Assembly: GCF_002836775.1 (NCBI RefSeq)
Contig: NZ_PJAQ01000068.1
Location: forward strand, 186,001 to 250,000
Source of the DNA: Colwellia sp. 12G3
GTDB lineage: Bacteria > Pseudomonadota > Gammaproteobacteria > Enterobacterales > Alteromonadaceae
Direction of reading: 5' to 3'
DNA length: 64,000 nucleotides
Shown here: positions 1 through 64,000 of the stretch, one piece after another
How positions within the stretch are numbered: position 1 is the stretch's first letter
How the letters are laid out: each line of letters begins with the position of its first letter
Made by a program: the position numbers and the translations under genes
Notes under the pieces: generated by a model
Seen by the model: only the letters and a program-made list of their open reading frames with translations
What the model was told of the DNA's origin: nothing
Database searches by the model: none

Positions 1-246
1 TGAAATTTGTTTTATTTTATCTAATAAATCACCCGTTACAGGTGGACGTAGCCCTAGCTTTTCTCCTACTTCGTGACACCATAACTCAATGAATAATCGG
101 GCTTTTAATAAACAGCACCCATGATCATTAGAATAGAATTGGTCTACCTCCTGACTTAATCTATATAACTCAAGATGGCTATATTGCAAAAATTTGTAGT
201 TATCTATTTGTTCTGTGGGTGTTGGTAAGTATGATAATTGATTCAT
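1..246 (-). CDS. Partial N-terminus of a DUF4145-like protein, possibly a type I restriction HsdR-type helicase
   Basis: The first 82 codons of a minus-strand gene that runs off the left edge. I translated it by hand from the ATG at 246-244; AGGATC lies just upstream as a weak ribosome site. The visible residues start MNQLSYLPTPTEQ and include the helical stretch LLKARLFIELWCHEVGEKLG. That pattern resembles the DUF4145 domain at the N-terminus of many HsdR-type restriction helicases and some other defence proteins (family knowledge). No catalytic part is visible, so the assignment is tentative. A copy of the recurrent palindrome (312-327) lies 65 bp upstream of the start, so the gene is probably its own transcription unit rather than the tail of the large operon to its right. 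Confidence 0.55.
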   Translation of the reverse strand, partial: MNQLSYLPTPTEQIDNYKFLQYSHLELYRLSQEVDQFYSNDHGCCLLKARLFIELWCHEVGEKLGLRPPVTGDLLDKIKQIS

Positions 247-311
247 ATATGATCCTATTTAATTGTTATTAACTAGGATCACATCATATTGATATTAGAA
301 TATTTTTGACG

Positions 312-327
312 ATAACAAGCTTGTGAA
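312..327. promoter_or_regulatory. Palindrome copy 1 (putative operator)
   Basis: ATAACAAGCTTGTGAA, 14 of 16 positions matching TTCACAAGCTTGTGAA. It lies between the end of the zinc-ribbon gene (341) and the start of the partial gene (246), in promoter position for the latter. Operator function is inferred from recurrence and placement. Confidence 0.55.
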
Positions 328-340
328 GTATAAATTTTCG

Positions 341-2092
341 CTAAGGTATTGAAAATGCGAACCGGCCATCTTTATCTCCCCCATTATTTAATTTAAAGAA
401 GGTATCTTTGTTTTGGTCATGCACCCATACTGAGTTGCATGATCTATCATGGCACTGGCCTTTAAAATATCCACTCGGTTTAGTTACAAATGAGTGTTTA
501 TCACCTTCTTTTCCACAATAAGGACAATGGCGAACAAATGTTGCAATCGCATTTTTCAATTTGATTTTTTCCACAAGTTCTTGATTAGCCTGTTTGATAA
601 TAATATCGGTCTGTTCTTGGGTTAATGGAGTGTAGATTGACTTATTTTCAGATAATGCATGCTCAATAGGAGTTGGTAATTTATCTTGTAACGGCTCAAT
701 AAATATACCTAATAACCATCTCCATACACTTTTCACGATAAGTCTTGAAAGTGCTTCTTTAGCGTGGAGGTTTAAAGGTGATAACTCAACGATTGTACCG
801 AAGGTTTTCAGCACTCTTAGTTGGGGAGAGATAATGAAAGTCTCATCATCATAAGCCTGTGGCAAATCGTTTTCTTGTAATGGTTCTGCATTAATTATAA
901 TCCGCGCAATATCTTGCTGGTTGTGTCGAAATTCGAAACATCCTTGCTGTGGTCTATCTACCTTTATGCTCAAGTTGGAATTAATATCAATACTTGTCAT
1001 GTCGGTATTTGTTTCCCACCCTATATCTGCAAAGATTTGTTTAATAACCGTAGTGACATAATGTGTGTAGTCTAGCTGCCTTTGCTGCTTCATTGCTAAC
1101 ATCTGCTGCGGGTTAAGACGATTTTTGGCGGATACTTTCGACCAGCATCGCCAAATTTCAGCTAACCGTCGGTAATTGTCATCATGAGCTAATATATTGG
1201 TGGCTTTAAGCGCTATTCCTACCTGTAAATTTTTCGGTATTGACCGATAAAGCTCTCCATTTTTCATCTGAATTAATTTAGCGCTATATTGCTGAACAAT
1301 ATCCATTTGATCATGACTTTTCTGTTCTAATTCGCTCACATTAGCAGTTTCATATGCTCGCCCCCAGTCTTTTGATATTTGAATAATGTAGTGATGAATA
1401 TTACTTTGTGCATCAAGCTTCCCAAATTCGGCTATCACATCCAATATTTGTTGGATACGTGCTTGTGCGCCAGACAAGTATCGCAGTAAGTTATCAATTA
1501 ACCGGGCATATACTTTATTTTCATAAATAATGACCTCATCTTCACTGACTTGTCCTTTGAGTTTTTTAGGAATAATCCCCGTGAAAGTGCGTTGCTGCCA
1601 ACATTCAGAATGAGCAACTAGATGCGCTTGATAGTTTGAGGCATAACGCTTCACACGGCTTGTTTCCATGAGCTCAACATCATAACGCATGCTCATTCTA
1701 GGACATTGGTTTATCGTTTGAAATATACCATTACTAAACCCTGACATAATTGCTTTATCTAAATCAGTTGGCGCAATAAACTCAGAGACCTCTGGTGGTA
1801 ATAAGTGACTAAAGTTAACAATCGAATTATCTTCGTATTTTTCAGTAATATTCGCAATCGCATCAAAAGTTATATTTAATGCTTCGTCATTGTTTATTTT
1901 ATCTTTCTCGGTTTGATTCCGTTCATCTTGATTGAAGAACATGTCAATATCGCCCTGATGATAAGCTCCACTGCCATCATCAAATAGAATGACTTCCTGT
2001 TTGCCATCCATCAGAGTATAAAGCCCCGATGCTATAGTTATGCCTTTGTCACATTGCATTAACTCGCCACTTAGGCGTGAAAATAGCTGCAT
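341..2092 (-). CDS. Zinc-ribbon protein, last gene of the kinase/helicase/McrB operon
   Basis: 583 aa, not recognised as a named family. The C-terminus (about residues 530-570) has a four-cysteine zinc-ribbon pattern, HCPYCGKEG followed by CHDRSCNSVW, which suggests nucleic-acid or protein binding. The rest looks like a globular helical protein with no transmembrane segment. Its ATG shares one base with the stop of the McrB-like gene upstream (TAATG), so translation is probably coupled and the two products may form a complex. In McrBC-type systems the second gene often supplies the nuclease, but I see no PD-(D/E)xK motif here, so a nuclease role is not supported. It is the last gene of a seven-gene operon starting at 11990. 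Confidence 0.75.
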   Translation of the reverse strand: MQLFSRLSGELMQCDKGITIASGLYTLMDGKQEVILFDDGSGAYHQGDIDMFFNQDERNQTEKDKINNDEALNITFDAIANITEKYEDNSIVNFSHLLPPEVSEFIAPTDLDKAIMSGFSNGIFQTINQCPRMSMRYDVELMETSRVKRYASNYQAHLVAHSECWQQRTFTGIIPKKLKGQVSEDEVIIYENKVYARLIDNLLRYLSGAQARIQQILDVIAEFGKLDAQSNIHHYIIQISKDWGRAYETANVSELEQKSHDQMDIVQQYSAKLIQMKNGELYRSIPKNLQVGIALKATNILAHDDNYRRLAEIWRCWSKVSAKNRLNPQQMLAMKQQRQLDYTHYVTTVIKQIFADIGWETNTDMTSIDINSNLSIKVDRPQQGCFEFRHNQQDIARIIINAEPLQENDLPQAYDDETFIISPQLRVLKTFGTIVELSPLNLHAKEALSRLIVKSVWRWLLGIFIEPLQDKLPTPIEHALSENKSIYTPLTQEQTDIIIKQANQELVEKIKLKNAIATFVRHCPYCGKEGDKHSFVTKPSGYFKGQCHDRSCNSVWVHDQNKDTFFKLNNGGDKDGRFAFSIP

Positions 2093-4449
2093 TAAAAAAC
2101 ACCTTCTGCTTTAATCTCGGTTTCCGTCATTAATATGTGTGAAGATTCATCACAATCATTATCCAGCAGGGTTTCTAAAGCTATGAGTAACTTGTCTAGT
2201 TTTGTTTGAGATATATCAAAACGATCCAACACTTTGCCTTTACGAAGTACACGAGTGATTAGAAGATGTTCAAGTGCTTTAATCGCTTCACCACCACAAT
2301 CAATATAAACAGCAATAAACCGTAGAGCTTGAGTTTCAAATCGATTACCCCAGCCTATGCCAAAATCATTTTCTAATACCTTAGTAAATTCCGACTCTTT
2401 GAGTTTCGTTAGTAACTTGTTCACTTCATTTTTATTCTGTGATACTGCTTTGTCAAAGAGATCTCTGACAGATTGAATATCAATGGTCCCTTTAACTACT
2501 TTATTGTGTTTCCAGCCTTCGGGTTTATGCTGACGTTTAAGTTCCATCATAAATGAACGATCATGGGTTTTGTCTGCAAATTCAAACGTTGTTTCGTCAT
2601 GATTAGCTGTACCCATAAACCAGGTATTACTTGCCAATGGTATTTTACGATCTTCAACAAAGTATTTCGGGGGACTAGCAACACTTGAGTCCATCAATAC
2701 TATATTTCGTTCACCATCGCGCATTTCTATGGCGGATAGAAACTCAGCAAAGTATTGCTCAGGGCGAGAAAGATTCATCTCATCAAGTAAAATAATATTA
2801 AACCGATTTTTGTAACTCGGGGTATGCGCTTGATATAGTCCTTGTAAGCATTCTTTTTCATAATAGCGCTTTTCAAAGGCATTAAAATGACCTAATAAAT
2901 CATCTCTGTCGCGCCAGCCAGCTTGTACAGGAACAGTTGTTACATGACCACCAACAGCTTTAGCAAAGGCCTTTACCAAGCTAGTTTTACCTGTACCTGA
3001 TATCCCTTCAAAGACATGCAATTGACTCATGGCAAGGCCCGCCACAAATTTACGAAGATCATTGATATCATAATAAAGCGTGACATCTTTTTCAGCGGTA
3101 GCAATTCTATGCTGTAGCTCTTCGGTAAATTCACTTAATGAAGAGATAGCTGTTGTAGCTACAGGCTCTGCAAACTTTCTATCCATTTTGGTGAGTTCAC
3201 TAAAGGCTTGCTGTGACTGTTGTTTGTCTATGAGGTCATCTAAGGTAGCTTTAAGGCTATCGATGGATACTTTGAGTGTTTTATTATGCAATTCTAATGT
3301 ATCGTTTTGTGCTTTAAGTTCGAGTTTTTCACGAATACTTAGCTGGTTTTTTCGAGCCTTAGCTTGAGCTTCACCTAATTCTTGACGCATTATTTCTAAC
3401 TCTCCAGTTTTTTCTTCAGCGATATCTTTGTAGTGCTCAAGATCATCTTCAAGATCAGTCTCAGAGCGTCCTTTAAGTTTTGAACGGGCTTCTTTTAATT
3501 CTTGCTCAACATTGTCAAGATACTCTAATACATCATTAGGATCCGAAAATTCACGCATCTTAGCTGCGCGTTCTAATTCATAAAATCCGGCTATCTTTTG
3601 TTGCAGCTGTTTAAATTTATCGAGATCTCGTTGACGGTGTGTTTCAAGTAATTCAATTTTTTGTTCTAGCTGTTGCTCTTTAAATTTAAACTCATGGGCT
3701 AACTCTTGTTGTAAAGCCTGTGCTGTTAATTTTTGTTGATTTAACTGTTCATTAAATTGAAATTTCGCTGTATTTAATTCTATTTGATCTTCTTTTAATT
3801 GTTGCTGTAATTGCTCAAAGGAATGCCTTTGTGCATTTAAATTTTCAATTTCATTAGACAGCTTAGATTGTAATTGATCTTGAAAACCTGCTGCTTGTTG
3901 GCGCTGATGTGAAATTAAATCAACGTCACTTTTAAGCTTCTGCTGTTCTAGCGCACTTATATTTTGCTGCAGTTCGTTAAAGCTCTGCTTCATTGAGGCA
4001 ACTGATGCTTGGCGTTCACTCACAAATCCAGCTTGTGCGTTGGCTTCACGTTCTATTAACTGCGCTTCAATGTCGGCACACTCTCTTTCGCGCTTTAGCA
4101 ACAATTCTGAATTTTTTTCTATGACTTGCCGTGTTTGCGTTAACGCCTTATCTTCTTCCATTATGCGTTGTTTACGAGCATCAAATATCGTAACGTCTTT
4201 TTGAAGGTCTTGCTGTTTACTGGTTAACTCAGCTTGACTCTTCTCATTGTCGGTAATCGATTTGTTAAGGCTCGTTATTAATTCTGATAATTGGGTATCT
4301 TGTTCTGCATTAAGCTTGTTTTCAAGCTCGGGATCTAAGTCTATGTCCGCCTTATTAAATAAGCCCTTTAACAAACCCGATGGTTTGACAGAATGATTTG
4401 ATACTGCTGGAGCACCCGTTGATTTTTTATTCTTTTTTCCTTTAGCCAT
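2092..4449 (-). CDS. Coiled-coil McrB-like AAA+ ATPase
   Basis: 785 aa from the ATG at 4449, chosen over the upstream TTG at 4464 because GGAA lies 9 nt before it. A Lys-rich N-terminus is followed by a very long Gln/Glu/Lys-rich coiled coil (about residues 45-420). The C-terminal AAA+ domain has Walker A GISGTGKTSLVKA, Walker B IILLDEMNLSRPEQYF and sensor-type WFMGTANHDETT; the DEMNLSRPEQ block is typical of the McrB/dynein-like AAA branch (family knowledge). McrB proteins are usually GTPases driving a nuclease, but no McrC was seen. Start and stop overlap the neighbouring genes by a few bases. The coiled coil may serve as a long assembly or sensing rod (inference). Confidence 0.85.
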   Translation of the reverse strand: MAKGKKNKKSTGAPAVSNHSVKPSGLLKGLFNKADIDLDPELENKLNAEQDTQLSELITSLNKSITDNEKSQAELTSKQQDLQKDVTIFDARKQRIMEEDKALTQTRQVIEKNSELLLKRERECADIEAQLIEREANAQAGFVSERQASVASMKQSFNELQQNISALEQQKLKSDVDLISHQRQQAAGFQDQLQSKLSNEIENLNAQRHSFEQLQQQLKEDQIELNTAKFQFNEQLNQQKLTAQALQQELAHEFKFKEQQLEQKIELLETHRQRDLDKFKQLQQKIAGFYELERAAKMREFSDPNDVLEYLDNVEQELKEARSKLKGRSETDLEDDLEHYKDIAEEKTGELEIMRQELGEAQAKARKNQLSIREKLELKAQNDTLELHNKTLKVSIDSLKATLDDLIDKQQSQQAFSELTKMDRKFAEPVATTAISSLSEFTEELQHRIATAEKDVTLYYDINDLRKFVAGLAMSQLHVFEGISGTGKTSLVKAFAKAVGGHVTTVPVQAGWRDRDDLLGHFNAFEKRYYEKECLQGLYQAHTPSYKNRFNIILLDEMNLSRPEQYFAEFLSAIEMRDGERNIVLMDSSVASPPKYFVEDRKIPLASNTWFMGTANHDETTFEFADKTHDRSFMMELKRQHKPEGWKHNKVVKGTIDIQSVRDLFDKAVSQNKNEVNKLLTKLKESEFTKVLENDFGIGWGNRFETQALRFIAVYIDCGGEAIKALEHLLITRVLRKGKVLDRFDISQTKLDKLLIALETLLDNDCDESSHILMTETEIKAEGVF

Positions 4450-5914
4450 TTTTTTCAATTCCAATAAATAATTTGTTTAAAAAAGTGTCGATCAAACCTA
4501 CAGCGTTATTAACTGTTGTTATTGAGACATTGGGGGGGGATTTGTGCGCACAATCGTCACGTAAAAAAGTTAACGCGTAGAAGCGCTTAAAATATGTTTG
4601 ATCATCAAGCAGAAACTTTAATGGATGCTGACGATGATTACCCATTGATATAAAAATGGCGACAAGCTGTGCCCTAAGCGAACTATTTTTCCCTTTCGCT
4701 GCACTAAATATTTTTGAGGGTTGAACCTTAGTAGACTGGTTTAACATATCTACTGACATGCCTGTCGCTTCTGCTATCAAATGTTTAATGATCTCAGTAC
4801 CATTTTTAGTTTGTGGTTTGGGTAATTCGTAAGGGTTTTCTAACACATAGTCTTTCAAAACCTGCGTACAAACGACTTCGAGAACCTGTCCACAGCTAAC
4901 AATTAATTTTGTTTTAGTGCTGTTATGAGGCGATTTTTCATGAGAAATCCTTTCATGTGCTTCAAACATTTCAAAAAGAGCATCAGTTAACCCAGGTGTT
5001 TTTTTTGCGTTAGGGTATTTAACTAACACTGTAAAGTTAGCTTTTTCTGAAAAATTTAAACAAGCTTCTTCATAATCCATTTTCGCATTACCTACATCAA
5101 GTGCTGCAAGTGCAAATTGGCCTAACGCTTTATTAGACTTACATCCTTGTTGAAATAATTCTTTCATCCATGTTGCTTTAGTTGAAATACCAAAGGGATC
5201 ATATAACGTCCATTCAAAACTCGTTTGAGTATCACCCCAAACAGTTAAGTAAGCGGGTGTTGCACCTTGCGGTGCGAGCGTTAGTCTGTCAACTTTAGAC
5301 TGTTCCGGCTGCCATTCATCGTTATCACGGGTGTTTTTGGCAATATAAATAGCCTCTTGAAAATCAGTCGAAATTGACCTCAAGTCCTCTTCGTTTGGTG
5401 GCATTGATTCAATACTTCTTGAAGCAATAACAAAAGGCACTGACACATAATCACTCGATCGCTTAAATTTAAATTTAAGCCTGTCCGAGTTATTAATTGA
5501 ATATATTTCTTCAAGATTAAAACACACTCTTGGTAACCATTGATGGGTAATTGCACACTGGAATACATAGGCAGTAGTTAAACTAGCATTTACCTCATCA
5601 TCGAGTATTTTAGTACCGCTTTCTGTCACTTGCCCTTTTTCAGTTAACCAGCCATTAGGTATAAGCTGCGCGGTGATAATATAGCTTACCATGTCAGTTT
5701 CTAGCCCTAACCAGTTAGCTATATCTTCATTTTTTAAATTACGTTTATCTGAAACATTAAATAGTTGTAAAATTGTTTTTTCAAATATGTTTAGCTCTCT
5801 TCCTTTTGGACTATTGGTATACACCTGCCACATATGCACTGGCCATAACATCGACTTGGCATCATAGTCTGGCTGCTTTGTTTGTAAAAAATAAGTATTA
5901 GCGAACACAGCCAT
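4442..5914 (-). CDS. Unknown protein with C-terminal HEPN-like motif
   Basis: 490 aa from the ATG at 5914 (MAVFANTYFLQ), preferred over the upstream ATG at 5983 because AAGGAG directly precedes it; the gap is only 3 nt. Residues about 40-110 look like a winged-helix-type segment. Near the C-terminus, FLRDDCAHKSP has the R-x4-H arrangement typical of HEPN ribonucleases, where Arg and His form the active site (family knowledge); it sits between predicted helices as in HEPN folds. An RNase effector role is inference from that motif and the operon. The gene overlaps the helicase gene's 3' end by 17 bp and the McrB-like gene by 8 bp. Confidence 0.7.
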   Translation of the reverse strand: MAVFANTYFLQTKQPDYDAKSMLWPVHMWQVYTNSPKGRELNIFEKTILQLFNVSDKRNLKNEDIANWLGLETDMVSYIITAQLIPNGWLTEKGQVTESGTKILDDEVNASLTTAYVFQCAITHQWLPRVCFNLEEIYSINNSDRLKFKFKRSSDYVSVPFVIASRSIESMPPNEEDLRSISTDFQEAIYIAKNTRDNDEWQPEQSKVDRLTLAPQGATPAYLTVWGDTQTSFEWTLYDPFGISTKATWMKELFQQGCKSNKALGQFALAALDVGNAKMDYEEACLNFSEKANFTVLVKYPNAKKTPGLTDALFEMFEAHERISHEKSPHNSTKTKLIVSCGQVLEVVCTQVLKDYVLENPYELPKPQTKNGTEIIKHLIAEATGMSVDMLNQSTKVQPSKIFSAAKGKNSSLRAQLVAIFISMGNHRQHPLKFLLDDQTYFKRFYALTFLRDDCAHKSPPNVSITTVNNAVGLIDTFLNKLFIGIEKNG

Positions 5915-8900
5915 GCTCTCCTTGACATAATTGATAAAATGCATTGAAACCTGGCAATACTTGCTGCTTCGTTCCATCTTCAAATTCGGTTGTTTCCGCT
6001 AACTCAGGATTGGTGAGTGATTTGTCACCAACAACTATTAATAACCGTTTTTGCCTACTCATGGCGACATTGATACGATTTATAATTCTTAAAAAACCAA
6101 GCTGCTTATTAATATCGTCACTATTAAATGAAGTACCTGATCGCCAAGATCTCACTGTGGACAGTAAAACAACATCAAATTCTTTCCCCTGAAACGCATC
6201 GACTGAACCAACACGAAAACGTTCATCACCATTAGATAGCTGGTCATAACCTGTAGCAGGCTCATACTCGTCAAAGGTCTTTTTCATTATTCCTTTATCG
6301 ACCATAAGGTCTTGTATCCGATCACGCTGTGCGGAATAAAAGGTAATAATCCCAACTGACAAATCAGGACGTTTGTTTAGAATATTAGCCGCTTCTTGGG
6401 CGACAATAACAGCTTCACATTGACGATATTTGGAACCATTTAATTCGTTCATTTTCCCTGACTTTTTATCAACATCTAACCAAGCAGCTAATTTCCCTTC
6501 ATAATTAGGCACATCCAACGGAAAGTCCTTATCTTTTAAACCAGACTTAACAGCCGGTAAACCTGCCGATTCATAAAATTCTTTACTGTGGAATGCACCA
6601 AGCACCGGGTGCATTCGAAACTGAGTATCTAGCATCACAACTCGCTTTGGCCCACCCTCGTTCTCAAATTTTGTTAAATCATGATATAGCCGCTCAAATA
6701 AACTTTGCTTGAGTAATTCATGACCAGTGATTTCTATTTCATTTTTGTCATGCAGCTCTTTCTCAACTTGGGGTTCAAGCATATGTGGTAATTGCTTATG
6801 GTCGCCCACCAGCACTATGCGCGTTCTTGCCATAGCCATAGGTATCATTAGATCAAGTGGATTAGCACGAGCAGCCTCGTCAAGGATCACGGAATCAAAC
6901 TTGATATTTTCACTTTGTTCAACTGATTTAAGTGAAACCATTTTGTCACCAGCCGCTTGCTGACAAGTTGCACCGAGTACCGTAACGTATTCTGCAATTG
7001 ATCGTTCGACTACGGAGGGTTGATTGCGTAGTGTCTCTATATATTGCTGTCGAAAATATAGTTTCCCTAACGTAGGGTTGTTAGTGAGTGTCAGCTCCAG
7101 GTCTTCTTGTAACAGTTCTAAATTATCAATCTCTTTTTCTGTCACATGACGTGCACCTGGTATCACATAAGGTGATTTTAAACCTTCTAGTAAACCTTGT
7201 TTAACTGATTCGTATTGTGAGGAACTAGCGTCATCATTTATTAGCGCTTTTATTTTTTTGGCGTACTCTTGGGTTTCCTCTAATGTCTCTAAGGTTTGTA
7301 ACAAGCTCTTCGCTCGTAACAAGCCATCATCATTAAATGCGATATCGGTTGTTCTTACCCCTCTAACTTTACGATATAGTAATGTTATTTGTTCTTTAGA
7401 TAGATTAAGACAAGGCAAGCTTGAAAACCTTTCAGTTAAAGCATCAATACCATCTAGAATTGATGCTTTGATATTAAAGCCATAATCAATTTGCCACTCA
7501 TTAAGTTTTTTTCTTAACGATAATAACAAGAATTTATGGTCGCTCGGAGTAGTGGCAAGACGAATTGATAATACAAGCTCATTGATTGACTCAAATAATT
7601 TATATTCTGAAAACTTTTGTAACTCATAGCTAATATTCGGATTTAAGCTTTCAATACGCTGCTGGGTCCACTGTGATATTCCCGAACCCGAGTTTCTATT
7701 TCTTTCTCTTCCTCCTACTTTTAATGCGGGTAATCCAAACACTCCCGATCTGTCTACAACGTTAGTTACGGCATCATGCTGATAGCTACTGAGTAACACT
7801 TGATGTTGAATCGGCGAACCAAATTTATCTCCTTCTTCAGCTATACGTTGTTGTAATGCAGAGATAACTTGTGTTTTCCCAGTTCCGGGTGGTCCGATAA
7901 TTAAAGCTATATCCGGTGTATTTAACGCTATTTTTAGTGCTTTCTCTTGTTGCCTAGTAGGGTCACTCTTAAAGCGCGCTTTAGCTTTTTTTGATAATGC
8001 CTTAATACGTTTAGGTCTTTGCTGTGGAGGCTGTAGCCCTTCAAAAATATGTTTAATTTGGGGCAATGGATTATTGCCTTGGCGGAGAGAATTGAACGCT
8101 GACATTTTACGTTCTTGTGCGGTTTTAATACCATTAAGAGATATATAGATTACCCCCTTACTCGGTGGCCTTTCTTTGAGAGTTCCTTCTAACACGCCAT
8201 TAGTAAATTTCAATTCTTTTAACCAATTAGGCTTTCCACCTTGTTTCGCTGATAAATTTAACGATTGAGCAACATCAGTTAAATAGTCTGGTGCGTCTTC
8301 AGCTACCTGCAACTCTAAGTTATCAATGTTGAATCGTTCACCTATGTTCTCTAATTCAGCTTTATATTTATCGAGAAAATTATTAATTGGAGCTTCGCCT
8401 AAAACAAATCGATATCGAATTTTTTCATCCGTGATAGATTCACAATCACAATAAGATAAAAATCCAGCAGACTTGGCTATACGAGACGCTTGTTGCCAAT
8501 GAGTTTCTGAATACTTAAGCCATAATTGAAAATAGCTACCATGTTCTTTGGTGTGCTGCTCAAGCATCAATTGCTGCGTTGGTTCATCCACTGCGCTACT
8601 TGAGTTAAATTCGACTAACTGATGTTCACCACAAAACATGGTTAATTTTTCGGGGGTCCTATTTAATGGTATTACGGTGTTGATATACCACGATTTATCA
8701 TTCTTAATAATGTTAGCTGCATATTTTTCACCAATAATTTTAAAACTATCTCCTAGCGCCGTTGCATGAAACTCGCATAACATGGCATTTTGTTGTTGAT
8801 AATTAAAATAGAACGTCTGCTCAAACCACTGTTGTGTTGCCGAAAAGGTAAGTTCGACTCCAGATACTTTTGCTATGGCGCTAATTGAAGATTGGTCAAG

Positions 8901-9212
8901 ATTGATTGTCACTTTTTCAGGGCATAGGTTACGTAAGTACATAAACTTTATGGCAACTGCCGTAGTTTTTTTATAACAAACTACGGCGAGAACAACTTGG
9001 GGATCATTTCTATTCACTGCTTTAGCTAAGGGCAAATGTGAAAATGTTACTTCCTCAAAACAGTCACCTTGCTTAAGGTAGAACAATCCATGATCTTCAA
9101 ATATCTCGACGCTCTCACCGACAAGCCAATTAAATGAAGTTTCTGATGAATTTTCTAATATTAATTCTACAACATCCGACTCTAGTAACTTTGATTCTAA
9201 TAATCTCATCAT
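5898..9212 (-). CDS. Superfamily 1 DNA/RNA helicase (Dna2/Upf1-like)
   Basis: 1104 aa. The N-terminal ~400 residues are not recognised. The helicase core has Walker A LIIGPPGTGKTQVISAL (about residue 440), motif II VILDEAARANPLDLM, motif III VGDHKQLPHML, motif IV-like DTQFRMHPVLG, and motifs V/VI VGSVDAFQGKEFDVVLLS and INVAMSRQKRLLIVVG. This set marks the Upf1/Dna2 branch of SF1 (family knowledge), predicting ATP-driven 5'-3' unwinding of DNA or RNA. About 200 extra residues sit between Walker A and motif II. The start is ATG ATG at 9212/9209, with GAGG just upstream. It follows the kinase stop by 5 bp and is part of the same operon. Confidence 0.9.
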   Translation of the reverse strand: MMRLLESKLLESDVVELILENSSETSFNWLVGESVEIFEDHGLFYLKQGDCFEEVTFSHLPLAKAVNRNDPQVVLAVVCYKKTTAVAIKFMYLRNLCPEKVTINLDQSSISAIAKVSGVELTFSATQQWFEQTFYFNYQQQNAMLCEFHATALGDSFKIIGEKYAANIIKNDKSWYINTVIPLNRTPEKLTMFCGEHQLVEFNSSSAVDEPTQQLMLEQHTKEHGSYFQLWLKYSETHWQQASRIAKSAGFLSYCDCESITDEKIRYRFVLGEAPINNFLDKYKAELENIGERFNIDNLELQVAEDAPDYLTDVAQSLNLSAKQGGKPNWLKELKFTNGVLEGTLKERPPSKGVIYISLNGIKTAQERKMSAFNSLRQGNNPLPQIKHIFEGLQPPQQRPKRIKALSKKAKARFKSDPTRQQEKALKIALNTPDIALIIGPPGTGKTQVISALQQRIAEEGDKFGSPIQHQVLLSSYQHDAVTNVVDRSGVFGLPALKVGGRERNRNSGSGISQWTQQRIESLNPNISYELQKFSEYKLFESINELVLSIRLATTPSDHKFLLLSLRKKLNEWQIDYGFNIKASILDGIDALTERFSSLPCLNLSKEQITLLYRKVRGVRTTDIAFNDDGLLRAKSLLQTLETLEETQEYAKKIKALINDDASSSQYESVKQGLLEGLKSPYVIPGARHVTEKEIDNLELLQEDLELTLTNNPTLGKLYFRQQYIETLRNQPSVVERSIAEYVTVLGATCQQAAGDKMVSLKSVEQSENIKFDSVILDEAARANPLDLMIPMAMARTRIVLVGDHKQLPHMLEPQVEKELHDKNEIEITGHELLKQSLFERLYHDLTKFENEGGPKRVVMLDTQFRMHPVLGAFHSKEFYESAGLPAVKSGLKDKDFPLDVPNYEGKLAAWLDVDKKSGKMNELNGSKYRQCEAVIVAQEAANILNKRPDLSVGIITFYSAQRDRIQDLMVDKGIMKKTFDEYEPATGYDQLSNGDERFRVGSVDAFQGKEFDVVLLSTVRSWRSGTSFNSDDINKQLGFLRIINRINVAMSRQKRLLIVVGDKSLTNPELAETTEFEDGTKQQVLPGFNAFYQLCQGEHGCVR

Positions 9213-9217
9213 TTACC

Positions 9218-10618
9218 TCACACAAAACGCCAGCGATAACTTTGTATCAATAGAAGATGTTCATCATCTTCTATTGCACTAGGTTGCCATGCTGAAAAAT
9301 AATAAGGGTTCTTTGTCGTACTGTTACTTAAAGCAATTCTTTTTTCTCGGGTGAATTTTAAATCAGAGTCACCTTTATGAATCAGAACTGTCGCATGATT
9401 AATGGGTTGTAAATGAAGCTTATCCTCTTTCCAGTTAATGTTGAGCAAAGAACCTGTTTGGTTCCATAGTTCAGTTCCATAAGGGGCTGAACTAAAACTC
9501 AGAGTCCCATCTTTGTTAAGTATGCGACGATTGTTTAATGAGTAGAATTGAGTGTTGTCACCTTCTTCCACAATAACCTGCTCAAAAACAATAAAGCTAC
9601 CAGGTTCAGCTTCTTGATCGCAAAATGAACATGTTTGTACCTTGTTACTTTCTTGATAGAAAAATTGATGACGGCAATGCTGGCAATCGAGTGTTTGATC
9701 TACGGCTTGCTGGAGCACTTTTCGCCACTGACTTAACGATGGTCGCAATAATGGATTTGGTTTACCTTCTTCAAAACAACGCTTAAAAAGTTCAGCCATC
9801 TGAGAGTTGGCAACCAAACTTAACGGAATACCACCAACAGATTCATTAGAGTCATCATAGGAATCGTATACCCAAGGTAATTGTCCTTCAAAAGCTTGTT
9901 GCTCAACAATTTCAGGCTCACCATCTTCAACATGCAAACCTTTATAAGGATGTTGATGCGTCAATAACTCAAATGCGATAACGGAAAATGACCATGCATC
10001 GGTAAGACTATTAACGTTTTTCTCATTACGGACAACTTCAGGTGCACCATAACCTGGTGTAAAAAGGTGAGTAGAACCTTCACGTTCATTAAAGCAAATA
10101 TTGTCACAATCAATAAACCAAACTTGTGAGTCTTCAACACGTTGTGAAACAAAAATGTTAGCCGGTGATAAGTCACCGTATGCGTAACCACGAGAATGTA
10201 GTTCAGATAGTGTTGTCGCTATTTCTAATAATAACTTGGTTCGTCTAGCGAGCCCCCCTGTAAGTAGGTATTGCTCAGTGCTTTCATTGTCTTGAAGATC
10301 ATTAAAGCTTTGTTCTAATACTTCTTGTAATGAAATGAGCCCATCCATTAACTCCATGACATAACCCTGTTTCGGTCGAGTAATGGCAATTTTTGGCAGT
10401 GCCATATTTAAATCACTAATGTTTTGCTGTCCAATCCATTGTATTTGTCTTATAGCTTTATCAATTTTAGCTTTGTCTTTTGTGTTAATAATTTTAACTA
10501 AAGTGCCTGGGCGATCTGTACTGCATACCATTCCCTGCCCACCTTCACCAACTTTACCTGTCAGTACATATTCATTTCCCTGACTGTCATAAACTATTTT
10601 CTTTCTACTTTTTGTCAT
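9218..10618 (-). CDS. Serine/threonine protein kinase with C-terminal zinc ribbon (TerY-P-type kinase)
   Basis: 466 aa. The kinase fold is clear: glycine loop GEGGQGMVC, catalytic loop YGDLSPANIF (replacing HRDLKPEN) and metal-binding FIDCDN (replacing DFG), then a GYGAPEVV activation-segment end. About residues 320-350 carry two CxxC pairs (CQHC, CSFC) forming a zinc ribbon, followed by a beta-rich tail. Together with the PP2C and vWA genes immediately upstream this forms the TerY-P phosphorylation triad described in Ter-linked and phage-defence loci (family knowledge). It overlaps the PP2C gene by 14 bp. The kinase probably phosphorylates partners encoded in the operon (inference). Confidence 0.88.
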   Translation of the reverse strand: MTKSRKKIVYDSQGNEYVLTGKVGEGGQGMVCSTDRPGTLVKIINTKDKAKIDKAIRQIQWIGQQNISDLNMALPKIAITRPKQGYVMELMDGLISLQEVLEQSFNDLQDNESTEQYLLTGGLARRTKLLLEIATTLSELHSRGYAYGDLSPANIFVSQRVEDSQVWFIDCDNICFNEREGSTHLFTPGYGAPEVVRNEKNVNSLTDAWSFSVIAFELLTHQHPYKGLHVEDGEPEIVEQQAFEGQLPWVYDSYDDSNESVGGIPLSLVANSQMAELFKRCFEEGKPNPLLRPSLSQWRKVLQQAVDQTLDCQHCRHQFFYQESNKVQTCSFCDQEAEPGSFIVFEQVIVEEGDNTQFYSLNNRRILNKDGTLSFSSAPYGTELWNQTGSLLNINWKEDKLHLQPINHATVLIHKGDSDLKFTREKRIALSNSTTKNPYYFSAWQPSAIEDDEHLLLIQSYRWRFV

Positions 10619-11300
10619 TTAAAATTACCATAGTTAAACTTTTATCATCTGTATGAAAAGGGGTTGGCCAGTTAATTAGCATATTTTTTAGATGCTTCTT
10701 AACTCGCCTTGATGATTTATTCAAAGAATAGCTTTCAAGTGCTTCTGTAAATGCGCAATGGTCAGTAATATCTTCACTAATACCATCACTCATCAATAGC
10801 AACGTATTGTTTTTCTTTGATAAGACGCCACTTCCTACAACCCAATCACTGTAATCTTTTGAGAGACCTAACCCTGTTGTGATATTAGAAAAATCATCTG
10901 ATGACTCTGGTGAATAGACTTGCTGTTTTGAGCTAATCACCCCATCACCTAACTGAAAAGTTCTGAAGTTTCCTTTATTGTTTCCCCAGGCAATTAACAC
11001 AGTAGTAACGGCATCATTTGCCTTTATTGCACGCTTTTTCAATGTATTAAGCCAAAGCTGATAAAACTCAGTTATCACAGTTTTAGGAGAAGCATTAAAG
11101 TCAGATTTTTTAAGTACTGTTTTAATCAATTGAACTGCAAGCACGGATCCGATATCCGCATTAACTCGTGATCCCATGCCATCACAAACTACGATTGCCC
11201 AATGTTGACCGGTAATAAAATGGCCAATCGCATCTTGGTTCGGTAAATTATCACTAATATGTCCGGGACCAATGACAGAAGTCTTAATAAGCTTCAGCAT
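10605..11300 (-). CDS. PP2C-type protein phosphatase (TerY-P triad)
   Basis: 231 aa, compact for a PP2C. The metal-binding motifs are in order: VVCDGMGSRVNADIG near the N-terminus, AVTTVLIAW, the FQLGDGVI strand, MSDGISED, and a C-terminal DDKSLTMVIL. It should reverse phosphorylation by the neighbouring kinase, so the pair would act as a switch (family knowledge plus inference from adjacency). There is no signal peptide or membrane segment, so it is cytoplasmic. The stop of the vWA gene is 3 bp from its start and its own end overlaps the kinase start. Confidence 0.88.
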   Translation of the reverse strand: MLKLIKTSVIGPGHISDNLPNQDAIGHFITGQHWAIVVCDGMGSRVNADIGSVLAVQLIKTVLKKSDFNASPKTVITEFYQLWLNTLKKRAIKANDAVTTVLIAWGNNKGNFRTFQLGDGVISSKQQVYSPESSDDFSNITTGLGLSKDYSDWVVGSGVLSKKNNTLLLMSDGISEDITDHCAFTEALESYSLNKSSRRVKKHLKNMLINWPTPFHTDDKSLTMVILNDKK

Positions 11301-11303
11301 TAC

Positions 11304-11990
11304 TTAGAAGTCTAACTCGAAATCATCTTCAACAAGTTCGCCTTCTGCTGCTTCAGCAAAATCGAGTTTCATTGGCTCATTTGGTGCCTGGCTTTTTGAA
11401 TGATTAGATACACTCATAGTCACTGCACGGAAAAAACGATGTATATCACTAGCATTTTTTGCATAAAAGAGAGGAGCTTCGATGTCATTATTGAAATCAC
11501 CTAACACACTATCATCTGCATCTGCACCAATAGATAAAGCTAAGCGGGTTGCTTTTTTTGCACTATCACTATTTATAAGTTCATTGAATGCTGAGCTATA
11601 ATTATCGGTTGGATGACCATCAGACAATAAAATAATCACAGGTCGATATGCTCTTGATGGGAGGATCTCTTTATTTTCAATTAAATCTTTAGCTAGCAAA
11701 CACGCCTTGCCAAGTGGAGTGCCTCCAGTCGCTTGTAGCTCTTCAAATTGTTCAATTTGGTAGGCGGGGGTTAAATCTAAATGAACTTCAGCCTGGCCAC
11801 CAAAGGTAATAACAGCAACATTAATCTCAGCTCTACTTCTACCTTCTTGAGCGAAGCTGTTAATCATTTCTTTTAAAGATTGATTAAGAGAGTTTATTTT
11901 TCCATCGATAGACATGCTTCCGCTAGTATCAGCTAAAATAATTACAGGAAGAGCACGAGGTTTATTTGCTACAAATTTTTTTAGGGTCAT
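11304..11990 (-). CDS. TerY-like von Willebrand factor A domain protein
   Basis: 228 aa from the ATG at 11990 (MTLKKFVANKPRA), chosen because GGA lies 6 nt upstream; an ATG at 12047 would place the start only 9 bp from the palindrome at 12057-12072. The MIDAS metal site is complete: ADTSGSMS, then ATGGTPLGKA, then LLSDGHPTDNY. This is the TerY branch of vWA proteins, thought to act as a scaffold or substrate of the kinase/phosphatase pair (family knowledge). The C-terminus is acidic. It is the first gene of the operon and the most likely point of transcription control. Confidence 0.88.
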   Translation of the reverse strand: MTLKKFVANKPRALPVIILADTSGSMSIDGKINSLNQSLKEMINSFAQEGRSRAEINVAVITFGGQAEVHLDLTPAYQIEQFEELQATGGTPLGKACLLAKDLIENKEILPSRAYRPVIILLSDGHPTDNYSSAFNELINSDSAKKATRLALSIGADADDSVLGDFNNDIEAPLFYAKNASDIHRFFRAVTMSVSNHSKSQAPNEPMKLDFAEAAEGELVEDDFELDF

Positions 11991-12475
11991 AGTTATTCCG
12001 TTCTTTTTATGGTTTGGATTAACTACATGATGGACGGTTATTCTCACTATAATGACTTCACAAGCTTGAGAAGTGACTCATTAAAATGTAGAGAGAAGGG
12101 TAAATTTAATTCAATCTAGTGCTGAGTTAAATTCTTTAACATCCATATTAGTTAATACATCCTATTTACTTTTTTACTATCTCCTATAAAAGCGATAATT
12201 ACCATTATTTCTAATAAACTTTCCTTATGTTTTACAAAAAGATAACAATTTCACTCTTACTATCATTGAACTTCCCATCCCTTACTAGAAAGCAAATAAG
12301 TGATATAATAATTTCAACTAAGTGTGTTCATGAGCAAAATCAATTGAACATACCTAACTAATATCTAATCACTAACTCTCCCGCTTACTCTTTTCGTTAA
12401 AGCATTAAACTCACCACTTCTGATATTAGCTACCCCATACAGTAATCGACATGACCATTTATTTAGCTTAGCCCA
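11991..12475. other. Intergenic region, operon promoter
   Basis: About 485 bp between the end of the zorB-like gene and the start of the TerY-like gene, both minus strand. It holds palindrome copy 2 at 12057-12072 and presumably the promoter of the seven-gene operon. The rest is AT-rich. I see no convincing gene, RNA or strong terminator. Confidence 0.6.
12057..12072. promoter_or_regulatory. Palindrome copy 2 (putative operator)
   Basis: TTCACAAGCTTGAGAA, one mismatch from the perfect 16-bp palindrome. It lies 66 bp upstream of the chosen start of the TerY-like gene, at the head of the seven-gene operon. Confidence 0.6.
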
Positions 12476-13102
12476 CTAACTCTCTTTGGTAAGCACTCTA
12501 AACTCAACTCTACGCGACCTTTCACTATCTTCAACACCATTTGTACGATATAACAATTGCGAGAAGGCCATGCCATTGGCTCGCAAATATTTTTTCAACC
12601 ACACCTTATTTCTAAGAATGACTTTATCGTCAAGCAAGAAGGTATATGCCAAAACATTACTCGCACGGTTTTGTGATAACCGCATATTTTTTAAATAAAT
12701 TTCATCCTCAGATAATACTTGCCCCCAGCCGTAGGATGTATGCCCTTCTACACGAATTTCATCAATTTCTTTTTTAAATTGATGTTGCGTTAACAAATAA
12801 ATATACCGAGGAAAGAATTCTTTTATTGCCTGCATAAAAACAACAGGAACTTCACTACTTCCTAAAGAAAATGGAGAGCTAAATCTTAAAATATTATCGG
12901 GAGTAATTTCAGCTTGCCAGCGAGCTAAGTCTTGATCAAACTCTTGATGCAGTGCTTTGTTTAGCTGTGCAGAGTATATTGCTTTATCCTCTTGAAGCTG
13001 ATACATAAAAAAGATAGCGATAAACAAAAAAACCATCATTAATGCTGACATCATATCGGCAATAGGAAGCCAGTGACTGTTTTCGTCAATATCATGGTTC
13101 AT
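12476..13102 (-). CDS. ZorB/MotB-like inner-membrane protein with OmpA-type peptidoglycan-binding domain
   Basis: 208 aa. A single N-terminal membrane helix (about residues 15-34, SALMMVFLFIAIFFMY) is preceded by DMM; the Asp matches the ion-carrying Asp of MotB/ZorB stators. The C-terminal domain has the OmpA/MotB pattern: RVEGHTSYGW, then NMRLSQNRASNVLAY, then SRRVEFRV. In Zorya, ZorB forms a proton-driven motor with ZorA anchored to peptidoglycan (family knowledge). The ATG overlaps the stop of the zorA-like gene by 4 bp. No zorC/D/E-type gene is adjacent; the TerY-type operon downstream is the nearest possible effector source (inference). Confidence 0.8.
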   Translation of the reverse strand: MNHDIDENSHWLPIADMMSALMMVFLFIAIFFMYQLQEDKAIYSAQLNKALHQEFDQDLARWQAEITPDNILRFSSPFSLGSSEVPVVFMQAIKEFFPRYIYLLTQHQFKKEIDEIRVEGHTSYGWGQVLSEDEIYLKNMRLSQNRASNVLAYTFLLDDKVILRNKVWLKKYLRANGMAFSQLLYRTNGVEDSERSRRVEFRVLTKES

Positions 13103-13836
13103 CGGCCGTTTGCTTCCCTTAATAAAAGCTGTATATTTTCTTCAACAATCTGGGTAGATTGCTTCAGATTGTTAGTAATAACTATTGAACTTTTAGAAAG
13201 GTTATTAGTGATATCTGCTGAGCTTCTAGCTAAATTACCAATAACATTTGAAATGTTTTTTTCTTGCTGTCCCTGCATTTTTGTTACTGTAGTTAAGCTG
13301 TTTAATACCTGAGTTACGCTCTCTTCGTTTAACTGTATTTGCTCTTTATAATTGCTCTGCCAAATAACTAACGCCTTTACCGCACTATTTAACTCTTTAA
13401 AGTTTTGACCAAATTGTTCTGTTAAGTTTTGGTTAAATTGCTTAACTACCTGCTCTAACGAGGAAATAATGTCTCGATTAGCCGACCTAGCAATATTATT
13501 TAAAGATGACTCGAGTACTTCAATCATTTTTTCTTGATTAGCACTAATATCAGCTAACGTCGTTTTATTTTGCTGAACGGGACGTATTATCGAAATTAAA
13601 ATGGAGAGAGAAATACCAATACCTGATGTAACAAATGCGGTTTTTAGCCCATTAATTAATGCGGGCATACTGTCTTTAATATTTAAGGCGTCAAAGCTAT
13701 ACAATCCCATAGCAATACCTACAAAGGTTCCTAATATACCTAAGCTTACAATCTCATTTTTATAATACCGAGCACTATTCTTCTTAATACTAAGAATAAA
13801 CATTACGCCCATAAGCAACACAATAATCCACAACAT
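13099..13836 (-). CDS. ZorA/MotA/ExbB-like proton-channel protein, short-tailed
   Basis: 245 aa. There is an N-terminal membrane helix (residues 1-17), then the channel signature VSLGILGTFVGIAMGLYSF and LKTAFVTSGIGISLSIL, characteristic of the MotA/TolQ/ExbB superfamily and ZorA. The remaining ~130 residues are Gln/Asn/Ser-rich coiled coil. Typical ZorA proteins have a much longer cytoplasmic tail (often 600-700 aa in total, family knowledge), so this is a short form. It forms a translationally coupled pair with the zorB-like gene. It probably builds a pentamer around a ZorB dimer (known for the family, not shown here). Confidence 0.8.
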   Translation of the reverse strand: MLWIIVLLMGVMFILSIKKNSARYYKNEIVSLGILGTFVGIAMGLYSFDALNIKDSMPALINGLKTAFVTSGIGISLSILISIIRPVQQNKTTLADISANQEKMIEVLESSLNNIARSANRDIISSLEQVVKQFNQNLTEQFGQNFKELNSAVKALVIWQSNYKEQIQLNEESVTQVLNSLTTVTKMQGQQEKNISNVIGNLARSSADITNNLSKSSIVITNNLKQSTQIVEENIQLLLREANGR

Positions 13837-13848
13837 AATTGGCTCCCT

Positions 13849-14238
13849 TTATTCTTTTGCTATTACAATAATTTTAATATTAAATTTATCAGCAACCTTT
13901 TTAAGACGTTTTAAATAACGCTGATCTTGGGTACTGGTAGATGCAATTAATGCTACCCCTGGTTTTTTACCTGTAACCTGTGCGTAATATAGCGCTTGGC
14001 CGATACCTTCAGCCCATTTTTTTGCCCAATCTACTTCTATCGCATATTCACTGGTTAAACAGTCAACACGGGTTTTATCGAATAAGACATGCTCAATTTT
14101 TCCCTTTAATTGCTTACACATTTTTGTTTGATAATATCGCTCATTTTTCTTTACGTTATTAGCATTACTCGCGTCTGAACAAGAGACTATCGACGCTAAA
14201 GACACTAGCATTACTGTTAAATAATTGTGCTTCATCAT
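13849..14238 (-). CDS. Putative lipoprotein with a restriction-endonuclease-like segment
   Basis: 129 aa from the ATG at 14238 (MMKHNYLTVML), chosen for AAGAAG just upstream and because it starts right after the previous gene's stop. The first ~22 residues form a signal peptide ending IVSC, a plausible lipobox, so the protein should be a periplasmic lipoprotein. The body contains TRVDCLTSEYAIEVDWAKKW and later GKKPGVALI; the spacing of Asp, Glu and a following beta strand recalls a minimal PD-(D/E)xK nuclease core, but the final catalytic Lys is uncertain. A nuclease-like domain exported across the membrane beside a proton motor would be unusual. The function is unproven. Confidence 0.6.
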   Translation of the reverse strand: MMKHNYLTVMLVSLASIVSCSDASNANNVKKNERYYQTKMCKQLKGKIEHVLFDKTRVDCLTSEYAIEVDWAKKWAEGIGQALYYAQVTGKKPGVALIASTSTQDQRYLKRLKKVADKFNIKIIVIAKE

Positions 14239-14239
14239 G

Positions 14240-14836
14240 TTACTTCTTAAATGGATGTTGGGGGGCATAAATACAGTTAAAGGTTTGAATAAGCTTTCTA
14301 TTCCTTTGAATACTCTGTTGGTATCTGTAACGATACTTGTAAGCTAAATCGTCACTTTTATTTGCCATTAATAACTGTGAAAATGCCAACAACATATTGT
14401 GCAAGTCGTTATACCGAGTAAACGCGACGTCTTTTCTAAGGCTTTCAATATTGATTTTTTTAGCTATAGGTCTAAACTTTTCAATCAACAGCTCTTTTTC
14501 TGATAATAATCGACGCTCTTGTTCACTAAGACCCTCCATTGTTCTTTCTGAACCAAAGGCCTTTTTATTGACCCCTCTAGAGAGTAGCCACCCCACAATA
14601 AACAAAAGTATTCCACCGATAAGTCCAACTGCAGCAAGCCCGATAAGTGCCAAAATAGCCGAGCCGATACTAACAAAAACTGACGCTATCGTTATGCTTA
14701 CTAGTTTTTCCACAACTAGATCGCTTTTGTCCTTTTGCAGGATGGTGTTTTCTACGTTGTTAAGCTGGTCAGTTAAATCATTAATCCATTGCCTATAATC
14801 GCTAAGGGCCTTTTCATAACGGATAAAATAAGTCAT
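14240..14836 (-). CDS. Two-helix membrane protein with cytoplasmic coiled-coil arms
   Basis: 198 aa, not recognised. An N-terminal helical arm (about residues 1-45) leads into two closely spaced membrane helices (about 48-88, rich in Gly/Ala/Ile/Val) forming a hairpin, followed by a charged helical C-terminal arm. No catalytic motif was seen. Its ATG overlaps the stop of the upstream gene by one base, so it is part of the operon headed at 16449. A structural or channel-associated role with the ZorA/ZorB-like pair is inference from linkage only. Confidence 0.6.
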   Translation of the reverse strand: MTYFIRYEKALSDYRQWINDLTDQLNNVENTILQKDKSDLVVEKLVSITIASVFVSIGSAILALIGLAAVGLIGGILLFIVGWLLSRGVNKKAFGSERTMEGLSEQERRLLSEKELLIEKFRPIAKKINIESLRKDVAFTRYNDLHNMLLAFSQLLMANKSDDLAYKYRYRYQQSIQRNRKLIQTFNCIYAPQHPFKK

Positions 14837-15198
14837 TAGCGGTGTTCCCTGTATTTATTTTTAATACGATCACCTTTTGACAATAAATGCTTCTTTACCA
14901 ATAACTCTTGCTTATGTACCGACATGTCTTCTTTTTCAACAAACAAATAAATACTTTCAACGGGTTTAACACTTATTATATATATAACCCGACAAATCCC
15001 GACAATCAGCAACAGTAATATTGCCCACTTTATTAGTACCCAAGCAAGGCGTGAAGATGACGCTACCAAGGTTAATATATCGTCAAAAATATGCGGAACG
15101 ATATAAAACAACAAGATCAACATAGCCAGTGTAATAAACTGTTTAACATTACTTTTTATAAAGTTAATAGCAAAAACCAACTTGAAAAAGTTAAACAT
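14836..15198 (-). CDS. Small two-helix membrane protein
   Basis: 120 aa from the ATG at 15198 (MFNFFKLVFAINF); the longer frame from 15276 would overlap the previous gene heavily. There are two hydrophobic helices (about residues 20-40 and 55-78), then a basic C-terminal tail of about 40 residues. No known family was recognised. The TAATATG junction with the gene upstream points to coupled translation. Confidence 0.55.
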   Translation of the reverse strand: MFNFFKLVFAINFIKSNVKQFITLAMLILLFYIVPHIFDDILTLVASSSRLAWVLIKWAILLLLIVGICRVIYIISVKPVESIYLFVEKEDMSVHKQELLVKKHLLSKGDRIKNKYREHR

Positions 15199-15199
15199 A

Positions 15200-15445
15200 T
15201 TAACCGAGTAACCCAAGTAAAAATAATGCGCCCGCACCTGCAGCAGCTCCGGTAGACAAGTTTTTCTGTTTTGCAATTTCTTCTACCAATAACGCTTCAA
15301 ACTCATCTTCCGATAAATCATTTATATCGATGCCATCGGCTTTTAAATCACCTAGCACCGTGTTGTAGGCATTTTCTTTAATTAGCTCATCTACTTTTTC
15401 CAGAGCACCCTTTTTAAAATTTTCAAAAACCTGTTGGTAATTCAT
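15200..15445 (-). CDS. Small acidic protein with Gly/Ala-rich hydrophobic C-terminus
   Basis: 81 aa. The first ~60 residues are acidic and helical (DINDLSEDEFEALL). The last ~18 are a Gly/Ala/Leu stretch (AAAGAGALFLLGLLG) that could insert into a membrane or drive oligomerisation. Not recognised. It sits directly after ssb in the same operon, 51 bp downstream, with a ribosome site AGGAAA before its ATG. Confidence 0.55.
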   Translation of the reverse strand: MNYQQVFENFKKGALEKVDELIKENAYNTVLGDLKADGIDINDLSEDEFEALLVEEIAKQKNLSTGAAAGAGALFLLGLLG

Positions 15446-15496
15446 GCGTATTTCCTTGTATTAATTACTATAAATAGCTTGTTAATAGTCATGCAT

Positions 15497-16027
15497 TTAA
15501 AAAGGGATGTCATCAAAGTCATCAAATGTGGATAATGGTGGTGCAATGCTAGCTGCGTTGTTACTTTGCAATGATGCAGGCTCATGTGTCATGTTACCGC
15601 CCTGAACAGAGCCTGTATTTTGGGAGCTAGGTGACATATTAGTATGGGTATTTACAGATGACGGTTGACCAACAAAATCTCCTGCTCGTTTACTATCTAA
15701 CATTTGCATTTCATTGGCATTAACCTCAGTGGTATAACGATCGTACCCGCTGGCATCTTGCCACTTACGCGTTTGCAAACGCCCTTCAACATAAACTTTT
15801 GACCCTTTCGTTAGGTATTTCCCTACAATGTCGGCTAAATACCCAAACATAACAACACGATGCCACTCGGTTTTTTCACGTAATTGCCCGGTATTTTTAT
15901 CTTTCCACGATTCGGACGTTGCAATAGACAAGTTTGCCATAGCGTTACCGTTAGCAAGCTTTTTAAGCTCTGGTGCTTGCCCTAAATTACCAATCAAAAT
16001 AACTTTATTAATGCCTTTACTAGCCAT
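15497..16027 (-). CDS. ssb: Single-stranded DNA-binding protein
   Basis: 176 aa, the usual length for bacterial SSB. The OB-fold is clear ([16 protein letters not shown], then [16 protein letters not shown] and [15 protein letters not shown]). A flexible Gln/Asn/Ser-rich linker leads to the conserved acidic tip DFDDIPF, which binds replication and repair partners (family knowledge). SSB genes in accessory regions commonly belong to plasmids or integrative elements; this one is co-directional with a DinG-like helicase and a primase-like gene, which suggests an element-borne DNA-maintenance set. An ATG with AGGAGA upstream supports the start. Confidence 0.95.
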
Positions 16028-16044
16028 AATACTTCTCCTAAAAA

Positions 16045-16449
16045 TTAAATATAAATTCCATCACATAAATAAATTCTGCCATTGGCATCTTCACAACCAG
16101 CCAGTGCACTTCGTAAACTTGACGAGCTGTCGCTCGAATAATGCGCCTGTTTTCTTGGTACAACCTTTCTAGAGGGTTTAGATACCGTACCTAACTCTAT
16201 AACTTGCCCTCTTTGCCATATAGCATCGCCACAAGCTTTAAAACCAATGACTTTATAGGCTACTGATGATTTATTTTTACTCTTCGACACTTGATCCCAG
16301 TACTCACCATCTAGCCATACAACTTCATGCATTTTAGGGCTTGGGCAAGCTTTAACCATGCGCTGCTGCCACTTAGATAATTTGCCTTTTAAACCTAATG
16401 GCTTTGGTGACCATTGATTTTTGTTTTTTTCTTCGAAAATATATGACAT
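16045..16449 (-). CDS. Hypothetical protein, first gene of the ssb/zorAB-like operon
   Basis: 134 aa, not recognised. It is basic and Trp/Lys-rich at the N-terminus, with a possible small beta domain (about residues 40-90) and a Ser-rich linker ([10 protein letters not shown]) before the C-terminus. It is followed 17 bp later by ssb. Palindrome copy 3 lies 78 bp upstream of its ATG, so it probably opens an eight-gene operon running to 12476. Confidence 0.6.
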
Positions 16450-16527
16450 ATAACCACCAACTAAAGACTAAAAAGGTCTGTGCGTTTCAATGGTTATATA
16501 ATAATAAATATTTACTGCCGTTTTGAA

Positions 16528-16543
16528 TTCACAAGCTTGTGAC
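16528..16543. promoter_or_regulatory. Palindrome copy 3 (putative operator)
   Basis: TTCACAAGCTTGTGAC, one mismatch from perfect dyad symmetry. It lies between the dinG-like gene end (16583) and the operon head at 16449, in promoter position for the ssb/zorAB-like operon. Confidence 0.6.
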
Positions 16544-16582
16544 GGATCGTTTACTAAAGCCTATACATCAATAGTTTATGAC

Positions 16583-18874
16583 TCATCGTATGAAATTAAG
16601 TGGTCGATCTTTATACATAGGTAAGCATTCAAGTAGTTGTGGGCCGTAACGCTGGGTATTTACTCGCGAGTCTAAAATAACCACTTCACCGTAATCGTTC
16701 TCTGAACGGATTAATCGACCGACACTTTGAATCAGCTTTTGTGAACATAACGGCAATGTTTGCTTAAAAAAACTCGATTCATGCTTAGCCTCTAAGCACA
16801 TAGCTTCATATTTAAACAGTGGTGCCGACATTTGTGGAAAAGGTAATTTAGTAATAACGACACACGTTAAGTACTCTTTGGGTAAATCCACCCCTTCCGA
16901 CAAACCGTCAACACCAAAAAGAATGGAAGCTTTACCGTTATCAATATTATTTTTATGTTGTTTTATTAATTCACTTTTGCTGTAACTATGTTGTCGTAAT
17001 ATCAGCTCTTTTATCGATGCAGAACAGAGTTCATAGGTACTTTCCAATGATTTTTTAGAGGTAAATAAAACCAAAATAGCCTTATGTCTTGACATGAGTT
17101 GCATTAACTGATTTACCACAATAAGGTGATGCTGTGGTGCATTTGGATTGCCAGACTTTATAGGTGTAGTTAGCTGTGCATTGTTATAGTTGAAAGGAGA
17201 TTTAAACAACTTAACAATATTATTGGGGTGTTGCTTATCAATAGAAAGTTCATTGAGAAAGCTGTCACAACGACCTAAGCGCTCTAATGTGGCACTGGTC
17301 AGTACTACAGAATGATACTCTTTAACAAAGTATTCTTGAAAACTGCAACCCACATTAAGTAGGTTGCCATGCAGCTCAAAATGACTCCCATCTTTTTTAC
17401 TTTCAGTACGTGAGATCCAGCGAGCAATTCCCGATGCAACCTTTGCTTCAGGTCTTTCTAACAAAGCGAAACTGGTATAATACGCCAAGCAAGCAAGTGC
17501 TTTTTTTATCTCTTGAAATAAGGTATTTAAACTCATCACTAGCGTATGAAAAAATTTGTCTGATTTGTTTGCGCTATCGCTAAAATAAGCCTGAGTATCC
17601 TCATTGTTTTTTTTACATACTGCTCTTAGTACCTTAAATATACCTCCAAGCTCCACGCCACATTCTTGAATAAGTAATACTAAAGTGCTGTCTATGCTTA
17701 AGGGTGACATTACCCATGAATCTTTATCGTCAAATTGATTGATTTTTCCCCGCAATACATTGAAGTTATTTTTTAAGAAGGAATTTAAGGCAATAACAGC
17801 TTGAGATGCACGCTCACTTCGTTCGATCAGGGGCTTAATCTCCAATTGCATCGCTTGAACGGCCTGATGCTGAGAGCTTTGTTGCGCCGCCCCGATGAAT
17901 TTAGTTATATTTTTCGCCATTGCTGCTGGCTTTTTTAATAACTTTGTCAAACTACCTAAAGAAAATCTTTCCTCATTAGCGTCTCGTAGAACTGACGGAA
18001 AACGATGTGCTTCATCAATAACCAACAGGCTATTGCCAAAACCGCCATCAGAAAAGGTTGAATGTCCCCCTAGCGTGGTAGGCGCTAAAAGTGCATGATT
18101 TGTAATAACAATATCTGCCTTCTGCACTTTACTCCGTTGAATATAAAAAGGGCATACATTGGATTTACTGCATTTTTTACTACCTGGACAATGATTTGTA
18201 TTACGATTAACCATTGAAATAACTTTAGCGCTAAGTGGTTTTACGCTTTTATCTAAATCACCATCAAAAACATTATTTTCAAAGTCATTATGTAGATTGT
18301 TAACACTCTGTTTATCATATGTTGAGAGGGCACTTTGCTCCTCAACATCAGCAAACATATCTTGTTTTTGTGCTACATCACTATTTTCCACAGAGGCTAT
18401 CGCATTAGTCGCTCGAACAGGACAAAAATAATGTCCTGCACCTTTTGCGACTTCAAACGTTAACTCTGGGGCTAAATGCGCAATCAGTTCGGGTAAATCT
18501 TTCTCTTGTAACTGCGTTTGTAGTGCCACTGTATAAGTAGAAATAATAAGTTTCGTATTTTGTTGGCTCAGTAGTGGTAACGCACCCAATACATAACTCA
18601 TGGTTTTACCAATCCCCGTACCGGCTTGAGCTATCAAAGTGTGCTTATTGTAATTAGCACTTGCACACGCTTTTATAATATCTCTTTGGCTGTCACGTGA
18701 CATGAACCCTTGCTTTTTAGTAGCTAAGTCATCATAAAGTTCAATAGCCTTAGCGGCAACATCATTGGCAGAATTACAAACCATACTCGTAATGTTATCG
18801 TTATTGCTTGAACTGCCACATTCACAATTTAGGCCATTGATATTAAAAACATTATTATATTGAGATGAATTCAT
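16583..18874 (-). CDS. DinG-like Fe-S XPD-family helicase
   Basis: 763 aa. Walker A is AQAGTGIGKTMSYVLG and the Walker B box is LLVIDEAHRFP. Motif VI is SVGRLIRSENDYGEVVILDSRV, the DinG/XPD form. Four candidate iron-sulphur cysteines lie between motifs I and II (HYFCPVR, then NHCPGSKKC and NVCPFYI). DinG proteins unwind DNA 5'-3' and resolve R-loops (family knowledge). A CasDinG accessory exists in type IV CRISPR systems, but the cas genes here are type III, so ordinary DinG or an element-borne variant is more likely. The N-terminal ~35 residues are Asn/Ser/Cys-rich and unusual. It is a single-gene unit with palindrome copy 4 upstream. Confidence 0.88.
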   Translation of the reverse strand: MNSSQYNNVFNINGLNCECGSSSNNDNITSMVCNSANDVAAKAIELYDDLATKKQGFMSRDSQRDIIKACASANYNKHTLIAQAGTGIGKTMSYVLGALPLLSQQNTKLIISTYTVALQTQLQEKDLPELIAHLAPELTFEVAKGAGHYFCPVRATNAIASVENSDVAQKQDMFADVEEQSALSTYDKQSVNNLHNDFENNVFDGDLDKSVKPLSAKVISMVNRNTNHCPGSKKCSKSNVCPFYIQRSKVQKADIVITNHALLAPTTLGGHSTFSDGGFGNSLLVIDEAHRFPSVLRDANEERFSLGSLTKLLKKPAAMAKNITKFIGAAQQSSQHQAVQAMQLEIKPLIERSERASQAVIALNSFLKNNFNVLRGKINQFDDKDSWVMSPLSIDSTLVLLIQECGVELGGIFKVLRAVCKKNNEDTQAYFSDSANKSDKFFHTLVMSLNTLFQEIKKALACLAYYTSFALLERPEAKVASGIARWISRTESKKDGSHFELHGNLLNVGCSFQEYFVKEYHSVVLTSATLERLGRCDSFLNELSIDKQHPNNIVKLFKSPFNYNNAQLTTPIKSGNPNAPQHHLIVVNQLMQLMSRHKAILVLFTSKKSLESTYELCSASIKELILRQHSYSKSELIKQHKNNIDNGKASILFGVDGLSEGVDLPKEYLTCVVITKLPFPQMSAPLFKYEAMCLEAKHESSFFKQTLPLCSQKLIQSVGRLIRSENDYGEVVILDSRVNTQRYGPQLLECLPMYKDRPLNFIR

Positions 18875-18988
18875 ATGGACCTATTAAATTTGGAAAAACA
18901 CAAAACCGATATTGAATTACAGGCTACTGCTGTGCAGGCCTCTTTTTCAACCGTAATAAGTATATTGTTTTCGACAGCTTGTAATGTT

Positions 18989-19004
18989 TTAACAAGCTTG
19001 TGAA
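18989..19004. promoter_or_regulatory. Palindrome copy 4 (putative operator)
   Basis: TTAACAAGCTTGTGAA, one mismatch from the perfect palindrome. It lies 114 bp upstream of the dinG-like start and just beyond the end of the primase-like gene. Confidence 0.6.
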
Positions 19005-19011
19005 GGTGCTG

Positions 19012-20118
19012 TCACTTGTAGAGTGACTCGACTAACACATCACCAACTTGTTTATGCAGGACCGATAATCCTTCTAAACATAATAAGTCATTAAAATCTG
19101 TTGGTTTATGCCCTAAACTTGTGAAATGAAACAGTGGGCCACGTACAATGTCATCTTCATTTTTTGCCTTCATCGCCGCTATTCTGCCAACATTACCAAC
19201 CTTGTTTTTCCACACGTCTTCATCACAAAAAATAACAACAGCTTTTGTTATATTTTTTCGTACCGGTAATAAATTATTAGCACTTAACGCGATTCTTATT
19301 TCACCCGGCCACACCAAGGCAAGCGACATACCGGTTACAACGCCTTCACACAACACAATAGGCAATTGAGAAAACTCATCGTTTGCTTTTATATTGATAT
19401 AACTTCCTGAAAAAACGCCTTGTTTTTTTGCAAAGTGGAATTTTTTATCTCCCTTTTCTTGGTTTATTATTTTATGAAAGCCCGTGTGTTGATGTTCATC
19501 ATGATACAGCGGAAACAGCAGTGCATTGGCTGTTCGTTTAACATTTATACGGTCAAGTAAAAGGGTTGTTGCATGAGAGTTTAATCTTGACTCAAGCCAC
19601 ATATCCCTTAACGTTAATGAGATAGCGTTACGGTATTGTGCTTGTAAGTTAATAAAGCGGGATAAACGTTTTTCGTCTTCAAGTGCGTTTGTGGGTGAGG
19701 AGTTAAATATCTGGGCAGCGTTATTGTTAATCATATTTTCTGAAAAAACGTCAAGCTTGTTCGCGCACAACCTAGGAAGTTTTACTGCAGTATTTATGTT
19801 TAAAACTTGCCTTTCTTTTAACCAAGTAGATCCATTAAACACACACGATAAGCCGCCATGTTTAAAGGTAGAAAAACGTAAAAAAGGCCAATATTCACCT
19901 TGAGTAGATTGATTAATATAGAACATAACACTGCATGTTCCTCTGTACTTTTTATGTATCACAGGGACATTAATCCCTTTCAACAACACCCCGCTTGCAG
20001 GAAGTGATAGCAACAAAGCACTTGCATCAACACCTACTTCTTTCGCGATAGCAATAACGTCACTGCTTGCCCGAGCAAGAATAGTCAACGCGTCTGAAGG
20101 AGAATTAACATTGTCCAT
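19012..20118 (-). CDS. Toprim primase-like protein of mobile-element type
   Basis: 368 aa. The C-terminal half carries Toprim features: LPIVLCEGVVTGMSLAL (the catalytic Glu), VVIFCDEDVW (the acidic DxD-type site), and HKPTDFNDLLCLEG, the DFNDL ending common in plasmid and phage primases (family knowledge). No N-terminal CHC2 zinc finger was found; residues 60-120 contain a beta-rich region with a single Cys. With ssb and the DinG-like gene it forms a replication/repair group expected on a plasmid, ICE or phage satellite (inference). It diverges from the cas2-cas1-cas2 genes across a 204-bp gap holding palindrome copy 5. Confidence 0.75.
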   Translation of the reverse strand: MDNVNSPSDALTILARASSDVIAIAKEVGVDASALLLSLPASGVLLKGINVPVIHKKYRGTCSVMFYINQSTQGEYWPFLRFSTFKHGGLSCVFNGSTWLKERQVLNINTAVKLPRLCANKLDVFSENMINNNAAQIFNSSPTNALEDEKRLSRFINLQAQYRNAISLTLRDMWLESRLNSHATTLLLDRINVKRTANALLFPLYHDEHQHTGFHKIINQEKGDKKFHFAKKQGVFSGSYINIKANDEFSQLPIVLCEGVVTGMSLALVWPGEIRIALSANNLLPVRKNITKAVVIFCDEDVWKNKVGNVGRIAAMKAKNEDDIVRGPLFHFTSLGHKPTDFNDLLCLEGLSVLHKQVGDVLVESLYK

Positions 20119-20204
20119 AGTAAATAAATTATCCTTGGCTGCTTAATAACGTAAATTTCAGGAGATACCGATAAATAATACAAAAATAATTGTGCTGGTT
20201 AGGC

Positions 20205-20220
20205 TTCACAAGCTTGTTAA
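20205..20220. promoter_or_regulatory. Palindrome copy 5 (putative operator, divergent promoter)
   Basis: TTCACAAGCTTGTTAA, one mismatch. It lies 86 bp from the primase-like start and 102 bp from the cas2 start, between divergent genes, so it could control both. Confidence 0.6.
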
Positions 20221-20322
20221 ATTTTTCAGGCTGACGGTTTTGTTTATAGTGTATTGGCGCAACCAAAATTTTTTTGTAAATCGAGGTTAAAAGCAAATAT
20301 ATAAATTCATTCGGGAGACATT

Positions 20323-20601
20323 ATGTCGAAAAAACTGTATGTATGTTGTTACGATATAAGCTGTAGTAAACGACGTAACAAGGTATTTAAAACCCTAAAA
20401 AAACATCAGATTGGTGGGCAGTATTCCGCTTATGAATGTTATTTAACTGCCGAACAAAAAATACAATTAGAACAACACTTACTCAGTGTTATTGATGAAA
20501 ACGATACGATAAAACTACAGGTAATTAATAACGTTGAAAATATAATCTGTTTAGGCATTGCGCATATGCCCGTAAATACCAACTACCTCTATTTTGGCTA
20601 A
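20323..20601 (+). CDS. cas2: CRISPR-associated Cas2 (first copy)
   Basis: 92 aa, normal Cas2 length. It begins MSKKLYVCCYDISCSKRRNK, the ferredoxin-fold strand with the conserved Asp of Cas2 (YDI). Cas2 bridges two Cas1 dimers in the spacer-integration complex (family knowledge). Its start is supported by GGGAGA upstream. It lies 31 bp before cas1 in the same direction. The sequence differs greatly from the second Cas2-like protein at 21682, so the two are not a recent duplication. Confidence 0.9.
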   Translation: MSKKLYVCCYDISCSKRRNKVFKTLKKHQIGGQYSAYECYLTAEQKIQLEQHLLSVIDENDTIKLQVINNVENIICLGIAHMPVNTNYLYFG

Positions 20602-20632
20602 CACTCTATAGAGAATAATGTGGAGCACTGTA

Positions 20633-21616
20633 ATGGAAACTATATTTATTGACCGAAAGTCCACTAAACTAAAGTGTAATCAACAACGTCTGTACATTAG
20701 TAAAAGCATAGACAGTGATAAAGAAAACAATACAACCGCTAGTATTCCGTTAAGTCATTTACGCTCGTTAGTGATCAGCTGTGATTGTGAGTTATCATCA
20801 GGCATGTTAAGGCAACTCGCCAAATTTGACGTATCACTCATTTGTTTAAACAACAGAAATCCTGACGCCAGTTTTATAAGTATTAACGAAAGTCACGGGA
20901 ATGTGCTGCGAAGAATGAATCAATATTACTTGCTAAGTTGCCCGAGCTTACGGAGTAGGTTTTCAACCATCATTATTAAACGAAAAATTAGTGCGCAGCG
21001 TACTTTATTGAAAAACATGAGTAATCATTACAAAGCACTTGCAGGTCCCTTATTGTTTGCCTCTAAAACATTAAGTCAGCAACAAATAAAGCTAAACAAG
21101 CCCGAGATGATCGTAAATGAAGTAATGGGGGTAGAAGGCTACGCATCTAAAGTTTACTTTCAAGCCTACAAGCGTATTTTTTCTGCAAACTTGCTATTTA
21201 CCAAGCGCACAAAACGTCCTCCTGAAGATCCCGTCAATGTAATCTTATCACTGAGTTATACTTTATTGTATTACGAAGCACAGCGTGCGTGCCATGGGCA
21301 AAGCCTAGACCCTATGATACCTATATTACACTCTACCAGCTATGGTAGAGCTTCACTTGCTTGTGACCTGCAAGAATGTTTACGGCCCGATATAGATTAT
21401 TGGGTATGGCGACTTTTTCAACAACGGATATTGCGCTTAGATCACTTTACCCTGGTCGACTCGGCCTGTATTTTAAACAAATCTGGACGAAAACACTATT
21501 ACAACGCCCTACCCGAGGTAATGACGTTGTGGCGTAATAAACTACGAAAACATGCAATGTTTTTAGTGAAAATTATTGATAACACCCCTAACTTTAATCA
21601 AACAGAACGTTACTAA
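20633..21616 (+). CDS. cas1: CRISPR-associated Cas1 integrase
   Basis: 327 aa from the ATG at 20633 (METIFIDRK), chosen over 20618 because GGAG lies 8 nt upstream and Cas1 proteins typically begin this way. Catalytic elements are visible: NEVMGVEGYASKVYF (Glu), LDPMIPILHSTSYGRASL (His) and ACDLQECLRP (the Asp/Glu region). The usual GFLH block reads PILH here. Cas1 integrates new spacers at the leader end (family knowledge). It lies directly before the second cas2 and the array leader, consistent with the array growing from its left end. Confidence 0.93.
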   Translation: METIFIDRKSTKLKCNQQRLYISKSIDSDKENNTTASIPLSHLRSLVISCDCELSSGMLRQLAKFDVSLICLNNRNPDASFISINESHGNVLRRMNQYYLLSCPSLRSRFSTIIIKRKISAQRTLLKNMSNHYKALAGPLLFASKTLSQQQIKLNKPEMIVNEVMGVEGYASKVYFQAYKRIFSANLLFTKRTKRPPEDPVNVILSLSYTLLYYEAQRACHGQSLDPMIPILHSTSYGRASLACDLQECLRPDIDYWVWRLFQQRILRLDHFTLVDSACILNKSGRKHYYNALPEVMTLWRNKLRKHAMFLVKIIDNTPNFNQTERY

Positions 21617-21681
21617 CAACCTTTGGCAAAGATAATAATTACCGTTGTTACTCTTATAGCGTTTAATAATAAGGACCGAAA

Positions 21682-21957
21682 ATGCCGCAATCATACTTAA
21701 TATGTTACGACATACGTAATCCAAAGCGATTACAAAAAGTTCATAAGGTTATTATTCACTATGGTGTGCTTTTACAATTCTCAGTGTATTACGGTTTAAT
21801 GGAGCAACATACCTTAAAAGAAATGGTAGATAAATTAATCACCATTATTAATGATAAAGAAGATGATATTCGCATTTATCCAATACACGGTTCTACCCTT
21901 GAAAACTGGCCTAAAGAAGGGTTTAGCGGCAATGATAAATTTTTATTATTAAACTAA
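21682..21957 (+). CDS. cas2: CRISPR-associated Cas2 (second, divergent copy)
   Basis: 91 aa, beginning MPQSYLICYDIRNPKRLQKV, with the Cas2 YDI...K signature and a FSVYYG strand matching the second ferredoxin repeat. It has only distant similarity to the Cas2 at 20323. Its ATG follows a clear AAGGACC box. A cas2-cas1-cas2 arrangement suggests either a heteromeric Cas2 pair or a redundant, specialised copy (inference). Confidence 0.88.
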   Translation: MPQSYLICYDIRNPKRLQKVHKVIIHYGVLLQFSVYYGLMEQHTLKEMVDKLITIINDKEDDIRIYPIHGSTLENWPKEGFSGNDKFLLLN

Positions 21958-22135
21958 CGGAATACATTGAAAAACATTAGCAAATTTAATAAGATAATTA
22001 GGTTATGTCGATATACGTTTATGGATTTTATAGATGGTAAAAAACAAAGGTTTTCCCACCAACTTTGCACTAACAATTAAAAATTGTGAGGCTGTTTTTA
22101 ATTGTATGAAAAGTATAACTAAATACAACCATACC
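21958..22135 (+). promoter_or_regulatory. CRISPR leader
   Basis: 178 bp of AT-rich sequence between the second cas2 and the first repeat. It holds a perfect 10-bp inverted repeat, CAATTAAAAA / TTTTTAATTG, at 22074-22104 with an 11-nt loop, about 30 bp before the first repeat. Leaders carry the array promoter and spacer-integration signals (family knowledge). The leader assignment rests on adjacency to cas1/cas2 and on repeat decay at the opposite end. Confidence 0.75.
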
Positions 22136-25100
22136 GTCATAACAAAGCCCTGTTTATAAAGGGATTAAGACAACTCATCAGCTACAGTGCCTATGAATTC
22201 ATTCTGTCATAACAAAGCCCTGTTTATAAAGGGATTAAGACAACTCACCACGCCAAATTACTTCAAGTACTGAGTCATAACAAAGCCCTGTTTATAAAGG
22301 GATTAAGACCGTTTTACTTGTACAGCTTTCAGTGATGTAGCTAGGTCATAACAAAGCCCTGTTTATAAAGGGATTAAGACTGGTGCAACGTAGCCATAAA
22401 CAAGCCAATTATGTCATAACAAAGCCCTGTTTATAAAGGGATTAAGACGATAAACTACAGTTAGTGCTGCAACCTACTACGTCATAACAAAGCCCTGTTT
22501 ATAAAGGGATTAAGACCTATCTTACGTTCTGCTGTTACTTCAGCTACTAAGTCATAACAAAGCCCTGTTTATAAAGGGATTAAGACAGGCTAATGCCGCT
22601 GGCTAGTCTGTGCTCCCGTCATAACAAAGCCCTGTTTATAAAGGGATTAAGACGTCTAGACCTGAGTCTAGTATGTCGATGGCTTTGAGTCATAACAAAG
22701 CCCTGTTTATAAAGGGATTAAGACTGCTGATGCTAGGTTGTTGGCTGATGAGAAGGTCATAACAAAGCCCTGTTTATAAAGGGATTAAGACCAGAATCAA
22801 GATTCTTGTAAATAGGTTCTTCGTCATAACAAAGCCCTGTTTATAAAGGGATTAAGACCTAGTGATGAAGGCGAAGAACATTGCGAATGATTTGTCATAA
22901 CAAAGCCCTGTTTATAAAGGGATTAAGACCTCAACAATTTGTGAAACAAGTTTCTTCTGTGGTCATAACAAAGCCCTGTTTATAAAGGGATTAAGACCAG
23001 CACGAAGAAGTGTTCTAACACGCTTCATGTCATAACAAAGCCCTGTTTATAAAGGGATTAAGACTTGTTAATAGTACCTGGTACATAATCGCTATAAGTC
23101 ATAACAAAGCCCTGTTTATAAAGGGATTAAGACATGATGGCTAAGTCTTCTAACTAAATCGTTATACGTCATAACAAAGCCCTGTTTATAAAGGGATTAA
23201 GACGGTAGCCGTAGCAGCTTCGAGAGCTTGGGCTAGGTCATAACAAAGCCCTGTTTATAAAGGGATTAAGACTTTGTAGGTAAGTTTGGTAACGTTGCTT
23301 CAATGTCATAACAAAGCCCTGTTTATAAAGGGATTAAGACGACGAATATCTTTTGTTACTGGTGCGCCGTTACGTCATAACAAAGCCCTGTTTATAAAGG
23401 GATTAAGACAAACCCTCGGCATCACGTAAATTTGCCCAGCGTCATAACAAAGCCCTGTTTATAAAGGGATTAAGACCAGCATGAACGTTGATGAATGCTG
23501 CTGCTTTGTCATAACAAAGCCCTGTTTATAAAGGGATTAAGACTACATAATACCAGTAGCTAATTGGTACATTAAGTCATAACAAAGCCCTGTTTATAAA
23601 GGGATTAAGACATATGGTCGGGTGTATCGGGTGTTGTCTGGTAGTCATAACAAAGCCCTGTTTATAAAGGGATTAAGACAGCTTCGAGAGCTTGGGCTAG
23701 GTTGTTAGCTGTCATAACAAAGCCCTGTTTATAAAGGGATTAAGACAAACCAATGTTAGAGGTAGCAAGGGCAAGAGCGTCATAACAAAGCCCTGTTTAT
23801 AAAGGGATTAAGGCTGGTATGTTTACCTGATTAACGCGTTTAACGTCGTCATAACAAAGCCCTGTTTATAAAGGGATTAAGACAACTAAATAACCAGTAG
23901 TTAAAGATTTTTCGTTGTCATAACAAAGCCCTGTTTATAAAGGGATTAAGACCAGCTGTAATTTTAGACATGAAATTCTCCTTAGTCATAACAAAGCCCT
24001 GTTTATAAAGGGATTAAGACTACTTTGTTACCTGATGCTATCATCATGGTAGTCATAACAAAGCCCTGTTTATAAAGGGATTAAGACTTCCAGTTTAGCT
24101 AGACGCTGTTTGTTTTCTTCAGTCATAACAAAGCCCTGTTTATAAAGGGATTAAGACTTCCAGTTTAGCTAGACGCTGTTTGTTTTCTTCAGTCATAACA
24201 AAGCCCTGTTTATAAAGGGATTAAGACTTAAATATTAACGCTAAAATCTCACCAGTATCTGTCATAACAAAGCCCTGTTTATAAAGGGATTAAGACTTGA
24301 GTCGAGTGCCACCTGCTAGTCTGTGTTCCGTCATAACAAAGCCCTGTTTATAAAGGGATTAAGACCCTTGTATCTATTGCAGCAGTTTCTATCAACGTCA
24401 TAACAAAGCCCTGTTTATAAAGGGATTAAGACATTTCCAAATCAGTCATTGGACGAGTGTTATAGGTCATAACAAAGCCCTGTTTATAAAGGGATTAAGA
24501 CATATGATTATTAGCTCACTTCTCACGCTCACTTGTCATAACAAAGCCCTGTTTATAAAGGGATTAAGACTAGTACAGAACGGAACACGTTTGGTAGCTT
24601 TAAGTCATAACAAAGCCCTATTTATAAAGGGATTAAGACTCACTGACTTGATGCAGTTGTTCATGATGGTTGTCATAACAAAGCCCTGTTTATAAAGGGA
24701 TTAAGACTTCATCGGCATCTGTTATGCAATGGAAGTAAGTCATAACAAAGCCCTGTTTATAAAGGGATTAAGACTACTATTTACTTCTTCCAGTTCAATG
24801 CACGTTGTCATAACAAAGCCCTGTTTATAAAGGGATTAAGACATGGATGTAGATTGATATGCCCATGATGGTTATCGTCATAACAAAGCCCTGTTTATAA
24901 AGGGATTAAGACAGTGATGAAGGCGAAGAACATTGCGAATGATTTGTCATAACAAAGCCCTGTTTATAAAGGGATTAAGACTTGTTGTACATGCCATATG
25001 ACATGTCACTGTTGGTCATAACAAAGCCCTGTTTATAAAGGGATTAAGACGTATAATAATTCAATCATGGATTGTACTCCGATGTCATAACAAAGCCCTG

Positions 25101-25531
25101 TTTATAAAGGGATTAAGACTTCAGCTGCTAGGCATGTTGTGCTTAGTGCTGGTCATAACAAAGCCCTGTTTATAAAGGGATTAAGACGGGGAAGCTATCC
25201 CCTTTAGACAGTTGTAAGCAGTCATAACAAAGCCCTGTTTATAAAGGGATTAAGACTTTTATCAATACTGCTCATGGTTCTACCCTATGGTCATAACAAA
25301 GCCCTGTTTATAAAGGGATTAAGACGTTGTGCTTAGTGCTGAGAACACTGCCTTTATAGGTCATAACAAAGCCCTGTTTATAAAGGGATTAAGACTGATA
25401 CTGCTAGCTCTATTTCTTTAGACATTATTCATAACAAAGCCCTGTTTATAAAGGGATTAAGACTTACCACTTGAAGTCTTTGAGGCCTTCGTTAGGTCAT
25501 AACAAAGCCCTGTTTATAAAGGGATTAAGAG
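22136..25531 (+). CRISPR. CRISPR array, 50 repeats and 49 spacers
   Basis: I counted 50 copies of a 36-bp repeat (first at 22136-22171, starting GTCATAACAAAGCCC and ending GGGATTAAGAC) separated by spacers of 31-35 bp. CCCT/AGGG within the repeat can form a short 4-bp stem. The final eight bases, ATTAAGAC, resemble the type III 5' handle (ATTGAAAC type). Variants: repeat 25 (23779) ends AAGGC, repeat 37 (24604) has CCCTATTT, repeat 49 (25428) begins TTC, and repeat 50 (25496-25531) ends AAGAG. Degeneration at the right end and cas1/cas2 on the left put the leader left and transcription rightwards. Spacers 29 and 30 are identical; spacers 11 and 41 share 33 bases. Confidence 0.97.
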
Positions 25532-25639
25532 AAGAATATGAACAGGGCTGATAAAGGCAGATTAGTATAATTCCTTTATACAAATTTTTTATAAAAGCTA
25601 AAATACCCGAACAACATTACACGACCTCTGGAGGGTTAT

Positions 25640-25939
25640 ATGGGTGAACGAAGATTAGATTTAGTAGCGAAGACATCTGGCGTAAGCCTCAAGAATGTAT
25701 GCAAAGTGATAGCCTCTTTACAGCTAGTAGGTGATTGGTCAGGCAATACGCTTGAGGAGCTTGTGTACCAAGACCAACTAGACACCTCACCACCTGAGCC
25801 TAAGCAGGTAGCTGAAGTAGAAGCACAGTACGATTCCATGGTGAAATACTTCGATGATCGGGGCAGCCGTGACATTGTGGTATCGGTGCGTAAACTAAAA
25901 GGTAGCAAGTTCATAGTCATAACACCACCTTGCTTATAA
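25640..25939 (+). CDS. Captured reading frame inside the array tail, probably phage-derived
   Basis: 99 codons within a 384-bp segment (25532-25915) that lies where a spacer should be. The ATG has an excellent ribosome site (GGAGGG). The segment is visibly richer in G and C than its flanks. The N-terminus (DLVAKTSGVSLKNVCKVIA) loosely resembles the HU-type or HTH helical pattern; the rest is acidic and not recognised. The last seven residues and stop are encoded by a decayed CRISPR repeat (25916 onward), so the frame runs into the repeat and is probably the 5' part of a truncated gene. Whether it is expressed is unknown. Confidence 0.5.
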   Translation: MGERRLDLVAKTSGVSLKNVCKVIASLQLVGDWSGNTLEELVYQDQLDTSPPEPKQVAEVEAQYDSMVKYFDDRGSRDIVVSVRKLKGSKFIVITPPCL

Positions 25940-26086
25940 AGGGATTAAGAAGCCTTTAGGTACAAACACGTTTATTCTTATTAGTCATAACAACACCCTA
26001 CTTATAAAGAGATTAACACATCAAAAAAAGAGTAGAAATTTCTACTCTTTTTTCATAACAACACCCAGTTCATTAAGGGATTAGAC
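25916..26086 (+). repeat. Three decayed CRISPR repeats at the array tail
   Basis: Degenerate copies at 25916-25950, 25984-26019 and 26052-26086 keep the CATAACA start and ATTA(A)GA/ATTAGAC ends but have drifted in the middle (for example CACCACCTTGC). The gaps between them are 33 and 32 bp, the normal spacer length, so they are an old array tail rather than chance matches. The second gap is almost entirely the terminator hairpin. Confidence 0.85.
26024..26053. terminator. Bidirectional intrinsic terminator at the array end
   Basis: A perfect 30-bp palindrome with A6 at its left and T6 at its right edge; the arms read GAGTAGAAA/TTTCTACTC. It would form a stem followed by a U-tract on either strand. 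It occupies the spacer-sized gap between the last two decayed repeats and probably ends array transcription. Confidence 0.75.
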
Positions 26087-26224
26087 GTGTGGATGCCTTT
26101 ATGAAAATCGTAAAGTGAAAAATGTAAAAATGAAGCACTGACAATCATTACAACTGCGTTTTATCTGAACTAGCTAGAATTAACTAAATCATCGAGTTAT
26201 TGATTATGGTTTTATTTTTCATCT

Positions 26225-26261
26225 TTAATTGATTAATATAACGTTTACTTTAATCAATTAA
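26225..26261. promoter_or_regulatory. Inverted repeat upstream of the Card1-like gene
   Basis: Arms TTAATTGATTAA (26225-26236) and TTAATCAATTAA (26250-26261) are perfect reverse complements with a 13-bp gap, 63 bp before the TTG start. This could be an operator or an mRNA hairpin. It is unlike the 16-bp palindrome found elsewhere. Confidence 0.4.
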
Positions 26262-26324
26262 GTATTTACTTTTATTGGTTATATTGTCACTTTAGCCCCT
26301 ATACTTTATCGAAAGGATTTCACT

Positions 26325-27515
26325 TTGATCATTCATATAAACTTAATTTCACATCAGTTATTACCTAATGTTATTGGTAGCTTTAGCAATCCTGATAAAG
26401 AAATGAAAATAATTTTAGTATTAGGTGATAATAAATTAAAAGAAAAAGCGGTATTACTCGAAGATTTTTACCGTAAAAAAGGGGTTACTCACATTGAAAC
26501 GATTAATTGCCAAACGAGTACTGATCATGCAAAAATTTTTGTTCGCGCAGAAGCTTTATTTGAACAATTAAGATTTGAATACCCCAATGCTATGATTGCG
26601 GTAAATGCAACCGGCGGCACCAAACCTATGTCAATTGCCTTTACTCAGGTTTTTGATAAGTTAACTGAAAAATCTATGGTTTTTTATACTGATACTATCG
26701 AAAAACAAAATACTATTTTAACCAACCCTCATCAAAATAAATTCCCTCCTTTACCTTATGTAAGTGTGTTAAATGTTGATGACTATTTATATTTAAATCA
26801 ATTTAATGTGAATAGTGAAATAAATAAACATTGTCGAGAGCATGACAATATTATTGATCGCCGTCCTGTCACTGATTTTTTATTAGGTCTGTGCAAGCGA
26901 GAAACTAATTTGATTTCACTCTTGAATGGTCTTGCCGGACAAACTAATTTTAGTAGCAACAATAAATTTAAGCCTGTTGTTGAGCGCGTGCCTCAATTTA
27001 ACAGCATGGTAAGTTGTTATCAGCATTTTGAACGCGCTAATTTAGTGACTTTTAACGAAGCAGAGGCAACTATTACCTTCTCTTCTGAGGAGGCTGCAAG
27101 GTATATTGGTGGCGCTTGGTTTGAAGAATTTGCTTATTTAGCCGCTTTTGATTCGGGTATTGATTATGTTTCTACGAGTGTTGATGGCCATTGGTTAGAT
27201 AAAAATAATACGGAAAGTTCTGTAAGTAACGAGCTTGATCTTGTGCTGGTACATAATAACCAAATGATGATTGTTGAGTGTAAAACCAGTAATTGGCGTG
27301 AAGCCGGTAAAGGCCAAGATGTTACGTTAAAGCTGGAAAGTTTAATGCGTAATTTAGGCGGGAGTCATGCTAAAGGCATTTTGTTGAGTGTGTTTGAATT
27401 ACCTGAGCATACTCACGACAGAGTTAAGAACTTAAACAATTTAACGCCTTTATCTGGCGGTGCTATTCATGGTTTGGTGAATCAACTAAAAGACTGGAAA
27501 TCCAAGGTGAGTTAA
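26325..27515 (+). CDS. card1: Card1/Can2-type CARF nuclease (type III CRISPR effector)
   Basis: 396 aa. The N-terminal CARF domain has a Rossmann-like start and the ligand loop NATGGTKPMSIAF. The C-terminal PD-(D/E)xK domain has NELDLVLV followed by MMIVECKTSNW, the Asp and the Glu-x-Lys of the active site. Card1/Can2 proteins bind cyclic tetra-adenylate made by Cas10 and then cut DNA and/or RNA (family knowledge). The start is TTG at 26325, with AAGGA 8 nt upstream; no in-frame ATG fits. It lies just beyond the array tail and is separated from the cas operon by the DarT/DarG-like pair. Confidence 0.88.
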   Translation: MIIHINLISHQLLPNVIGSFSNPDKEMKIILVLGDNKLKEKAVLLEDFYRKKGVTHIETINCQTSTDHAKIFVRAEALFEQLRFEYPNAMIAVNATGGTKPMSIAFTQVFDKLTEKSMVFYTDTIEKQNTILTNPHQNKFPPLPYVSVLNVDDYLYLNQFNVNSEINKHCREHDNIIDRRPVTDFLLGLCKRETNLISLLNGLAGQTNFSSNNKFKPVVERVPQFNSMVSCYQHFERANLVTFNEAEATITFSSEEAARYIGGAWFEEFAYLAAFDSGIDYVSTSVDGHWLDKNNTESSVSNELDLVLVHNNQMMIVECKTSNWREAGKGQDVTLKLESLMRNLGGSHAKGILLSVFELPEHTHDRVKNLNNLTPLSGGAIHGLVNQLKDWKSKVS

Positions 27516-27520
27516 TTATT

Positions 27521-27536
27521 TTCACAAGCTTGTGAA
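27521..27536. promoter_or_regulatory. Palindrome copy 6 (perfect; upstream of darT)
   Basis: TTCACAAGCTTGTGAA, the only perfect 16-bp copy in the window. It lies 98 bp upstream of the darT-like ATG and 5 bp after the Card1-like stop. Confidence 0.65.
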
Positions 27537-27634
27537 GACAAGACAACAAATGTAAGTCTGTAAACTTCTAATTATTGAAACAGGTGCTGCTTAACACGCA
27601 CACCTTTTTATTAATAATTTAGAGGTACAGACAT

Positions 27635-28231
27635 ATGGCTTATAACTTTTCTCATTTATCGACAGTTGATCACATGACTCATATTGCTAATCTAGAAGGG
27701 ATATTAGCAAATGGGCTACTTGCCCATAATAATCCTTTTCAGAAAGTTGATATAAGTAATCAGGCTGTTAATAATCGCAGAAGCGGTCGTGAGCCTATAT
27801 ATAATCGTAGTATTCATGATTATGTTCCTTTTTACTTTAATCCTAGAAACGCCATGCTATTTCGTAATCAGCAAAGTTTTTCACAAGGTTTGATTATTGT
27901 TTTAGGCTTCAATAAAAATATTATTTCCACACCAGGAGCTGTTTATACTAATGGTAATGCTGCTCGAAATGATACTAGCTTTTCTAATGATGAGGCCTTT
28001 TTAGAAGCGTTAAACTGGGATAGAGTTTTTAGTCAACGGTGGGTGAATTATGGCAAATATGATGAAAGTATTAAAACCGCTATGATGTCTGAATTACTGA
28101 TACACGGTGAAGTTGGTATAGACGATTTAGAGGTGATTTATTGTGCGACTAATGAAGCTAAGCAATATATTATTGATAACATAGATATTCATGATATTTG
28201 TGTTGAAGTTTGCCCTTCGTTATTTTTCTAG
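27635..28231 (+). CDS. darT: DarT-like DNA ADP-ribosyltransferase toxin
   Basis: 198 aa, typical DarT length. Motifs: HMTHIANLEGILANGLL (N-terminal NAD-site His region), NNRRSGREPI, VPFYFNPRNAMLFRNQ and the catalytic-Glu region MMSELLIHGEV. DarT adds ADP-ribose to thymidine or guanosine in single-stranded DNA and blocks phage replication; DarG reverses this (family knowledge). A ribosome site (GAGG) lies upstream of the ATG at 27635. It is followed at 9 bp by the macrodomain gene. Position between two CRISPR-linked CARF genes suggests either a nested toxin-antitoxin pair or a co-opted effector. Confidence 0.88.
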   Translation: MAYNFSHLSTVDHMTHIANLEGILANGLLAHNNPFQKVDISNQAVNNRRSGREPIYNRSIHDYVPFYFNPRNAMLFRNQQSFSQGLIIVLGFNKNIISTPGAVYTNGNAARNDTSFSNDEAFLEALNWDRVFSQRWVNYGKYDESIKTAMMSELLIHGEVGIDDLEVIYCATNEAKQYIIDNIDIHDICVEVCPSLFF

Positions 28232-28239
28232 GAGTTGTC

Positions 28240-28956
28240 ATGATTAATATAAAAACAGGTAATATTTTTTCAACACATTGTCAAACCATTGTAAACACAG
28301 TAAATTGTGTTGGTGTTATGGGTGCAGGCATTGCCCTTGAGTTTAAGTTAAGATACCCAGAAATGTTTACTTTGTATCAAGGCTATTGTGCTAAAGGCCA
28401 ATTAACACTTGGTAATTTATGGATTTATAATGACAAACAAAAAAGTGACGCCTGCTCTAGGGTTTTAAACTTCCCCACTAAAAATCATTGGAAAGATCCG
28501 TCTTCTCTTGATGATATAAAGTTGGGGTTAAAAAAGTTTATCGCTACGTTTAAGGAGAAAGATATTACGTCTATTGCTTTTCCTTTACTTGGTGCAAGTT
28601 TAGGTGGCCTTAGTGAAAGTGTAGTTTTGTCTTTAATGAAAGAGTCTTTGACAGACCTAGAGATAGATATTGAGATTTGGCATTTTGATCCAACAGCAGA
28701 AGATGATTTATACCATAACTTTTGCCGTAAATTTAATAACTTACCAGAAGATGAATTAAAAAAATTATCGGGATTAAATTTAGGAGCCATAAAAAAAATA
28801 AAAATAGCGTTAAATGACCCTAATATCAATTCATTGAACGGTTTACTCCGCGTTAAAGGTATAGGTAAAACAACGGTAGAAAAATCATTTAAATTTATTA
28901 TGGATAACAACTCAAATACAGCAAATACTTCCCCTGTAGAGCTCTCTTTATTTTAA
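28240..28956 (+). CDS. darG: DarG-like macrodomain antitoxin with C-terminal helix-hairpin-helix-like motif
   Basis: 238 aa from the ATG at 28240 (MINIKTGNIF), with AGGAG at 28230; an in-frame ATG at 28210 lies inside darT and is rejected. The macrodomain is clear: NTVNCVGVMGAGIALEFK, then FPLLGASLGGLSES for the ADP-ribose loops. DarG macrodomains remove DarT modifications (family knowledge). Known DarG proteins are often longer, with a toxin-binding C-terminal domain; here the last ~80 residues are shorter and contain LLRVKGIGKTTVEK, a helix-hairpin-helix-like DNA-binding pattern. That tail may tether the enzyme to DNA (inference). Confidence 0.85.
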   Translation: MINIKTGNIFSTHCQTIVNTVNCVGVMGAGIALEFKLRYPEMFTLYQGYCAKGQLTLGNLWIYNDKQKSDACSRVLNFPTKNHWKDPSSLDDIKLGLKKFIATFKEKDITSIAFPLLGASLGGLSESVVLSLMKESLTDLEIDIEIWHFDPTAEDDLYHNFCRKFNNLPEDELKKLSGLNLGAIKKIKIALNDPNINSLNGLLRVKGIGKTTVEKSFKFIMDNNSNTANTSPVELSLF

Positions 28957-29005
28957 TGTTTTATTAGGTAATGAGGCATGTTTATTAAAATATACATGCT
29001 AAATG

Positions 29006-29021
29006 TTCACAAGGTTGTGAA
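29006..29021. promoter_or_regulatory. Palindrome copy 7 (between convergent genes)
   Basis: TTCACAAGGTTGTGAA, flanked by G and C so that 8-bp arms match around a central GG. It lies between darG and the CARF gene, which converge, so it is not in a usual promoter position. It could act as a distal operator or be fortuitous. Confidence 0.4.
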
Positions 29022-29097
29022 CAACAAGCCTAACAATTAACTCTGTAATATGAACTACACAATGAGACGGTGAAGGATTACTGCTCGCCAAACAACT

Positions 29098-30276
29098 TTA
29101 TCTTTTTTGATATAAAGCCTTTTTTGAAAAAACGTCCATCGTCACAACTTTAGTTTGCTCTTTGAATAAAACCGAAATATTTTCAGGGGCTATTTTTAAT
29201 CCAAACAGCATGGCTGAACTTCTTTCTGAGAGCTTCTTTATTGCTTGCAAACTAAAGTTTTCTGCTGAGCGTTGCCCTAATGCCTGCTTAAATGCCGTTT
29301 TTACTTTGGTTTTTCTATCATTAAAGTAACTTTTATCCATCCCCTTATGTAGTGATAACTCTACCTTACTGGTGATTCCGTTATTAATAATTTCATAGAA
29401 CTCTTTAAAGCCTTCTGCGTACTCTTCACTAGGAGAGCCCTCTGTTGGAATACTGACGCCTTCAGCACCCTCTTCACCTAATTGTGCAATCCAAGCCAAA
29501 AAGGCTATTTCTGCATTAGCCATCGGCACATCAAAGTTATTAGCTAAAACTCTCTTATTAACTAAATCAATCACTAATTTAGGCTCTTGACTGGCAACAT
29601 TTATCAATTTAATGGTTTCAGTATAACTCGCCTTTTGTTTTATCATTCGCTCTGGCATTTCATCACGCATACGAACAAATGGAATTTCAGCTAGCGTTAC
29701 TTGAGCGTTTTTTGCATTAAAGGATATATTATTATAATTGGTAACCCGCTTATCTTTAATTGTTGGGTAAAAGAAGTCTTTTACATTTTCAAACTCTTCA
29801 CTGACCAATACATGAGATAAACTATCCTGAGAACGTCCAAATAAACTCATGGCGTACCCCATGAAAAAAGTCATTGTTTTACGCCCACCAGCTAAACTTG
29901 CAAAAATATTAACGTTATCATGCTCAGCAAGCTCTCTTACGTGATTAATAATGTAATCAGCTAAAGCATTATGATCTCCTACTGAACGAGCATCAGCGAC
30001 GGCGTTTCCGTCGGCATCAGGAATAACAAAAATATTTTCTTTGGTAAATGGTATTGCGGGTAAATTATACTCTTTACATAGCTGGACAAGTTGTGACGGC
30101 TGCTCGCCATCTTCCATGCCTAAGCCTATCCAAGCTTGTTCACATCCTTTTGATGTAGTTATTATTTGTACTTCATCAATAATTACGTTTTTATTTATAT
30201 ATAGGGCATAAATTGTTTCTGTAACAACCTGTGGTGACATACCAGTTACAGCCACTAGAACATTTTTTATTTTCAC
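29098..30276 (-). CDS. CARF-family protein of the Cas_NE0113/ring-nuclease type
   Basis: 392 aa. The N-terminus AVTGMSPQVVTETIYAL and the block SLAGGRKTMTFFMGYAMSLF followed by SHVLVSEEF are signatures of the NE0113 CARF family (TIGR02584/PF09623), which databases annotate as a Csm6-like or ring-nuclease protein of type III systems (family knowledge). The last ~170 residues are helical with no HEPN R-x4-H motif that I can find, which favours cyclic-oligoadenylate sensing or degradation over RNase activity. It is the last gene of the minus-strand cas operon, 33 bp after cas6. Confidence 0.82.
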   Translation of the reverse strand: MKIKNVLVAVTGMSPQVVTETIYALYINKNVIIDEVQIITTSKGCEQAWIGLGMEDGEQPSQLVQLCKEYNLPAIPFTKENIFVIPDADGNAVADARSVGDHNALADYIINHVRELAEHDNVNIFASLAGGRKTMTFFMGYAMSLFGRSQDSLSHVLVSEEFENVKDFFYPTIKDKRVTNYNNISFNAKNAQVTLAEIPFVRMRDEMPERMIKQKASYTETIKLINVASQEPKLVIDLVNKRVLANNFDVPMANAEIAFLAWIAQLGEEGAEGVSIPTEGSPSEEYAEGFKEFYEIINNGITSKVELSLHKGMDKSYFNDRKTKVKTAFKQALGQRSAENFSLQAIKKLSERSSAMLFGLKIAPENISVLFKEQTKVVTMDVFSKKALYQKR

Positions 30277-30309
30277 TTATTGACACTCCATTCTTTTTAA
30301 TATGATTTC

Positions 30310-31179
30310 TTATTCTATTAATTGATATTTTCCTAAGCCGAATGTCGTTTTTCCACCGATGTTCAGCTGCTCTCCAATTTGCAACCAGGGTAATACTTGA
30401 GCAATTTCACCAAAATAACTTACCTGCCCCTTTAACCCACCAAACGGCAGTTGCCTTTTGTCTTTTAATGAATAACGTTCCCAATTTTCAAAGTAGATAT
30501 GTTCGTTTTGTTCGTAACCTCCAAGAACGGGCAGTTCTTGAATAAGTGCTTTAATCAGTTCAGGTTCATCGCACACCCAAAACTGACACAGCTGACTAAA
30601 ACGACGAGATATTTGCTTAAGTAGCAAAGTAAGGTTAGGGGCTTGTTTTTGCAGGATTTTCCCATGCACCTTTAGTCGCACCGGCGTAATAAAGTTGATC
30701 GCGAACTCTCGTTGTTCATAAACATCAGGACGTATTGTTATCCAGTCGAGTAATGACGTTGTGTGAATACCGGCTTTGCTTTTACCCGGTAACAAAGAGC
30801 TAACACTGATTAATGAGAAGGGTGTTCTTTGTGAACCAAAACCTAATGCTTGCCCATAATCGATCGCCTTTAAAAGGGTGGGAGCCAGTTTGGTTACCTG
30901 ACCAATAAGTACAATGTCAAAATAATAAATCTCTTGAGCTTGCCAGTGCGTTTTATGATCTTCATTAGGACAAATAATATATGGTTTAGGTTGTTGGTTG
31001 TCGTGTTCACCGTATAAGGCAAAAAAAGCGCGTTCATCTATATGTTTTACTGCATGGCCTAACCAGCCATGCAGCATTGAACCTTTAAAAGCGGGTAATA
31101 CGGTATCTTGCTTAAACTGAATATAAATACGTAGTTTAAGCAAGTCGCACTGCTGTGCGAGTAAGGTTAATGCTTGCAT
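30310..31179 (-). CDS. cas6: Cas6-family pre-crRNA endoribonuclease
   Basis: 289 aa. It has the RAMP-type N-terminus with FKGSMLHGWLGHAV and the C-terminal glycine-rich loop LNIGGKTTFGLGKYQL, both hallmarks of the PF10040 branch of Cas6. The internal YGQALGFGSQRTPF is a further RAMP glycine motif. It would cut the repeat RNA to leave the 8-nt ATTAAGAC handle (family knowledge). Its ATG shares one base with the stop of the large RAMP gene upstream, so translation is coupled. Confidence 0.85.
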   Translation of the reverse strand: MQALTLLAQQCDLLKLRIYIQFKQDTVLPAFKGSMLHGWLGHAVKHIDERAFFALYGEHDNQQPKPYIICPNEDHKTHWQAQEIYYFDIVLIGQVTKLAPTLLKAIDYGQALGFGSQRTPFSLISVSSLLPGKSKAGIHTTSLLDWITIRPDVYEQREFAINFITPVRLKVHGKILQKQAPNLTLLLKQISRRFSQLCQFWVCDEPELIKALIQELPVLGGYEQNEHIYFENWERYSLKDKRQLPFGGLKGQVSYFGEIAQVLPWLQIGEQLNIGGKTTFGLGKYQLIE

Positions 31180-33398
31180 TAACTTTTTACCGTTAAGCTA
31201 TATTTTGCAATTAATGACGTTATTAGTTCTTTGCGGGGTTTAAGTTTTTTCTTGTTACTAATATTTAAGTATTCACATACTCTTTTGTTAGTAACAAGCT
31301 CATATAGTTTTTGTGCAGCATCATTTGAGACCGTTATTTCAATAAGTTCATTTAGCATTTCTTCTATAGGAGCATTAAATTCTCGTTTTGCTTCTATGGT
31401 TATCGCTTTTTCTAGGGTAAATTGAAGTTGAGCTACTTTTTTCATCTCTTCTGGCAGAGCATCCATTTGTTTGGCTACTTGTGCTTCCTGTTCAGCTTTT
31501 TGTGCTTGTTCAGCTTCAAAGGCAAGATCTTTAGCTAATTTAATCTGTTTTTGTTTTTCACTATTAAACCAAGTATCGTCTGTATCTTCACTTGTGCATA
31601 ACTGCGCTAAACGCCCTTTCGAGAAACTTAATGAGCCAGAAGGCACTTGCCCCTCAATACGCTTTATAGCCTTTCCTGCTGAGGTCATAGCTGGTAGTGA
31701 AGCTTTATAATTTTTTGCAGACTGGTAATCACCAAGTGCCATATAATTTAAATTTCTATCTTTGTTTTCTTCCATATTAGTCATTGATAGAAAATTTTGT
31801 AGCTGTACACTTTCGCTCCAGCCACTATCGTCTGAAGAGTGTTGAGAGTTCATGTGCTCAATAAATTGCTGAATATGAAAATCAGTGCAATCACTTACCT
31901 CGTTTTCTATATCGTTTGCATTTATTGATAGTTTATCTACAACTAATTGTACTGCACCAGCACCTAATGACTTACCATGGCCTAAACCATGATATTGCTT
32001 TTGTGCCACTTCGCTTTTACCTAACGATAAACTCCACAGCAAAGCCCCTAACTCTTCATTCTTTAAGTTATGAAAAACTATTTTTCCTGAAAACTGACTA
32101 TTAATGTTCAAAAGCTCTAACTGGCTTTTTACATTTAAATTTTTATTATCACTAGGGTTTTCTTCAAATTTGCTTTGAGTGACATAACGCTTCCAGCCCG
32201 CAATCTTGGCGTTTTTATTGTCATAATCAGTATACTCACCTCCACTTTTTTGCTCTAAGTATGCGCCTTTAAATGTTGCTTTCGGGCCATTAAGTGTGAC
32301 CGAAGTTGATACCATAACCCCTTGGTTTTTAGTAACACTTGCATCACTAAAGCTAACTCTACTTTTTAAACTGAAGCCTTGTTCACGTAATGTACCAAAC
32401 ATGAGTTCACTCATATCAAAGTAATGTTCACTGGTGCGTGCTTGTGTTTGGTGTATTGTAGCCAAGTCTGTAGCTGAATGGTTATAAAGCACACGTGGCA
32501 TTTTTGCTAAGCCTAATGAATGCAATTTAGCTTGCCCTTTTTCAAACAGGGCAAATACCGGGATCCCTTTTTCAGACTGGTTATTCACTAAATACGCAAT
32601 TTGTTCCTCACCATGACTAATAAACATTTTATTTGCTTTGTCATTTATTTCATCATTTGATACCGATACTGATTGTTCATCGCCATAAAAACAATAACTA
32701 AACTCATAGTCATCTGGTTTGCTTTGCCCCATTCCTTTGATGCGATTATTACAAAAAACTAGGTGGCCTTCTTCTCCTGCTGCTTCTATATTTTCAACCC
32801 AGGTAACACGACCTTGTTTGCCTTCTTTTACAAACGTAGTGATATTTATCGACTGAGAAAGCGGTAAGCTTTTATATTTAGTAACCGCGGGGTCAATATT
32901 TTTAATCGTTTTACCTAAAGCAGCTTTCAACTTACTATGTTTTACTTTAGCTGCTTTACAGGTTGTTAACTCCCAGTTTTTACTATTCGAATTGAATTTC
33001 AACCATGCTGGTAAAACAACATTTTTTTGAACTACATTGGATAAATAATGACTTTTACTTGATACATCACGGTAAGCAAAATGGCTATCATCAATCCCAG
33101 AAAACTTACCAAATGTAGCTATTTCTAATACATTGCGGATCATGCCTTTTAAGCTTGAACCAGGAATAACAGGGTTACCTTTTGGATCTTTAGCCCATTG
33201 CACTAAAGTAGGTTCTCCGTTAGCTTGTTTTTGATCACCCCCGACACATAATGGGGTTGAATTGGTTAAGGTGTAATCAATAACGCCTGAGTAACCGTCT
33301 TTAAAGGGTACGTCATGGCTAACTAAGTGTGCCCAATCGGGCATGTAAATCCACTTGGATAATGGAACAAAGTGATATGGCGTATGAACTTGGCTCAT
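31179..33398 (-). CDS. TIGR03986-type CRISPR RAMP protein (III-D-like backbone subunit)
   Basis: 739 aa. The N-terminal RAMP domain has DYTLTNSTPLCVGG and VIPGSSLKGMIRNVLE; a second glycine-rich block, QYHGLGHGKSLGAGAVQL, follows around residue 470. The C-terminal ~200 residues are charged and coiled-coil-like (EAEQAQKAEQEAQVAKQ). This matches the TIGR03986 family that accompanies csx10 and csx19 in type III-D loci (family knowledge). It should form part of the crRNA-binding Cas7 filament. Confidence 0.82.
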   Translation of the reverse strand: MSQVHTPYHFVPLSKWIYMPDWAHLVSHDVPFKDGYSGVIDYTLTNSTPLCVGGDQKQANGEPTLVQWAKDPKGNPVIPGSSLKGMIRNVLEIATFGKFSGIDDSHFAYRDVSSKSHYLSNVVQKNVVLPAWLKFNSNSKNWELTTCKAAKVKHSKLKAALGKTIKNIDPAVTKYKSLPLSQSINITTFVKEGKQGRVTWVENIEAAGEEGHLVFCNNRIKGMGQSKPDDYEFSYCFYGDEQSVSVSNDEINDKANKMFISHGEEQIAYLVNNQSEKGIPVFALFEKGQAKLHSLGLAKMPRVLYNHSATDLATIHQTQARTSEHYFDMSELMFGTLREQGFSLKSRVSFSDASVTKNQGVMVSTSVTLNGPKATFKGAYLEQKSGGEYTDYDNKNAKIAGWKRYVTQSKFEENPSDNKNLNVKSQLELLNINSQFSGKIVFHNLKNEELGALLWSLSLGKSEVAQKQYHGLGHGKSLGAGAVQLVVDKLSINANDIENEVSDCTDFHIQQFIEHMNSQHSSDDSGWSESVQLQNFLSMTNMEENKDRNLNYMALGDYQSAKNYKASLPAMTSAGKAIKRIEGQVPSGSLSFSKGRLAQLCTSEDTDDTWFNSEKQKQIKLAKDLAFEAEQAQKAEQEAQVAKQMDALPEEMKKVAQLQFTLEKAITIEAKREFNAPIEEMLNELIEITVSNDAAQKLYELVTNKRVCEYLNISNKKKLKPRKELITSLIAKYSLTVKS

Positions 33399-33907
33399 TA
33401 TTGTACTTCCTTGTTATTTAATGCATCGAAGCCTAGAAATTGCTGTGCTAGTGGTAACCAACGTCCTTCGTTAACACCTTCGCTTTCAAGTTGCCACCAT
33501 AAGCGGTAGCTTGCAGTTGTTGCTTGTTCTTTTAAGTTATTACGAATAATCAATTGTTGCTCGGTATAAAATTGCTTCTCCGCTTTAGTTTCCTCAACGA
33601 GGAAACTAGTTAAAAGGTAACTATCCCCTTGTTGTAACTTAACGTGCAAACTATCGTTTTTTGCATTGCAGTATTGCGCTTCTAAAATATTAGGTTTACT
33701 TGGTGCTTGCGCTGAAATAACAAGTTCATCACTGTATTGTACCCAGCCTTGCGTGGCTGAAAATGTTTCAATAACGATTACTAACTGCCTTACGCTCACA
33801 ACTTCTGTCTTCACAGTTAAGTTTGCTGAATATACTTTAGGCAGCTCTAGTTCAGAGATATCCGCTTTAAGATGTTCATATTGAGTTAGGCTTTCACTTA
33901 AGCTCAT
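33398..33907 (-). CDS. csx19: Csx19-like small protein of type III-D CRISPR
   Basis: 169 aa. The sequence is beta-rich and weakly conserved; its size and position between two RAMP genes next to the TIGR03986-type gene fit Csx19 (TIGR03984), a type III-D marker. The C-terminus SYRLWWQLESEGVNEGRWLPLAQQ supports a folded unit. The role in the family is poorly known; it may occupy a small-subunit position. It overlaps both neighbours (ATGA at one end, one base at the other). Confidence 0.65.
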   Translation of the reverse strand: MSLSESLTQYEHLKADISELELPKVYSANLTVKTEVVSVRQLVIVIETFSATQGWVQYSDELVISAQAPSKPNILEAQYCNAKNDSLHVKLQQGDSYLLTSFLVEETKAEKQFYTEQQLIIRNNLKEQATTASYRLWWQLESEGVNEGRWLPLAQQFLGFDALNNKEVQ

Positions 33908-35379
33908 GAGCTTGCTCCTTGTGTTTCTTCAGTTACTGCCAGTATGCTTTCTGTTTTTATGTGGTCTAAATTAACAAGCCAAGACTTTTCCGGATTAGCC
34001 ATAACTATGCTAGTACCTCTGCCACTTCCAGCTCCCATAGGTAATAAACCTATTTTTAAATCATCTAAGGTATCACTGAGTGCTTGTTTTAAGGAGTGGG
34101 ATAATACCGTTCCTTTTTTGATATTTAACGTTAAGGTAAATTCAGGTTGGTATAAAAGTTCTTCACTGTATAAGGCGCCTTTTCTTACGCCTCCGGTAAA
34201 CCGATCTATGCTGTTGTGGTGGCGAATAGTGGTATCAACAAAACTAATATCACTATCATCAACATATAAGCTGCCCGCTAGGCTGTTTTCATGATCATTT
34301 TGGTCAGCAAAGCCTAATAAGTATTTTAACCCTTCGGGACGTGTTTCCCATTGTTCATGGCTTGCATGTTCCATCTCTTCTGCCCACATACCAGTTTTAC
34401 CTAATAAAGCCTCATGTCGGCGCCAATGGAAAGTAATACGGTGTGCTAATATTCCTTTGATACTGCTGCCACACAATACTGCTTTAGGTTCTGAAATTTC
34501 GGCTTGAGTTTTTCCAGCCTTGCTATGCCATTTTACTTTGGGTTCACTGTAAGTGATCATCGCAATGCTTTTATCTGCTTCACCTTTATTATATTTACCT
34601 AAAAGCTGCGAACCTGCTCCTGAACGCCAGTTATCAAGTGCTTTTAAAGGTAATGTTGCAAATACATTTTGCTCTGCAATAAAATTAATATTATTCTTTT
34701 CAGGGATGTTTTCCCGTAATGCATGGCTTTGCATTTTATGAGATGCGCTAATAACGTCGCTTAAGTTAATGACTTCGGTATTACTTGCAACAACTGTTAA
34801 TTTCCCTAATCCATTTCGGGTATTTGCACCTAATGCAAACAACGGGTTTTGCCAACAATTTAATAGGTCATCCCATTCTTTGGAGATTGTGTCATTTGCC
34901 AACCTGTCATCATAAAACTTTATGTCAATGCAGAAACGTATACCTGCCGGTAACAAAATCTGGTCAAATTTACCCGTATTTTTAGCTACGCCTCTGTCGT
35001 TAATGCTCACTCGTTCTCGGTGATGAGGCCTAGCCTGCACTAACATACTTAATAAGCTGTCTTGGTTGATTGCTTCAGGGGTTAATAAGCCTTGAACTGG
35101 TTTGTTTTTACTGTTGTGCAATACACCGTCGCTTATCGTTAACGTTGATGATTGGCTTTCTTTACCTGTATATCCAAACCAGTTATCAATGCTATTTTCA
35201 CTTAAAACCTCTTTTGCTAAGTGTTTCCATACTCCAGCAATACTAGTTGCAGGCACATAAGGTAAATTGTTGGCATCTCTTGCAAGTTGGCTATCAAAAC
35301 CTACTTCTCGGTTACCGGTATTTATGGCCATAGGGCTTTGCGTTTCAATGATTAAACGCGTTAAATAAACTTTACCCAT
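33904..35379 (-). CDS. Double-domain Csm3/Cas7-like RAMP protein
   Basis: 491 aa from the ATG at 35379 (MGKVYLTRLIIE), with GGGAG 8 nt upstream; the ATG at 35412 lacks a ribosome site. It has two Cas7-like halves: the first with YVPATSIAGVWKHLAKE, DRVGVAK-type RERVSINDRGVAKNTG and LGANTRNGLGKL, the second with CGSSIKGILAHRI, NSIDRFTGGVRKGALYSEE and the glycine loop PMGAGSGRGTSIV. Fused Cas7 proteins build the backbone of III-D and III-E type complexes (family knowledge). Backbone Asp residues in such loops cut target RNA every 6 nt; which one acts here is not clear. Confidence 0.83.
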   Translation of the reverse strand: MGKVYLTRLIIETQSPMAINTGNREVGFDSQLARDANNLPYVPATSIAGVWKHLAKEVLSENSIDNWFGYTGKESQSSTLTISDGVLHNSKNKPVQGLLTPEAINQDSLLSMLVQARPHHRERVSINDRGVAKNTGKFDQILLPAGIRFCIDIKFYDDRLANDTISKEWDDLLNCWQNPLFALGANTRNGLGKLTVVASNTEVINLSDVISASHKMQSHALRENIPEKNNINFIAEQNVFATLPLKALDNWRSGAGSQLLGKYNKGEADKSIAMITYSEPKVKWHSKAGKTQAEISEPKAVLCGSSIKGILAHRITFHWRRHEALLGKTGMWAEEMEHASHEQWETRPEGLKYLLGFADQNDHENSLAGSLYVDDSDISFVDTTIRHHNSIDRFTGGVRKGALYSEELLYQPEFTLTLNIKKGTVLSHSLKQALSDTLDDLKIGLLPMGAGSGRGTSIVMANPEKSWLVNLDHIKTESILAVTEETQGASS

Positions 35380-36961
35380 GTGCGTAACTCCCTTGTTCGC
35401 TGTTTTGCTCATTAACGTGATATTCTTTCGCTATTTTTTGTAATTGCTTAAAGTTAGATAGATCATATCGGCATAGCTGCTCTAATAATAAACGCATAGT
35501 GGCAATGTTTTGCTCTTGTAATAACATTTTTATTTCATCGGAAAAAGTAGTTTGCCCTGAGGTAGTTGCAAGCGTTATGCCCCAACCTAACTCATCATTT
35601 TTAGCCTTACAAATTGCTTGTTCACTATTAAAAACGCCTTGGTACCATTGAGGGTTATCAACACGGACTTCTTCACTTATTCTACGCCATTGTGTGGATG
35701 ACGGACCGGCTTCATTGCTATGTAATATGTGGTGATATTTTCGAGCACTTTGGTATAAGCTTATAATTGTGCTGATAAGTTTATTAACACTTTTCTGTAG
35801 GTCATCTGAATCTTGTTGTTTATTTACTTGTGATGATAACCATTGCACTAATGTACTATCGCTACTTGCATACTCTTGTGCAGGAGTTTGTATCCTTTCT
35901 AAAGGCAAAGGTGTAAATAAACCGCTACTACTTAATGTGTCTTTTAGCGACCATGAAGGGTTTACACTAACCCAGCCTAAACCATATTGTTGATTAATAC
36001 CTACGCCGCTAGTGCTGATGTCATTCAATACGCTTTGCTCTAGTTGCTGAGTTAATTTAAATGTTAAAACACTCCCCTTAGCAACCAACACTTGCTCGGT
36101 ATCTAATCCTTGTCGTTTTTGATTAAAGCGACTTACTTTGATACTTCGAATAAAGCTTTTTTCAGCAATTAATGTGGCGTTTTTTAATGCCGAATGAATA
36201 TTAGCCCCCGAAGGCGTTAATGTAGGTAAACCGGCGTCGTTAATAAATTCAGTATCACTTAGGCACCATAAAATAAGCTCATCTGGGTTGTTTGTAATTT
36301 TTGTTAATGATTGGGTTTCTACAAGGTTTAGCTCTACACGGCCAAATTCTGTATTGCGTGAGCGACCAATACGAATATTGCCATCAAGTAAGGTCTTAAT
36401 AGCAAGGCTTACTTCGTTATCACTATCATCAAGTTCAACCCACCCCGAAAACGTCTGACCTGCTTCAATAAAGCTGTAGGTAAACAATTTTGCATCTTCT
36501 GCGCTTCCCGTGGAACTACTTAAAGCAGTTTTAGTACTATTGCCCATTTCTATGTTCGCAATATAGCCATTACTGTTTACGAAACCATTTCGACATTGTT
36601 TGTATTGAATACTTTCATCTCGAATGAAATTAGCTGCACTGTGATTACTTAAAATAGCGTTATTGTATTTATTGTTGTTCGTAAGGTTTTCACTTTCTAC
36701 TTTAGAATAATTCCAACTAGCGGGTGTAGGTAAAGCAATTTCATTATTAACTACCGGATAACAAGGGCTAAACTTTACTTGCCCACTATGAAATACTCGC
36801 CAACTTTGATCTACTGAGAATTGAGGGTAAAACTTAGCCGCAAAAGCCCCTAAAATGGAACTGCCAGGGATATAATCTAAACACTCATGGTTATTCGTTG
36901 TTCCATTATTTTGACTGACAATAATGGGATCAATTGTGGTTAAGGTATAATATATACGCAT
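35372..36961 (-). CDS. csx10: Csx10-like Cas5-type RAMP protein
   Basis: 529 aa. It begins MRIYYTLTTIDPIIVSQ and has CLDYIPGSSILGAFAAKF, the pattern of Csx10 (TIGR02674), the Cas5-like protein that marks type III-D. Another RAMP glycine motif is IRIGRSRNTEFGRVEL around residue 200, and QQYGLGWVSVNP further on. It probably holds the 5' handle of crRNA beside Cas10 (family knowledge). It is separated by 2 bp from the single-domain RAMP gene upstream. Confidence 0.83.
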   Translation of the reverse strand: MRIYYTLTTIDPIIVSQNNGTTNNHECLDYIPGSSILGAFAAKFYPQFSVDQSWRVFHSGQVKFSPCYPVVNNEIALPTPASWNYSKVESENLTNNNKYNNAILSNHSAANFIRDESIQYKQCRNGFVNSNGYIANIEMGNSTKTALSSSTGSAEDAKLFTYSFIEAGQTFSGWVELDDSDNEVSLAIKTLLDGNIRIGRSRNTEFGRVELNLVETQSLTKITNNPDELILWCLSDTEFINDAGLPTLTPSGANIHSALKNATLIAEKSFIRSIKVSRFNQKRQGLDTEQVLVAKGSVLTFKLTQQLEQSVLNDISTSGVGINQQYGLGWVSVNPSWSLKDTLSSSGLFTPLPLERIQTPAQEYASSDSTLVQWLSSQVNKQQDSDDLQKSVNKLISTIISLYQSARKYHHILHSNEAGPSSTQWRRISEEVRVDNPQWYQGVFNSEQAICKAKNDELGWGITLATTSGQTTFSDEIKMLLQEQNIATMRLLLEQLCRYDLSNFKQLQKIAKEYHVNEQNSEQGSYAHG

Positions 36962-36963
36962 CT

Positions 36964-37590
36964 TTATAGCTCCTGCTTCACGTTAACAATTACTTTACCT
37001 AAACCTCGATGACGCTTAGCGCCTATTTCAGTAATAAAGCTGACAACCTGTTCTAACCACACATTTAGCTTTTCATTAACTAAACTCTTATTTTCTAAAT
37101 ATGCTACATGGCTTGTATTTAGTGCTATTTGTGCTGTTAATAACATTGGTACACAAACTTCTAAACTGCGTAAGCTCGTGTTTTTAGCTACACCTGTTTC
37201 GCCATTTATAGCTGTGGAGTAAGTTATTTTATAGAGTTGAGATTTAGCTTGAGGGTGTTGCGTTAAAAAATTAATTTCTTGCGACGATAAAACACCACTA
37301 CTTATTTGCAATAACCCTTGATTAGAGCTGCCATCTTTATTTTCATGGCCAAATAACAAGTCGACTAAAGTATTTTTATTCTCGACATCTGTACTTATAA
37401 CATCAGTAAACCAGTTGTTTTTTTCTGCACGTGTAAACGCATCTCGCAACAAGCCTTTAATGCTTTTACCGGGTAAATAAGGTAATTGCTGAGTATTTTT
37501 AAGCACTAGAGCATCGGCATAAGCCCCACCTTCTAATCCGGACCCGACATGCCAGTAGCTTTGAATATTAAATTCCATATTAAAAATCAT
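36964..37590 (-). CDS. Csm3-like Cas7 RAMP protein
   Basis: 208 aa, single-domain Cas7 size. Motifs: YWHVGSGLEGG, LPYLPGKSIKGLLRDAF, INGETGVAKNTSLRSLE (crRNA-contact thumb region) and the C-terminal glycine loop GAKRHRGLGKVIV. It should be a backbone subunit that cuts bound target RNA (family knowledge). Its ATG shares one base with the cas10 stop. Confidence 0.85.
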   Translation of the reverse strand: MIFNMEFNIQSYWHVGSGLEGGAYADALVLKNTQQLPYLPGKSIKGLLRDAFTRAEKNNWFTDVISTDVENKNTLVDLLFGHENKDGSSNQGLLQISSGVLSSQEINFLTQHPQAKSQLYKITYSTAINGETGVAKNTSLRSLEVCVPMLLTAQIALNTSHVAYLENKSLVNEKLNVWLEQVVSFITEIGAKRHRGLGKVIVNVKQEL

Positions 37591-39362
37591 TATGCTATTT
37601 CCTCAATATTGGTATTGCTAAGCTCTACTGTGTTAACTTCTGCAAAGTGATCAACTATTAACATATCGCTAATAACCGATTGTAATTGGGTAGGATCTTG
37701 ATTATTTATCGGCCAATACCATTTTTCAAAATTGTTATTACCACTTGAACGTCCTGATAACCTCCTTAACTGCTCCTCTTGCTGTTGACTTAACTTAACA
37801 TCGCCAAGATTTACCGCACGGTCATAAATTCTATCTGCTTCAACTTTGTTACCCAAGGCAAGTGCTGTTGCCATTTGTCTCCATTTAGTCATTGAAATAG
37901 GAGATTTTGGTTCATTAGATAAATTTATGCATCGTAATAAGTTGTCTATACTTTGATGATTATCATTTTCATCCACTACATAGGCGTTAACGCCTAGACT
38001 TAGTACTTGTTCGTTGTCTTTATCTTTTACATTAAAGCGCTGACTTTGAGTACAGAGTGTTTCGATGTCACTAGACACCGAGTTAGACAACCTAAAGAAG
38101 GCTAACGCTGCAGGACCAATGTTTTCGTCAATTGTTTTGGTTAACTTCTTAGCTTTAGCACATAAGCCTTCCACTAAGTGATGGCTATGGATAAAAGGGT
38201 GATTTGCTTTATGGTATAAAATACCTCCACTTGCCGTTAAGTAGGGCTTAATTTTTTCTGCATTAACTAAGTGCTCTTTATACAGTCCCACTAATGCTTT
38301 TTGAGAAGACTCTTTAAAGGCTTTACAAAAGATAGTGCTATATTTTAAAGCTAAATCAGCACGACACAGTAGGGTTACATCATCGCCCCCTAGTACAAGG
38401 GGACGCATAGGTAAGTAAACTTTACTGCTATTTGGTAATTGGTAATTGGCAACATTATAGATTGCTAGTGTTGCTTGTTGCGCGGCCTGTTGCGTTGCGG
38501 TAGAAAGTGCTTCGGAAAACTGACGAAATGCATTACAAAATTGGTCGTCAGTTGCCTTTTTTAATGTACTTTGCAGCGCTCGTAATAAAAGCCCTAAGCC
38601 ATTACCATCTATATGAATAAGCGCCATGTCTTTAATGGCTTCTTTATCTGATTTTTTAATAGCATTTTTAGCTAAAAATTGAAAATTATTTTCTAGATCA
38701 ACAGGGTAATAAACGTTACGAGGTTCACCTTTATTACTTTTAAGCGATGGTGGTGTAAATTTGTCTTGTAGTGCAGAACCTTCTTTCATCCCTAAGTTAC
38801 GATAAGCCTGCCGATGTAAATTGGTGTCTAAATCTAAACATTGTTTATCTTCAGGGCTTTCATGCTTAGCCTGAGAAGATATTGGCGTAGCCGCTTCCCC
38901 CGTTCGAGTAGAGCGTTCAGCTATACTAGTAGCAATAGGAAACTTAACGGTTGGTGTATTCCTGTCTGCCGCAAGTTGTTTATGGCCTTTTTGAATAGCT
39001 TTTTGTAATGTATCAGCTGAAACTAAAGCATCTGTAAACTCGAGTGTTGGAAACATTTGCTGCAATGCTAATGTCCATAGGTTTCTTAACTTAACTAAAG
39101 GTAACTTATCTTTGCTGTAACAATAAAATGCCCCCCCTTTACAGCGTATAAAGCGAATAGTGTTATCGCTTATTTCACTCTTATGACTCACTAAGTCAGA
39201 GGTTAACTGAGCGCTGTGTAGTACCTTAGATAACAAACTTTCTTTGTTGTCGTCTATAAGTAAGTCTAATCGCTCACTAGTGGCAATGATGTCCTTTACT
39301 TTCCCTGTTTTAAATAGATAGTGCTGAATAGATTTTGCTTCAAATAAATAGCTGTAAACCAT
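37590..39362 (-). CDS. cas10: Cas10 with GGDD cyclase site, lacking an HD domain
   Basis: 590 aa from the ATG at 39362 (MVYSYLFEAKSIQHYLF), with AAGGA 7 nt upstream; the 39398 start has no ribosome site. The first palm domain starts at the N-terminus. The second has MALIHIDGNGLGLLL and LVLGGDDVTLLC, where GGDD is the nucleotidyl-cyclase site making cyclic oligoadenylate (family knowledge). The usual N-terminal HD nuclease (~100-200 residues with a His-Asp pair) is missing, so DNA cleavage by Cas10 itself is not expected. A C-terminal helical domain with LRRLSGRSSGNNNFEKWYW follows. It is the first gene of the cas operon. Confidence 0.88.
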   Translation of the reverse strand: MVYSYLFEAKSIQHYLFKTGKVKDIIATSERLDLLIDDNKESLLSKVLHSAQLTSDLVSHKSEISDNTIRFIRCKGGAFYCYSKDKLPLVKLRNLWTLALQQMFPTLEFTDALVSADTLQKAIQKGHKQLAADRNTPTVKFPIATSIAERSTRTGEAATPISSQAKHESPEDKQCLDLDTNLHRQAYRNLGMKEGSALQDKFTPPSLKSNKGEPRNVYYPVDLENNFQFLAKNAIKKSDKEAIKDMALIHIDGNGLGLLLRALQSTLKKATDDQFCNAFRQFSEALSTATQQAAQQATLAIYNVANYQLPNSSKVYLPMRPLVLGGDDVTLLCRADLALKYSTIFCKAFKESSQKALVGLYKEHLVNAEKIKPYLTASGGILYHKANHPFIHSHHLVEGLCAKAKKLTKTIDENIGPAALAFFRLSNSVSSDIETLCTQSQRFNVKDKDNEQVLSLGVNAYVVDENDNHQSIDNLLRCINLSNEPKSPISMTKWRQMATALALGNKVEADRIYDRAVNLGDVKLSQQQEEQLRRLSGRSSGNNNFEKWYWPINNQDPTQLQSVISDMLIVDHFAEVNTVELSNTNIEEIA

Positions 39363-39666
39363 TAGAATTCCTTTTACTGTTGTTTTAATTTTGATCATTT
39401 AGCACTTTAAAATGCAATTTATTTAAATAGTAGAAACATATTATTATGTGACCCTAATTTTCATTTTGTAGCTTCTTGTTACGAACAAAAAATATTATTT
39501 TCCTCGTATTTGCGTATGATTGAACTCGTTGACGTGCTTTAATTCTGACTTTTACTCTCTTCATCATACTTCCAAATATAAGACTATATGTAAATGATTT
39601 TATTGTATTATTTATGTTACAAAATTCACCTTCAATTAATGATGATGTATGGGAAGTCCAGTATAT
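39363..39666. other. Promoter region of the type III cas operon
   Basis: About 300 bp of AT-rich sequence between the LRAT gene stop and the cas10 start, both minus strand. No copy of the 16-bp palindrome was seen here. A small dyad, TTGTTACGAACAA, occurs near 39477-39489. No gene or terminator is convincing. Confidence 0.5.
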
Positions 39667-40368
39667 TTAATCAAACCAGGAAGCTATTGCATTAAAAGCA
39701 CTACCAACAACTTTAAATGGTGCTTCTACAATATCAATAGCGGTATCAACTGTACCTTCAACAAGGGTGGTAACTGCATCGACTATTTCACCTTCAGATA
39801 GTTTTTCATAAGTATCTCCGACAGTTTTACTTACCCCTATTACACCAGCCTCTAAAGGTTTTGCTAACAGGTCTCCTGGCGTACCAATGACTGTATTTAT
39901 GCTGTCAGGTAATCCTACGTACTCGCCAACAGCTTTAGCTCCTGTAGATACTATTGCGATAGTCCCAACGGTACTTTTAGCAAATTCAGCTGCCGTTGAA
40001 CCGAACACTCCGTTTCTAGCCGCAACATGAGTAATGAGATGAGCTGCATTACTCACTTGATTTGAAGTATGGATTTTATCAAGACAATAATTAACAAACT
40101 GCTCACAATTTTTAAAGAGTACATGATATCCAGTGGTTCCTAGCTCTTCCTTTGCAGTTTCAATTGCACATATAGGATTACTTGCGGAACGTTTTATCCG
40201 CACTTCCTTCCCACCTGAAAAAGAATGAACACTTGTTTTTAAAATTTCTGAGTATTGGCCCGTTAAATGAATTACATCACCTTGGCCCATATACAAACCG
40301 TGATGCTCAGTAACACCTAAAATATCGATATTCGTTACAAGGTGATCACCCGTTTTAAATACAGTCAT
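39667..40368 (-). CDS. LRAT/NlpC-P60-like domain protein with hydrophobic C-terminus
   Basis: 233 aa from the ATG at 40368 (MTVFKTGDHLVTN), with GGAGAA upstream; the frame continues to 40527 but without start signals. The N-terminal domain matches LRAT-type thiol acyltransferases/hydrolases: GDHL, VTEHHGLYMG (catalytic His) and FKNCEQFVNYCL (catalytic Cys in an NCEHF-like box). The last ~110 residues are Val/Ala/Gly/Ile-rich with repeated amphipathic segments, probably membrane-associating. Such proteins act on acyl chains or membranes (family knowledge). The link to the CRISPR locus is its position upstream of cas10 and the shared palindrome 71 bp before its start. Confidence 0.78.
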   Translation of the reverse strand: MTVFKTGDHLVTNIDILGVTEHHGLYMGQGDVIHLTGQYSEILKTSVHSFSGGKEVRIKRSASNPICAIETAKEELGTTGYHVLFKNCEQFVNYCLDKIHTSNQVSNAAHLITHVAARNGVFGSTAAEFAKSTVGTIAIVSTGAKAVGEYVGLPDSINTVIGTPGDLLAKPLEAGVIGVSKTVGDTYEKLSEGEIVDAVTTLVEGTVDTAIDIVEAPFKVVGSAFNAIASWFD

Positions 40369-40688
40369 AATTTTCTCCAAACACATTAAATAAGTTACTA
40401 ACGTGATTGAATATATAATGAATAAATGACTGAATAGATTTAACAAGCTTGTGAATGAGATGAAACACCGAAACTGTTCATATGAGAGACTGTTGATGTT
40501 TGTTTTAATTTTATACGTAAAAATCACACCGTATAATTTACTTCGCTAAAAGCCAACATTAGGTGATTAACATGCTCTATTGATGATTAATGCTAGCTGA
40601 GAGTTCTAGTCAATATTTACTACAATTACCAATACAATTTATTCTCGATGTAATATAGTTATAATTCCATTAATGAAATCCGTTTTCT
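40369..40688. other. Divergent intergenic region with palindrome copy 8
   Basis: 320 bp between the LRAT gene and the HTH/M15-like gene. It contains palindrome copy 8 (40440-40455) and a TATAAT at 40660-40665 that could be the -10 box of the plus-strand gene; its -35 is poor. No gene was found. Confidence 0.55.
40440..40455. promoter_or_regulatory. Palindrome copy 8 (putative operator)
   Basis: TTAACAAGCTTGTGAA, identical to copy 4 and one mismatch from perfect. It lies 71 bp upstream of the LRAT gene start and is the last copy seen in the window. Confidence 0.6.
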
Positions 40689-41387
40689 ATGCAACAAGAA
40701 CTATTATTTTCCTCTAAAGAATTTAAACAACTTCTAGGTGTTTCAGATTGTGAGCTGATGCATATGCGAGTCTCTGGTGGGTTGAAGTTTATAAAAGAAG
40801 GACGTGCCTTTTTATATAAACTTCATGATAAAAAATTATTACTAAAACACCCTTTAGCTAATCAATTAATTAATTGGTATCAGGAAATGCACGCCATAAA
40901 CCTAGACAACTCCCCTAAAGAAAGTGAATCCATCAATTCAGCTTTATTGATGATAGAAACTGTTTTACTACCCATCAAGAAAAAGTTTGGCGATATTAAT
41001 ATCACATATGGCTTTGTTTCATCTGAACTCAATAAGTATATTCAGAAGAATAGTTCATCAGGTACATATCCCTCAATTGATCAACATGCGGCTTCTGAAT
41101 TAAACAATGCTGAGAATAAAATATGCAAAAGGCATGGCTTAGCTTGTGATTTCACTGTTAGTGGTTATGAAAAAAAAATGGATATTGTCATGCAATTTAT
41201 AGTGAATAATTTAGATTTTGATAAAATTTACTATTATGGTGAGAGTAAACCAATACATGTAAGCGTTGGAGAAAACGCTGAAAAGCACTTACAAATAATG
41301 AATGTGAGTGATAAAGGTCGACGTATTCCCGGAAAAAAGGCTTTTGGTAATAAAGCTAAAGCATTAGCAGAAGAGCAAATAAAATGA
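40689..41387 (+). CDS. HTH plus M15-peptidase-like protein, partner of the Dnd-type methyltransferase
   Basis: 232 aa. Residues about 8-48 (SKEFKQLLGVSDCELMHMRV, then FIKEGRAFLYKL) look like a small HTH of the excisionase/MerR sort. The middle contains FGDINITYGFVSSELNKYI, DQHAASELN and HGLACDFTV, spaced like the zinc-binding His/Asp residues of M15 peptidase folds, although loss of catalysis is possible. It overlaps the methyltransferase gene by 4 bp (ATGA), so the two are made together. A role in phosphorothioation-linked defence is inference from that partner. Confidence 0.55.
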   Translation: MQQELLFSSKEFKQLLGVSDCELMHMRVSGGLKFIKEGRAFLYKLHDKKLLLKHPLANQLINWYQEMHAINLDNSPKESESINSALLMIETVLLPIKKKFGDINITYGFVSSELNKYIQKNSSSGTYPSIDQHAASELNNAENKICKRHGLACDFTVSGYEKKMDIVMQFIVNNLDFDKIYYYGESKPIHVSVGENAEKHLQIMNVSDKGRRIPGKKAFGNKAKALAEEQIK

Positions 41388-43414
41388 ATGCTGAGCAGTT
41401 TAAAGAACTAGTTAACTCACTTACTGTAGGTAAAAAGCTTCCAGATTCCATTTACTTTCATAAAGATGCTTTTACCGATGTACCTGAAGTACTGTCGAAA
41501 TTTATCAAAATTGTGGCAAAAGCTTTAAAAGTTGATGACGACAACTGGAATCTAATCAAAGTCTTTAGGAAAGATTTTCGTTTATCTCTCCTCAATTACC
41601 CAATGTTTATTGAAGACTCATATCCAGCTCTTGAGCAAAGTGTGAATATCGATTTAACAAAGCTATCCCATCGAATTACAAACTACTCAAAACAAGAAAA
41701 CCCTCCGATCCTTCATCGAAAAGAAACAATGATCCCAAAAAGCCATATGTCATATGAGCACTTTTGTATGATCACCCAAGAGGGAGAGGCTATTGGCCTT
41801 TATGAAAATAGTCGGATGATTGGTTTTAAAAACTCATGGGAACGATTAATTGAAAAGCATGGTTATGAGTTAGTAGATGGTCGCCTCTTTAGAAGTTCTG
41901 CCGTTAGTAAAGTGGCAGATAATGATAAAGAAATTGATAGGCATAAAACGGCTATAGTTCGGCATGAATTATCAGCCCCTATGAAAACCTTGGCAAAAAA
42001 TGGCTTTTTGTCAGGTCAATATTCAATATTTGATTATGGCTGTGGTAGAGGCGATGATCTTCGAGAACTGGAAGCTCACGGCCTAGATGTGCTTGGTTGG
42101 GATCCAAATTTTCGACCAGATTCAGAAATAGTTAATTCTGAAATTGTAAATATTGGCTTTGTGATTAATGTTATTGAAGATCAAGATGAAAGAATTAGTG
42201 CTGTATTAGGTGCATGGGAAGCAACAGGTAAATTATTAGTCATTTCTGCAATGCTAGCTAATGAAAGCTACTTAGCTCAATTCAAACCATACAAAGACGG
42301 TGTTATTACCTCGAGAAATACCTTCCAAAAGTACTTCTCGCAAGCTGAATTAAAGTCCTATATTGAAAGAACGCTTGATGATGAGCCTATAGCCATATCT
42401 CCAGGCATATTTTATGTATTTAAAGATAAGGTTCTAGAGCAGCACTTTCTTCAAAATAGACATAAACGAAGTTACCAATGGAAACAACTAACCGAACCTA
42501 AGCCCGTTAGTGAAGATCAGGCCAGAATACTCTTTACAAAGCACCAAGAACTCCTAGAATCTTTTTGGCTTAGTTGTTTAGCTTATGGGCGTGTTCCAGC
42601 TAATGAGGAGTTCAACAAAAGCGAAGAAATTAAAGATATCATTGGGTCCAATAAAAAGGCGCTTAAATTAGTAACTGATTGGTTTGGGCAAGAAGAATTA
42701 GACCTTGCTGCAAATATGAGAAAAGAAGACTTACTTATCTATTTCGCATTAGGGATGTTCGAAGGAAGAAAAGCCTATACTCACCTAGCAGACGACTTGA
42801 AAAGAGATATTAAAGCATTTTTTGATACACACAAGGTTGCTTTATACCAAGCGAAAGATCTTTTGTATGATATTGCCAATATAGAAAAGATTACTAGCGA
42901 ATGTATTAAAGCAAAAGAGGAATTACCTGCTTCTAAACTCGCTTTAGAAAACGGGCAGCCGCACTCTCTTACATTACATAAAAACTTTATTGATGAGCTA
43001 TCACCTCTACTCAGAGTATATGTTTATTCTGCATTGCAACTTTATGGTGAGCTTGATGAGATTCAACTTGTTAAAATACATATAACATCGGGCAAAGTAA
43101 CTTTATTAGGATATGAAGGTTTTGATGATTCACCGTTACCCCAGCTCAAAGAGCGTGTAAAAATAAAAATGGCTGAGCAAGATGTCGACTTTTTTGATTA
43201 CGTTAATGAGAGTAAACGCCCTATTTTACTAAATAAAATTGAATACATTGATGGGAGTTTTGAAGATTATAAAAAACAAAAGACATTTAATAAGCGGCTG
43301 AACAAGGAGTTAACTAAACTAGAAGTTAGTCAACTTAATTTCACAAGACTACAGCTTAGTAATATTTTAATGTCTAGCTTAGAGATAAGAGGATATAAAT
43401 TTTATAAAACTTAA
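41384..43414 (+). CDS. DNA phosphorothioation-associated putative methyltransferase (TIGR04096-type)
   Basis: 676 aa. The central domain has IVRHELSAPMKTL followed by the SAM-binding motif IFDYGCGRGDDLRELEAHG and the acidic-end GWDPNFRP, the recognisable core of the TIGR04096 family found beside dnd genes (family knowledge). The long flanking N- and C-terminal regions are not assigned. The usual dnd partners are not next to it; DGQHR and DndC/PAPS-reductase-like genes lie 8-20 kb to the right. The substrate is unknown. Confidence 0.8.
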   Translation: MNAEQFKELVNSLTVGKKLPDSIYFHKDAFTDVPEVLSKFIKIVAKALKVDDDNWNLIKVFRKDFRLSLLNYPMFIEDSYPALEQSVNIDLTKLSHRITNYSKQENPPILHRKETMIPKSHMSYEHFCMITQEGEAIGLYENSRMIGFKNSWERLIEKHGYELVDGRLFRSSAVSKVADNDKEIDRHKTAIVRHELSAPMKTLAKNGFLSGQYSIFDYGCGRGDDLRELEAHGLDVLGWDPNFRPDSEIVNSEIVNIGFVINVIEDQDERISAVLGAWEATGKLLVISAMLANESYLAQFKPYKDGVITSRNTFQKYFSQAELKSYIERTLDDEPIAISPGIFYVFKDKVLEQHFLQNRHKRSYQWKQLTEPKPVSEDQARILFTKHQELLESFWLSCLAYGRVPANEEFNKSEEIKDIIGSNKKALKLVTDWFGQEELDLAANMRKEDLLIYFALGMFEGRKAYTHLADDLKRDIKAFFDTHKVALYQAKDLLYDIANIEKITSECIKAKEELPASKLALENGQPHSLTLHKNFIDELSPLLRVYVYSALQLYGELDEIQLVKIHITSGKVTLLGYEGFDDSPLPQLKERVKIKMAEQDVDFFDYVNESKRPILLNKIEYIDGSFEDYKKQKTFNKRLNKELTKLEVSQLNFTRLQLSNILMSSLEIRGYKFYKT

Positions 43415-43560
43415 ATTAGTCCTAGATGGTATTATTAACCCTAGAACGACCCTCGAACAAATACAACTACAGAATAAGATGATTTTCCCACAGCTAATTA
43501 GGGTTGCTCTGTAGTCGTAGAAGACACTTGATTATCTACAGTCGTTTTTGGTTTTTTTTA

Positions 43561-43943
43561 TTAATCAACGTATTGTGATTGAGCCACATTACTTACTACA
43601 ACATTTTTTTCATTTTCACCTGTATCCCAAATTAGAACAGTTTCTTTAATCTTTCTTTTACCCAAGACTGATCTAATGTCAATACAACCAAAACGTGATG
43701 ATTTAAACCTTAAGTTTATTTGCAGTATAAAATCTAAGTCATAATATGAATCAAATCGATCTACGTTGATGCCAGTGTTAGGTTGTATATTCTTATATTC
43801 ATCCCCTTTATCCGACACAGTAGTTAATTCATCATCATTAGTGAAAACCCTCCACTAGAAATAACAATTGAATCTAGGACTTCATCTGAGCTATTTACTA
43901 GATACACTTTATCTTCTTCAAATCGAGATATATGTGATCTTCC
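43561..43943 (-). pseudogene. Frameshifted remnant of a small unknown protein
   Basis: An 85-codon frame (43561-43818) begins only with a GTG, but reading upstream in that frame continues NDDELTT, and a neighbouring frame from 43943 supplies FEEDKVYLVNSSDEVLDSIV and then SSGGF. The two pieces join smoothly if one base is shifted near 43835, giving one protein of about 125 residues with no ATG. The continuity of the joined sequence is my evidence for a decayed gene. The function is unknown. Confidence 0.5.
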
Positions 43944-44021
43944 TTATTTTTTTATAATCTAGAAGGTGTCGGTGGTGTCATCAAACGTGTATCCACACCT
44001 CGAAACCTACTGTGTAGATGT

Positions 44022-44498
44022 TTATTCTTTTCTACCAAAATAGGTAAAACCTGTAATTTTGCAAGATAAATCACCATCTAATGATGTCAATTTTTTATTA
44101 TACAAATTCTCTAGCTGTTTATTTTTTTCATCTATAGGAAGTCTATGAATAATTTCAGGTACTTCTTCTCGAAGCAACGCCTTTAGCCAGCCTCGATGAA
44201 ATAAAGGTCTAATAGTATCTAGTGGTGGATAAGTTAACTGAATAAACGGCTCAGGGTATGGAGCAATATGCTTTTTTCTTTCAGCTATTTTTTCATATAA
44301 TTCAGCCATATCTAAATTTAACTTTAAACATATAGCTTTAATAAACTCATTATGAGTTTTGTGGGGTTGCTCCAAAAACTCATTTAACCTTCTTAGCCCC
44401 TTTGAAGTATTTATATATCCCACTTGCTCTACTAAATTGAGTTTAGCGACACCAAGTGAATGAAGTTTTTGTTCAAACCATTGCTTGAATTCATTCAT
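44022..44498 (-). CDS. Hypothetical protein with possible N-terminal HTH
   Basis: 158 aa, not recognised. The first ~70 residues (LVEQVGYINTSKGLRRLNEF, then FIKAICLKLNLDMAELY) have the helix spacing of a lambda-repressor-like HTH. The C-terminal half is Pro/Leu/Arg-rich (PLDTIRPLFHRGWLKALL). It lies 7 bp after the next gene upstream and forms a three-gene minus-strand group ending here. Confidence 0.5.
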   Translation of the reverse strand: MNEFKQWFEQKLHSLGVAKLNLVEQVGYINTSKGLRRLNEFLEQPHKTHNEFIKAICLKLNLDMAELYEKIAERKKHIAPYPEPFIQLTYPPLDTIRPLFHRGWLKALLREEVPEIIHRLPIDEKNKQLENLYNKKLTSLDGDLSCKITGFTYFGRKE

Positions 44499-44505
44499 AT
44501 CAAGT

Positions 44506-45120
44506 TCACTTATAAAAACGTGTTAAATAAATTTTACTTTTTGACTGCTGAATTGATTTTGATGACATGCTCCCAACAAAGAAGGTTTCATCACCAACAA
44601 ACGGTTTTAGAGCACGTCCTATTTTTTCAAGCCACTCTAATGTTAAATTGCTATCGACTGCTTCAATATTGCAAGTTATCGCTGTAAGAGGTTTACTTGG
44701 TACTTTTGCAGACAAAAATGCACTCAAATCATCAGCATTATTTATATCAATAATATCTAAATTCAAGCTACTACTCATTTTCAAACAAGAAACGTAATCG
44801 GCATAATCATGGCCAACAAGGTTTGCTAAAAACCATGATGAAGTTAGTGCATATAACAACTCACTAAGTTGCTCTTTATTGAGCAAGCTGACCTTAAAAG
44901 CATCATCATCTCGGGTAATAACAATATCATCTGCCTCTACTTTTATTACATAAACAGCACTATGAAAATTCAATTCATCTTCTTCCACTAAAATGAGCTT
45001 TCCGCCATTAACATTCAAAGTTGTTAATTGGTCGCAACTTTTTAGAACATCTTCAGTAACCTGCTTATTGCAACTCTTGGCGGCACCAATATAAACAGTA
45101 AAGCCTGTATCTTCTTGCAT
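44506..45120 (-). CDS. Hypothetical protein
   Basis: 204 aa, not recognised. It looks like a soluble alpha/beta protein with alternating strands and helices (GGKLILVEEDELNF, then DDIVITRDDDAF) and a basic C-terminus. No catalytic motif or membrane helix was seen. It is co-directional with its two neighbours and probably shares their promoter in the gap before 45410. Confidence 0.5.
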   Translation of the reverse strand: MQEDTGFTVYIGAAKSCNKQVTEDVLKSCDQLTTLNVNGGKLILVEEDELNFHSAVYVIKVEADDIVITRDDDAFKVSLLNKEQLSELLYALTSSWFLANLVGHDYADYVSCLKMSSSLNLDIIDINNADDLSAFLSAKVPSKPLTAITCNIEAVDSNLTLEWLEKIGRALKPFVGDETFFVGSMSSKSIQQSKSKIYLTRFYK

Positions 45121-45146
45121 TTTAAGTTACCCCTTCTCAGCTATAG

Positions 45147-45308
45147 CTACAGGCTTTGAGTTAGCACCTTTAATTCAGCTTTTAACCTTTCTATTGCAAG
45201 GTAAATTTTCGATTGTTGCTCCGCTTCAATAAACTCTGACACCACAAGTTTGCCATCAATATTAATCTCAATAAGCTTAAGTGAATTCAAATCTAAAATA
45301 TCTCTCAT
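45147..45308 (-). CDS. Small hypothetical protein
   Basis: 53 aa from the ATG at 45308 (MRDILDLNSLKLI), with GAGG 8 nt upstream; the longer frame from 45359 adds a less likely N-terminus. It is short, with one beta hairpin and a C-terminal amphipathic helix (AIERLKAELKVLTQ). Head of a three-gene cluster, divergent from the gene at 45410. Confidence 0.4.
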   Translation of the reverse strand: MRDILDLNSLKLIEINIDGKLVVSEFIEAEQQSKIYLAIERLKAELKVLTQSL

Positions 45309-45409
45309 AATTCCAACCTCATTAATTAAACCTAAGACACTAAATATCTTGCCAACCATCTATAAAGTAACGCATTATTAATAACTAAATATTTAATGTA
45401 GCCAGAGCA

Positions 45410-45991
45410 ATGACAAATATAATTTACCGTAGCCTTTCAAAAACATCATACTCAGCAGAGCTTAAACGACATAAAGCAACCAAACGCGCGCCAAGTAATG
45501 TTCCTTACCTGGTTGACAATATTTGGGAATGGTTACGCCCCGATAATATGCCCACTCGTCGTTTAACGGTTTGTGCCTCCCCCTTTAAAGAGCTAGCACT
45601 TAAATATGCAACGTCTAACGATTTACTTTGTAATGTTAGGTTTGCTGGCAAAGTAAATGTTGTGCAAATCACTAATTATCAAGACGCTAAACTTCATCCT
45701 GACGTTAAAAAGCTTCCCCGCATTATTACCAAATACCTAGGTCAACAGTGGCTTGATAGCGAACTAGATAATAAGCAGACCCACGGGCAACTATTTATTC
45801 CTTTATTAAGTAGCGAAGAAGTCGCAGGTATTCTCTCGACTCCTGAACTACTTGACTTAAAAGAACAACTCATCAAAACATCGACTTTTTGGCAAGATGT
45901 TAATCATGTAAATGGTGATTACCAATTAACTGACGGAGAACTGTTCTTTTACGCTGATGATGGCTACTATCTTGATATTTCAGAGAAGTAA
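45410..45991 (+). CDS. Putative ADP-ribosyltransferase/RES-like protein
   Basis: 193 aa. An N-terminal IIYRSLSKTSYSAEL and the block VPYLVDNIWEWLRPDNMP followed by RRLTVCASPFKELALKYA have the Arg...Ser/Thr spacing of small ADP-ribosyltransferase-like toxins. The resemblance is of general pattern rather than a named family, so the call is weak. No antitoxin of a familiar kind is adjacent, though the divergent trio 44022-45308 could include one. Confidence 0.4.
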   Translation: MTNIIYRSLSKTSYSAELKRHKATKRAPSNVPYLVDNIWEWLRPDNMPTRRLTVCASPFKELALKYATSNDLLCNVRFAGKVNVVQITNYQDAKLHPDVKKLPRIITKYLGQQWLDSELDNKQTHGQLFIPLLSSEEVAGILSTPELLDLKEQLIKTSTFWQDVNHVNGDYQLTDGELFFYADDGYYLDISEK

Positions 45992-46007
45992 CCAACTTTA
46001 CTTGCAG

Positions 46008-47252
46008 TTAACTCACCACTAACTGCAAATGAATTCCTAAATTATACTCTTGCTCCATTGCAACATGTCGAATATAAATTTTTGTATGATCAGGTGCCTT
46101 TTCAAATAGATTTTTCCAATCGAAAAATCCACAGCCCATACCAATATAATCCTGGTGCTTTAAGAAAGTTTTTGTTTCTTCAACATGTTGCTTGATGTCA
46201 TAAAAACGACCTTCGGGAACTCTCTCAAGTAACGAGGGGAGTTGGCTTTCAAAGTCTGTGATTTTGCTTGCTAATATAGGCTGTAAAAAGACTTCATGAC
46301 GCTTTGATGAAAATACTTGGTGTTTAGGTCGATGTTGCTCAGCTAACTCAAGCAGTTGCTCACTATTTTCAGTGACAAAACCTTTCGCTAAATCAAAAAC
46401 TTTCGCTTTGTATGCATCGCTTATTTGTTGTAGTAAAAGGGACCGTTGAATAGACTTTTCATAATCACTAATTCTCTCATGATGAAACCTAAGTCTAGAC
46501 ATTGGCTCCATGCTTTGGGTTAAATTATCAATACCAAATGCAGCTAAGTTTTTATCATTAGTATTAGCGTAACCAACACTCATAGGTTCCCAGTCATCAG
46601 TATTACGCGCTTTAATATTTTTACAGTGTTCGGTTAGTTTATATATCCAATTAAGATATTTTTCATTAGAAAAACGCTCTTTAATAAGGGTAAAAGTTCC
46701 TGCTACAGAAAGTATTTCAATTGCCCATAACAATAAATCTTCAGGCGAACGTCCACCACCCGATAAGCCTAACTGAATAACAGAGGCTAACCTTTCTTCA
46801 AATAGTGGCACTAGCGTTTCATCATCTATGTGGTGGTTAAGTGCGATGGTAAGAAGAGCAAGATGAAGAACGGTTGGTTTACGGACAAAATCATTACAAG
46901 CATCACGTGGTAGCCTTAAGTTTGGCTCATAAATTAACGCTGTAGCATTGTATTTAACCGGGTTTAGCTTAACCATTTCATTTAATGGCTTTAAAACTTT
47001 CATTAAGTGAATAACCGCTCGGCTATTTTTCCCTTGTAAAGCCCAATCAACAGTAGAATTTACTGCTTCTTCCCAATCTTTTATTACTTTTAGCAGGTGC
47101 TCAATATCAAACTTACTCTCCGATACAGGCATTAAGTAATGCTGCTCAGGATATTCTAGGCCAGCATCAAGTATAACTTCTGGTAAATCTTCTCTTTGCT
47201 CTTCTGTCCATTCATCATCACCACAAAAATATTCTAGTATTACTTGTTCCAT
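46008..47252 (-). CDS. Hypothetical helical protein
   Basis: 414 aa, not recognised. It is mostly alpha-helical and acidic at the N-terminus (CGDDEWTEEQREDLPEVIL); no HTH, nuclease or membrane motif was seen. Its start is 213 bp from the WYL regulator start on the opposite strand, and the two dyads at 47325 and 47383 lie between them, so the regulator may control this gene too (inference). Confidence 0.55.
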   Translation of the reverse strand: MEQVILEYFCGDDEWTEEQREDLPEVILDAGLEYPEQHYLMPVSESKFDIEHLLKVIKDWEEAVNSTVDWALQGKNSRAVIHLMKVLKPLNEMVKLNPVKYNATALIYEPNLRLPRDACNDFVRKPTVLHLALLTIALNHHIDDETLVPLFEERLASVIQLGLSGGGRSPEDLLLWAIEILSVAGTFTLIKERFSNEKYLNWIYKLTEHCKNIKARNTDDWEPMSVGYANTNDKNLAAFGIDNLTQSMEPMSRLRFHHERISDYEKSIQRSLLLQQISDAYKAKVFDLAKGFVTENSEQLLELAEQHRPKHQVFSSKRHEVFLQPILASKITDFESQLPSLLERVPEGRFYDIKQHVEETKTFLKHQDYIGMGCGFFDWKNLFEKAPDHTKIYIRHVAMEQEYNLGIHLQLVVS

Positions 47253-47324
47253 AATTTTCTCACTTTTTAGCAGTTTAAGTTATGCGCCCGCAAGTTGTGT
47301 GTAAATCAGCGTGTACTTCATATA

Positions 47325-47341
47325 GTGCCACTTTGTAGCAC
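47325..47341. promoter_or_regulatory. Dyad A upstream of the WYL regulator
   Basis: GTGCCACTTTGTAGCAC: 7-bp arms with one mismatch around TTT. It shares the half-site TAGCA and 15-bp core spacing with dyad B. Confidence 0.5.
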
Positions 47342-47382
47342 CATATTACTTTAACATTAAATTTAACTATGTCAACAAATGA

Positions 47383-47397
47383 TGCTATTAAATAGCA
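47383..47397. promoter_or_regulatory. Dyad B upstream of the WYL regulator
   Basis: TGCTATTAAATAGCA: perfect 7-bp arms around one A. It lies 58 bp downstream of dyad A, before the chosen regulator start at 47466; this is a typical layout for autoregulation by a dimeric WYL repressor. Confidence 0.55.
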
Positions 47398-47465
47398 CTA
47401 TTTTATTTCATATATTTCAAAAAGTGATTACAATGTGGGTATTACTGACATTCATAGATGATAAA

Positions 47466-48347
47466 ATGAAAGCAACAACTAAAGAGCGGCTAAAATTTTT
47501 AGAATTGTGTTTATTATTATTAGGCGAGTTCAAGAAAAGTTATTTTCATTTACTCTTCGATACAAAAAGAGCACAACAGACAAAAGACCTAGAAACTTAT
47601 ATCAAAAATGAATGTCCTATGAATATTCGTTACGACGACTCATTGAAGCGCTACGTTCCAACACCTCACTTTGACGCTAAATTCCTTCCGGATGATGCCT
47701 CAACTTTACTGGCTTATCAAAAATACGTAGAAGACCTCATTGCAAGTAAAGGTGAAGAAAGTCCCTTCCATCGGATTGAATATATCTCTCAACCTTTCTT
47801 AACTGCTCCTAACATCGAGCTATGGGGCATACTCAACAGAGCGATAACAAAAAAACAAGTATTGAGTATTAACTATTCTGGTTTAAGAAAAAAAGAAGCG
47901 CGCTATACTATTCAATCACTAGCATTGGTTCACAACGGCTTTCGTTGGCACGTTAGAGCTTATGTTGTTGGAGAGGATAGATATAGAGATTTTGTGCTTA
48001 GCAGAATAAGTCAACCTCAAGTAGCTGAAATGGCATATTGCAACTCTGGTGTGTTAGAAAATGACGATAACTGGAATTCTACTGTTGAGCTAGTTTTCAA
48101 ATCGCACCCTAAATTAACTCCTGAGCAAGCTAAGTCAGTGGAAGAAGATTATGGTATGGCTGATGGTAAAAAAACTGTTCAATGTAAGGTATGTAATATT
48201 CAACATTTACTTAAGTTGACTCGAACAGGTTTAGATACTGAGCAGCGAGAGGCGCATTTATTCCCACTAATTTTGGATTATAAGAGTAACCCAGAATTAA
48301 CTGTTATTTTAGATAGATTGAAAAGTAAGAAGCTTATAAAAATATAA
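47466..48347 (+). CDS. WYL-domain transcriptional regulator (CapW/BrxR-like)
   Basis: 293 aa from the ATG at 47466 (MKATTKERLKFLELCLLL); the frame extends to 47379, but that would include dyad B. It has an N-terminal winged helix (GEFKKSYFHLLFDTKRAQQTKDL), then the WYL domain (VLSINYSGLRKKEARYTIQSL, then NGFRWHVRAYVVGEDRYRDFVLSRI) and a C-terminal WCX-like region. This order matches CapW/BrxR repressors at the head of CBASS and BREX-type loci, which bind inverted repeats near their own promoter (family knowledge). The defence genes that follow on the plus strand are its probable targets. Confidence 0.82.
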   Translation: MKATTKERLKFLELCLLLLGEFKKSYFHLLFDTKRAQQTKDLETYIKNECPMNIRYDDSLKRYVPTPHFDAKFLPDDASTLLAYQKYVEDLIASKGEESPFHRIEYISQPFLTAPNIELWGILNRAITKKQVLSINYSGLRKKEARYTIQSLALVHNGFRWHVRAYVVGEDRYRDFVLSRISQPQVAEMAYCNSGVLENDDNWNSTVELVFKSHPKLTPEQAKSVEEDYGMADGKKTVQCKVCNIQHLLKLTRTGLDTEQREAHLFPLILDYKSNPELTVILDRLKSKKLIKI

Positions 48348-48655
48348 TTTTTGAATATACCACTGTACTATAGTGAAATAAGGACATTGGATAAAATAAA
48401 TTATGGCCAGGTTAGCAAACCTTCCTGGTCCTCCTAAAAAGAAACTATTTATAAGTGGTGATAAACGGAAAAGGTACTTTCTAAAAAATTAACTTCTGGT
48501 GTAGGATGTAAGTTGATTTTCAAGCCACCATATAATGAGTATTACTAAAGCTATTTAAAGTAAGCCGTTCTTGTATAAAACAAATTCTAGGTTTGAAATT
48601 ATAGTCTAGCTCCCGATAATTTATTTTTTTGAAAAACTAAACATAAAAGAAAAAT
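48348..48655. other. Intergenic region between the WYL and GIY-YIG genes
   Basis: 308 bp, AT-rich. A 29-codon frame (48403-48492, starting MARLANLPGPPKKK) has no ribosome site at useful distance and is not called. Nothing else is convincing; it presumably holds the promoter for the gene at 48656. Confidence 0.5.
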
Positions 48656-49288
48656 ATGATAAAACCAGCGAAAGAATACTCCTCAATAAATATTGATGGG
48701 ATTCGAAGTATTAGAGGTCATTGCTTAAGAAAATTAATGCGAGGGAAGAATAAAATCCCCGATTATGCAGGCATATATGTATGGAGATATTGGCCTGACA
48801 TTCCTTCGTTAGATTCAGATAATTTAAAAGACTTTATTAAGGAGCTTCAATACAAGTTTCCCCAACACTTAGAAAACATCAAGAACTCTAGAGTTGATAT
48901 TTCAGTAAAAAGAACGCCTTTTGGCTCTAAAAATGATGGCCGATTGTTAGGTATTAAATCAGAAAATAAAATTAATAAAATCTTGAAAATACTTGATGGG
49001 GATGAAGATAGCAGGCAAGTTTTCGCTCATACTCTTGAAATATTAATATCATCATTCCCCCCTATTTATATAGGTAAAGCAGATAATTTACAAGAACGAC
49101 TTACTGACCACTTTGAATATAGAACCGACGTCCTCCGGAATATTGAAGGTGCGGATATTTCAATCGAAAATGTGTATATATCATTTATTAAGGATGATTT
49201 ATCTAACCCTAATATGGAGATTTCCACAGGGATTGAAGAAATTTTACAAAGACTAACAAACCCAGTATTCACAAAAAGATATGGATAA
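48656..49288 (+). CDS. GIY-YIG nuclease-like protein
   Basis: 210 aa. AGIYVWRYWP near residue 38 and PPIYIGKADNLQERLTDHF near residue 140 correspond to the GIY and YIG halves with the catalytic Arg; the distance between them (about 100 residues) is larger than usual, so an insertion sits in the domain. The C-terminal EEILQRLTNPVFTKRYG fits the metal-binding Glu and Asn/Pro end of the fold. It overlaps the DGQHR gene by 8 bp. The role may be DNA cleavage or DNA recognition (inference). Confidence 0.65.
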   Translation: MIKPAKEYSSINIDGIRSIRGHCLRKLMRGKNKIPDYAGIYVWRYWPDIPSLDSDNLKDFIKELQYKFPQHLENIKNSRVDISVKRTPFGSKNDGRLLGIKSENKINKILKILDGDEDSRQVFAHTLEILISSFPPIYIGKADNLQERLTDHFEYRTDVLRNIEGADISIENVYISFIKDDLSNPNMEISTGIEEILQRLTNPVFTKRYG

Positions 49289-51245
49289 TGCAATGACACA
49301 ACCAAAAATAAAAAAAAATAAGAAGAAAGTAACCCCTCAGCAATCTCAAAAATCGTATGATTTCTCTATTTTGTACAGTTATCACAACAGTAAATTTGGA
49401 ATGAAAAACAATAAGGTTGATGAAGAGGTTAATGTTAATGTATTAAATATCAACGTTGGCAATTTACTGCAAGACTTCAAAATCTTCGAGGATTTAAACA
49501 ATGTGCATAGTTGGCCTATTAGCACACTAATTCAACGAGAGCTAGATCATGATAGAGCAAACCTGATAGCAAGGGATTACCTACTTAAAGATAGTTCAAC
49601 TAAGTATTTCCCTTCCTTAATCGCCGTGCTTATACCAATAGGGGATGACTATAAACCACTAGATAAGTATGGAACGATAAATCCTAATGAGCTTAAAACA
49701 ATCCAATCAAAATTCATAAATGGTGAAGATTATTATGACAATTTTGGAGAGTGTAAAGGGTTAGCAGAGGGAGTTACTCTTGTACCTTTCTCTGAAGAAG
49801 AAGGAAGCATTGTTTGGGATAAAAATACTGTGTCTGCCGTTATTATTGATGGTCAACATAGATATAAAGCTTTAGAGAAAGCTCTGGAACGAGACAAAGC
49901 ATTTGATGAGTTTAGAATTTCTATAACTTTGATAGATTTAACCTCAATTTGTAATAAAAACTCATTATCTCCTACAGATGTATCAAGAGACTTATTCGTA
50001 ACAATAAATAATACCCCTGAAGAAATTGATGAGACGCGCATAGTATTAATGGACGATAAAGATGTATTATCAACATTCACTCAAGTTTTAATTGATGATT
50101 CATCAAAAGATTATCCGCCTAGTGTGCCTCCAATGTTAATTGACTGGGCATGCGACGGAGCAAAACATAATTCTACCAATAGCTTAACAGGTGTTTTAGT
50201 TATTAGACAAATAATACTCTCCGCTATGTTTGATGATAGTAAAATATCAACAGTTGATGATAGAACCTTAGTAAAAAACGTTCGTAAGTGGAAAAGTAAA
50301 ATTGATTCATGGTTATCTCCTGATCCAATTATAGAGAAAGAACTAGGGCCAGATGAAACTTTAGAACACAGGTTTAAACTCGCAGAAGGCCAACAACAAG
50401 ATGAGTTGGATGATGATGAAGAAGAAAGTATATTTCTGTTCTCATACAGCACATCAGTTTCAAAATTATTGAAAGAACGATTTAAGAGTCTATTCCTTCC
50501 AACATTTAGAGAAGTATTTAGCGAATTAACTCCATATAATAGAATTCAGCAGCTAGCCAAGGATCACGGTGTTCTCCGTGAAGATAAACCTCTAAATAAC
50601 TACTACCGTTCATTTAAGGGTAAGAGAGAGTCATTAAAAAGAACTGCAGAGCTTAATAAAGCAATTAAATTATATGAAAAAGATTTTTCGATAATTACTA
50701 CAAAATCGATACCCCATACAGTTATGGGACAAAAAGCTATTTTTAAAGCTCTTTTCGATGGTTTCTTGTCAAGCTCAGAAGATGTTTCTTGTGATGATTA
50801 CTCTGAGTTAACTGAAGTGTTCATTAGTAGCTTTAATGAAGTGTACGAAATACTTTGCCCATCAAACAATGCTGATGAGAATTTCTTCTTAATCGATTAT
50901 AAATTAAAATCCAATAGAACAATAAAGGCAAAAAGTATAGGAAGTGAATTTTGGAAAGGCATCATCATAAAAAATAATGGGGAAATTGATTATTCCAAAG
51001 CAGCTATATCAATTCTTAGCCAGATCATCCAAGATATTGTTTTTTATCATATAGATAAAAACACTGATGATGAAGAAACAGAGTTTTCATTCACCGATTC
51101 GCAAAAACTAGTAACTAGACACCTTAGGCTAATTAGAAAACTCGAGTTTGAGATAGACCCTGGTGAAGATGAATTACAATCTATTGCTCAAAAAGCCGTC
51201 AACAATAAAGAAATTTATTTAAATAAAATATTTAAAGATCTTTAA
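49281..51245 (+). CDS. DGQHR-domain protein (DndB-like)
   Basis: 654 aa. A Lys-rich N-terminus precedes the signature AVIIDGQHRYKALEKAL around residue 190, followed by RDLFVTINNTPEEIDETRIVL and ferritin-like helices, as in DndB and related DGQHR proteins. DndB regulates or limits phosphorothioation in Dnd systems (family knowledge). The C-terminal ~250 residues are not assigned. It overlaps the GIY-YIG gene, so the two are co-translated. The start could also be the ATG at 49293. Confidence 0.78.
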   Translation: MDNAMTQPKIKKNKKKVTPQQSQKSYDFSILYSYHNSKFGMKNNKVDEEVNVNVLNINVGNLLQDFKIFEDLNNVHSWPISTLIQRELDHDRANLIARDYLLKDSSTKYFPSLIAVLIPIGDDYKPLDKYGTINPNELKTIQSKFINGEDYYDNFGECKGLAEGVTLVPFSEEEGSIVWDKNTVSAVIIDGQHRYKALEKALERDKAFDEFRISITLIDLTSICNKNSLSPTDVSRDLFVTINNTPEEIDETRIVLMDDKDVLSTFTQVLIDDSSKDYPPSVPPMLIDWACDGAKHNSTNSLTGVLVIRQIILSAMFDDSKISTVDDRTLVKNVRKWKSKIDSWLSPDPIIEKELGPDETLEHRFKLAEGQQQDELDDDEEESIFLFSYSTSVSKLLKERFKSLFLPTFREVFSELTPYNRIQQLAKDHGVLREDKPLNNYYRSFKGKRESLKRTAELNKAIKLYEKDFSIITTKSIPHTVMGQKAIFKALFDGFLSSSEDVSCDDYSELTEVFISSFNEVYEILCPSNNADENFFLIDYKLKSNRTIKAKSIGSEFWKGIIIKNNGEIDYSKAAISILSQIIQDIVFYHIDKNTDDEETEFSFTDSQKLVTRHLRLIRKLEFEIDPGEDELQSIAQKAVNNKEIYLNKIFKDL

Positions 51246-51468
51246 ATAAAATTGCGAGTATAATCAGCTAAAGAACGCTATGGTACTCGCTAAAAACGCA
51301 TCTATAAAGGTTAATATATATCTAGTCTAGATTCTATAAAGCGACTTTTCCTGAAGTATTTATATAAATGGTTAAACTAATCAAACCTGATTAGGATTCA
51401 ATCGATACTTAGCGTAAAAATTAAAGGGTTCGTTTAGGTAGAAAAAGTAATTTGAAGTAAATCTAGCT

Positions 51469-52389
51469 TTATTTTATTTCAGTAAGTCTTATTACTTGGC
51501 TTCTTCTACCAGGTACATAAACTTCTATTTCATCTGATGCATACAAAGCCAAATATTCATATAAATTCGCTTGAATACCCTTTATATCTCTACGATATGG
51601 TGCAGGATCATCACACAACTCATCATGCAACAAACTCGATATTTGGCCAAAGCCTAGGTCTCTATCTCCCTTGTATTCAGTCAATATTGATATCAACCAG
51701 CAGTATGCTTTAGAGTTTTTGAATAGTGATTGAGCATAAGTAAAGTTAGATTTATTTGCTTCAATAATTGCGAACTCTAACGATGGATTAACATCATACA
51801 TCTCGTGATTTTCACCCTGTTTTGATAAAGGGAAATCAGATACGAATAAGTCCTTAATTTTAGGCATAATATGTTCTGGCCATACGTTAGGTATATCGAG
51901 CAAATTAGATTCAGAAAAACCATCTATAATTTCCTGCATTTGATCGATCATTTCAATTGTTAAAGAAACAGATACATTGACTATTCTTTTGATAAAATCT
52001 TTAGAGCTATCTGAAGGGGTAACTTTAGTGCATGCCTCAAGGTTGCCTTCATTAACAAGGGCGAGCCCTTTTCCAGTCATATTAGCTGAGCCTGTAAAAA
52101 TCAAATCCTCATCAACTTGATAAATTTTCGCATGTAAATTTGGTAAGCACTTAACTTTATAGCCCGATAATATACATTGCCTAATAGCTTCTATATTACT
52201 TGCACCTACAATAAAATCGTTTGGTGAGAAGCGACCGACAATACATACTGAAGAATTAACAATAAGAGCTTCTAACCATGTAATTGCTGGCTTCGTAACA
52301 AAAGCAGAAATAATATTCAAATTATCACAATTAGGAATACCCCTTTCTAAGGCAGCTGTTAAATCATTACTTGTCATCAAATTATTCAT
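51469..52389 (-). CDS. PLD-family nuclease
   Basis: 306 aa. A single HKD motif is visible, LHAKIYQVDEDLIFTGSANMT, in the H-x-K-x4-D form with the GSAN follow-up typical of PLD nucleases. One motif per chain means an active dimer (family knowledge). The last gene of a four-gene minus-strand cassette, starting 1 bp after the 1092-aa gene's stop. It is likely the effector nuclease of the cassette (inference). Confidence 0.8.
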   Translation of the reverse strand: MNNLMTSNDLTAALERGIPNCDNLNIISAFVTKPAITWLEALIVNSSVCIVGRFSPNDFIVGASNIEAIRQCILSGYKVKCLPNLHAKIYQVDEDLIFTGSANMTGKGLALVNEGNLEACTKVTPSDSSKDFIKRIVNVSVSLTIEMIDQMQEIIDGFSESNLLDIPNVWPEHIMPKIKDLFVSDFPLSKQGENHEMYDVNPSLEFAIIEANKSNFTYAQSLFKNSKAYCWLISILTEYKGDRDLGFGQISSLLHDELCDDPAPYRRDIKGIQANLYEYLALYASDEIEVYVPGRRSQVIRLTEIK

Positions 52390-52390
52390 T

Positions 52391-55300
52391 CTATTCCTCT
52401 AGTAAATACTCTTCTAAATATTCACTCCATCTAGAAAATAATTTTTTATCTTGCTGTTTAACTGTTTCAGAAATATTTAGGTGGGATAAATGACACAATG
52501 AGGAAATCATCATGTCGATAACACGTTTACTTTCAACACTAGAATCTCGATAAAGCTTGTTATAAAAAAGGTGATTGCTATTTATTATGACAACTAATTT
52601 ATTATTAATGGACTCAAAGTCAAAAGCGTCAAAAGACTTCAGTGCTTGAACTTCAATACCAATTTCACTCTTTTTGTTAAACTTCACAAAGTGACATTCT
52701 TCAACCCTACTTGGTTCACTTTGTACTTTACTATAAACAATTTTTTCTGCTGATTCTATAGGTTTTAGTTCTTTAACTGCAGGAGTTTCTATTGTAATGT
52801 TGGGAGCAATAACTTCTTCTGTTTTTATCGCAGTCCCAAACTCTTTAATTGAAGATGTTATGACTGTAGTGTTTGTATCATCAAAAATATCCCTAGACCT
52901 ATTGGTTTTGAAGATTGAAGATAGTTTTGAAAGAAAGTTCTTTTCTGATTTGTTCTTATCGTAAACAGCACTGTTGCTTAACTCTTTAACCTTCTTTTTT
53001 TTGGCTGATGCTGCTACGTTATCTGTTGGTTTGTATACTGTAGCTTCAGATAAATCCTCTTGTTTTTCTTTACTAGACACTGAAGCTTTAGGTGATAATT
53101 TTCCAACCCCGTTTATTAAATGTGAAAGTTGCTTTACATAATCACCAGTAAATAGTTCTTCTGCTGACTTCTTAAAGCTACCAACTTCATTTTCATAACC
53201 TTCCTTAGTCAAGCCATCAATGTCATAAAAACTACTAACCTGAACTTTTAATGCTTTTAATTGCCCAATAGGATCATTTGGGCACTCCATTAAGGTAATG
53301 TTCAAAGTTTCTTCCCAATCCCAGGCCCTAATCTCTTTAGGCCTTAAGTTAGCTATTTCTTTAGTCGCAATTTCTTGATGATTCACTTCTTCTTGTTCAC
53401 TATCTAAAACCTTCAATGAAGCCTTAATGGAGTGAAACTGACCTTTATAATCCCCCGGAAGATCCTCTCTAGCTGCTTGCTTGATTTTTCTTACCTTTTC
53501 CGAGCTTTCTAGACTTGAGATTGACTCTATAGACATGTAACTTTCTATATGCTGTTGTACCTCTCTTAATTGGCCTGTAAAGTCACCAATATATTTAGAT
53601 TCTGTATAATCACATATAGATTTCCAAGCCCACGTTGGCATTTCTTTAGGCTCTGCATCATTTAACGCTATGTATGCATTACTTTGCTCTTGAACGAATA
53701 TGCTGTACATTTCTTTGTCATCAAAATATCCCTCAAAAGCCCATTCTTTGATCTTTTCTAAAATATCATTTGGAATATTTTTATAGGATTCCTCTTCTAA
53801 ATCAGTGGAGAGTTTATCTAGTTCTAGTTCGATTTCGTTTGATTCATTGAGTATTGACGATGATTCTTCACTAATAATTGCGGGTTCTGAAGGAACTTGT
53901 TTTTCAACTTCTTCATTTAAGTAAGATAGTTGCTTGTTGTAGTCGCCAGGAAAAAGCCAATCAGCTGTTTCTTTAAGCTTTATAAGCTCTTGACTAAAGC
54001 CTGTAATATGTTTGTCACGAACATCATAATAATGCTGTATTTGAGATTTAATGTTTTCTAATTGGTTAGTTTTATCATTAGGGAACATTTTAGATGTTAC
54101 TTCTAATATATCTTCCCAATCACCAATGCAGATATCATTAGGCTTCAAACTATTTATATTACTTTCAGCTAAACGTTGTTCTTCTCTAAAGAGACTAGGT
54201 TCTTCTTGTACTTCCCTACAACTTGCAACTAACTGGTGAGTGTTAGCGAAAAGAATGTCATCACTTTTCTCATTTGGTAAATGATGTGGCGCTGTTTTAA
54301 TACCTTCTACAGTATTACCTGAATTATCTTTATTTATACAAACGTCTAACTTCATAGCACTCTGCAAATATGCTCTAAGATCTAAGAAGTCAGAATAATG
54401 CTTTGACTTTATTCCGCTTAACCCTAAAAACCAAGAACTATCTATACTAAGAAAGTCATACACTGTAAGAGAAGTTCTTTTAGCTTGGTTAAGCCTATTT
54501 ACGACACCTGTATAAGCTAAGGATAAATCCATTTCTTTTAGCTTACTTTTTAGTGATATATTTAACTCAGGACAAGCTCCCTTTTCTTTAATTAAACTAT
54601 TACTATGAATGTTTGTTTCTGGTGGATTATCTATTACTTCTGTAGCTTTTAATAATAATGTATTAGTACTAAACCCTGTTACAGCATCATTTAACATAGC
54701 TTTAAATATTTTAAAGCTATGAATCATTTCAGGTGTTATGCCCTGCAACCATTCAAATTTATACTCCTCTACTTTCAGCAATTTTTCTACATTGAATGGT
54801 CTGGGTGTGAATTTCCTAATTCTTTCAATAATAGTATTACACTCACTCGGTATCAAAAGGTCATCAATTAGAGTGAGCATAGTGAGTTTTTTATCAAGGC
54901 AAACTGTGGCTTCATCATTAGAGCTAGATGGAGATGTAAGACTAGAATGACTTCGCTTTAAAAAATCGGACTTAAGGGACTTTTCATATTCATCAATATT
55001 TTCATAACCATAAAATAAACAAACTAAGGAATAATCATTAAAGGTAATATTATTTATTATATATTCTCCCCTTATTCCTTTAAGCTTACCGTTTAAACTA
55101 CTTAACTTTTGGTTTATTAAATCATCCATTAGTGATTTTTGTTTCTTTATTACTTTTAGTCTTGTCGTTGGCTCAAAAATATCAATAACTCTATAAAAAT
55201 TACTTGTCTGATCAATTAGCTGAAACTTTTGGGTAGAAAGGTAATCATCATTCAAAAGTAAATCTACTAGAGTGTTTTGATTCAGGGTATTAATGGAAAT

Positions 55301-55669
55301 TTCAATAAGAGTGTGATCAACTGACAGATTAAAAAGCTCGCTAGGAAGTTTTTCGAACATATTAGTTATCGCACTAGGCGCATTTCCTAGTTCAATTGAA
55401 AGCTCTTTACTAGTCATACTCACTGAAAAATTTAAGCTGCTAGTAACCCAAGACGAAATAGATTTAACTACAAGTGAATTAGCATTTCCATTAATGATCT
55501 TACCGGTTAAGGAATTATATATTTGATTAAAAGTAGGCTGATTTAACTCTGAAGTATGACTAAATAAATAAATTTTGTGACTAAATTCATTTTTATCGAA
55601 TAGAATAGAGACACTAGCCTGTAGGCCAGCGTCACTATAACTCTTTAATACATCACTCAATAAAAACAT
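52391..55669 (-). CDS. 1092-aa protein with tandem ~35-residue repeats
   Basis: Not recognised. Residues about 515-855 contain at least six related units with a core FPxD...QL followed by a short helix: MFPNDKTNQLENIKSQI, LFPGDYNKQLSYLNEEV, KYIGDFTGQLREVQQHI, DLPGDYKGQFHSIKASL, ECPNDPIGQLKALKVQV and LFTGDYVKQLSHLINGV. Alternate units begin WEDI/WEET/WKSI, suggesting a paired, alpha-helical repeat array. A Lys/Ser-rich low-complexity linker (about 870-950) leads to a C-terminal domain of ~150 residues. Its ends overlap its neighbours, so it is co-produced with a GHKL ATPase and a PLD nuclease. A scaffold or sensor role is inference. Confidence 0.65.
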   Translation of the reverse strand: MFLLSDVLKSYSDAGLQASVSILFDKNEFSHKIYLFSHTSELNQPTFNQIYNSLTGKIINGNANSLVVKSISSWVTSSLNFSVSMTSKELSIELGNAPSAITNMFEKLPSELFNLSVDHTLIEISINTLNQNTLVDLLLNDDYLSTQKFQLIDQTSNFYRVIDIFEPTTRLKVIKKQKSLMDDLINQKLSSLNGKLKGIRGEYIINNITFNDYSLVCLFYGYENIDEYEKSLKSDFLKRSHSSLTSPSSSNDEATVCLDKKLTMLTLIDDLLIPSECNTIIERIRKFTPRPFNVEKLLKVEEYKFEWLQGITPEMIHSFKIFKAMLNDAVTGFSTNTLLLKATEVIDNPPETNIHSNSLIKEKGACPELNISLKSKLKEMDLSLAYTGVVNRLNQAKRTSLTVYDFLSIDSSWFLGLSGIKSKHYSDFLDLRAYLQSAMKLDVCINKDNSGNTVEGIKTAPHHLPNEKSDDILFANTHQLVASCREVQEEPSLFREEQRLAESNINSLKPNDICIGDWEDILEVTSKMFPNDKTNQLENIKSQIQHYYDVRDKHITGFSQELIKLKETADWLFPGDYNKQLSYLNEEVEKQVPSEPAIISEESSSILNESNEIELELDKLSTDLEEESYKNIPNDILEKIKEWAFEGYFDDKEMYSIFVQEQSNAYIALNDAEPKEMPTWAWKSICDYTESKYIGDFTGQLREVQQHIESYMSIESISSLESSEKVRKIKQAAREDLPGDYKGQFHSIKASLKVLDSEQEEVNHQEIATKEIANLRPKEIRAWDWEETLNITLMECPNDPIGQLKALKVQVSSFYDIDGLTKEGYENEVGSFKKSAEELFTGDYVKQLSHLINGVGKLSPKASVSSKEKQEDLSEATVYKPTDNVAASAKKKKVKELSNSAVYDKNKSEKNFLSKLSSIFKTNRSRDIFDDTNTTVITSSIKEFGTAIKTEEVIAPNITIETPAVKELKPIESAEKIVYSKVQSEPSRVEECHFVKFNKKSEIGIEVQALKSFDAFDFESINNKLVVIINSNHLFYNKLYRDSSVESKRVIDMMISSLCHLSHLNISETVKQQDKKLFSRWSEYLEEYLLEE

Positions 55670-57492
55670 TAAGCTTCTTCTAAGGTTTCGAAATCAAACT
55701 CCTCAAACATATCTTCAATGATCTCCCCCCAATCATTTCGCGCACGTTCTAGTTGCCGTCTTTTAGTTTCAATTGTTGTTTCATCTTCTAACCTTGCCCA
55801 GGCACCTAAAATCACTTTAAATAGTAATTGATCTTTATCTGACATTTTAGATAAGAAATGCTTATAAAGCTCATGTTCCGGGTTTATAACTAAAACAGTT
55901 ATCCCTTGTAAGTTTTCTACTTCAAAGAATGATTGGTTAGAAGTTTTTCTGTACTGAATACTAATCCGCGACTTTAAGTCTTCCATTTTTCTAGCCGCTT
56001 GCGCTGCTTGATCTTTATCGTAACCAAAATCTTCAATTAGCTTTTTCTCTAATTCTCCATAATTTGGATCTTTAGAAATAGTTGTACCCGGATTTACCTC
56101 ATCCCTTTTTTTAAAGCCTGCGTTTATGACAATGCCTAAACGGTCATCTTCAGTTATTTCTGTATCGACAACTTTCGCTTTAGAGAGGGTCAACTTGCCC
56201 ATGTCTTTTTTCCGATTAGCTATAACTTGACTTAGTTTTCTTGATACATCAAATAGGATAGCTGTATCTTCTTCTCCTATAAGTTTAAGGTGAGAAATGA
56301 TAGATTTTTCATTTTTCAGTTCATTTTCACCATTAAAAAATTCATTTTGAGACATGTCTTTTAAATTATGTGCATGCTGCTTGTTATTCGTGACACCAAA
56401 AACCTCATCAAGTGCAGGAGGGATTTCAAGCTCGATCCCTATAAATCTTATTTGGTAGACGTCACTTTTTAAAAAGAATTCATTTGTGATAACTTCTAAC
56501 TCACGTTTCGCCCTTAATACTGATAGACCAATATTTTTAGCACAATGTTTCCCCCAATGAGTATCACCTATTTTATTGAAGCTTGTTGCTTGAAGCATTC
56601 TTTGTATGATTTCATTTCTTGCGACTGAGCTTCTAATAGTCAACGTGTGCACTTTTCCTAAATATTCTACTTCCCAAGAAAATGAATGCTCTTTTTCTTC
56701 AAAAAAAGTTTGAGCTTCATCTCTATGCAAGCCTGGTAGCTCCGGTAACGATGAATCACCGGTCAAATATAGAGGGTCATTAGCCTTAATTATCCCTGTT
56801 TTTGTCAATGGCTCGAGTGCCTTAGTTTTGACAGAGCCATGAAGATCACATACTTTGAACTGGACACTACACTGATTACTAGCTATGAAATATCTATACA
56901 TCCGGCCTATTTCAGACTCCGATTTTTCAAAAAGAGTTTTTGCTCTCTTCCATTTTAGCTTATCTAAATTTGACCAAACAACTAATGTACCTGAGCTGGG
57001 TATATCACCATTAAACATAGAATTAAGATATTTTTCTGGAATTCTTGAAGATGAAGGTGTCGGTAAGTCGAGGTAATCACCATCAATAATTTCTTGTACG
57101 TCAAGGTAACTATAGTTAACTTCTCCTACTGCTTTCCAGCTCCAAACTTCCACACGCTTACATTGAGAAACAGAAGCATTTGGCAGTCCCATCCCAAACT
57201 TTCCCATACCTTGAGTATCATCATTAAGTAAATTACCTTCTTTATCCTTATCCCTGCCTGATTCACCAAAACCTAGTGCTGTAGCTAGTAGTTCCTTGCT
57301 CATGCCTTTACCATTGTCGGCAATGGCTATTTGGTCAATACTTCGGTTTTTATTTTCAAAGATGAGTATTTCAACTTTATCTGCACCTGCTTGAATTGAG
57401 TTATCAGCAAGTTCAGCAATTGCGTAGGCCGTATCTTTGTACCCATTTGAACGGGCCGATATAATATATTGTTTAGGGTTTACCAATGACAT
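55669..57492 (-). CDS. GHKL-type ATPase (MutL/Hsp90/MORC-like)
   Basis: 607 aa. The N-terminal ATP fold has all GHKL boxes: AIAELADNSIQAGA (N box), IAIADNGKGMSKELL (G1) and GMGKFGMGLPNASVSQ (G2). A transducer-like beta domain and a long helical C-terminus follow. GHKL ATPases close as clamps on DNA or partner proteins (family knowledge); related ATPases occur in several phage-defence systems. The start is supported by AAGGA 7 nt upstream. It lies 14 bp after the helicase gene and shares one base with the next gene. Confidence 0.85.
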   Translation of the reverse strand: MSLVNPKQYIISARSNGYKDTAYAIAELADNSIQAGADKVEILIFENKNRSIDQIAIADNGKGMSKELLATALGFGESGRDKDKEGNLLNDDTQGMGKFGMGLPNASVSQCKRVEVWSWKAVGEVNYSYLDVQEIIDGDYLDLPTPSSSRIPEKYLNSMFNGDIPSSGTLVVWSNLDKLKWKRAKTLFEKSESEIGRMYRYFIASNQCSVQFKVCDLHGSVKTKALEPLTKTGIIKANDPLYLTGDSSLPELPGLHRDEAQTFFEEKEHSFSWEVEYLGKVHTLTIRSSVARNEIIQRMLQATSFNKIGDTHWGKHCAKNIGLSVLRAKRELEVITNEFFLKSDVYQIRFIGIELEIPPALDEVFGVTNNKQHAHNLKDMSQNEFFNGENELKNEKSIISHLKLIGEEDTAILFDVSRKLSQVIANRKKDMGKLTLSKAKVVDTEITEDDRLGIVINAGFKKRDEVNPGTTISKDPNYGELEKKLIEDFGYDKDQAAQAARKMEDLKSRISIQYRKTSNQSFFEVENLQGITVLVINPEHELYKHFLSKMSDKDQLLFKVILGAWARLEDETTIETKRRQLERARNDWGEIIEDMFEEFDFETLEEA

Positions 57493-57506
57493 AAATTAGT
57501 CCTTTA

Positions 57507-59174
57507 TTAATTAACTTGCTCAAGCTCTGTCCACATTTCATTCCAATGTTTAAAAGCTAAATTGACATTATTAAAATCTGAAATTTCATCTAATACAGTA
57601 TAAATTTTTGCGTCTTTAGGTGATTGATCCTTATTACCCCGCAGTGCTCGTCCAATCATTTGCAGGTATAGCACTAAGGATTTTGTCGGCCTAGCAATAA
57701 TGGCAACGTTAGTTTCGGGGGCGTCAAATCCTGTAGTTAACATTTCGCAATTAACTAAAACACTTAAATCTCCGTGTTTATACTGATTAATTATACTTTC
57801 CTTTTCTTTCTGGGAGGTATATTTACTATCAACAGAGGCGGCCTTAATTCCTAAGCAACATAGTGCAAAGGCCATATTTCTGGCATGCTCTATATCACAA
57901 GCAAATAAAATCACTTTAGCGTTGTTTTTTTCTACTTCATTAACAACCGTTTGAATAATAATTGAATTTCTATTTTTTGATGCCCCTAAACGAGACATTA
58001 ACTCACTTTCCGTTACAGTATTTTCTGATAAATTTTCATAAAGATCTAAATCATCATAATTTAGCTCTATGAAGTTAGGGTTTGCAAGGTAGTGATTATC
58101 AATAAGGTAGTCCATAGGTTGAGAAGGGCTAACATCCATTGTTATCTTATTATTCCCAAACATATGTGCTAAAGCCTTGTTTTCAGGATCTAACTCAGGT
58201 TTATCATCCTTATAAACTCTTCCAGGTGTAGCTGTTAAACCTATTAACTTAGCTTGAGGAGAAACTTCTAAAAACCTTTCAATTAATTCTTTATAAGTAC
58301 TTGCTAATGCTTTATGTGCTTCATCAAAAACAACTAAAGTTAATTTTCTATCGAACGATTGAGTCGAATTAGTATTTAAAGAGTTGTAATGTGAGTGAAG
58401 TTTTTGCAAGCCCCCAACAACAAAACCACTATTTATACTGTCTAATGAAAAGTCATTAGATTTATAAAAACGGCCTTGAATGATTTCACGGTTTCCTAGA
58501 TATGACCAAGCTTCTTCAAATTCTTCAGATGCTTGCTCACACAGAATATCTGAATTAGCTAACCATAAAACTAATGCATTTTTTTTAGTCATTAAATGAC
58601 GGCAAATGATATGCATAGCGGTGCGGGTTTTCCCGGCGCCTGTTGGTAAATGTATTACCGCACGGTTATTATTGCCGGTTTCAATTGAGTGAAATGTTTT
58701 CTCAGATATTTCGACTTGATAGGGATATAAGGCATATTTCGGTTTAACCGTTGTAAAAGCAGAAAATTCATTTTTATCTTTTTCTTGTAATAAGTAGGTG
58801 TTTTCGATACCGAGAGTACTCAAAAATACATTTAGGCTACGATCACTTTCACAAAATAACTTTACTTCATTATATATATGAGGGTATTGCTCAGGAAGGA
58901 TTTCCCCTAAAGTCTCGCCATTTATAGCTTCAATGACACAAACAATATCTTGTTTATGCATTCTGTCTATGAAAAAATTTCTACTTTCTTTATTAATAAA
59001 TAGCTTTATAGGGTTTGAATTCAAAATAGCCTGAATTAATAATGTACTTTGACTATTGGATTCATAATAATCAGAGCTTATATTTAATGTCTCTTCAAAG
59101 AATTTTAAAGAGTCAGTACCAGCAAGTACTTTTAATGAATTTAAACTGAAATTATTGAGGGTCTTTTCTAGCAT
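57507..59174 (-). CDS. Superfamily 2 DEAD/DEAH helicase
   Basis: 555 aa. Motifs are in order: AVIHLPTGAGKTRTAMHI (Walker A), LVVFDEAHKA (DEAH), LIGLTATPGR (motif III), LVNCEMLTTGFDAPET (motif V) and YLQMIGRALRGNK (motif VI). The N-terminal ~150 residues are cassette-specific. It is close to the type I/III restriction-helicase group and to Dnd-linked restriction helicases (family knowledge), but carries no nuclease domain of its own; the PLD gene at the other end of the cassette may fill that part (inference). First gene of the four-gene cassette. Confidence 0.88.
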   Translation of the reverse strand: MLEKTLNNFSLNSLKVLAGTDSLKFFEETLNISSDYYESNSQSTLLIQAILNSNPIKLFINKESRNFFIDRMHKQDIVCVIEAINGETLGEILPEQYPHIYNEVKLFCESDRSLNVFLSTLGIENTYLLQEKDKNEFSAFTTVKPKYALYPYQVEISEKTFHSIETGNNNRAVIHLPTGAGKTRTAMHIICRHLMTKKNALVLWLANSDILCEQASEEFEEAWSYLGNREIIQGRFYKSNDFSLDSINSGFVVGGLQKLHSHYNSLNTNSTQSFDRKLTLVVFDEAHKALASTYKELIERFLEVSPQAKLIGLTATPGRVYKDDKPELDPENKALAHMFGNNKITMDVSPSQPMDYLIDNHYLANPNFIELNYDDLDLYENLSENTVTESELMSRLGASKNRNSIIIQTVVNEVEKNNAKVILFACDIEHARNMAFALCCLGIKAASVDSKYTSQKEKESIINQYKHGDLSVLVNCEMLTTGFDAPETNVAIIARPTKSLVLYLQMIGRALRGNKDQSPKDAKIYTVLDEISDFNNVNLAFKHWNEMWTELEQVN

Positions 59175-59438
59175 ACGAACTCCTTTTTAATGCTAACAAT
59201 CATACAGTTTTAACCAATTGATAATGTAATAGCTTGTAAATTATCAAGGTAATATTGTAATCCTTTCAGATTAACTAAATATTACCTTAAATCAAAGAAC
59301 TAATGCATAAATGTACTGAATTTATTTTTCACACCAACCACTGTAAATATAAACAGCCATAACAAAAAATTACTTTAATCTGCTTTAAAATAGTAATACT
59401 ATCTCTTCTGGACAACTTCTCCAGAGACTCAAGAAACG
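59175..59438. promoter_or_regulatory. Divergent promoter region
   Basis: 264 bp of AT-rich sequence between the helicase and DUF4007 genes, which diverge. It must hold promoters for both cassettes. No clear operator was seen and there is no copy of the 16-bp palindrome. Confidence 0.45.
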
Positions 59439-60395
59439 ATGAAAGCTAAATTTTCCGGACACGATACATTCCCCTTAAGATATGGATGGCTTTACAAAGC
59501 TGTTAACCATATGAATTCAGGCCATTTTTTGAAAACATCTAAAAGTGAAGATGTTGAAAAAGCCGTTATAGAACTTGGTGTTGGTAAAAATATGGTAAAC
59601 GCTATCCGATATTGGTCGGATTGCACTGGCGTAATTTTCGATAAAGTTAATAAAGATCCCTATGTAACAGAGCTTGGTAATTATATTTTTGGTGATTTTG
59701 ATAGACATCAAGGAAAAGACCGGTATTTAGAACAGAAAGGTTCTATTTGGTTAATTCATTTTTTACTTAACTTTGAAGATGAATATTTAACTTCATATCG
59801 ATATTTTTTCAACTTTTCACATGTACAAAGTTTTGAAAAAGAAAAATACTTATTCGATTTTGTCGAGGATGCTCAGAGAATTTGTCAAAACGATGGTATT
59901 ACGGATAAAAGTCTAAAGAAAGATCTCGATTGTTTTCTGCATACCTATTGTCGAAAAAGAAAAGCTAATTCAGCTAAAGCAATCAAAATAGACGAAGATC
60001 ATTTTTCATCTCCTTTAGCTGAACTAAGTTTAATTAATGATAACGGTAATGGATTTTATACGAGTCCTCTTCGCGAACAACAAGATTTACCTATCGAAAT
60101 TTTCATTTATGCAGTAGCTAGATTTATGAGTTTAACTATTGATTTAGAAGACGTTAACGTAGAGACAGAAGAGCTAACTATTGGTTTTGACACTTTACTA
60201 AGTAATCCATTTTCTCCTGGTAGAATCTTTAGATTATCAGAACATGGTCTTGGCCAAAAACTTGATGATGCTCAACTCACTACAGATGGTGGATTAACTT
60301 GGGTTGATTCTAGAGGTTTGAGACAAATTTCATGCCCTATGAATTTAATAAAAAACCCTATTCAAATTCTAAATAAATACTATGGAGTTGAATGA
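59439..60395 (+). CDS. DUF4007-family protein
   Basis: 318 aa. The N-terminus AKFSGHDTFPLRYGWLYKA is the DUF4007 signature, a family seen beside phosphorothioation-type and related defence genes (family knowledge; its own function is unknown). The predicted winged-helix-like region around residues 30-75 (VEKAVIELGVGKNMVNAIRYW) suggests DNA or protein contact. It is followed almost at once by a large ATPase gene in the same direction, so the two probably work together. Confidence 0.82.
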   Translation: MKAKFSGHDTFPLRYGWLYKAVNHMNSGHFLKTSKSEDVEKAVIELGVGKNMVNAIRYWSDCTGVIFDKVNKDPYVTELGNYIFGDFDRHQGKDRYLEQKGSIWLIHFLLNFEDEYLTSYRYFFNFSHVQSFEKEKYLFDFVEDAQRICQNDGITDKSLKKDLDCFLHTYCRKRKANSAKAIKIDEDHFSSPLAELSLINDNGNGFYTSPLREQQDLPIEIFIYAVARFMSLTIDLEDVNVETEELTIGFDTLLSNPFSPGRIFRLSEHGLGQKLDDAQLTTDGGLTWVDSRGLRQISCPMNLIKNPIQILNKYYGVE

Positions 60396-60396
60396 A

Positions 60397-63300
60397 ATGT
60401 CATCTATGATTGATATCAACCAAAAATACAAAAGTTCAACTCGTCTAGATAATGACGCTTTTAATTATAAAGATTTCATAGATAGTTTCATCTTACATGG
60501 CACAGCTTTAAATGTGCTTGATACCATCAGCCGAGATTTCACTAAAAGTGAACAACGTTGTTTTACCATCACAGGGCCTTATGGAACGGGTAAATCAACC
60601 ATAGCACTCTTTTTAACGCAATTATTGTCTAATAAGAAAAATGTACGAAACTACGCGAATGAAAAACTAACAAATAGTACTGAGGAAAATGACTTTCAAG
60701 CAAGCTTCAACATAAAAAAAGGTTGGAAAGTTGTAAAGCATGTTTGTGGTTTAAATGTGCCCTCAGCAACTATTACTTGCTCTATTTTAAAAGCACTAGA
60801 ACATGAATATAATGAAAAAGATATTTTTCAATTAAACGATGATGAATGCCTTTCACTAATTGCTTCAACACTTAATAAAGGGGTTAAAGCTGATGGTGTA
60901 ATCATTTTATTAGATGAAATGGGTAAGGCGTTAGATTACCAATCAAGAGAAAATAAAGATTTATATTTTTTCCAAAACCTTGCTGATGTCATTCAAAAGT
61001 CTAAAACGCCTGCAATTTTAATTGGCTTCTTGCATCAAGCATTTAGTGAGTATTCTAAAGCAATGAACGCTTCAGCTCAAAAAGATTGGGCTAAAGTACA
61101 AGGTCGCTACCGCGATATGGGTTACATTCCTTCTATTGATGAATCGTTGGTATTAATTGGTGATTCAATTGATAAGACAGACGAAGTAGAAAGAAGATTA
61201 GTTCAAGAGAATGATAGCTTAATTTCTTCAGTACTTAGTTATTTTCCCTCTCAAACTGACCGAAAAGCGCCTCTGTTAAAGTCTTTACCGTTAGATCCAA
61301 TAGTAAGCTTACTGTTAGGTCCTATATCAAAAAGAAGCTTCTCTCAAAATGAACGCAGTTTATTTGGCTTTTTAGCATCTAACGAAAAGTTAGGATTTAA
61401 GCAGTTCCTTGAAAAAAGCTACCCTTCTGAATTTAATTTTGAGAGCAAGAAGTTAGATTTGTTTCACCCTGAGCTATTCTGGGATTACCTACAATACAAC
61501 TTGAATCATATTATTCTAGCAAGCTCAGACAGTAAGGTTTGGTTGGAAGGCCAAGATGCTATTTATAGAGCTGAATTAAAAGGTTCGGACTTACATTGTC
61601 TGATAACTAAGACTATTGCACTGTTAACTCTATTTGGATTTCAACACCAACTTTTTGCAAAAAGAAAGTTCTTGATTAGCTACTTTAGCTCACGAGGGTT
61701 TTCAGTAAAAGATGTGACTCTAGCCATAAAAGAGTTAGAAGAGTGGACAGTTATTATCTATCGTCAAAACTACGGTGCATTGTTCGTTTTCCAAGGCAGT
61801 GATATCGATATTAATCAATTGATAGCAACTACAATAGATGAAATAAAAGACGGTGTTGATTGGACTTCTCAAATTGCACAAGCAAATAATATACTAGCGA
61901 CAGCTCATTACCACAAGACCGGCACAATGCGCTGGGCCCAAACAAAAATAATTGGTAAGCACAATTTCACTGAATTAGAGAGCTTAGATACAAGTCCTGT
62001 CAGCGGTGAAACCTTTTTGTGGTTTGTTCTACCTGTAGAAGAGTCTTTATTTGAAAGAGCAAAAGCCATTGCTGATAATAATGAACATATTATCTTAGGC
62101 CATCAATCTCAATTTTCTCTATTAAAAACCCAGGCAATTGAATTGATTGCTTTGAATAAAGTATTAAGAGAGCATAAAGAAATTAGCCATGATTTCATTG
62201 CAAAAAATGAGATCAATCACCGTATAGAGCTTACAAGACAAACTATTTTTGAAGCGACTGATATCGCTTTTAAAACAGCTCAATGGAAATATGATTCACT
62301 GTCACTTGAAAATAAAACGTTAGCATCAATAACCTCTTCCATTGCAGAGCATATTTTCAATAAAGCTCCTGTGATTAAGAATGAATTAGTAAACCGATCT
62401 AAACCATCGGGTAGTGCTAACTCTGCAATTAAGAAATTACTTATCGCAATGGCTGAAAATTTTGAAGAAGAGAACCTGAATTTCCCTACAGGTAGCTTTC
62501 CAGCTGAGAAAGGATTGTATTTTTCATGCTTGAAGAATAAAGAACTTCATACAGAAACTGAAGGCGTTTTAGGTTTCAGTCAACCAAGTGATGTAAACCT
62601 TAAAGCGTTATTCGATTCTGCAAGCAACCTGATTAAAAAGCGCGGAGATATTGTTTGGTTAAATGAAATTGATGATCTTTGGTCTCAAAAGCCTTTTGGT
62701 GTTCCTAAGGGGATTAGATCCATTTGGATGCTTGCCTTTGTAATGACACATCTTAAAGACTTTGCGTTTTTTGACAAAAATGATGCGACAAACGAACATA
62801 TGTTCATTACAGCACCAGATGAAGAGTTTGTAATAAAGTTAATGCTGAAATCGTCGTTTGTTGGAGTTCAACTTGTAAAAGTTGACCAAGAAAAAACGGC
62901 GTATTTAAACGAGTTGGCTATTGCTCTTCCAAACTTTACTGGCAACCCAACACCTTTAGCAATTGCACAAGAATATGTAACTTTATTTGCAGGGCTTTCA
63001 ACTTGGACTCGTAATACTAAATCATTATCAAAATCAGCTAAAGATTTTATCTTATATTCAAAAACCGCATCAGACCCTCATCATTATTTATTTGAGAAAG
63101 TCACTTCTCTTTTTTCAAATAAATCTATAGTTGACATAAAATCTAACGATATAAAAACTATATTGAACGAGATTATTAATGCTCATATGGAAATGGTTAA
63201 GGCATTTAAAACCGAAATAACGAGTTACCTGCCTATTGATGAACATTTATCCAAGCAATGTACAAATGTCGCTGTGTTCACATCGGATGCTAAGCTACAA

Positions 63301-63627
63301 ACATTTGCCCAACGTTTAGGTGAGTTTGCAAGTAATAATAATTGGATTTCCAATATAATCTCATTATTATCAGGAAAAGCTGAACGTAATTGGGATGATA
63401 ATGCGATTAATAAAGCTAAAACAGAACTTATCGGAATAATTGAACGCTTTAAGTTAGCGAATTATCAAGCTTCATTTAAATCGTTAGAATATAAATCTGT
63501 TAGAAAAAATTATAATAGTCAAATTAGTAATATCGAAAGTTCACTTTCAATGTTAGAAGAGCATGAACGAAGAGCTGTTTTAATGGCTCTATTAGATGAA
63601 ATGACAAAGGGAATTGAACATGCCTAA
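60397..63627 (+). CDS. Large P-loop ATPase (DUF4007/PAPS-reductase-linked; BrxC-like possible)
   Basis: 1076 aa from the ATG at 60397, which has GGAG 9 nt upstream; the ATG at 60382 lacks one. Walker A is TITGPYGTGKSTIALFL near residue 60 and Walker B is VIILLDEMGKAL near 170. The rest is long and helical. The size and the PAPS-reductase neighbour recall BrxC-like ATPases of type 4 BREX, but they also fit Dnd-like restriction ATPases; I cannot decide without a profile search. Its 3' end overlaps the next gene by 8 bp. Confidence 0.75.
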   Translation: MSSMIDINQKYKSSTRLDNDAFNYKDFIDSFILHGTALNVLDTISRDFTKSEQRCFTITGPYGTGKSTIALFLTQLLSNKKNVRNYANEKLTNSTEENDFQASFNIKKGWKVVKHVCGLNVPSATITCSILKALEHEYNEKDIFQLNDDECLSLIASTLNKGVKADGVIILLDEMGKALDYQSRENKDLYFFQNLADVIQKSKTPAILIGFLHQAFSEYSKAMNASAQKDWAKVQGRYRDMGYIPSIDESLVLIGDSIDKTDEVERRLVQENDSLISSVLSYFPSQTDRKAPLLKSLPLDPIVSLLLGPISKRSFSQNERSLFGFLASNEKLGFKQFLEKSYPSEFNFESKKLDLFHPELFWDYLQYNLNHIILASSDSKVWLEGQDAIYRAELKGSDLHCLITKTIALLTLFGFQHQLFAKRKFLISYFSSRGFSVKDVTLAIKELEEWTVIIYRQNYGALFVFQGSDIDINQLIATTIDEIKDGVDWTSQIAQANNILATAHYHKTGTMRWAQTKIIGKHNFTELESLDTSPVSGETFLWFVLPVEESLFERAKAIADNNEHIILGHQSQFSLLKTQAIELIALNKVLREHKEISHDFIAKNEINHRIELTRQTIFEATDIAFKTAQWKYDSLSLENKTLASITSSIAEHIFNKAPVIKNELVNRSKPSGSANSAIKKLLIAMAENFEEENLNFPTGSFPAEKGLYFSCLKNKELHTETEGVLGFSQPSDVNLKALFDSASNLIKKRGDIVWLNEIDDLWSQKPFGVPKGIRSIWMLAFVMTHLKDFAFFDKNDATNEHMFITAPDEEFVIKLMLKSSFVGVQLVKVDQEKTAYLNELAIALPNFTGNPTPLAIAQEYVTLFAGLSTWTRNTKSLSKSAKDFILYSKTASDPHHYLFEKVTSLFSNKSIVDIKSNDIKTILNEIINAHMEMVKAFKTEITSYLPIDEHLSKQCTNVAVFTSDAKLQTFAQRLGEFASNNNWISNIISLLSGKAERNWDDNAINKAKTELIGIIERFKLANYQASFKSLEYKSVRKNYNSQISNIESSLSMLEEHERRAVLMALLDEMTKGIEHA

Positions 63628-64000
63628 GACTCTTCACGTATTAGGATTGTCGGGCGGTAAGGATAGTGCAGCACTTGCTATGTATATGCGCGATAATTAC
63701 CCTGAGCTTGATATTCAATATTACTTTACAGATACAGGTAAAGAGCTGCCTGAGGTAATTGATTTTGTTAATCGTTTGGAAGGTTACTTAGGTAAGCCAA
63801 TTATCGACCCTTATGATGAGGTTTTTTCTTCTAATCGAACGAAAAAAGATTTTGATTATCATCTAGAAAAACATCAAAACTATTTGCCATCACCTCAAGC
63901 ACGTTGGTGCACTATTCAAATGAAGTTGGTTCCATTTGAAATGTGGATAAATAAGAAGATGATGGATGAAGGTTATGATTTGGTCGTTTCATATGTGGGA
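63620..64000 (+). CDS. PAPS-reductase/DndC-like protein, truncated by the window edge
   Basis: 127 codons of a longer gene, translated by hand from the ATG at 63620. It begins with the PP-loop VLGLSGGKDSAALAMYM; YYFTDTGKELPEV and ARWCTIQMKLVPFE further on are typical of the PAPS-reductase family, to which DndC, SspD and BREX type 4 BrxP belong (family knowledge). DndC uses ATP and cysteine-derived sulphur to modify DNA. The gene continues beyond 64000, so its C-terminus is not seen. Confidence 0.85.
   Translation, partial: MPKTLHVLGLSGGKDSAALAMYMRDNYPELDIQYYFTDTGKELPEVIDFVNRLEGYLGKPIIDPYDEVFSSNRTKKDFDYHLEKHQNYLPSPQARWCTIQMKLVPFEMWINKKMMDEGYDLVVSYVG

What the first reader, a model, noticed from the sequence alone, without database searches (positions are those of the whole stretch)
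312..40455. A 16-bp palindrome heads almost every transcription unit in the left 40 kb
TTCACAAGCTTGTGAA (consensus TTMACAAGCTTGTKAA) occurs at 312, 12057, 16528, 18989, 20205, 27521, 29006 and 40440, never inside a gene. Seven of eight sites are 65-114 bp upstream of a start codon, covering the partial HsdR-like gene, the TerY/kinase/helicase operon, the ssb/zorAB-like operon, dinG, the primase/cas2 divergent pair, darT and the LRAT gene. None was seen from 41 to 64 kb. One regulator may control all these modules, but no candidate regulator gene lies in the same 40 kb. I know of no described operator with this sequence.
Basis: partly seen in the sequence, partly recalled or inferred. Interest (0 to 1): 0.8.

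Follow-up and report, generated by a model that had tools for sequence, protein, structure and literature searches.

The report
Master switch for a defence island
Eight copies of one 16-letter DNA sequence most likely mark the promoters that a nucleotide-sensing, CRISPR-associated activator protein switches on, so that many different anti-virus systems of this bacterium would be turned on together.

Summary
In detail: eight near-identical 16-bp palindromes lie in 40 kb, all intergenic; the rest of the 5.06-Mb genome has one, inside an ORF. Two Cas_NE0113 proteins, CARF sensor plus OmpR/PhoB-like winged helix, are encoded in the island: window 29098-30276 (P0001) and, just left of the window, behind site 312 (P0002). 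Around NE0113 genes of several phyla the core CAAGCTTG is enriched (73 seen, 10.1 expected, 53 of 86 loci), and 50 of 88 such genes have a site within 400 bp upstream. A -10 box follows at fixed distance: mostly 25-26 nt in type III-linked loci, 23-24 in the P0002 clade and in 8 of 8 promoter orientations tested here. That is activator geometry. P0002-clade genomes lack RAMP genes (13 of 13) and carry type I R-M, Druantia III, Zorya or TerY genes. Best reading: a CARF-wHTH activator regulon joining CRISPR adaptation, SSB/Zorya-like, DarTG, DinG, TerY and LRAT units. Binding, activation and ligand are inferred; two MAGs have the sites without a found NE0113 gene. My searches found no described operator.

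The parts
312..327 (-). operator 1; -10 TATGAT at 283-288 (23 nt); heads the 531-aa gene and NE0113 P0002
   Evidence: site and 23-nt spacing also at the orthologous promoters of L152 and G244
1..246 (-). start of the 531-aa gene (full frame window -1349..246), followed by the CARF-wHTH regulator P0002 (window -2585..-1449 = L018:17415-18551 -)
   Evidence: N-terminus like PADLOC PDC-M16A in the L152 orthologue
12057..12072 (-). operator 2; -10 CATCAT (weak) at 12027-12032 (24 nt); heads the TerY operon
   Evidence: a site also precedes TerY in G244
341..11990 (-). TerY (start corrected to 11990), PP2C phosphatase, protein kinase, helicase, 513-aa, AAA and 583-aa genes
   Evidence: Pfam; same gene set in G244 and G137, helicase onward in L152 (the rest lies outside the fetched piece), without the 513-aa and 583-aa genes in G220
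16528..16543 (-). operator 3; -10 TATTAT at 16498-16503; heads the ssb/zorAB operon
12476..16449 (-). 134-aa gene, SSB, three unknown genes, ZorA-like (245 aa), ZorB-like
   Evidence: Pfam, PADLOC
18989..19004 (-). operator 4; -10 TATACT at 18959-18964; heads the DinG-like helicase 16583-18874
20205..20220 (.). operator 5, bidirectional: -10 TATTAT at 20175-20180 (leftward) and TATAGT at 20245-20250 (rightward)
19012..20118 (-). Toprim/primase-like gene
   Evidence: Toprim_3, below the Pfam cut-off
20323..21957 (+). Cas2, Cas1, Cas2 (adaptation)
   Evidence: a CRISPR array of about 53 repeats follows
27521..27536 (+). operator 6; -10 TAAACT at 27561-27566; heads darT-darG
   Evidence: a site of the same kind heads darTG in Alishewanella L154
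27635..28956 (+). DarT toxin and DarG (macro domain) antitoxin
   Evidence: Pfam
29006..29021 (+). operator 7; -10 TAATAT at 29046-29051; a rightward transcript would run antisense into the 3' end of P0001's gene
29098..30276 (-). NE0113 regulator P0001 (CARF + OmpR/PhoB-like wHTH), last gene of the type III operon
40440..40455 (-). operator 8; -10 TATATT at 40410-40415; heads LRAT (start corrected to 40368) and possibly the type III operon behind it
30310..39398 (-). type III CRISPR effector genes: Cas10 (LGGDD cyclase motif kept), RAMPs, Csx19, Cas6

Best explanation
The palindrome is the operator of the Cas_NE0113 family of CARF-wHTH transcription activators. A dimer with a CARF nucleotide sensor and an OmpR/PhoB-like winged helix would bind the dyad at about -52 to -37, just upstream of the -35 region of weak sigma-70 promoters, and recruit RNA polymerase. 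Binding of a phage-triggered nucleotide in the CARF domain would switch it. In this genome the operator stands before eight transcription starts of one defence island, plus a ninth without a known gene (29006): TerY-kinase-helicase, SSB/Zorya-like, DinG, primase and Cas2-Cas1-Cas2, DarTG, LRAT with possibly the type III operon, and the P0002 operon itself. Infection sensed by one system would thus raise them all. P0002 is the most likely reader; P0001 may share the sites. Shown by sequence: sites, enrichment, geometry, clades. Inferred: binding, activation, ligand.
For: (1) Of 64 half-site triplets, near-palindromes with CAA-NN-TTG stand out around NE0113 genes: 73 seen, 10.1 expected, 53 of 86 loci; next triplet 36 vs 21.6. 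With close relatives removed: 65 vs 8.4, 46 of 74 loci. (2) 50 of 88 NE0113 genes have one within 400 bp upstream; local density predicts about 4; 44 of 76 without close relatives. (3) Type III loci drawn by another family, three overlapping ones dropped: a site with a -10 at 24-26 nt in 15 of 17 from genomes with NE0113, 2 of 12 from genomes without a hit, Fisher p 0.0003 (grouping made). (4) Fixed -10 spacing: 27 of 52 sites at 25 nt and 8 at 26, 1.07 expected per position; home 8 of 8 orientations (7 sites) at 23-24, control rate 0.087. (5) In the genus 1 of 39 genomes has NE0113, the one with the cluster. (6) Only P0001 and P0002 match this wHTH in the genome. (7) Site 312 is kept with its spacing at the P0002 operon in Colwellia L152 and G244. 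(8) Models with pLDDT 92.6 and 93.1; the CARF part matches ring nuclease and cA4-bound CARF structures (E about 1e-4) and weakly Csa3 (E 0.007); the top 14 hits of the C-terminal domain are all OmpR/PhoB-family chains. (9) Independent loci put SSB, DarTG, Cas2-Cas1 and Cas10 behind such sites. (10) Makarova 2014 (PMC4012209, passages) predicted that NE0113 proteins regulate transcription.
Against: No binding, expression or ligand data. 38 of 88 NE0113 genes have no site within 400 bp, both home copies among them; in the P0002 clade only 2 of 12 NE0113 genes have even a relaxed match within 700 bp, though the operon start may lie further up. Two related MAGs (G438, G700) have sites with the right spacing but no NE0113 hit. 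By near-palindrome counts alone type III loci without NE0113 in the fetched piece are also above chance (10 vs 1.9 in 19; with it 7 vs 1.1 in 10). The OmpR/PhoB hits are singly weak (best E 0.06). The -10 of 12057 is poor. 29006 heads no known gene. P0002-clade genomes have no RAMP genes, so for P0002 cyclic oligoadenylate as ligand is doubtful. Motif counts per genome do not separate genomes with and without NE0113.
Confidence: 0.8

Rival explanations
1. P0001, the type III-linked paralogue, rather than P0002, is the main reader, so the regulon is a direct output of Cas10-made cyclic oligoadenylate.
For: P0001 lies inside the cluster in the type III operon, and Cas10 keeps its LGGDD cyclase motif. 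Some sites in type III genomes L126, G114 and G189 also have spacings of 23-24 nt, beside others at 25.
Against: The home spacing (23-24) and flanks match the P0002 clade (23-24), not most type III-linked loci (25-26). Sites like 312 and 12057 stand before the same genes with P0002 orthologues in L152 (312 only; TerY not fetched) and G244, genomes without RAMP genes. P0001's own gene has no site within 400 bp.
Confidence: 0.25
2. The NE0113 protein is a repressor that leaves the sites when a ligand binds.
For: Many defence regulators are repressors (BrxR and CapW: recalled; I saw BrxR, PMC9122589, only in a search listing).
Against: The site lies wholly upstream of the -35 region at a fixed distance to the -10 box, and I saw no TTGACA-like -35 by eye. 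Repressor sites usually overlap -35, -10 or the start (recalled).
Confidence: 0.12
3. Another regulator, such as the WYL protein at 47379-48347, reads the palindrome.
For: WYL proteins regulate defence loci, and one lies 7 kb to the right. Two MAGs have the sites but no NE0113 hit.
Against: No site at <=2 mismatches lies near it. A BLAST search (E 1e-6) found no relative of it in the 86 NE0113 loci, while the operator follows NE0113 over several phyla.
Confidence: 0.03
4. The palindromes are module borders or recombination sites, not operators.
For: They lie between modules, and 29006 lies between converging genes.
Against: Constant distance to a -10 box, and presence before the regulator gene in unrelated genomes.
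Confidence: 0.02

Closest known systems
Csa3 (CARF-wHTH regulator of archaeal type I-A systems)
   Same: N-terminal CARF sensor, C-terminal winged helix, control of adaptation and other CRISPR genes (PMC8699464 and PMC8844856, start of abstracts in listings; PMC9704534, passages)
   Different: Different sequence family and bacterial sigma-70 promoters; the regulon here also holds non-CRISPR defences, and one clade lives in genomes without RAMP genes
Cas_NE0113 / TIGR02584 / PF09623
   Same: Both regulators are members over the curated cut-offs; predicted as transcription regulators in 2014 (PMC4012209, passages)
   Different: NCBIfam names the family a ring nuclease; operator, promoter geometry, regulon and the clade without type III are, as far as I searched, undescribed
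CalpL-CalpT-CalpS (type III signal to a sigma factor)
   Same: Type III signalling turned into a transcription response (PMC11229360, passages)
   Different: Works by protease and sigma factor release, not by a one-component operator-binding protein
BrxR/CapW WYL regulators
   Same: Dedicated regulators of defence loci (recalled; BrxR paper only in a listing)
   Different: WYL sensor, one system each (recalled); here CARF and many systems
OmpR/PhoB family
   Same: Winged-helix fold of the DNA-binding domain and activator position just upstream of -35 (recalled)
   Different: CARF instead of a receiver domain; perfect dyad instead of direct repeats (recalled)

Membership tests
Cas_NE0113 (TIGR02584/PF09623) | HMM score over the curated cut-off | tested here: met
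   P0001 234.1 bits and P0002 221.5 bits against 80.65; PF09623 also over its cut-off
Cas_NE0113 (TIGR02584/PF09623) | CARF fold like known cyclic-oligoadenylate binders | tested here: met
   P0001 model: Sis0455 9.4e-5, Cam1 1.1e-4, Cad1 3e-4, Card1 4.5e-4; some other Rossmann proteins appear in the list too
CARF-wHTH transcription regulator (Csa3-like by architecture) | C-terminal winged helix | tested here: met
   confident models of P0001; top 14 hits all OmpR/PhoB-family chains, but none with E <= 0.001; P0002 read by alignment only
CARF-wHTH transcription regulator (Csa3-like by architecture) | binds a defined operator | not testable with these tools
   only co-occurrence and promoter geometry
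CARF-wHTH transcription regulator (Csa3-like by architecture) | binds cyclic oligoadenylate | not testable with these tools
   no assay; P0002-clade genomes lack RAMP genes
Csa3 sequence family | sequence match to Csa3 | tested here: not met
   NCBIfam at E <= 0.01 lists cas_NE0113 and csx14 (plus cas_Crn1 for P0001), no Csa3
OmpR/PhoB response regulators | N-terminal receiver domain | tested here: not met
   the N-terminus is CARF
BrxR/CapW | WYL domain | tested here: not met
   no WYL hit in P0001 or P0002

The most novel reading that the evidence does not exclude
Bacteria have an interferon-like alarm: a CARF-wHTH activator clade that no longer needs CRISPR switches on whole multi-system islands (Zorya, Druantia III, type I restriction, TerY kinase modules) in answer to an unknown nucleotide signal. 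In this genome it has captured a type III CRISPR locus, so that sensing phage RNA also induces spacer acquisition, DarTG and the rest, and the two sensors share one operator.
Probability: 0.4. Interest if true: 0.93.

Novelty: new variant of a known kind. Interest (0 to 1): 0.85.

Why it matters
How defence islands coordinate many systems is largely open. A shared, predictable operator with fixed promoter geometry gives a direct handle: it names the likely regulator, allows its regulon to be predicted in other genomes, and suggests that independent lineages put the same systems (adaptation genes, SSB, DarTG, Cas10; Druantia III and its neighbours) behind one switch. It could also help explain co-induction of systems that work together, such as Druantia III and Zorya II (PMC13192584, title and start of abstract in a listing).

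Tried and rejected
WYL regulator as reader: no site near it, and no relative of it in the NE0113 loci. CBASS as ligand source for the P0002 clade: SMODS found in 2 of 14 genomes, the window's own (none) included. Cas10 palm model as a marker of type III: I take its many weak hits, E. coli control included, to be GGDEF proteins, so RAMP models were used. Genome-wide motif counts as a marker of NE0113: not informative, 0-3 in 22 other genomes with and 18 without it. Solved-structure searches for the 583-aa and 513-aa genes and the 531-aa orthologue: nothing useful. Upstream '-10' peak at 24 nt in the control (13 of 52): I read it as conserved cas6 C-terminal codons. Relaxed operator matches with 4 mismatches are near chance (0.07 per 700 bp), so single ones are not evidence. 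My first 'held-out' comparison was flawed: three of its loci (L187, L205, L211) overlap loci of the first set; replace it.
Full report
WHAT IS THERE. Eight copies of TTMACAAGCTTGTKAA with at most one mismatch lie at 312, 12057, 16528, 18989, 20205, 27521, 29006 and 40440. Shuffled windows give 0.005 on average. The genome (5.06 Mb, 68 contigs) has one more, inside a 501-aa ORF and, by eye, without a -10 box at the home spacing. All eight are intergenic, though by my ORF list only 9% of the first 41 kb is. With the TerY and LRAT starts moved to 11990 and 40368, seven of eight lie 65-114 bp before a start codon.

THE REGULATOR. A second one (P0002, 39% identical over 293 columns) follows the 531-aa gene behind site 312, 1.45 kb left of the window. 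They have 392 and 378 aa. Structure prediction of P0001 gives a confident CARF domain plus a C-terminal winged helix. Foldseek puts ring nuclease and cA4-bound CARF structures first (best E 9e-5), Csa3 lower (E 0.007). For the C-terminal domain alone the 14 best hits are all OmpR/PhoB-family chains, weak singly (best E 0.06). In this genome only these two proteins match that winged helix.

THE OPERATOR FOLLOWS THE REGULATOR. Four copies of one MAG locus were dropped, leaving 86. Among 64 half-site triplets only CAA stands out: 73 near-palindromes against 10.1 expected, in 53 of 86 loci; the next triplet has 36 against 21.6. 50 of 88 NE0113 genes (the two home copies included, both without) have a site within 400 bp upstream; the local density predicts about 4. 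With close relatives removed the figures are 65 against 8.4 in 46 of 74 loci, and 44 of 76 genes. Hosts with an upstream site include Pseudomonadota, Acidobacteriota, Binatota, Thermodesulfobacteriota and a MAG labelled Bacillota; the two Nitrospirota loci have none upstream.

CONTROLS. A second set of 32 type III loci was drawn by the RAMP family. Three overlap the first set and were dropped. A site followed by a -10 box at 24-26 nt occurs in 10 of 10 loci with NE0113 in the piece, 5 of 7 with NE0113 elsewhere in the genome, and 2 of 12 without a TIGR02584 hit: 15 of 17 against 2 of 12, Fisher p 0.0003 (the grouping was made). The two exceptions (G438, G700) are one genus of MAGs. One of the twelve (G504) has a truncated relative by my own HMM, and no site. 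By near-palindrome counts alone the split is not clean: 7 against 1.1 with NE0113 in the piece, 10 against 1.9 without. In the window's genus 1 of 39 genomes has NE0113, and it is the one with the cluster; others have 0-6 sites, at most two within 25 kb. In G244 both genome-wide matches lie on the NE0113 contig, and G169, G137 and G082 each have one within 25 kb of NE0113.

PROMOTER GEOMETRY. A [TC]ANNNT hexamer starts exactly 25 nt after the 16-mer in 27 of 52 upstream sites and 26 nt after it in 8 (expected 1.07 per position); 24 and 7 of 46 without close relatives. In the window all 8 tested promoter orientations (7 sites, 20205 both ways) have it at 23 or 24 nt (control rate 0.087), and 29006 has TAATAT at 24 nt rightward. 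The site would thus span about -52 to -37. This is where class II-like activators sit (recalled), and I saw no TTGACA-like -35 by eye. So activation is the likelier mode.

TWO CLADES. A tree of 88 NE0113 proteins puts P0002 in a clade of 12 with full support on a long stem. The 11 other genomes of that clade, and two more with P0002-like copies (G137, G082), have no RAMP hit (13 of 13); the six tree members outside it that were in the same call all have them, and so does the home genome. Two further NE0113 genomes in that call, one incomplete (G073) and one with a broken copy (G148), also lack RAMPs; their clade was not tested. Of 14 loci compared (home included) 9 have type I methylase and specificity genes, 5 DruH, 4 DruE, 4 ZorA and 4 TerY (names tested on one member each). 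Their operators include TTCATAAGCTTGTGAA and TAAGCTTA-core variants. Relaxed sites (0-4 mismatches) with a -10 at 23-25 nt precede 5 of 5 DruH genes and 5 of 5 copies of a 325-aa-type gene (each set holds a pair of close relatives), but only 2 of 9 methylase, 2 of 6 HsdR-like, 2 of 3 TerY, 1 of 3 ZorA, 2 of 12 NE0113 and 0 of 5 of another gene; chance per 700 bp for 23-24 nt is 0.002, 0.018 and 0.07 at 2, 3 and 4 mismatches. TANNNT spacing peaks at 25-26 in the other loci and at 23-24 in P0002-clade loci and at home. The home sites therefore look like P0002-clade operators, and site 312 with its 23-nt spacing is kept in Colwellia L152 and in G244. Type III genomes L126, G114 and G189 also show some 23-24 spacings, so P0001 is not excluded.

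REGULON ELSEWHERE. Two genomes of 2.0-2.3 Mb have five (G187) and four (G293) sites of type ACAAATTTGT, each with the -10 at 25 nt. They precede Cas10 (G187), Cas_VVA1548-Card1-NE0113, a 116/119-aa gene, SSB (G293) and a 281/284-aa gene with Cas2-Cas1-Cas2; one in G187 heads no gene I could see. Alishewanella L154 has one before darT-darG. A survey listed 134 site-(-10)-gene cases in 80 loci, both strands and overlapping loci included. Of the 197 downstream references listed (with repeats) 128 were scanned: RAMPs 27, Cas2 12, Cas10 palm 11, Cas1 8, Cas6 8, and single hits to SSB, DarT, PP2C and N6-methylase. These loci were chosen by NE0113 or RAMPs, so cas genes are expected; DarTG, SSB and the adaptation genes recur with the home regulon.

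MECHANISM. Shown: sites, co-occurrence, geometry, domains. Inferred: a CARF dimer binds the dyad and activates; a nucleotide made during infection switches it. Cas10 here keeps LGGDD, so cyclic oligoadenylate could be made for P0001. For the P0002 clade the signal is unknown; CBASS is not a general source (SMODS in 2 of 14 genomes). Whether site 40440 also drives the type III operon is open, because 268 bp separate LRAT from cas10.

NOVELTY. Makarova and co-authors predicted in 2014 that NE0113 proteins regulate transcription (PMC4012209, passages). Full-text searches for the family names found only that paper. Searches for the sequence and for CARF regulators, palindromes, Zorya and Druantia listed no description of this operator or regulon by title and start of abstract; most papers in those lists were not opened. 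PMC11229360 (passages) leaves transcription regulators of type III loci to later work; PMC12669027 (passages) counts transcription regulators among type III effectors without this family in the passages shown. The library lacks most subscription papers, and the 2020 CARF classification was not held.

Noticed in passing
window 47379-48347 and 48656-51245: WYL-domain regulator followed by genes with weak HEC-01A-like and DndB-like matches; a separate block without the operator.
   Followed up: partly
window 51469-63627: Further probable defence genes (PLD nuclease-like, HATPase, ResIII helicase, DUF4007, large ATPase), no operator.
   Followed up: no
window 22136-25400: CRISPR array of about 53 repeats (GTCATAACAAAGCCCTGTTTATAAAGGGATTAAGAC) behind cas2-cas1-cas2.
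   Followed up: partly
window 13099-13836: ZorA-like protein of only 245 aa; ZorA homologues at the P0002-clade loci have 583-745 aa, so the tail seems missing.
   Followed up: no
window 29006-29120: Operator with a rightward -10 box that would give an RNA antisense to the end of the P0001 gene: possible feedback.
   Followed up: partly
L131-L135: One MAG (uncultured Pseudomonadales, CATOTI) carries five NE0113 loci that share 11-13 kb at 99.98-100% identity, as if the locus were multiplied, mobile or an assembly artefact.
   Followed up: partly
L210 and L215 (G700, G438): Type III loci with CAAGCTTG operators, some with a -10 at 25 nt, but no NE0113 found in the MAG; missing contig or another regulator.
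   Followed up: partly
G244, G137, L152, G220: Conserved TerY-PP2C-kinase-helicase-AAA gene set (L152 seen from the helicase on), with 513-aa and 583-aa genes except in G220, linked to NE0113 in genomes without RAMP genes; perhaps an undescribed defence system of its own.
   Followed up: partly
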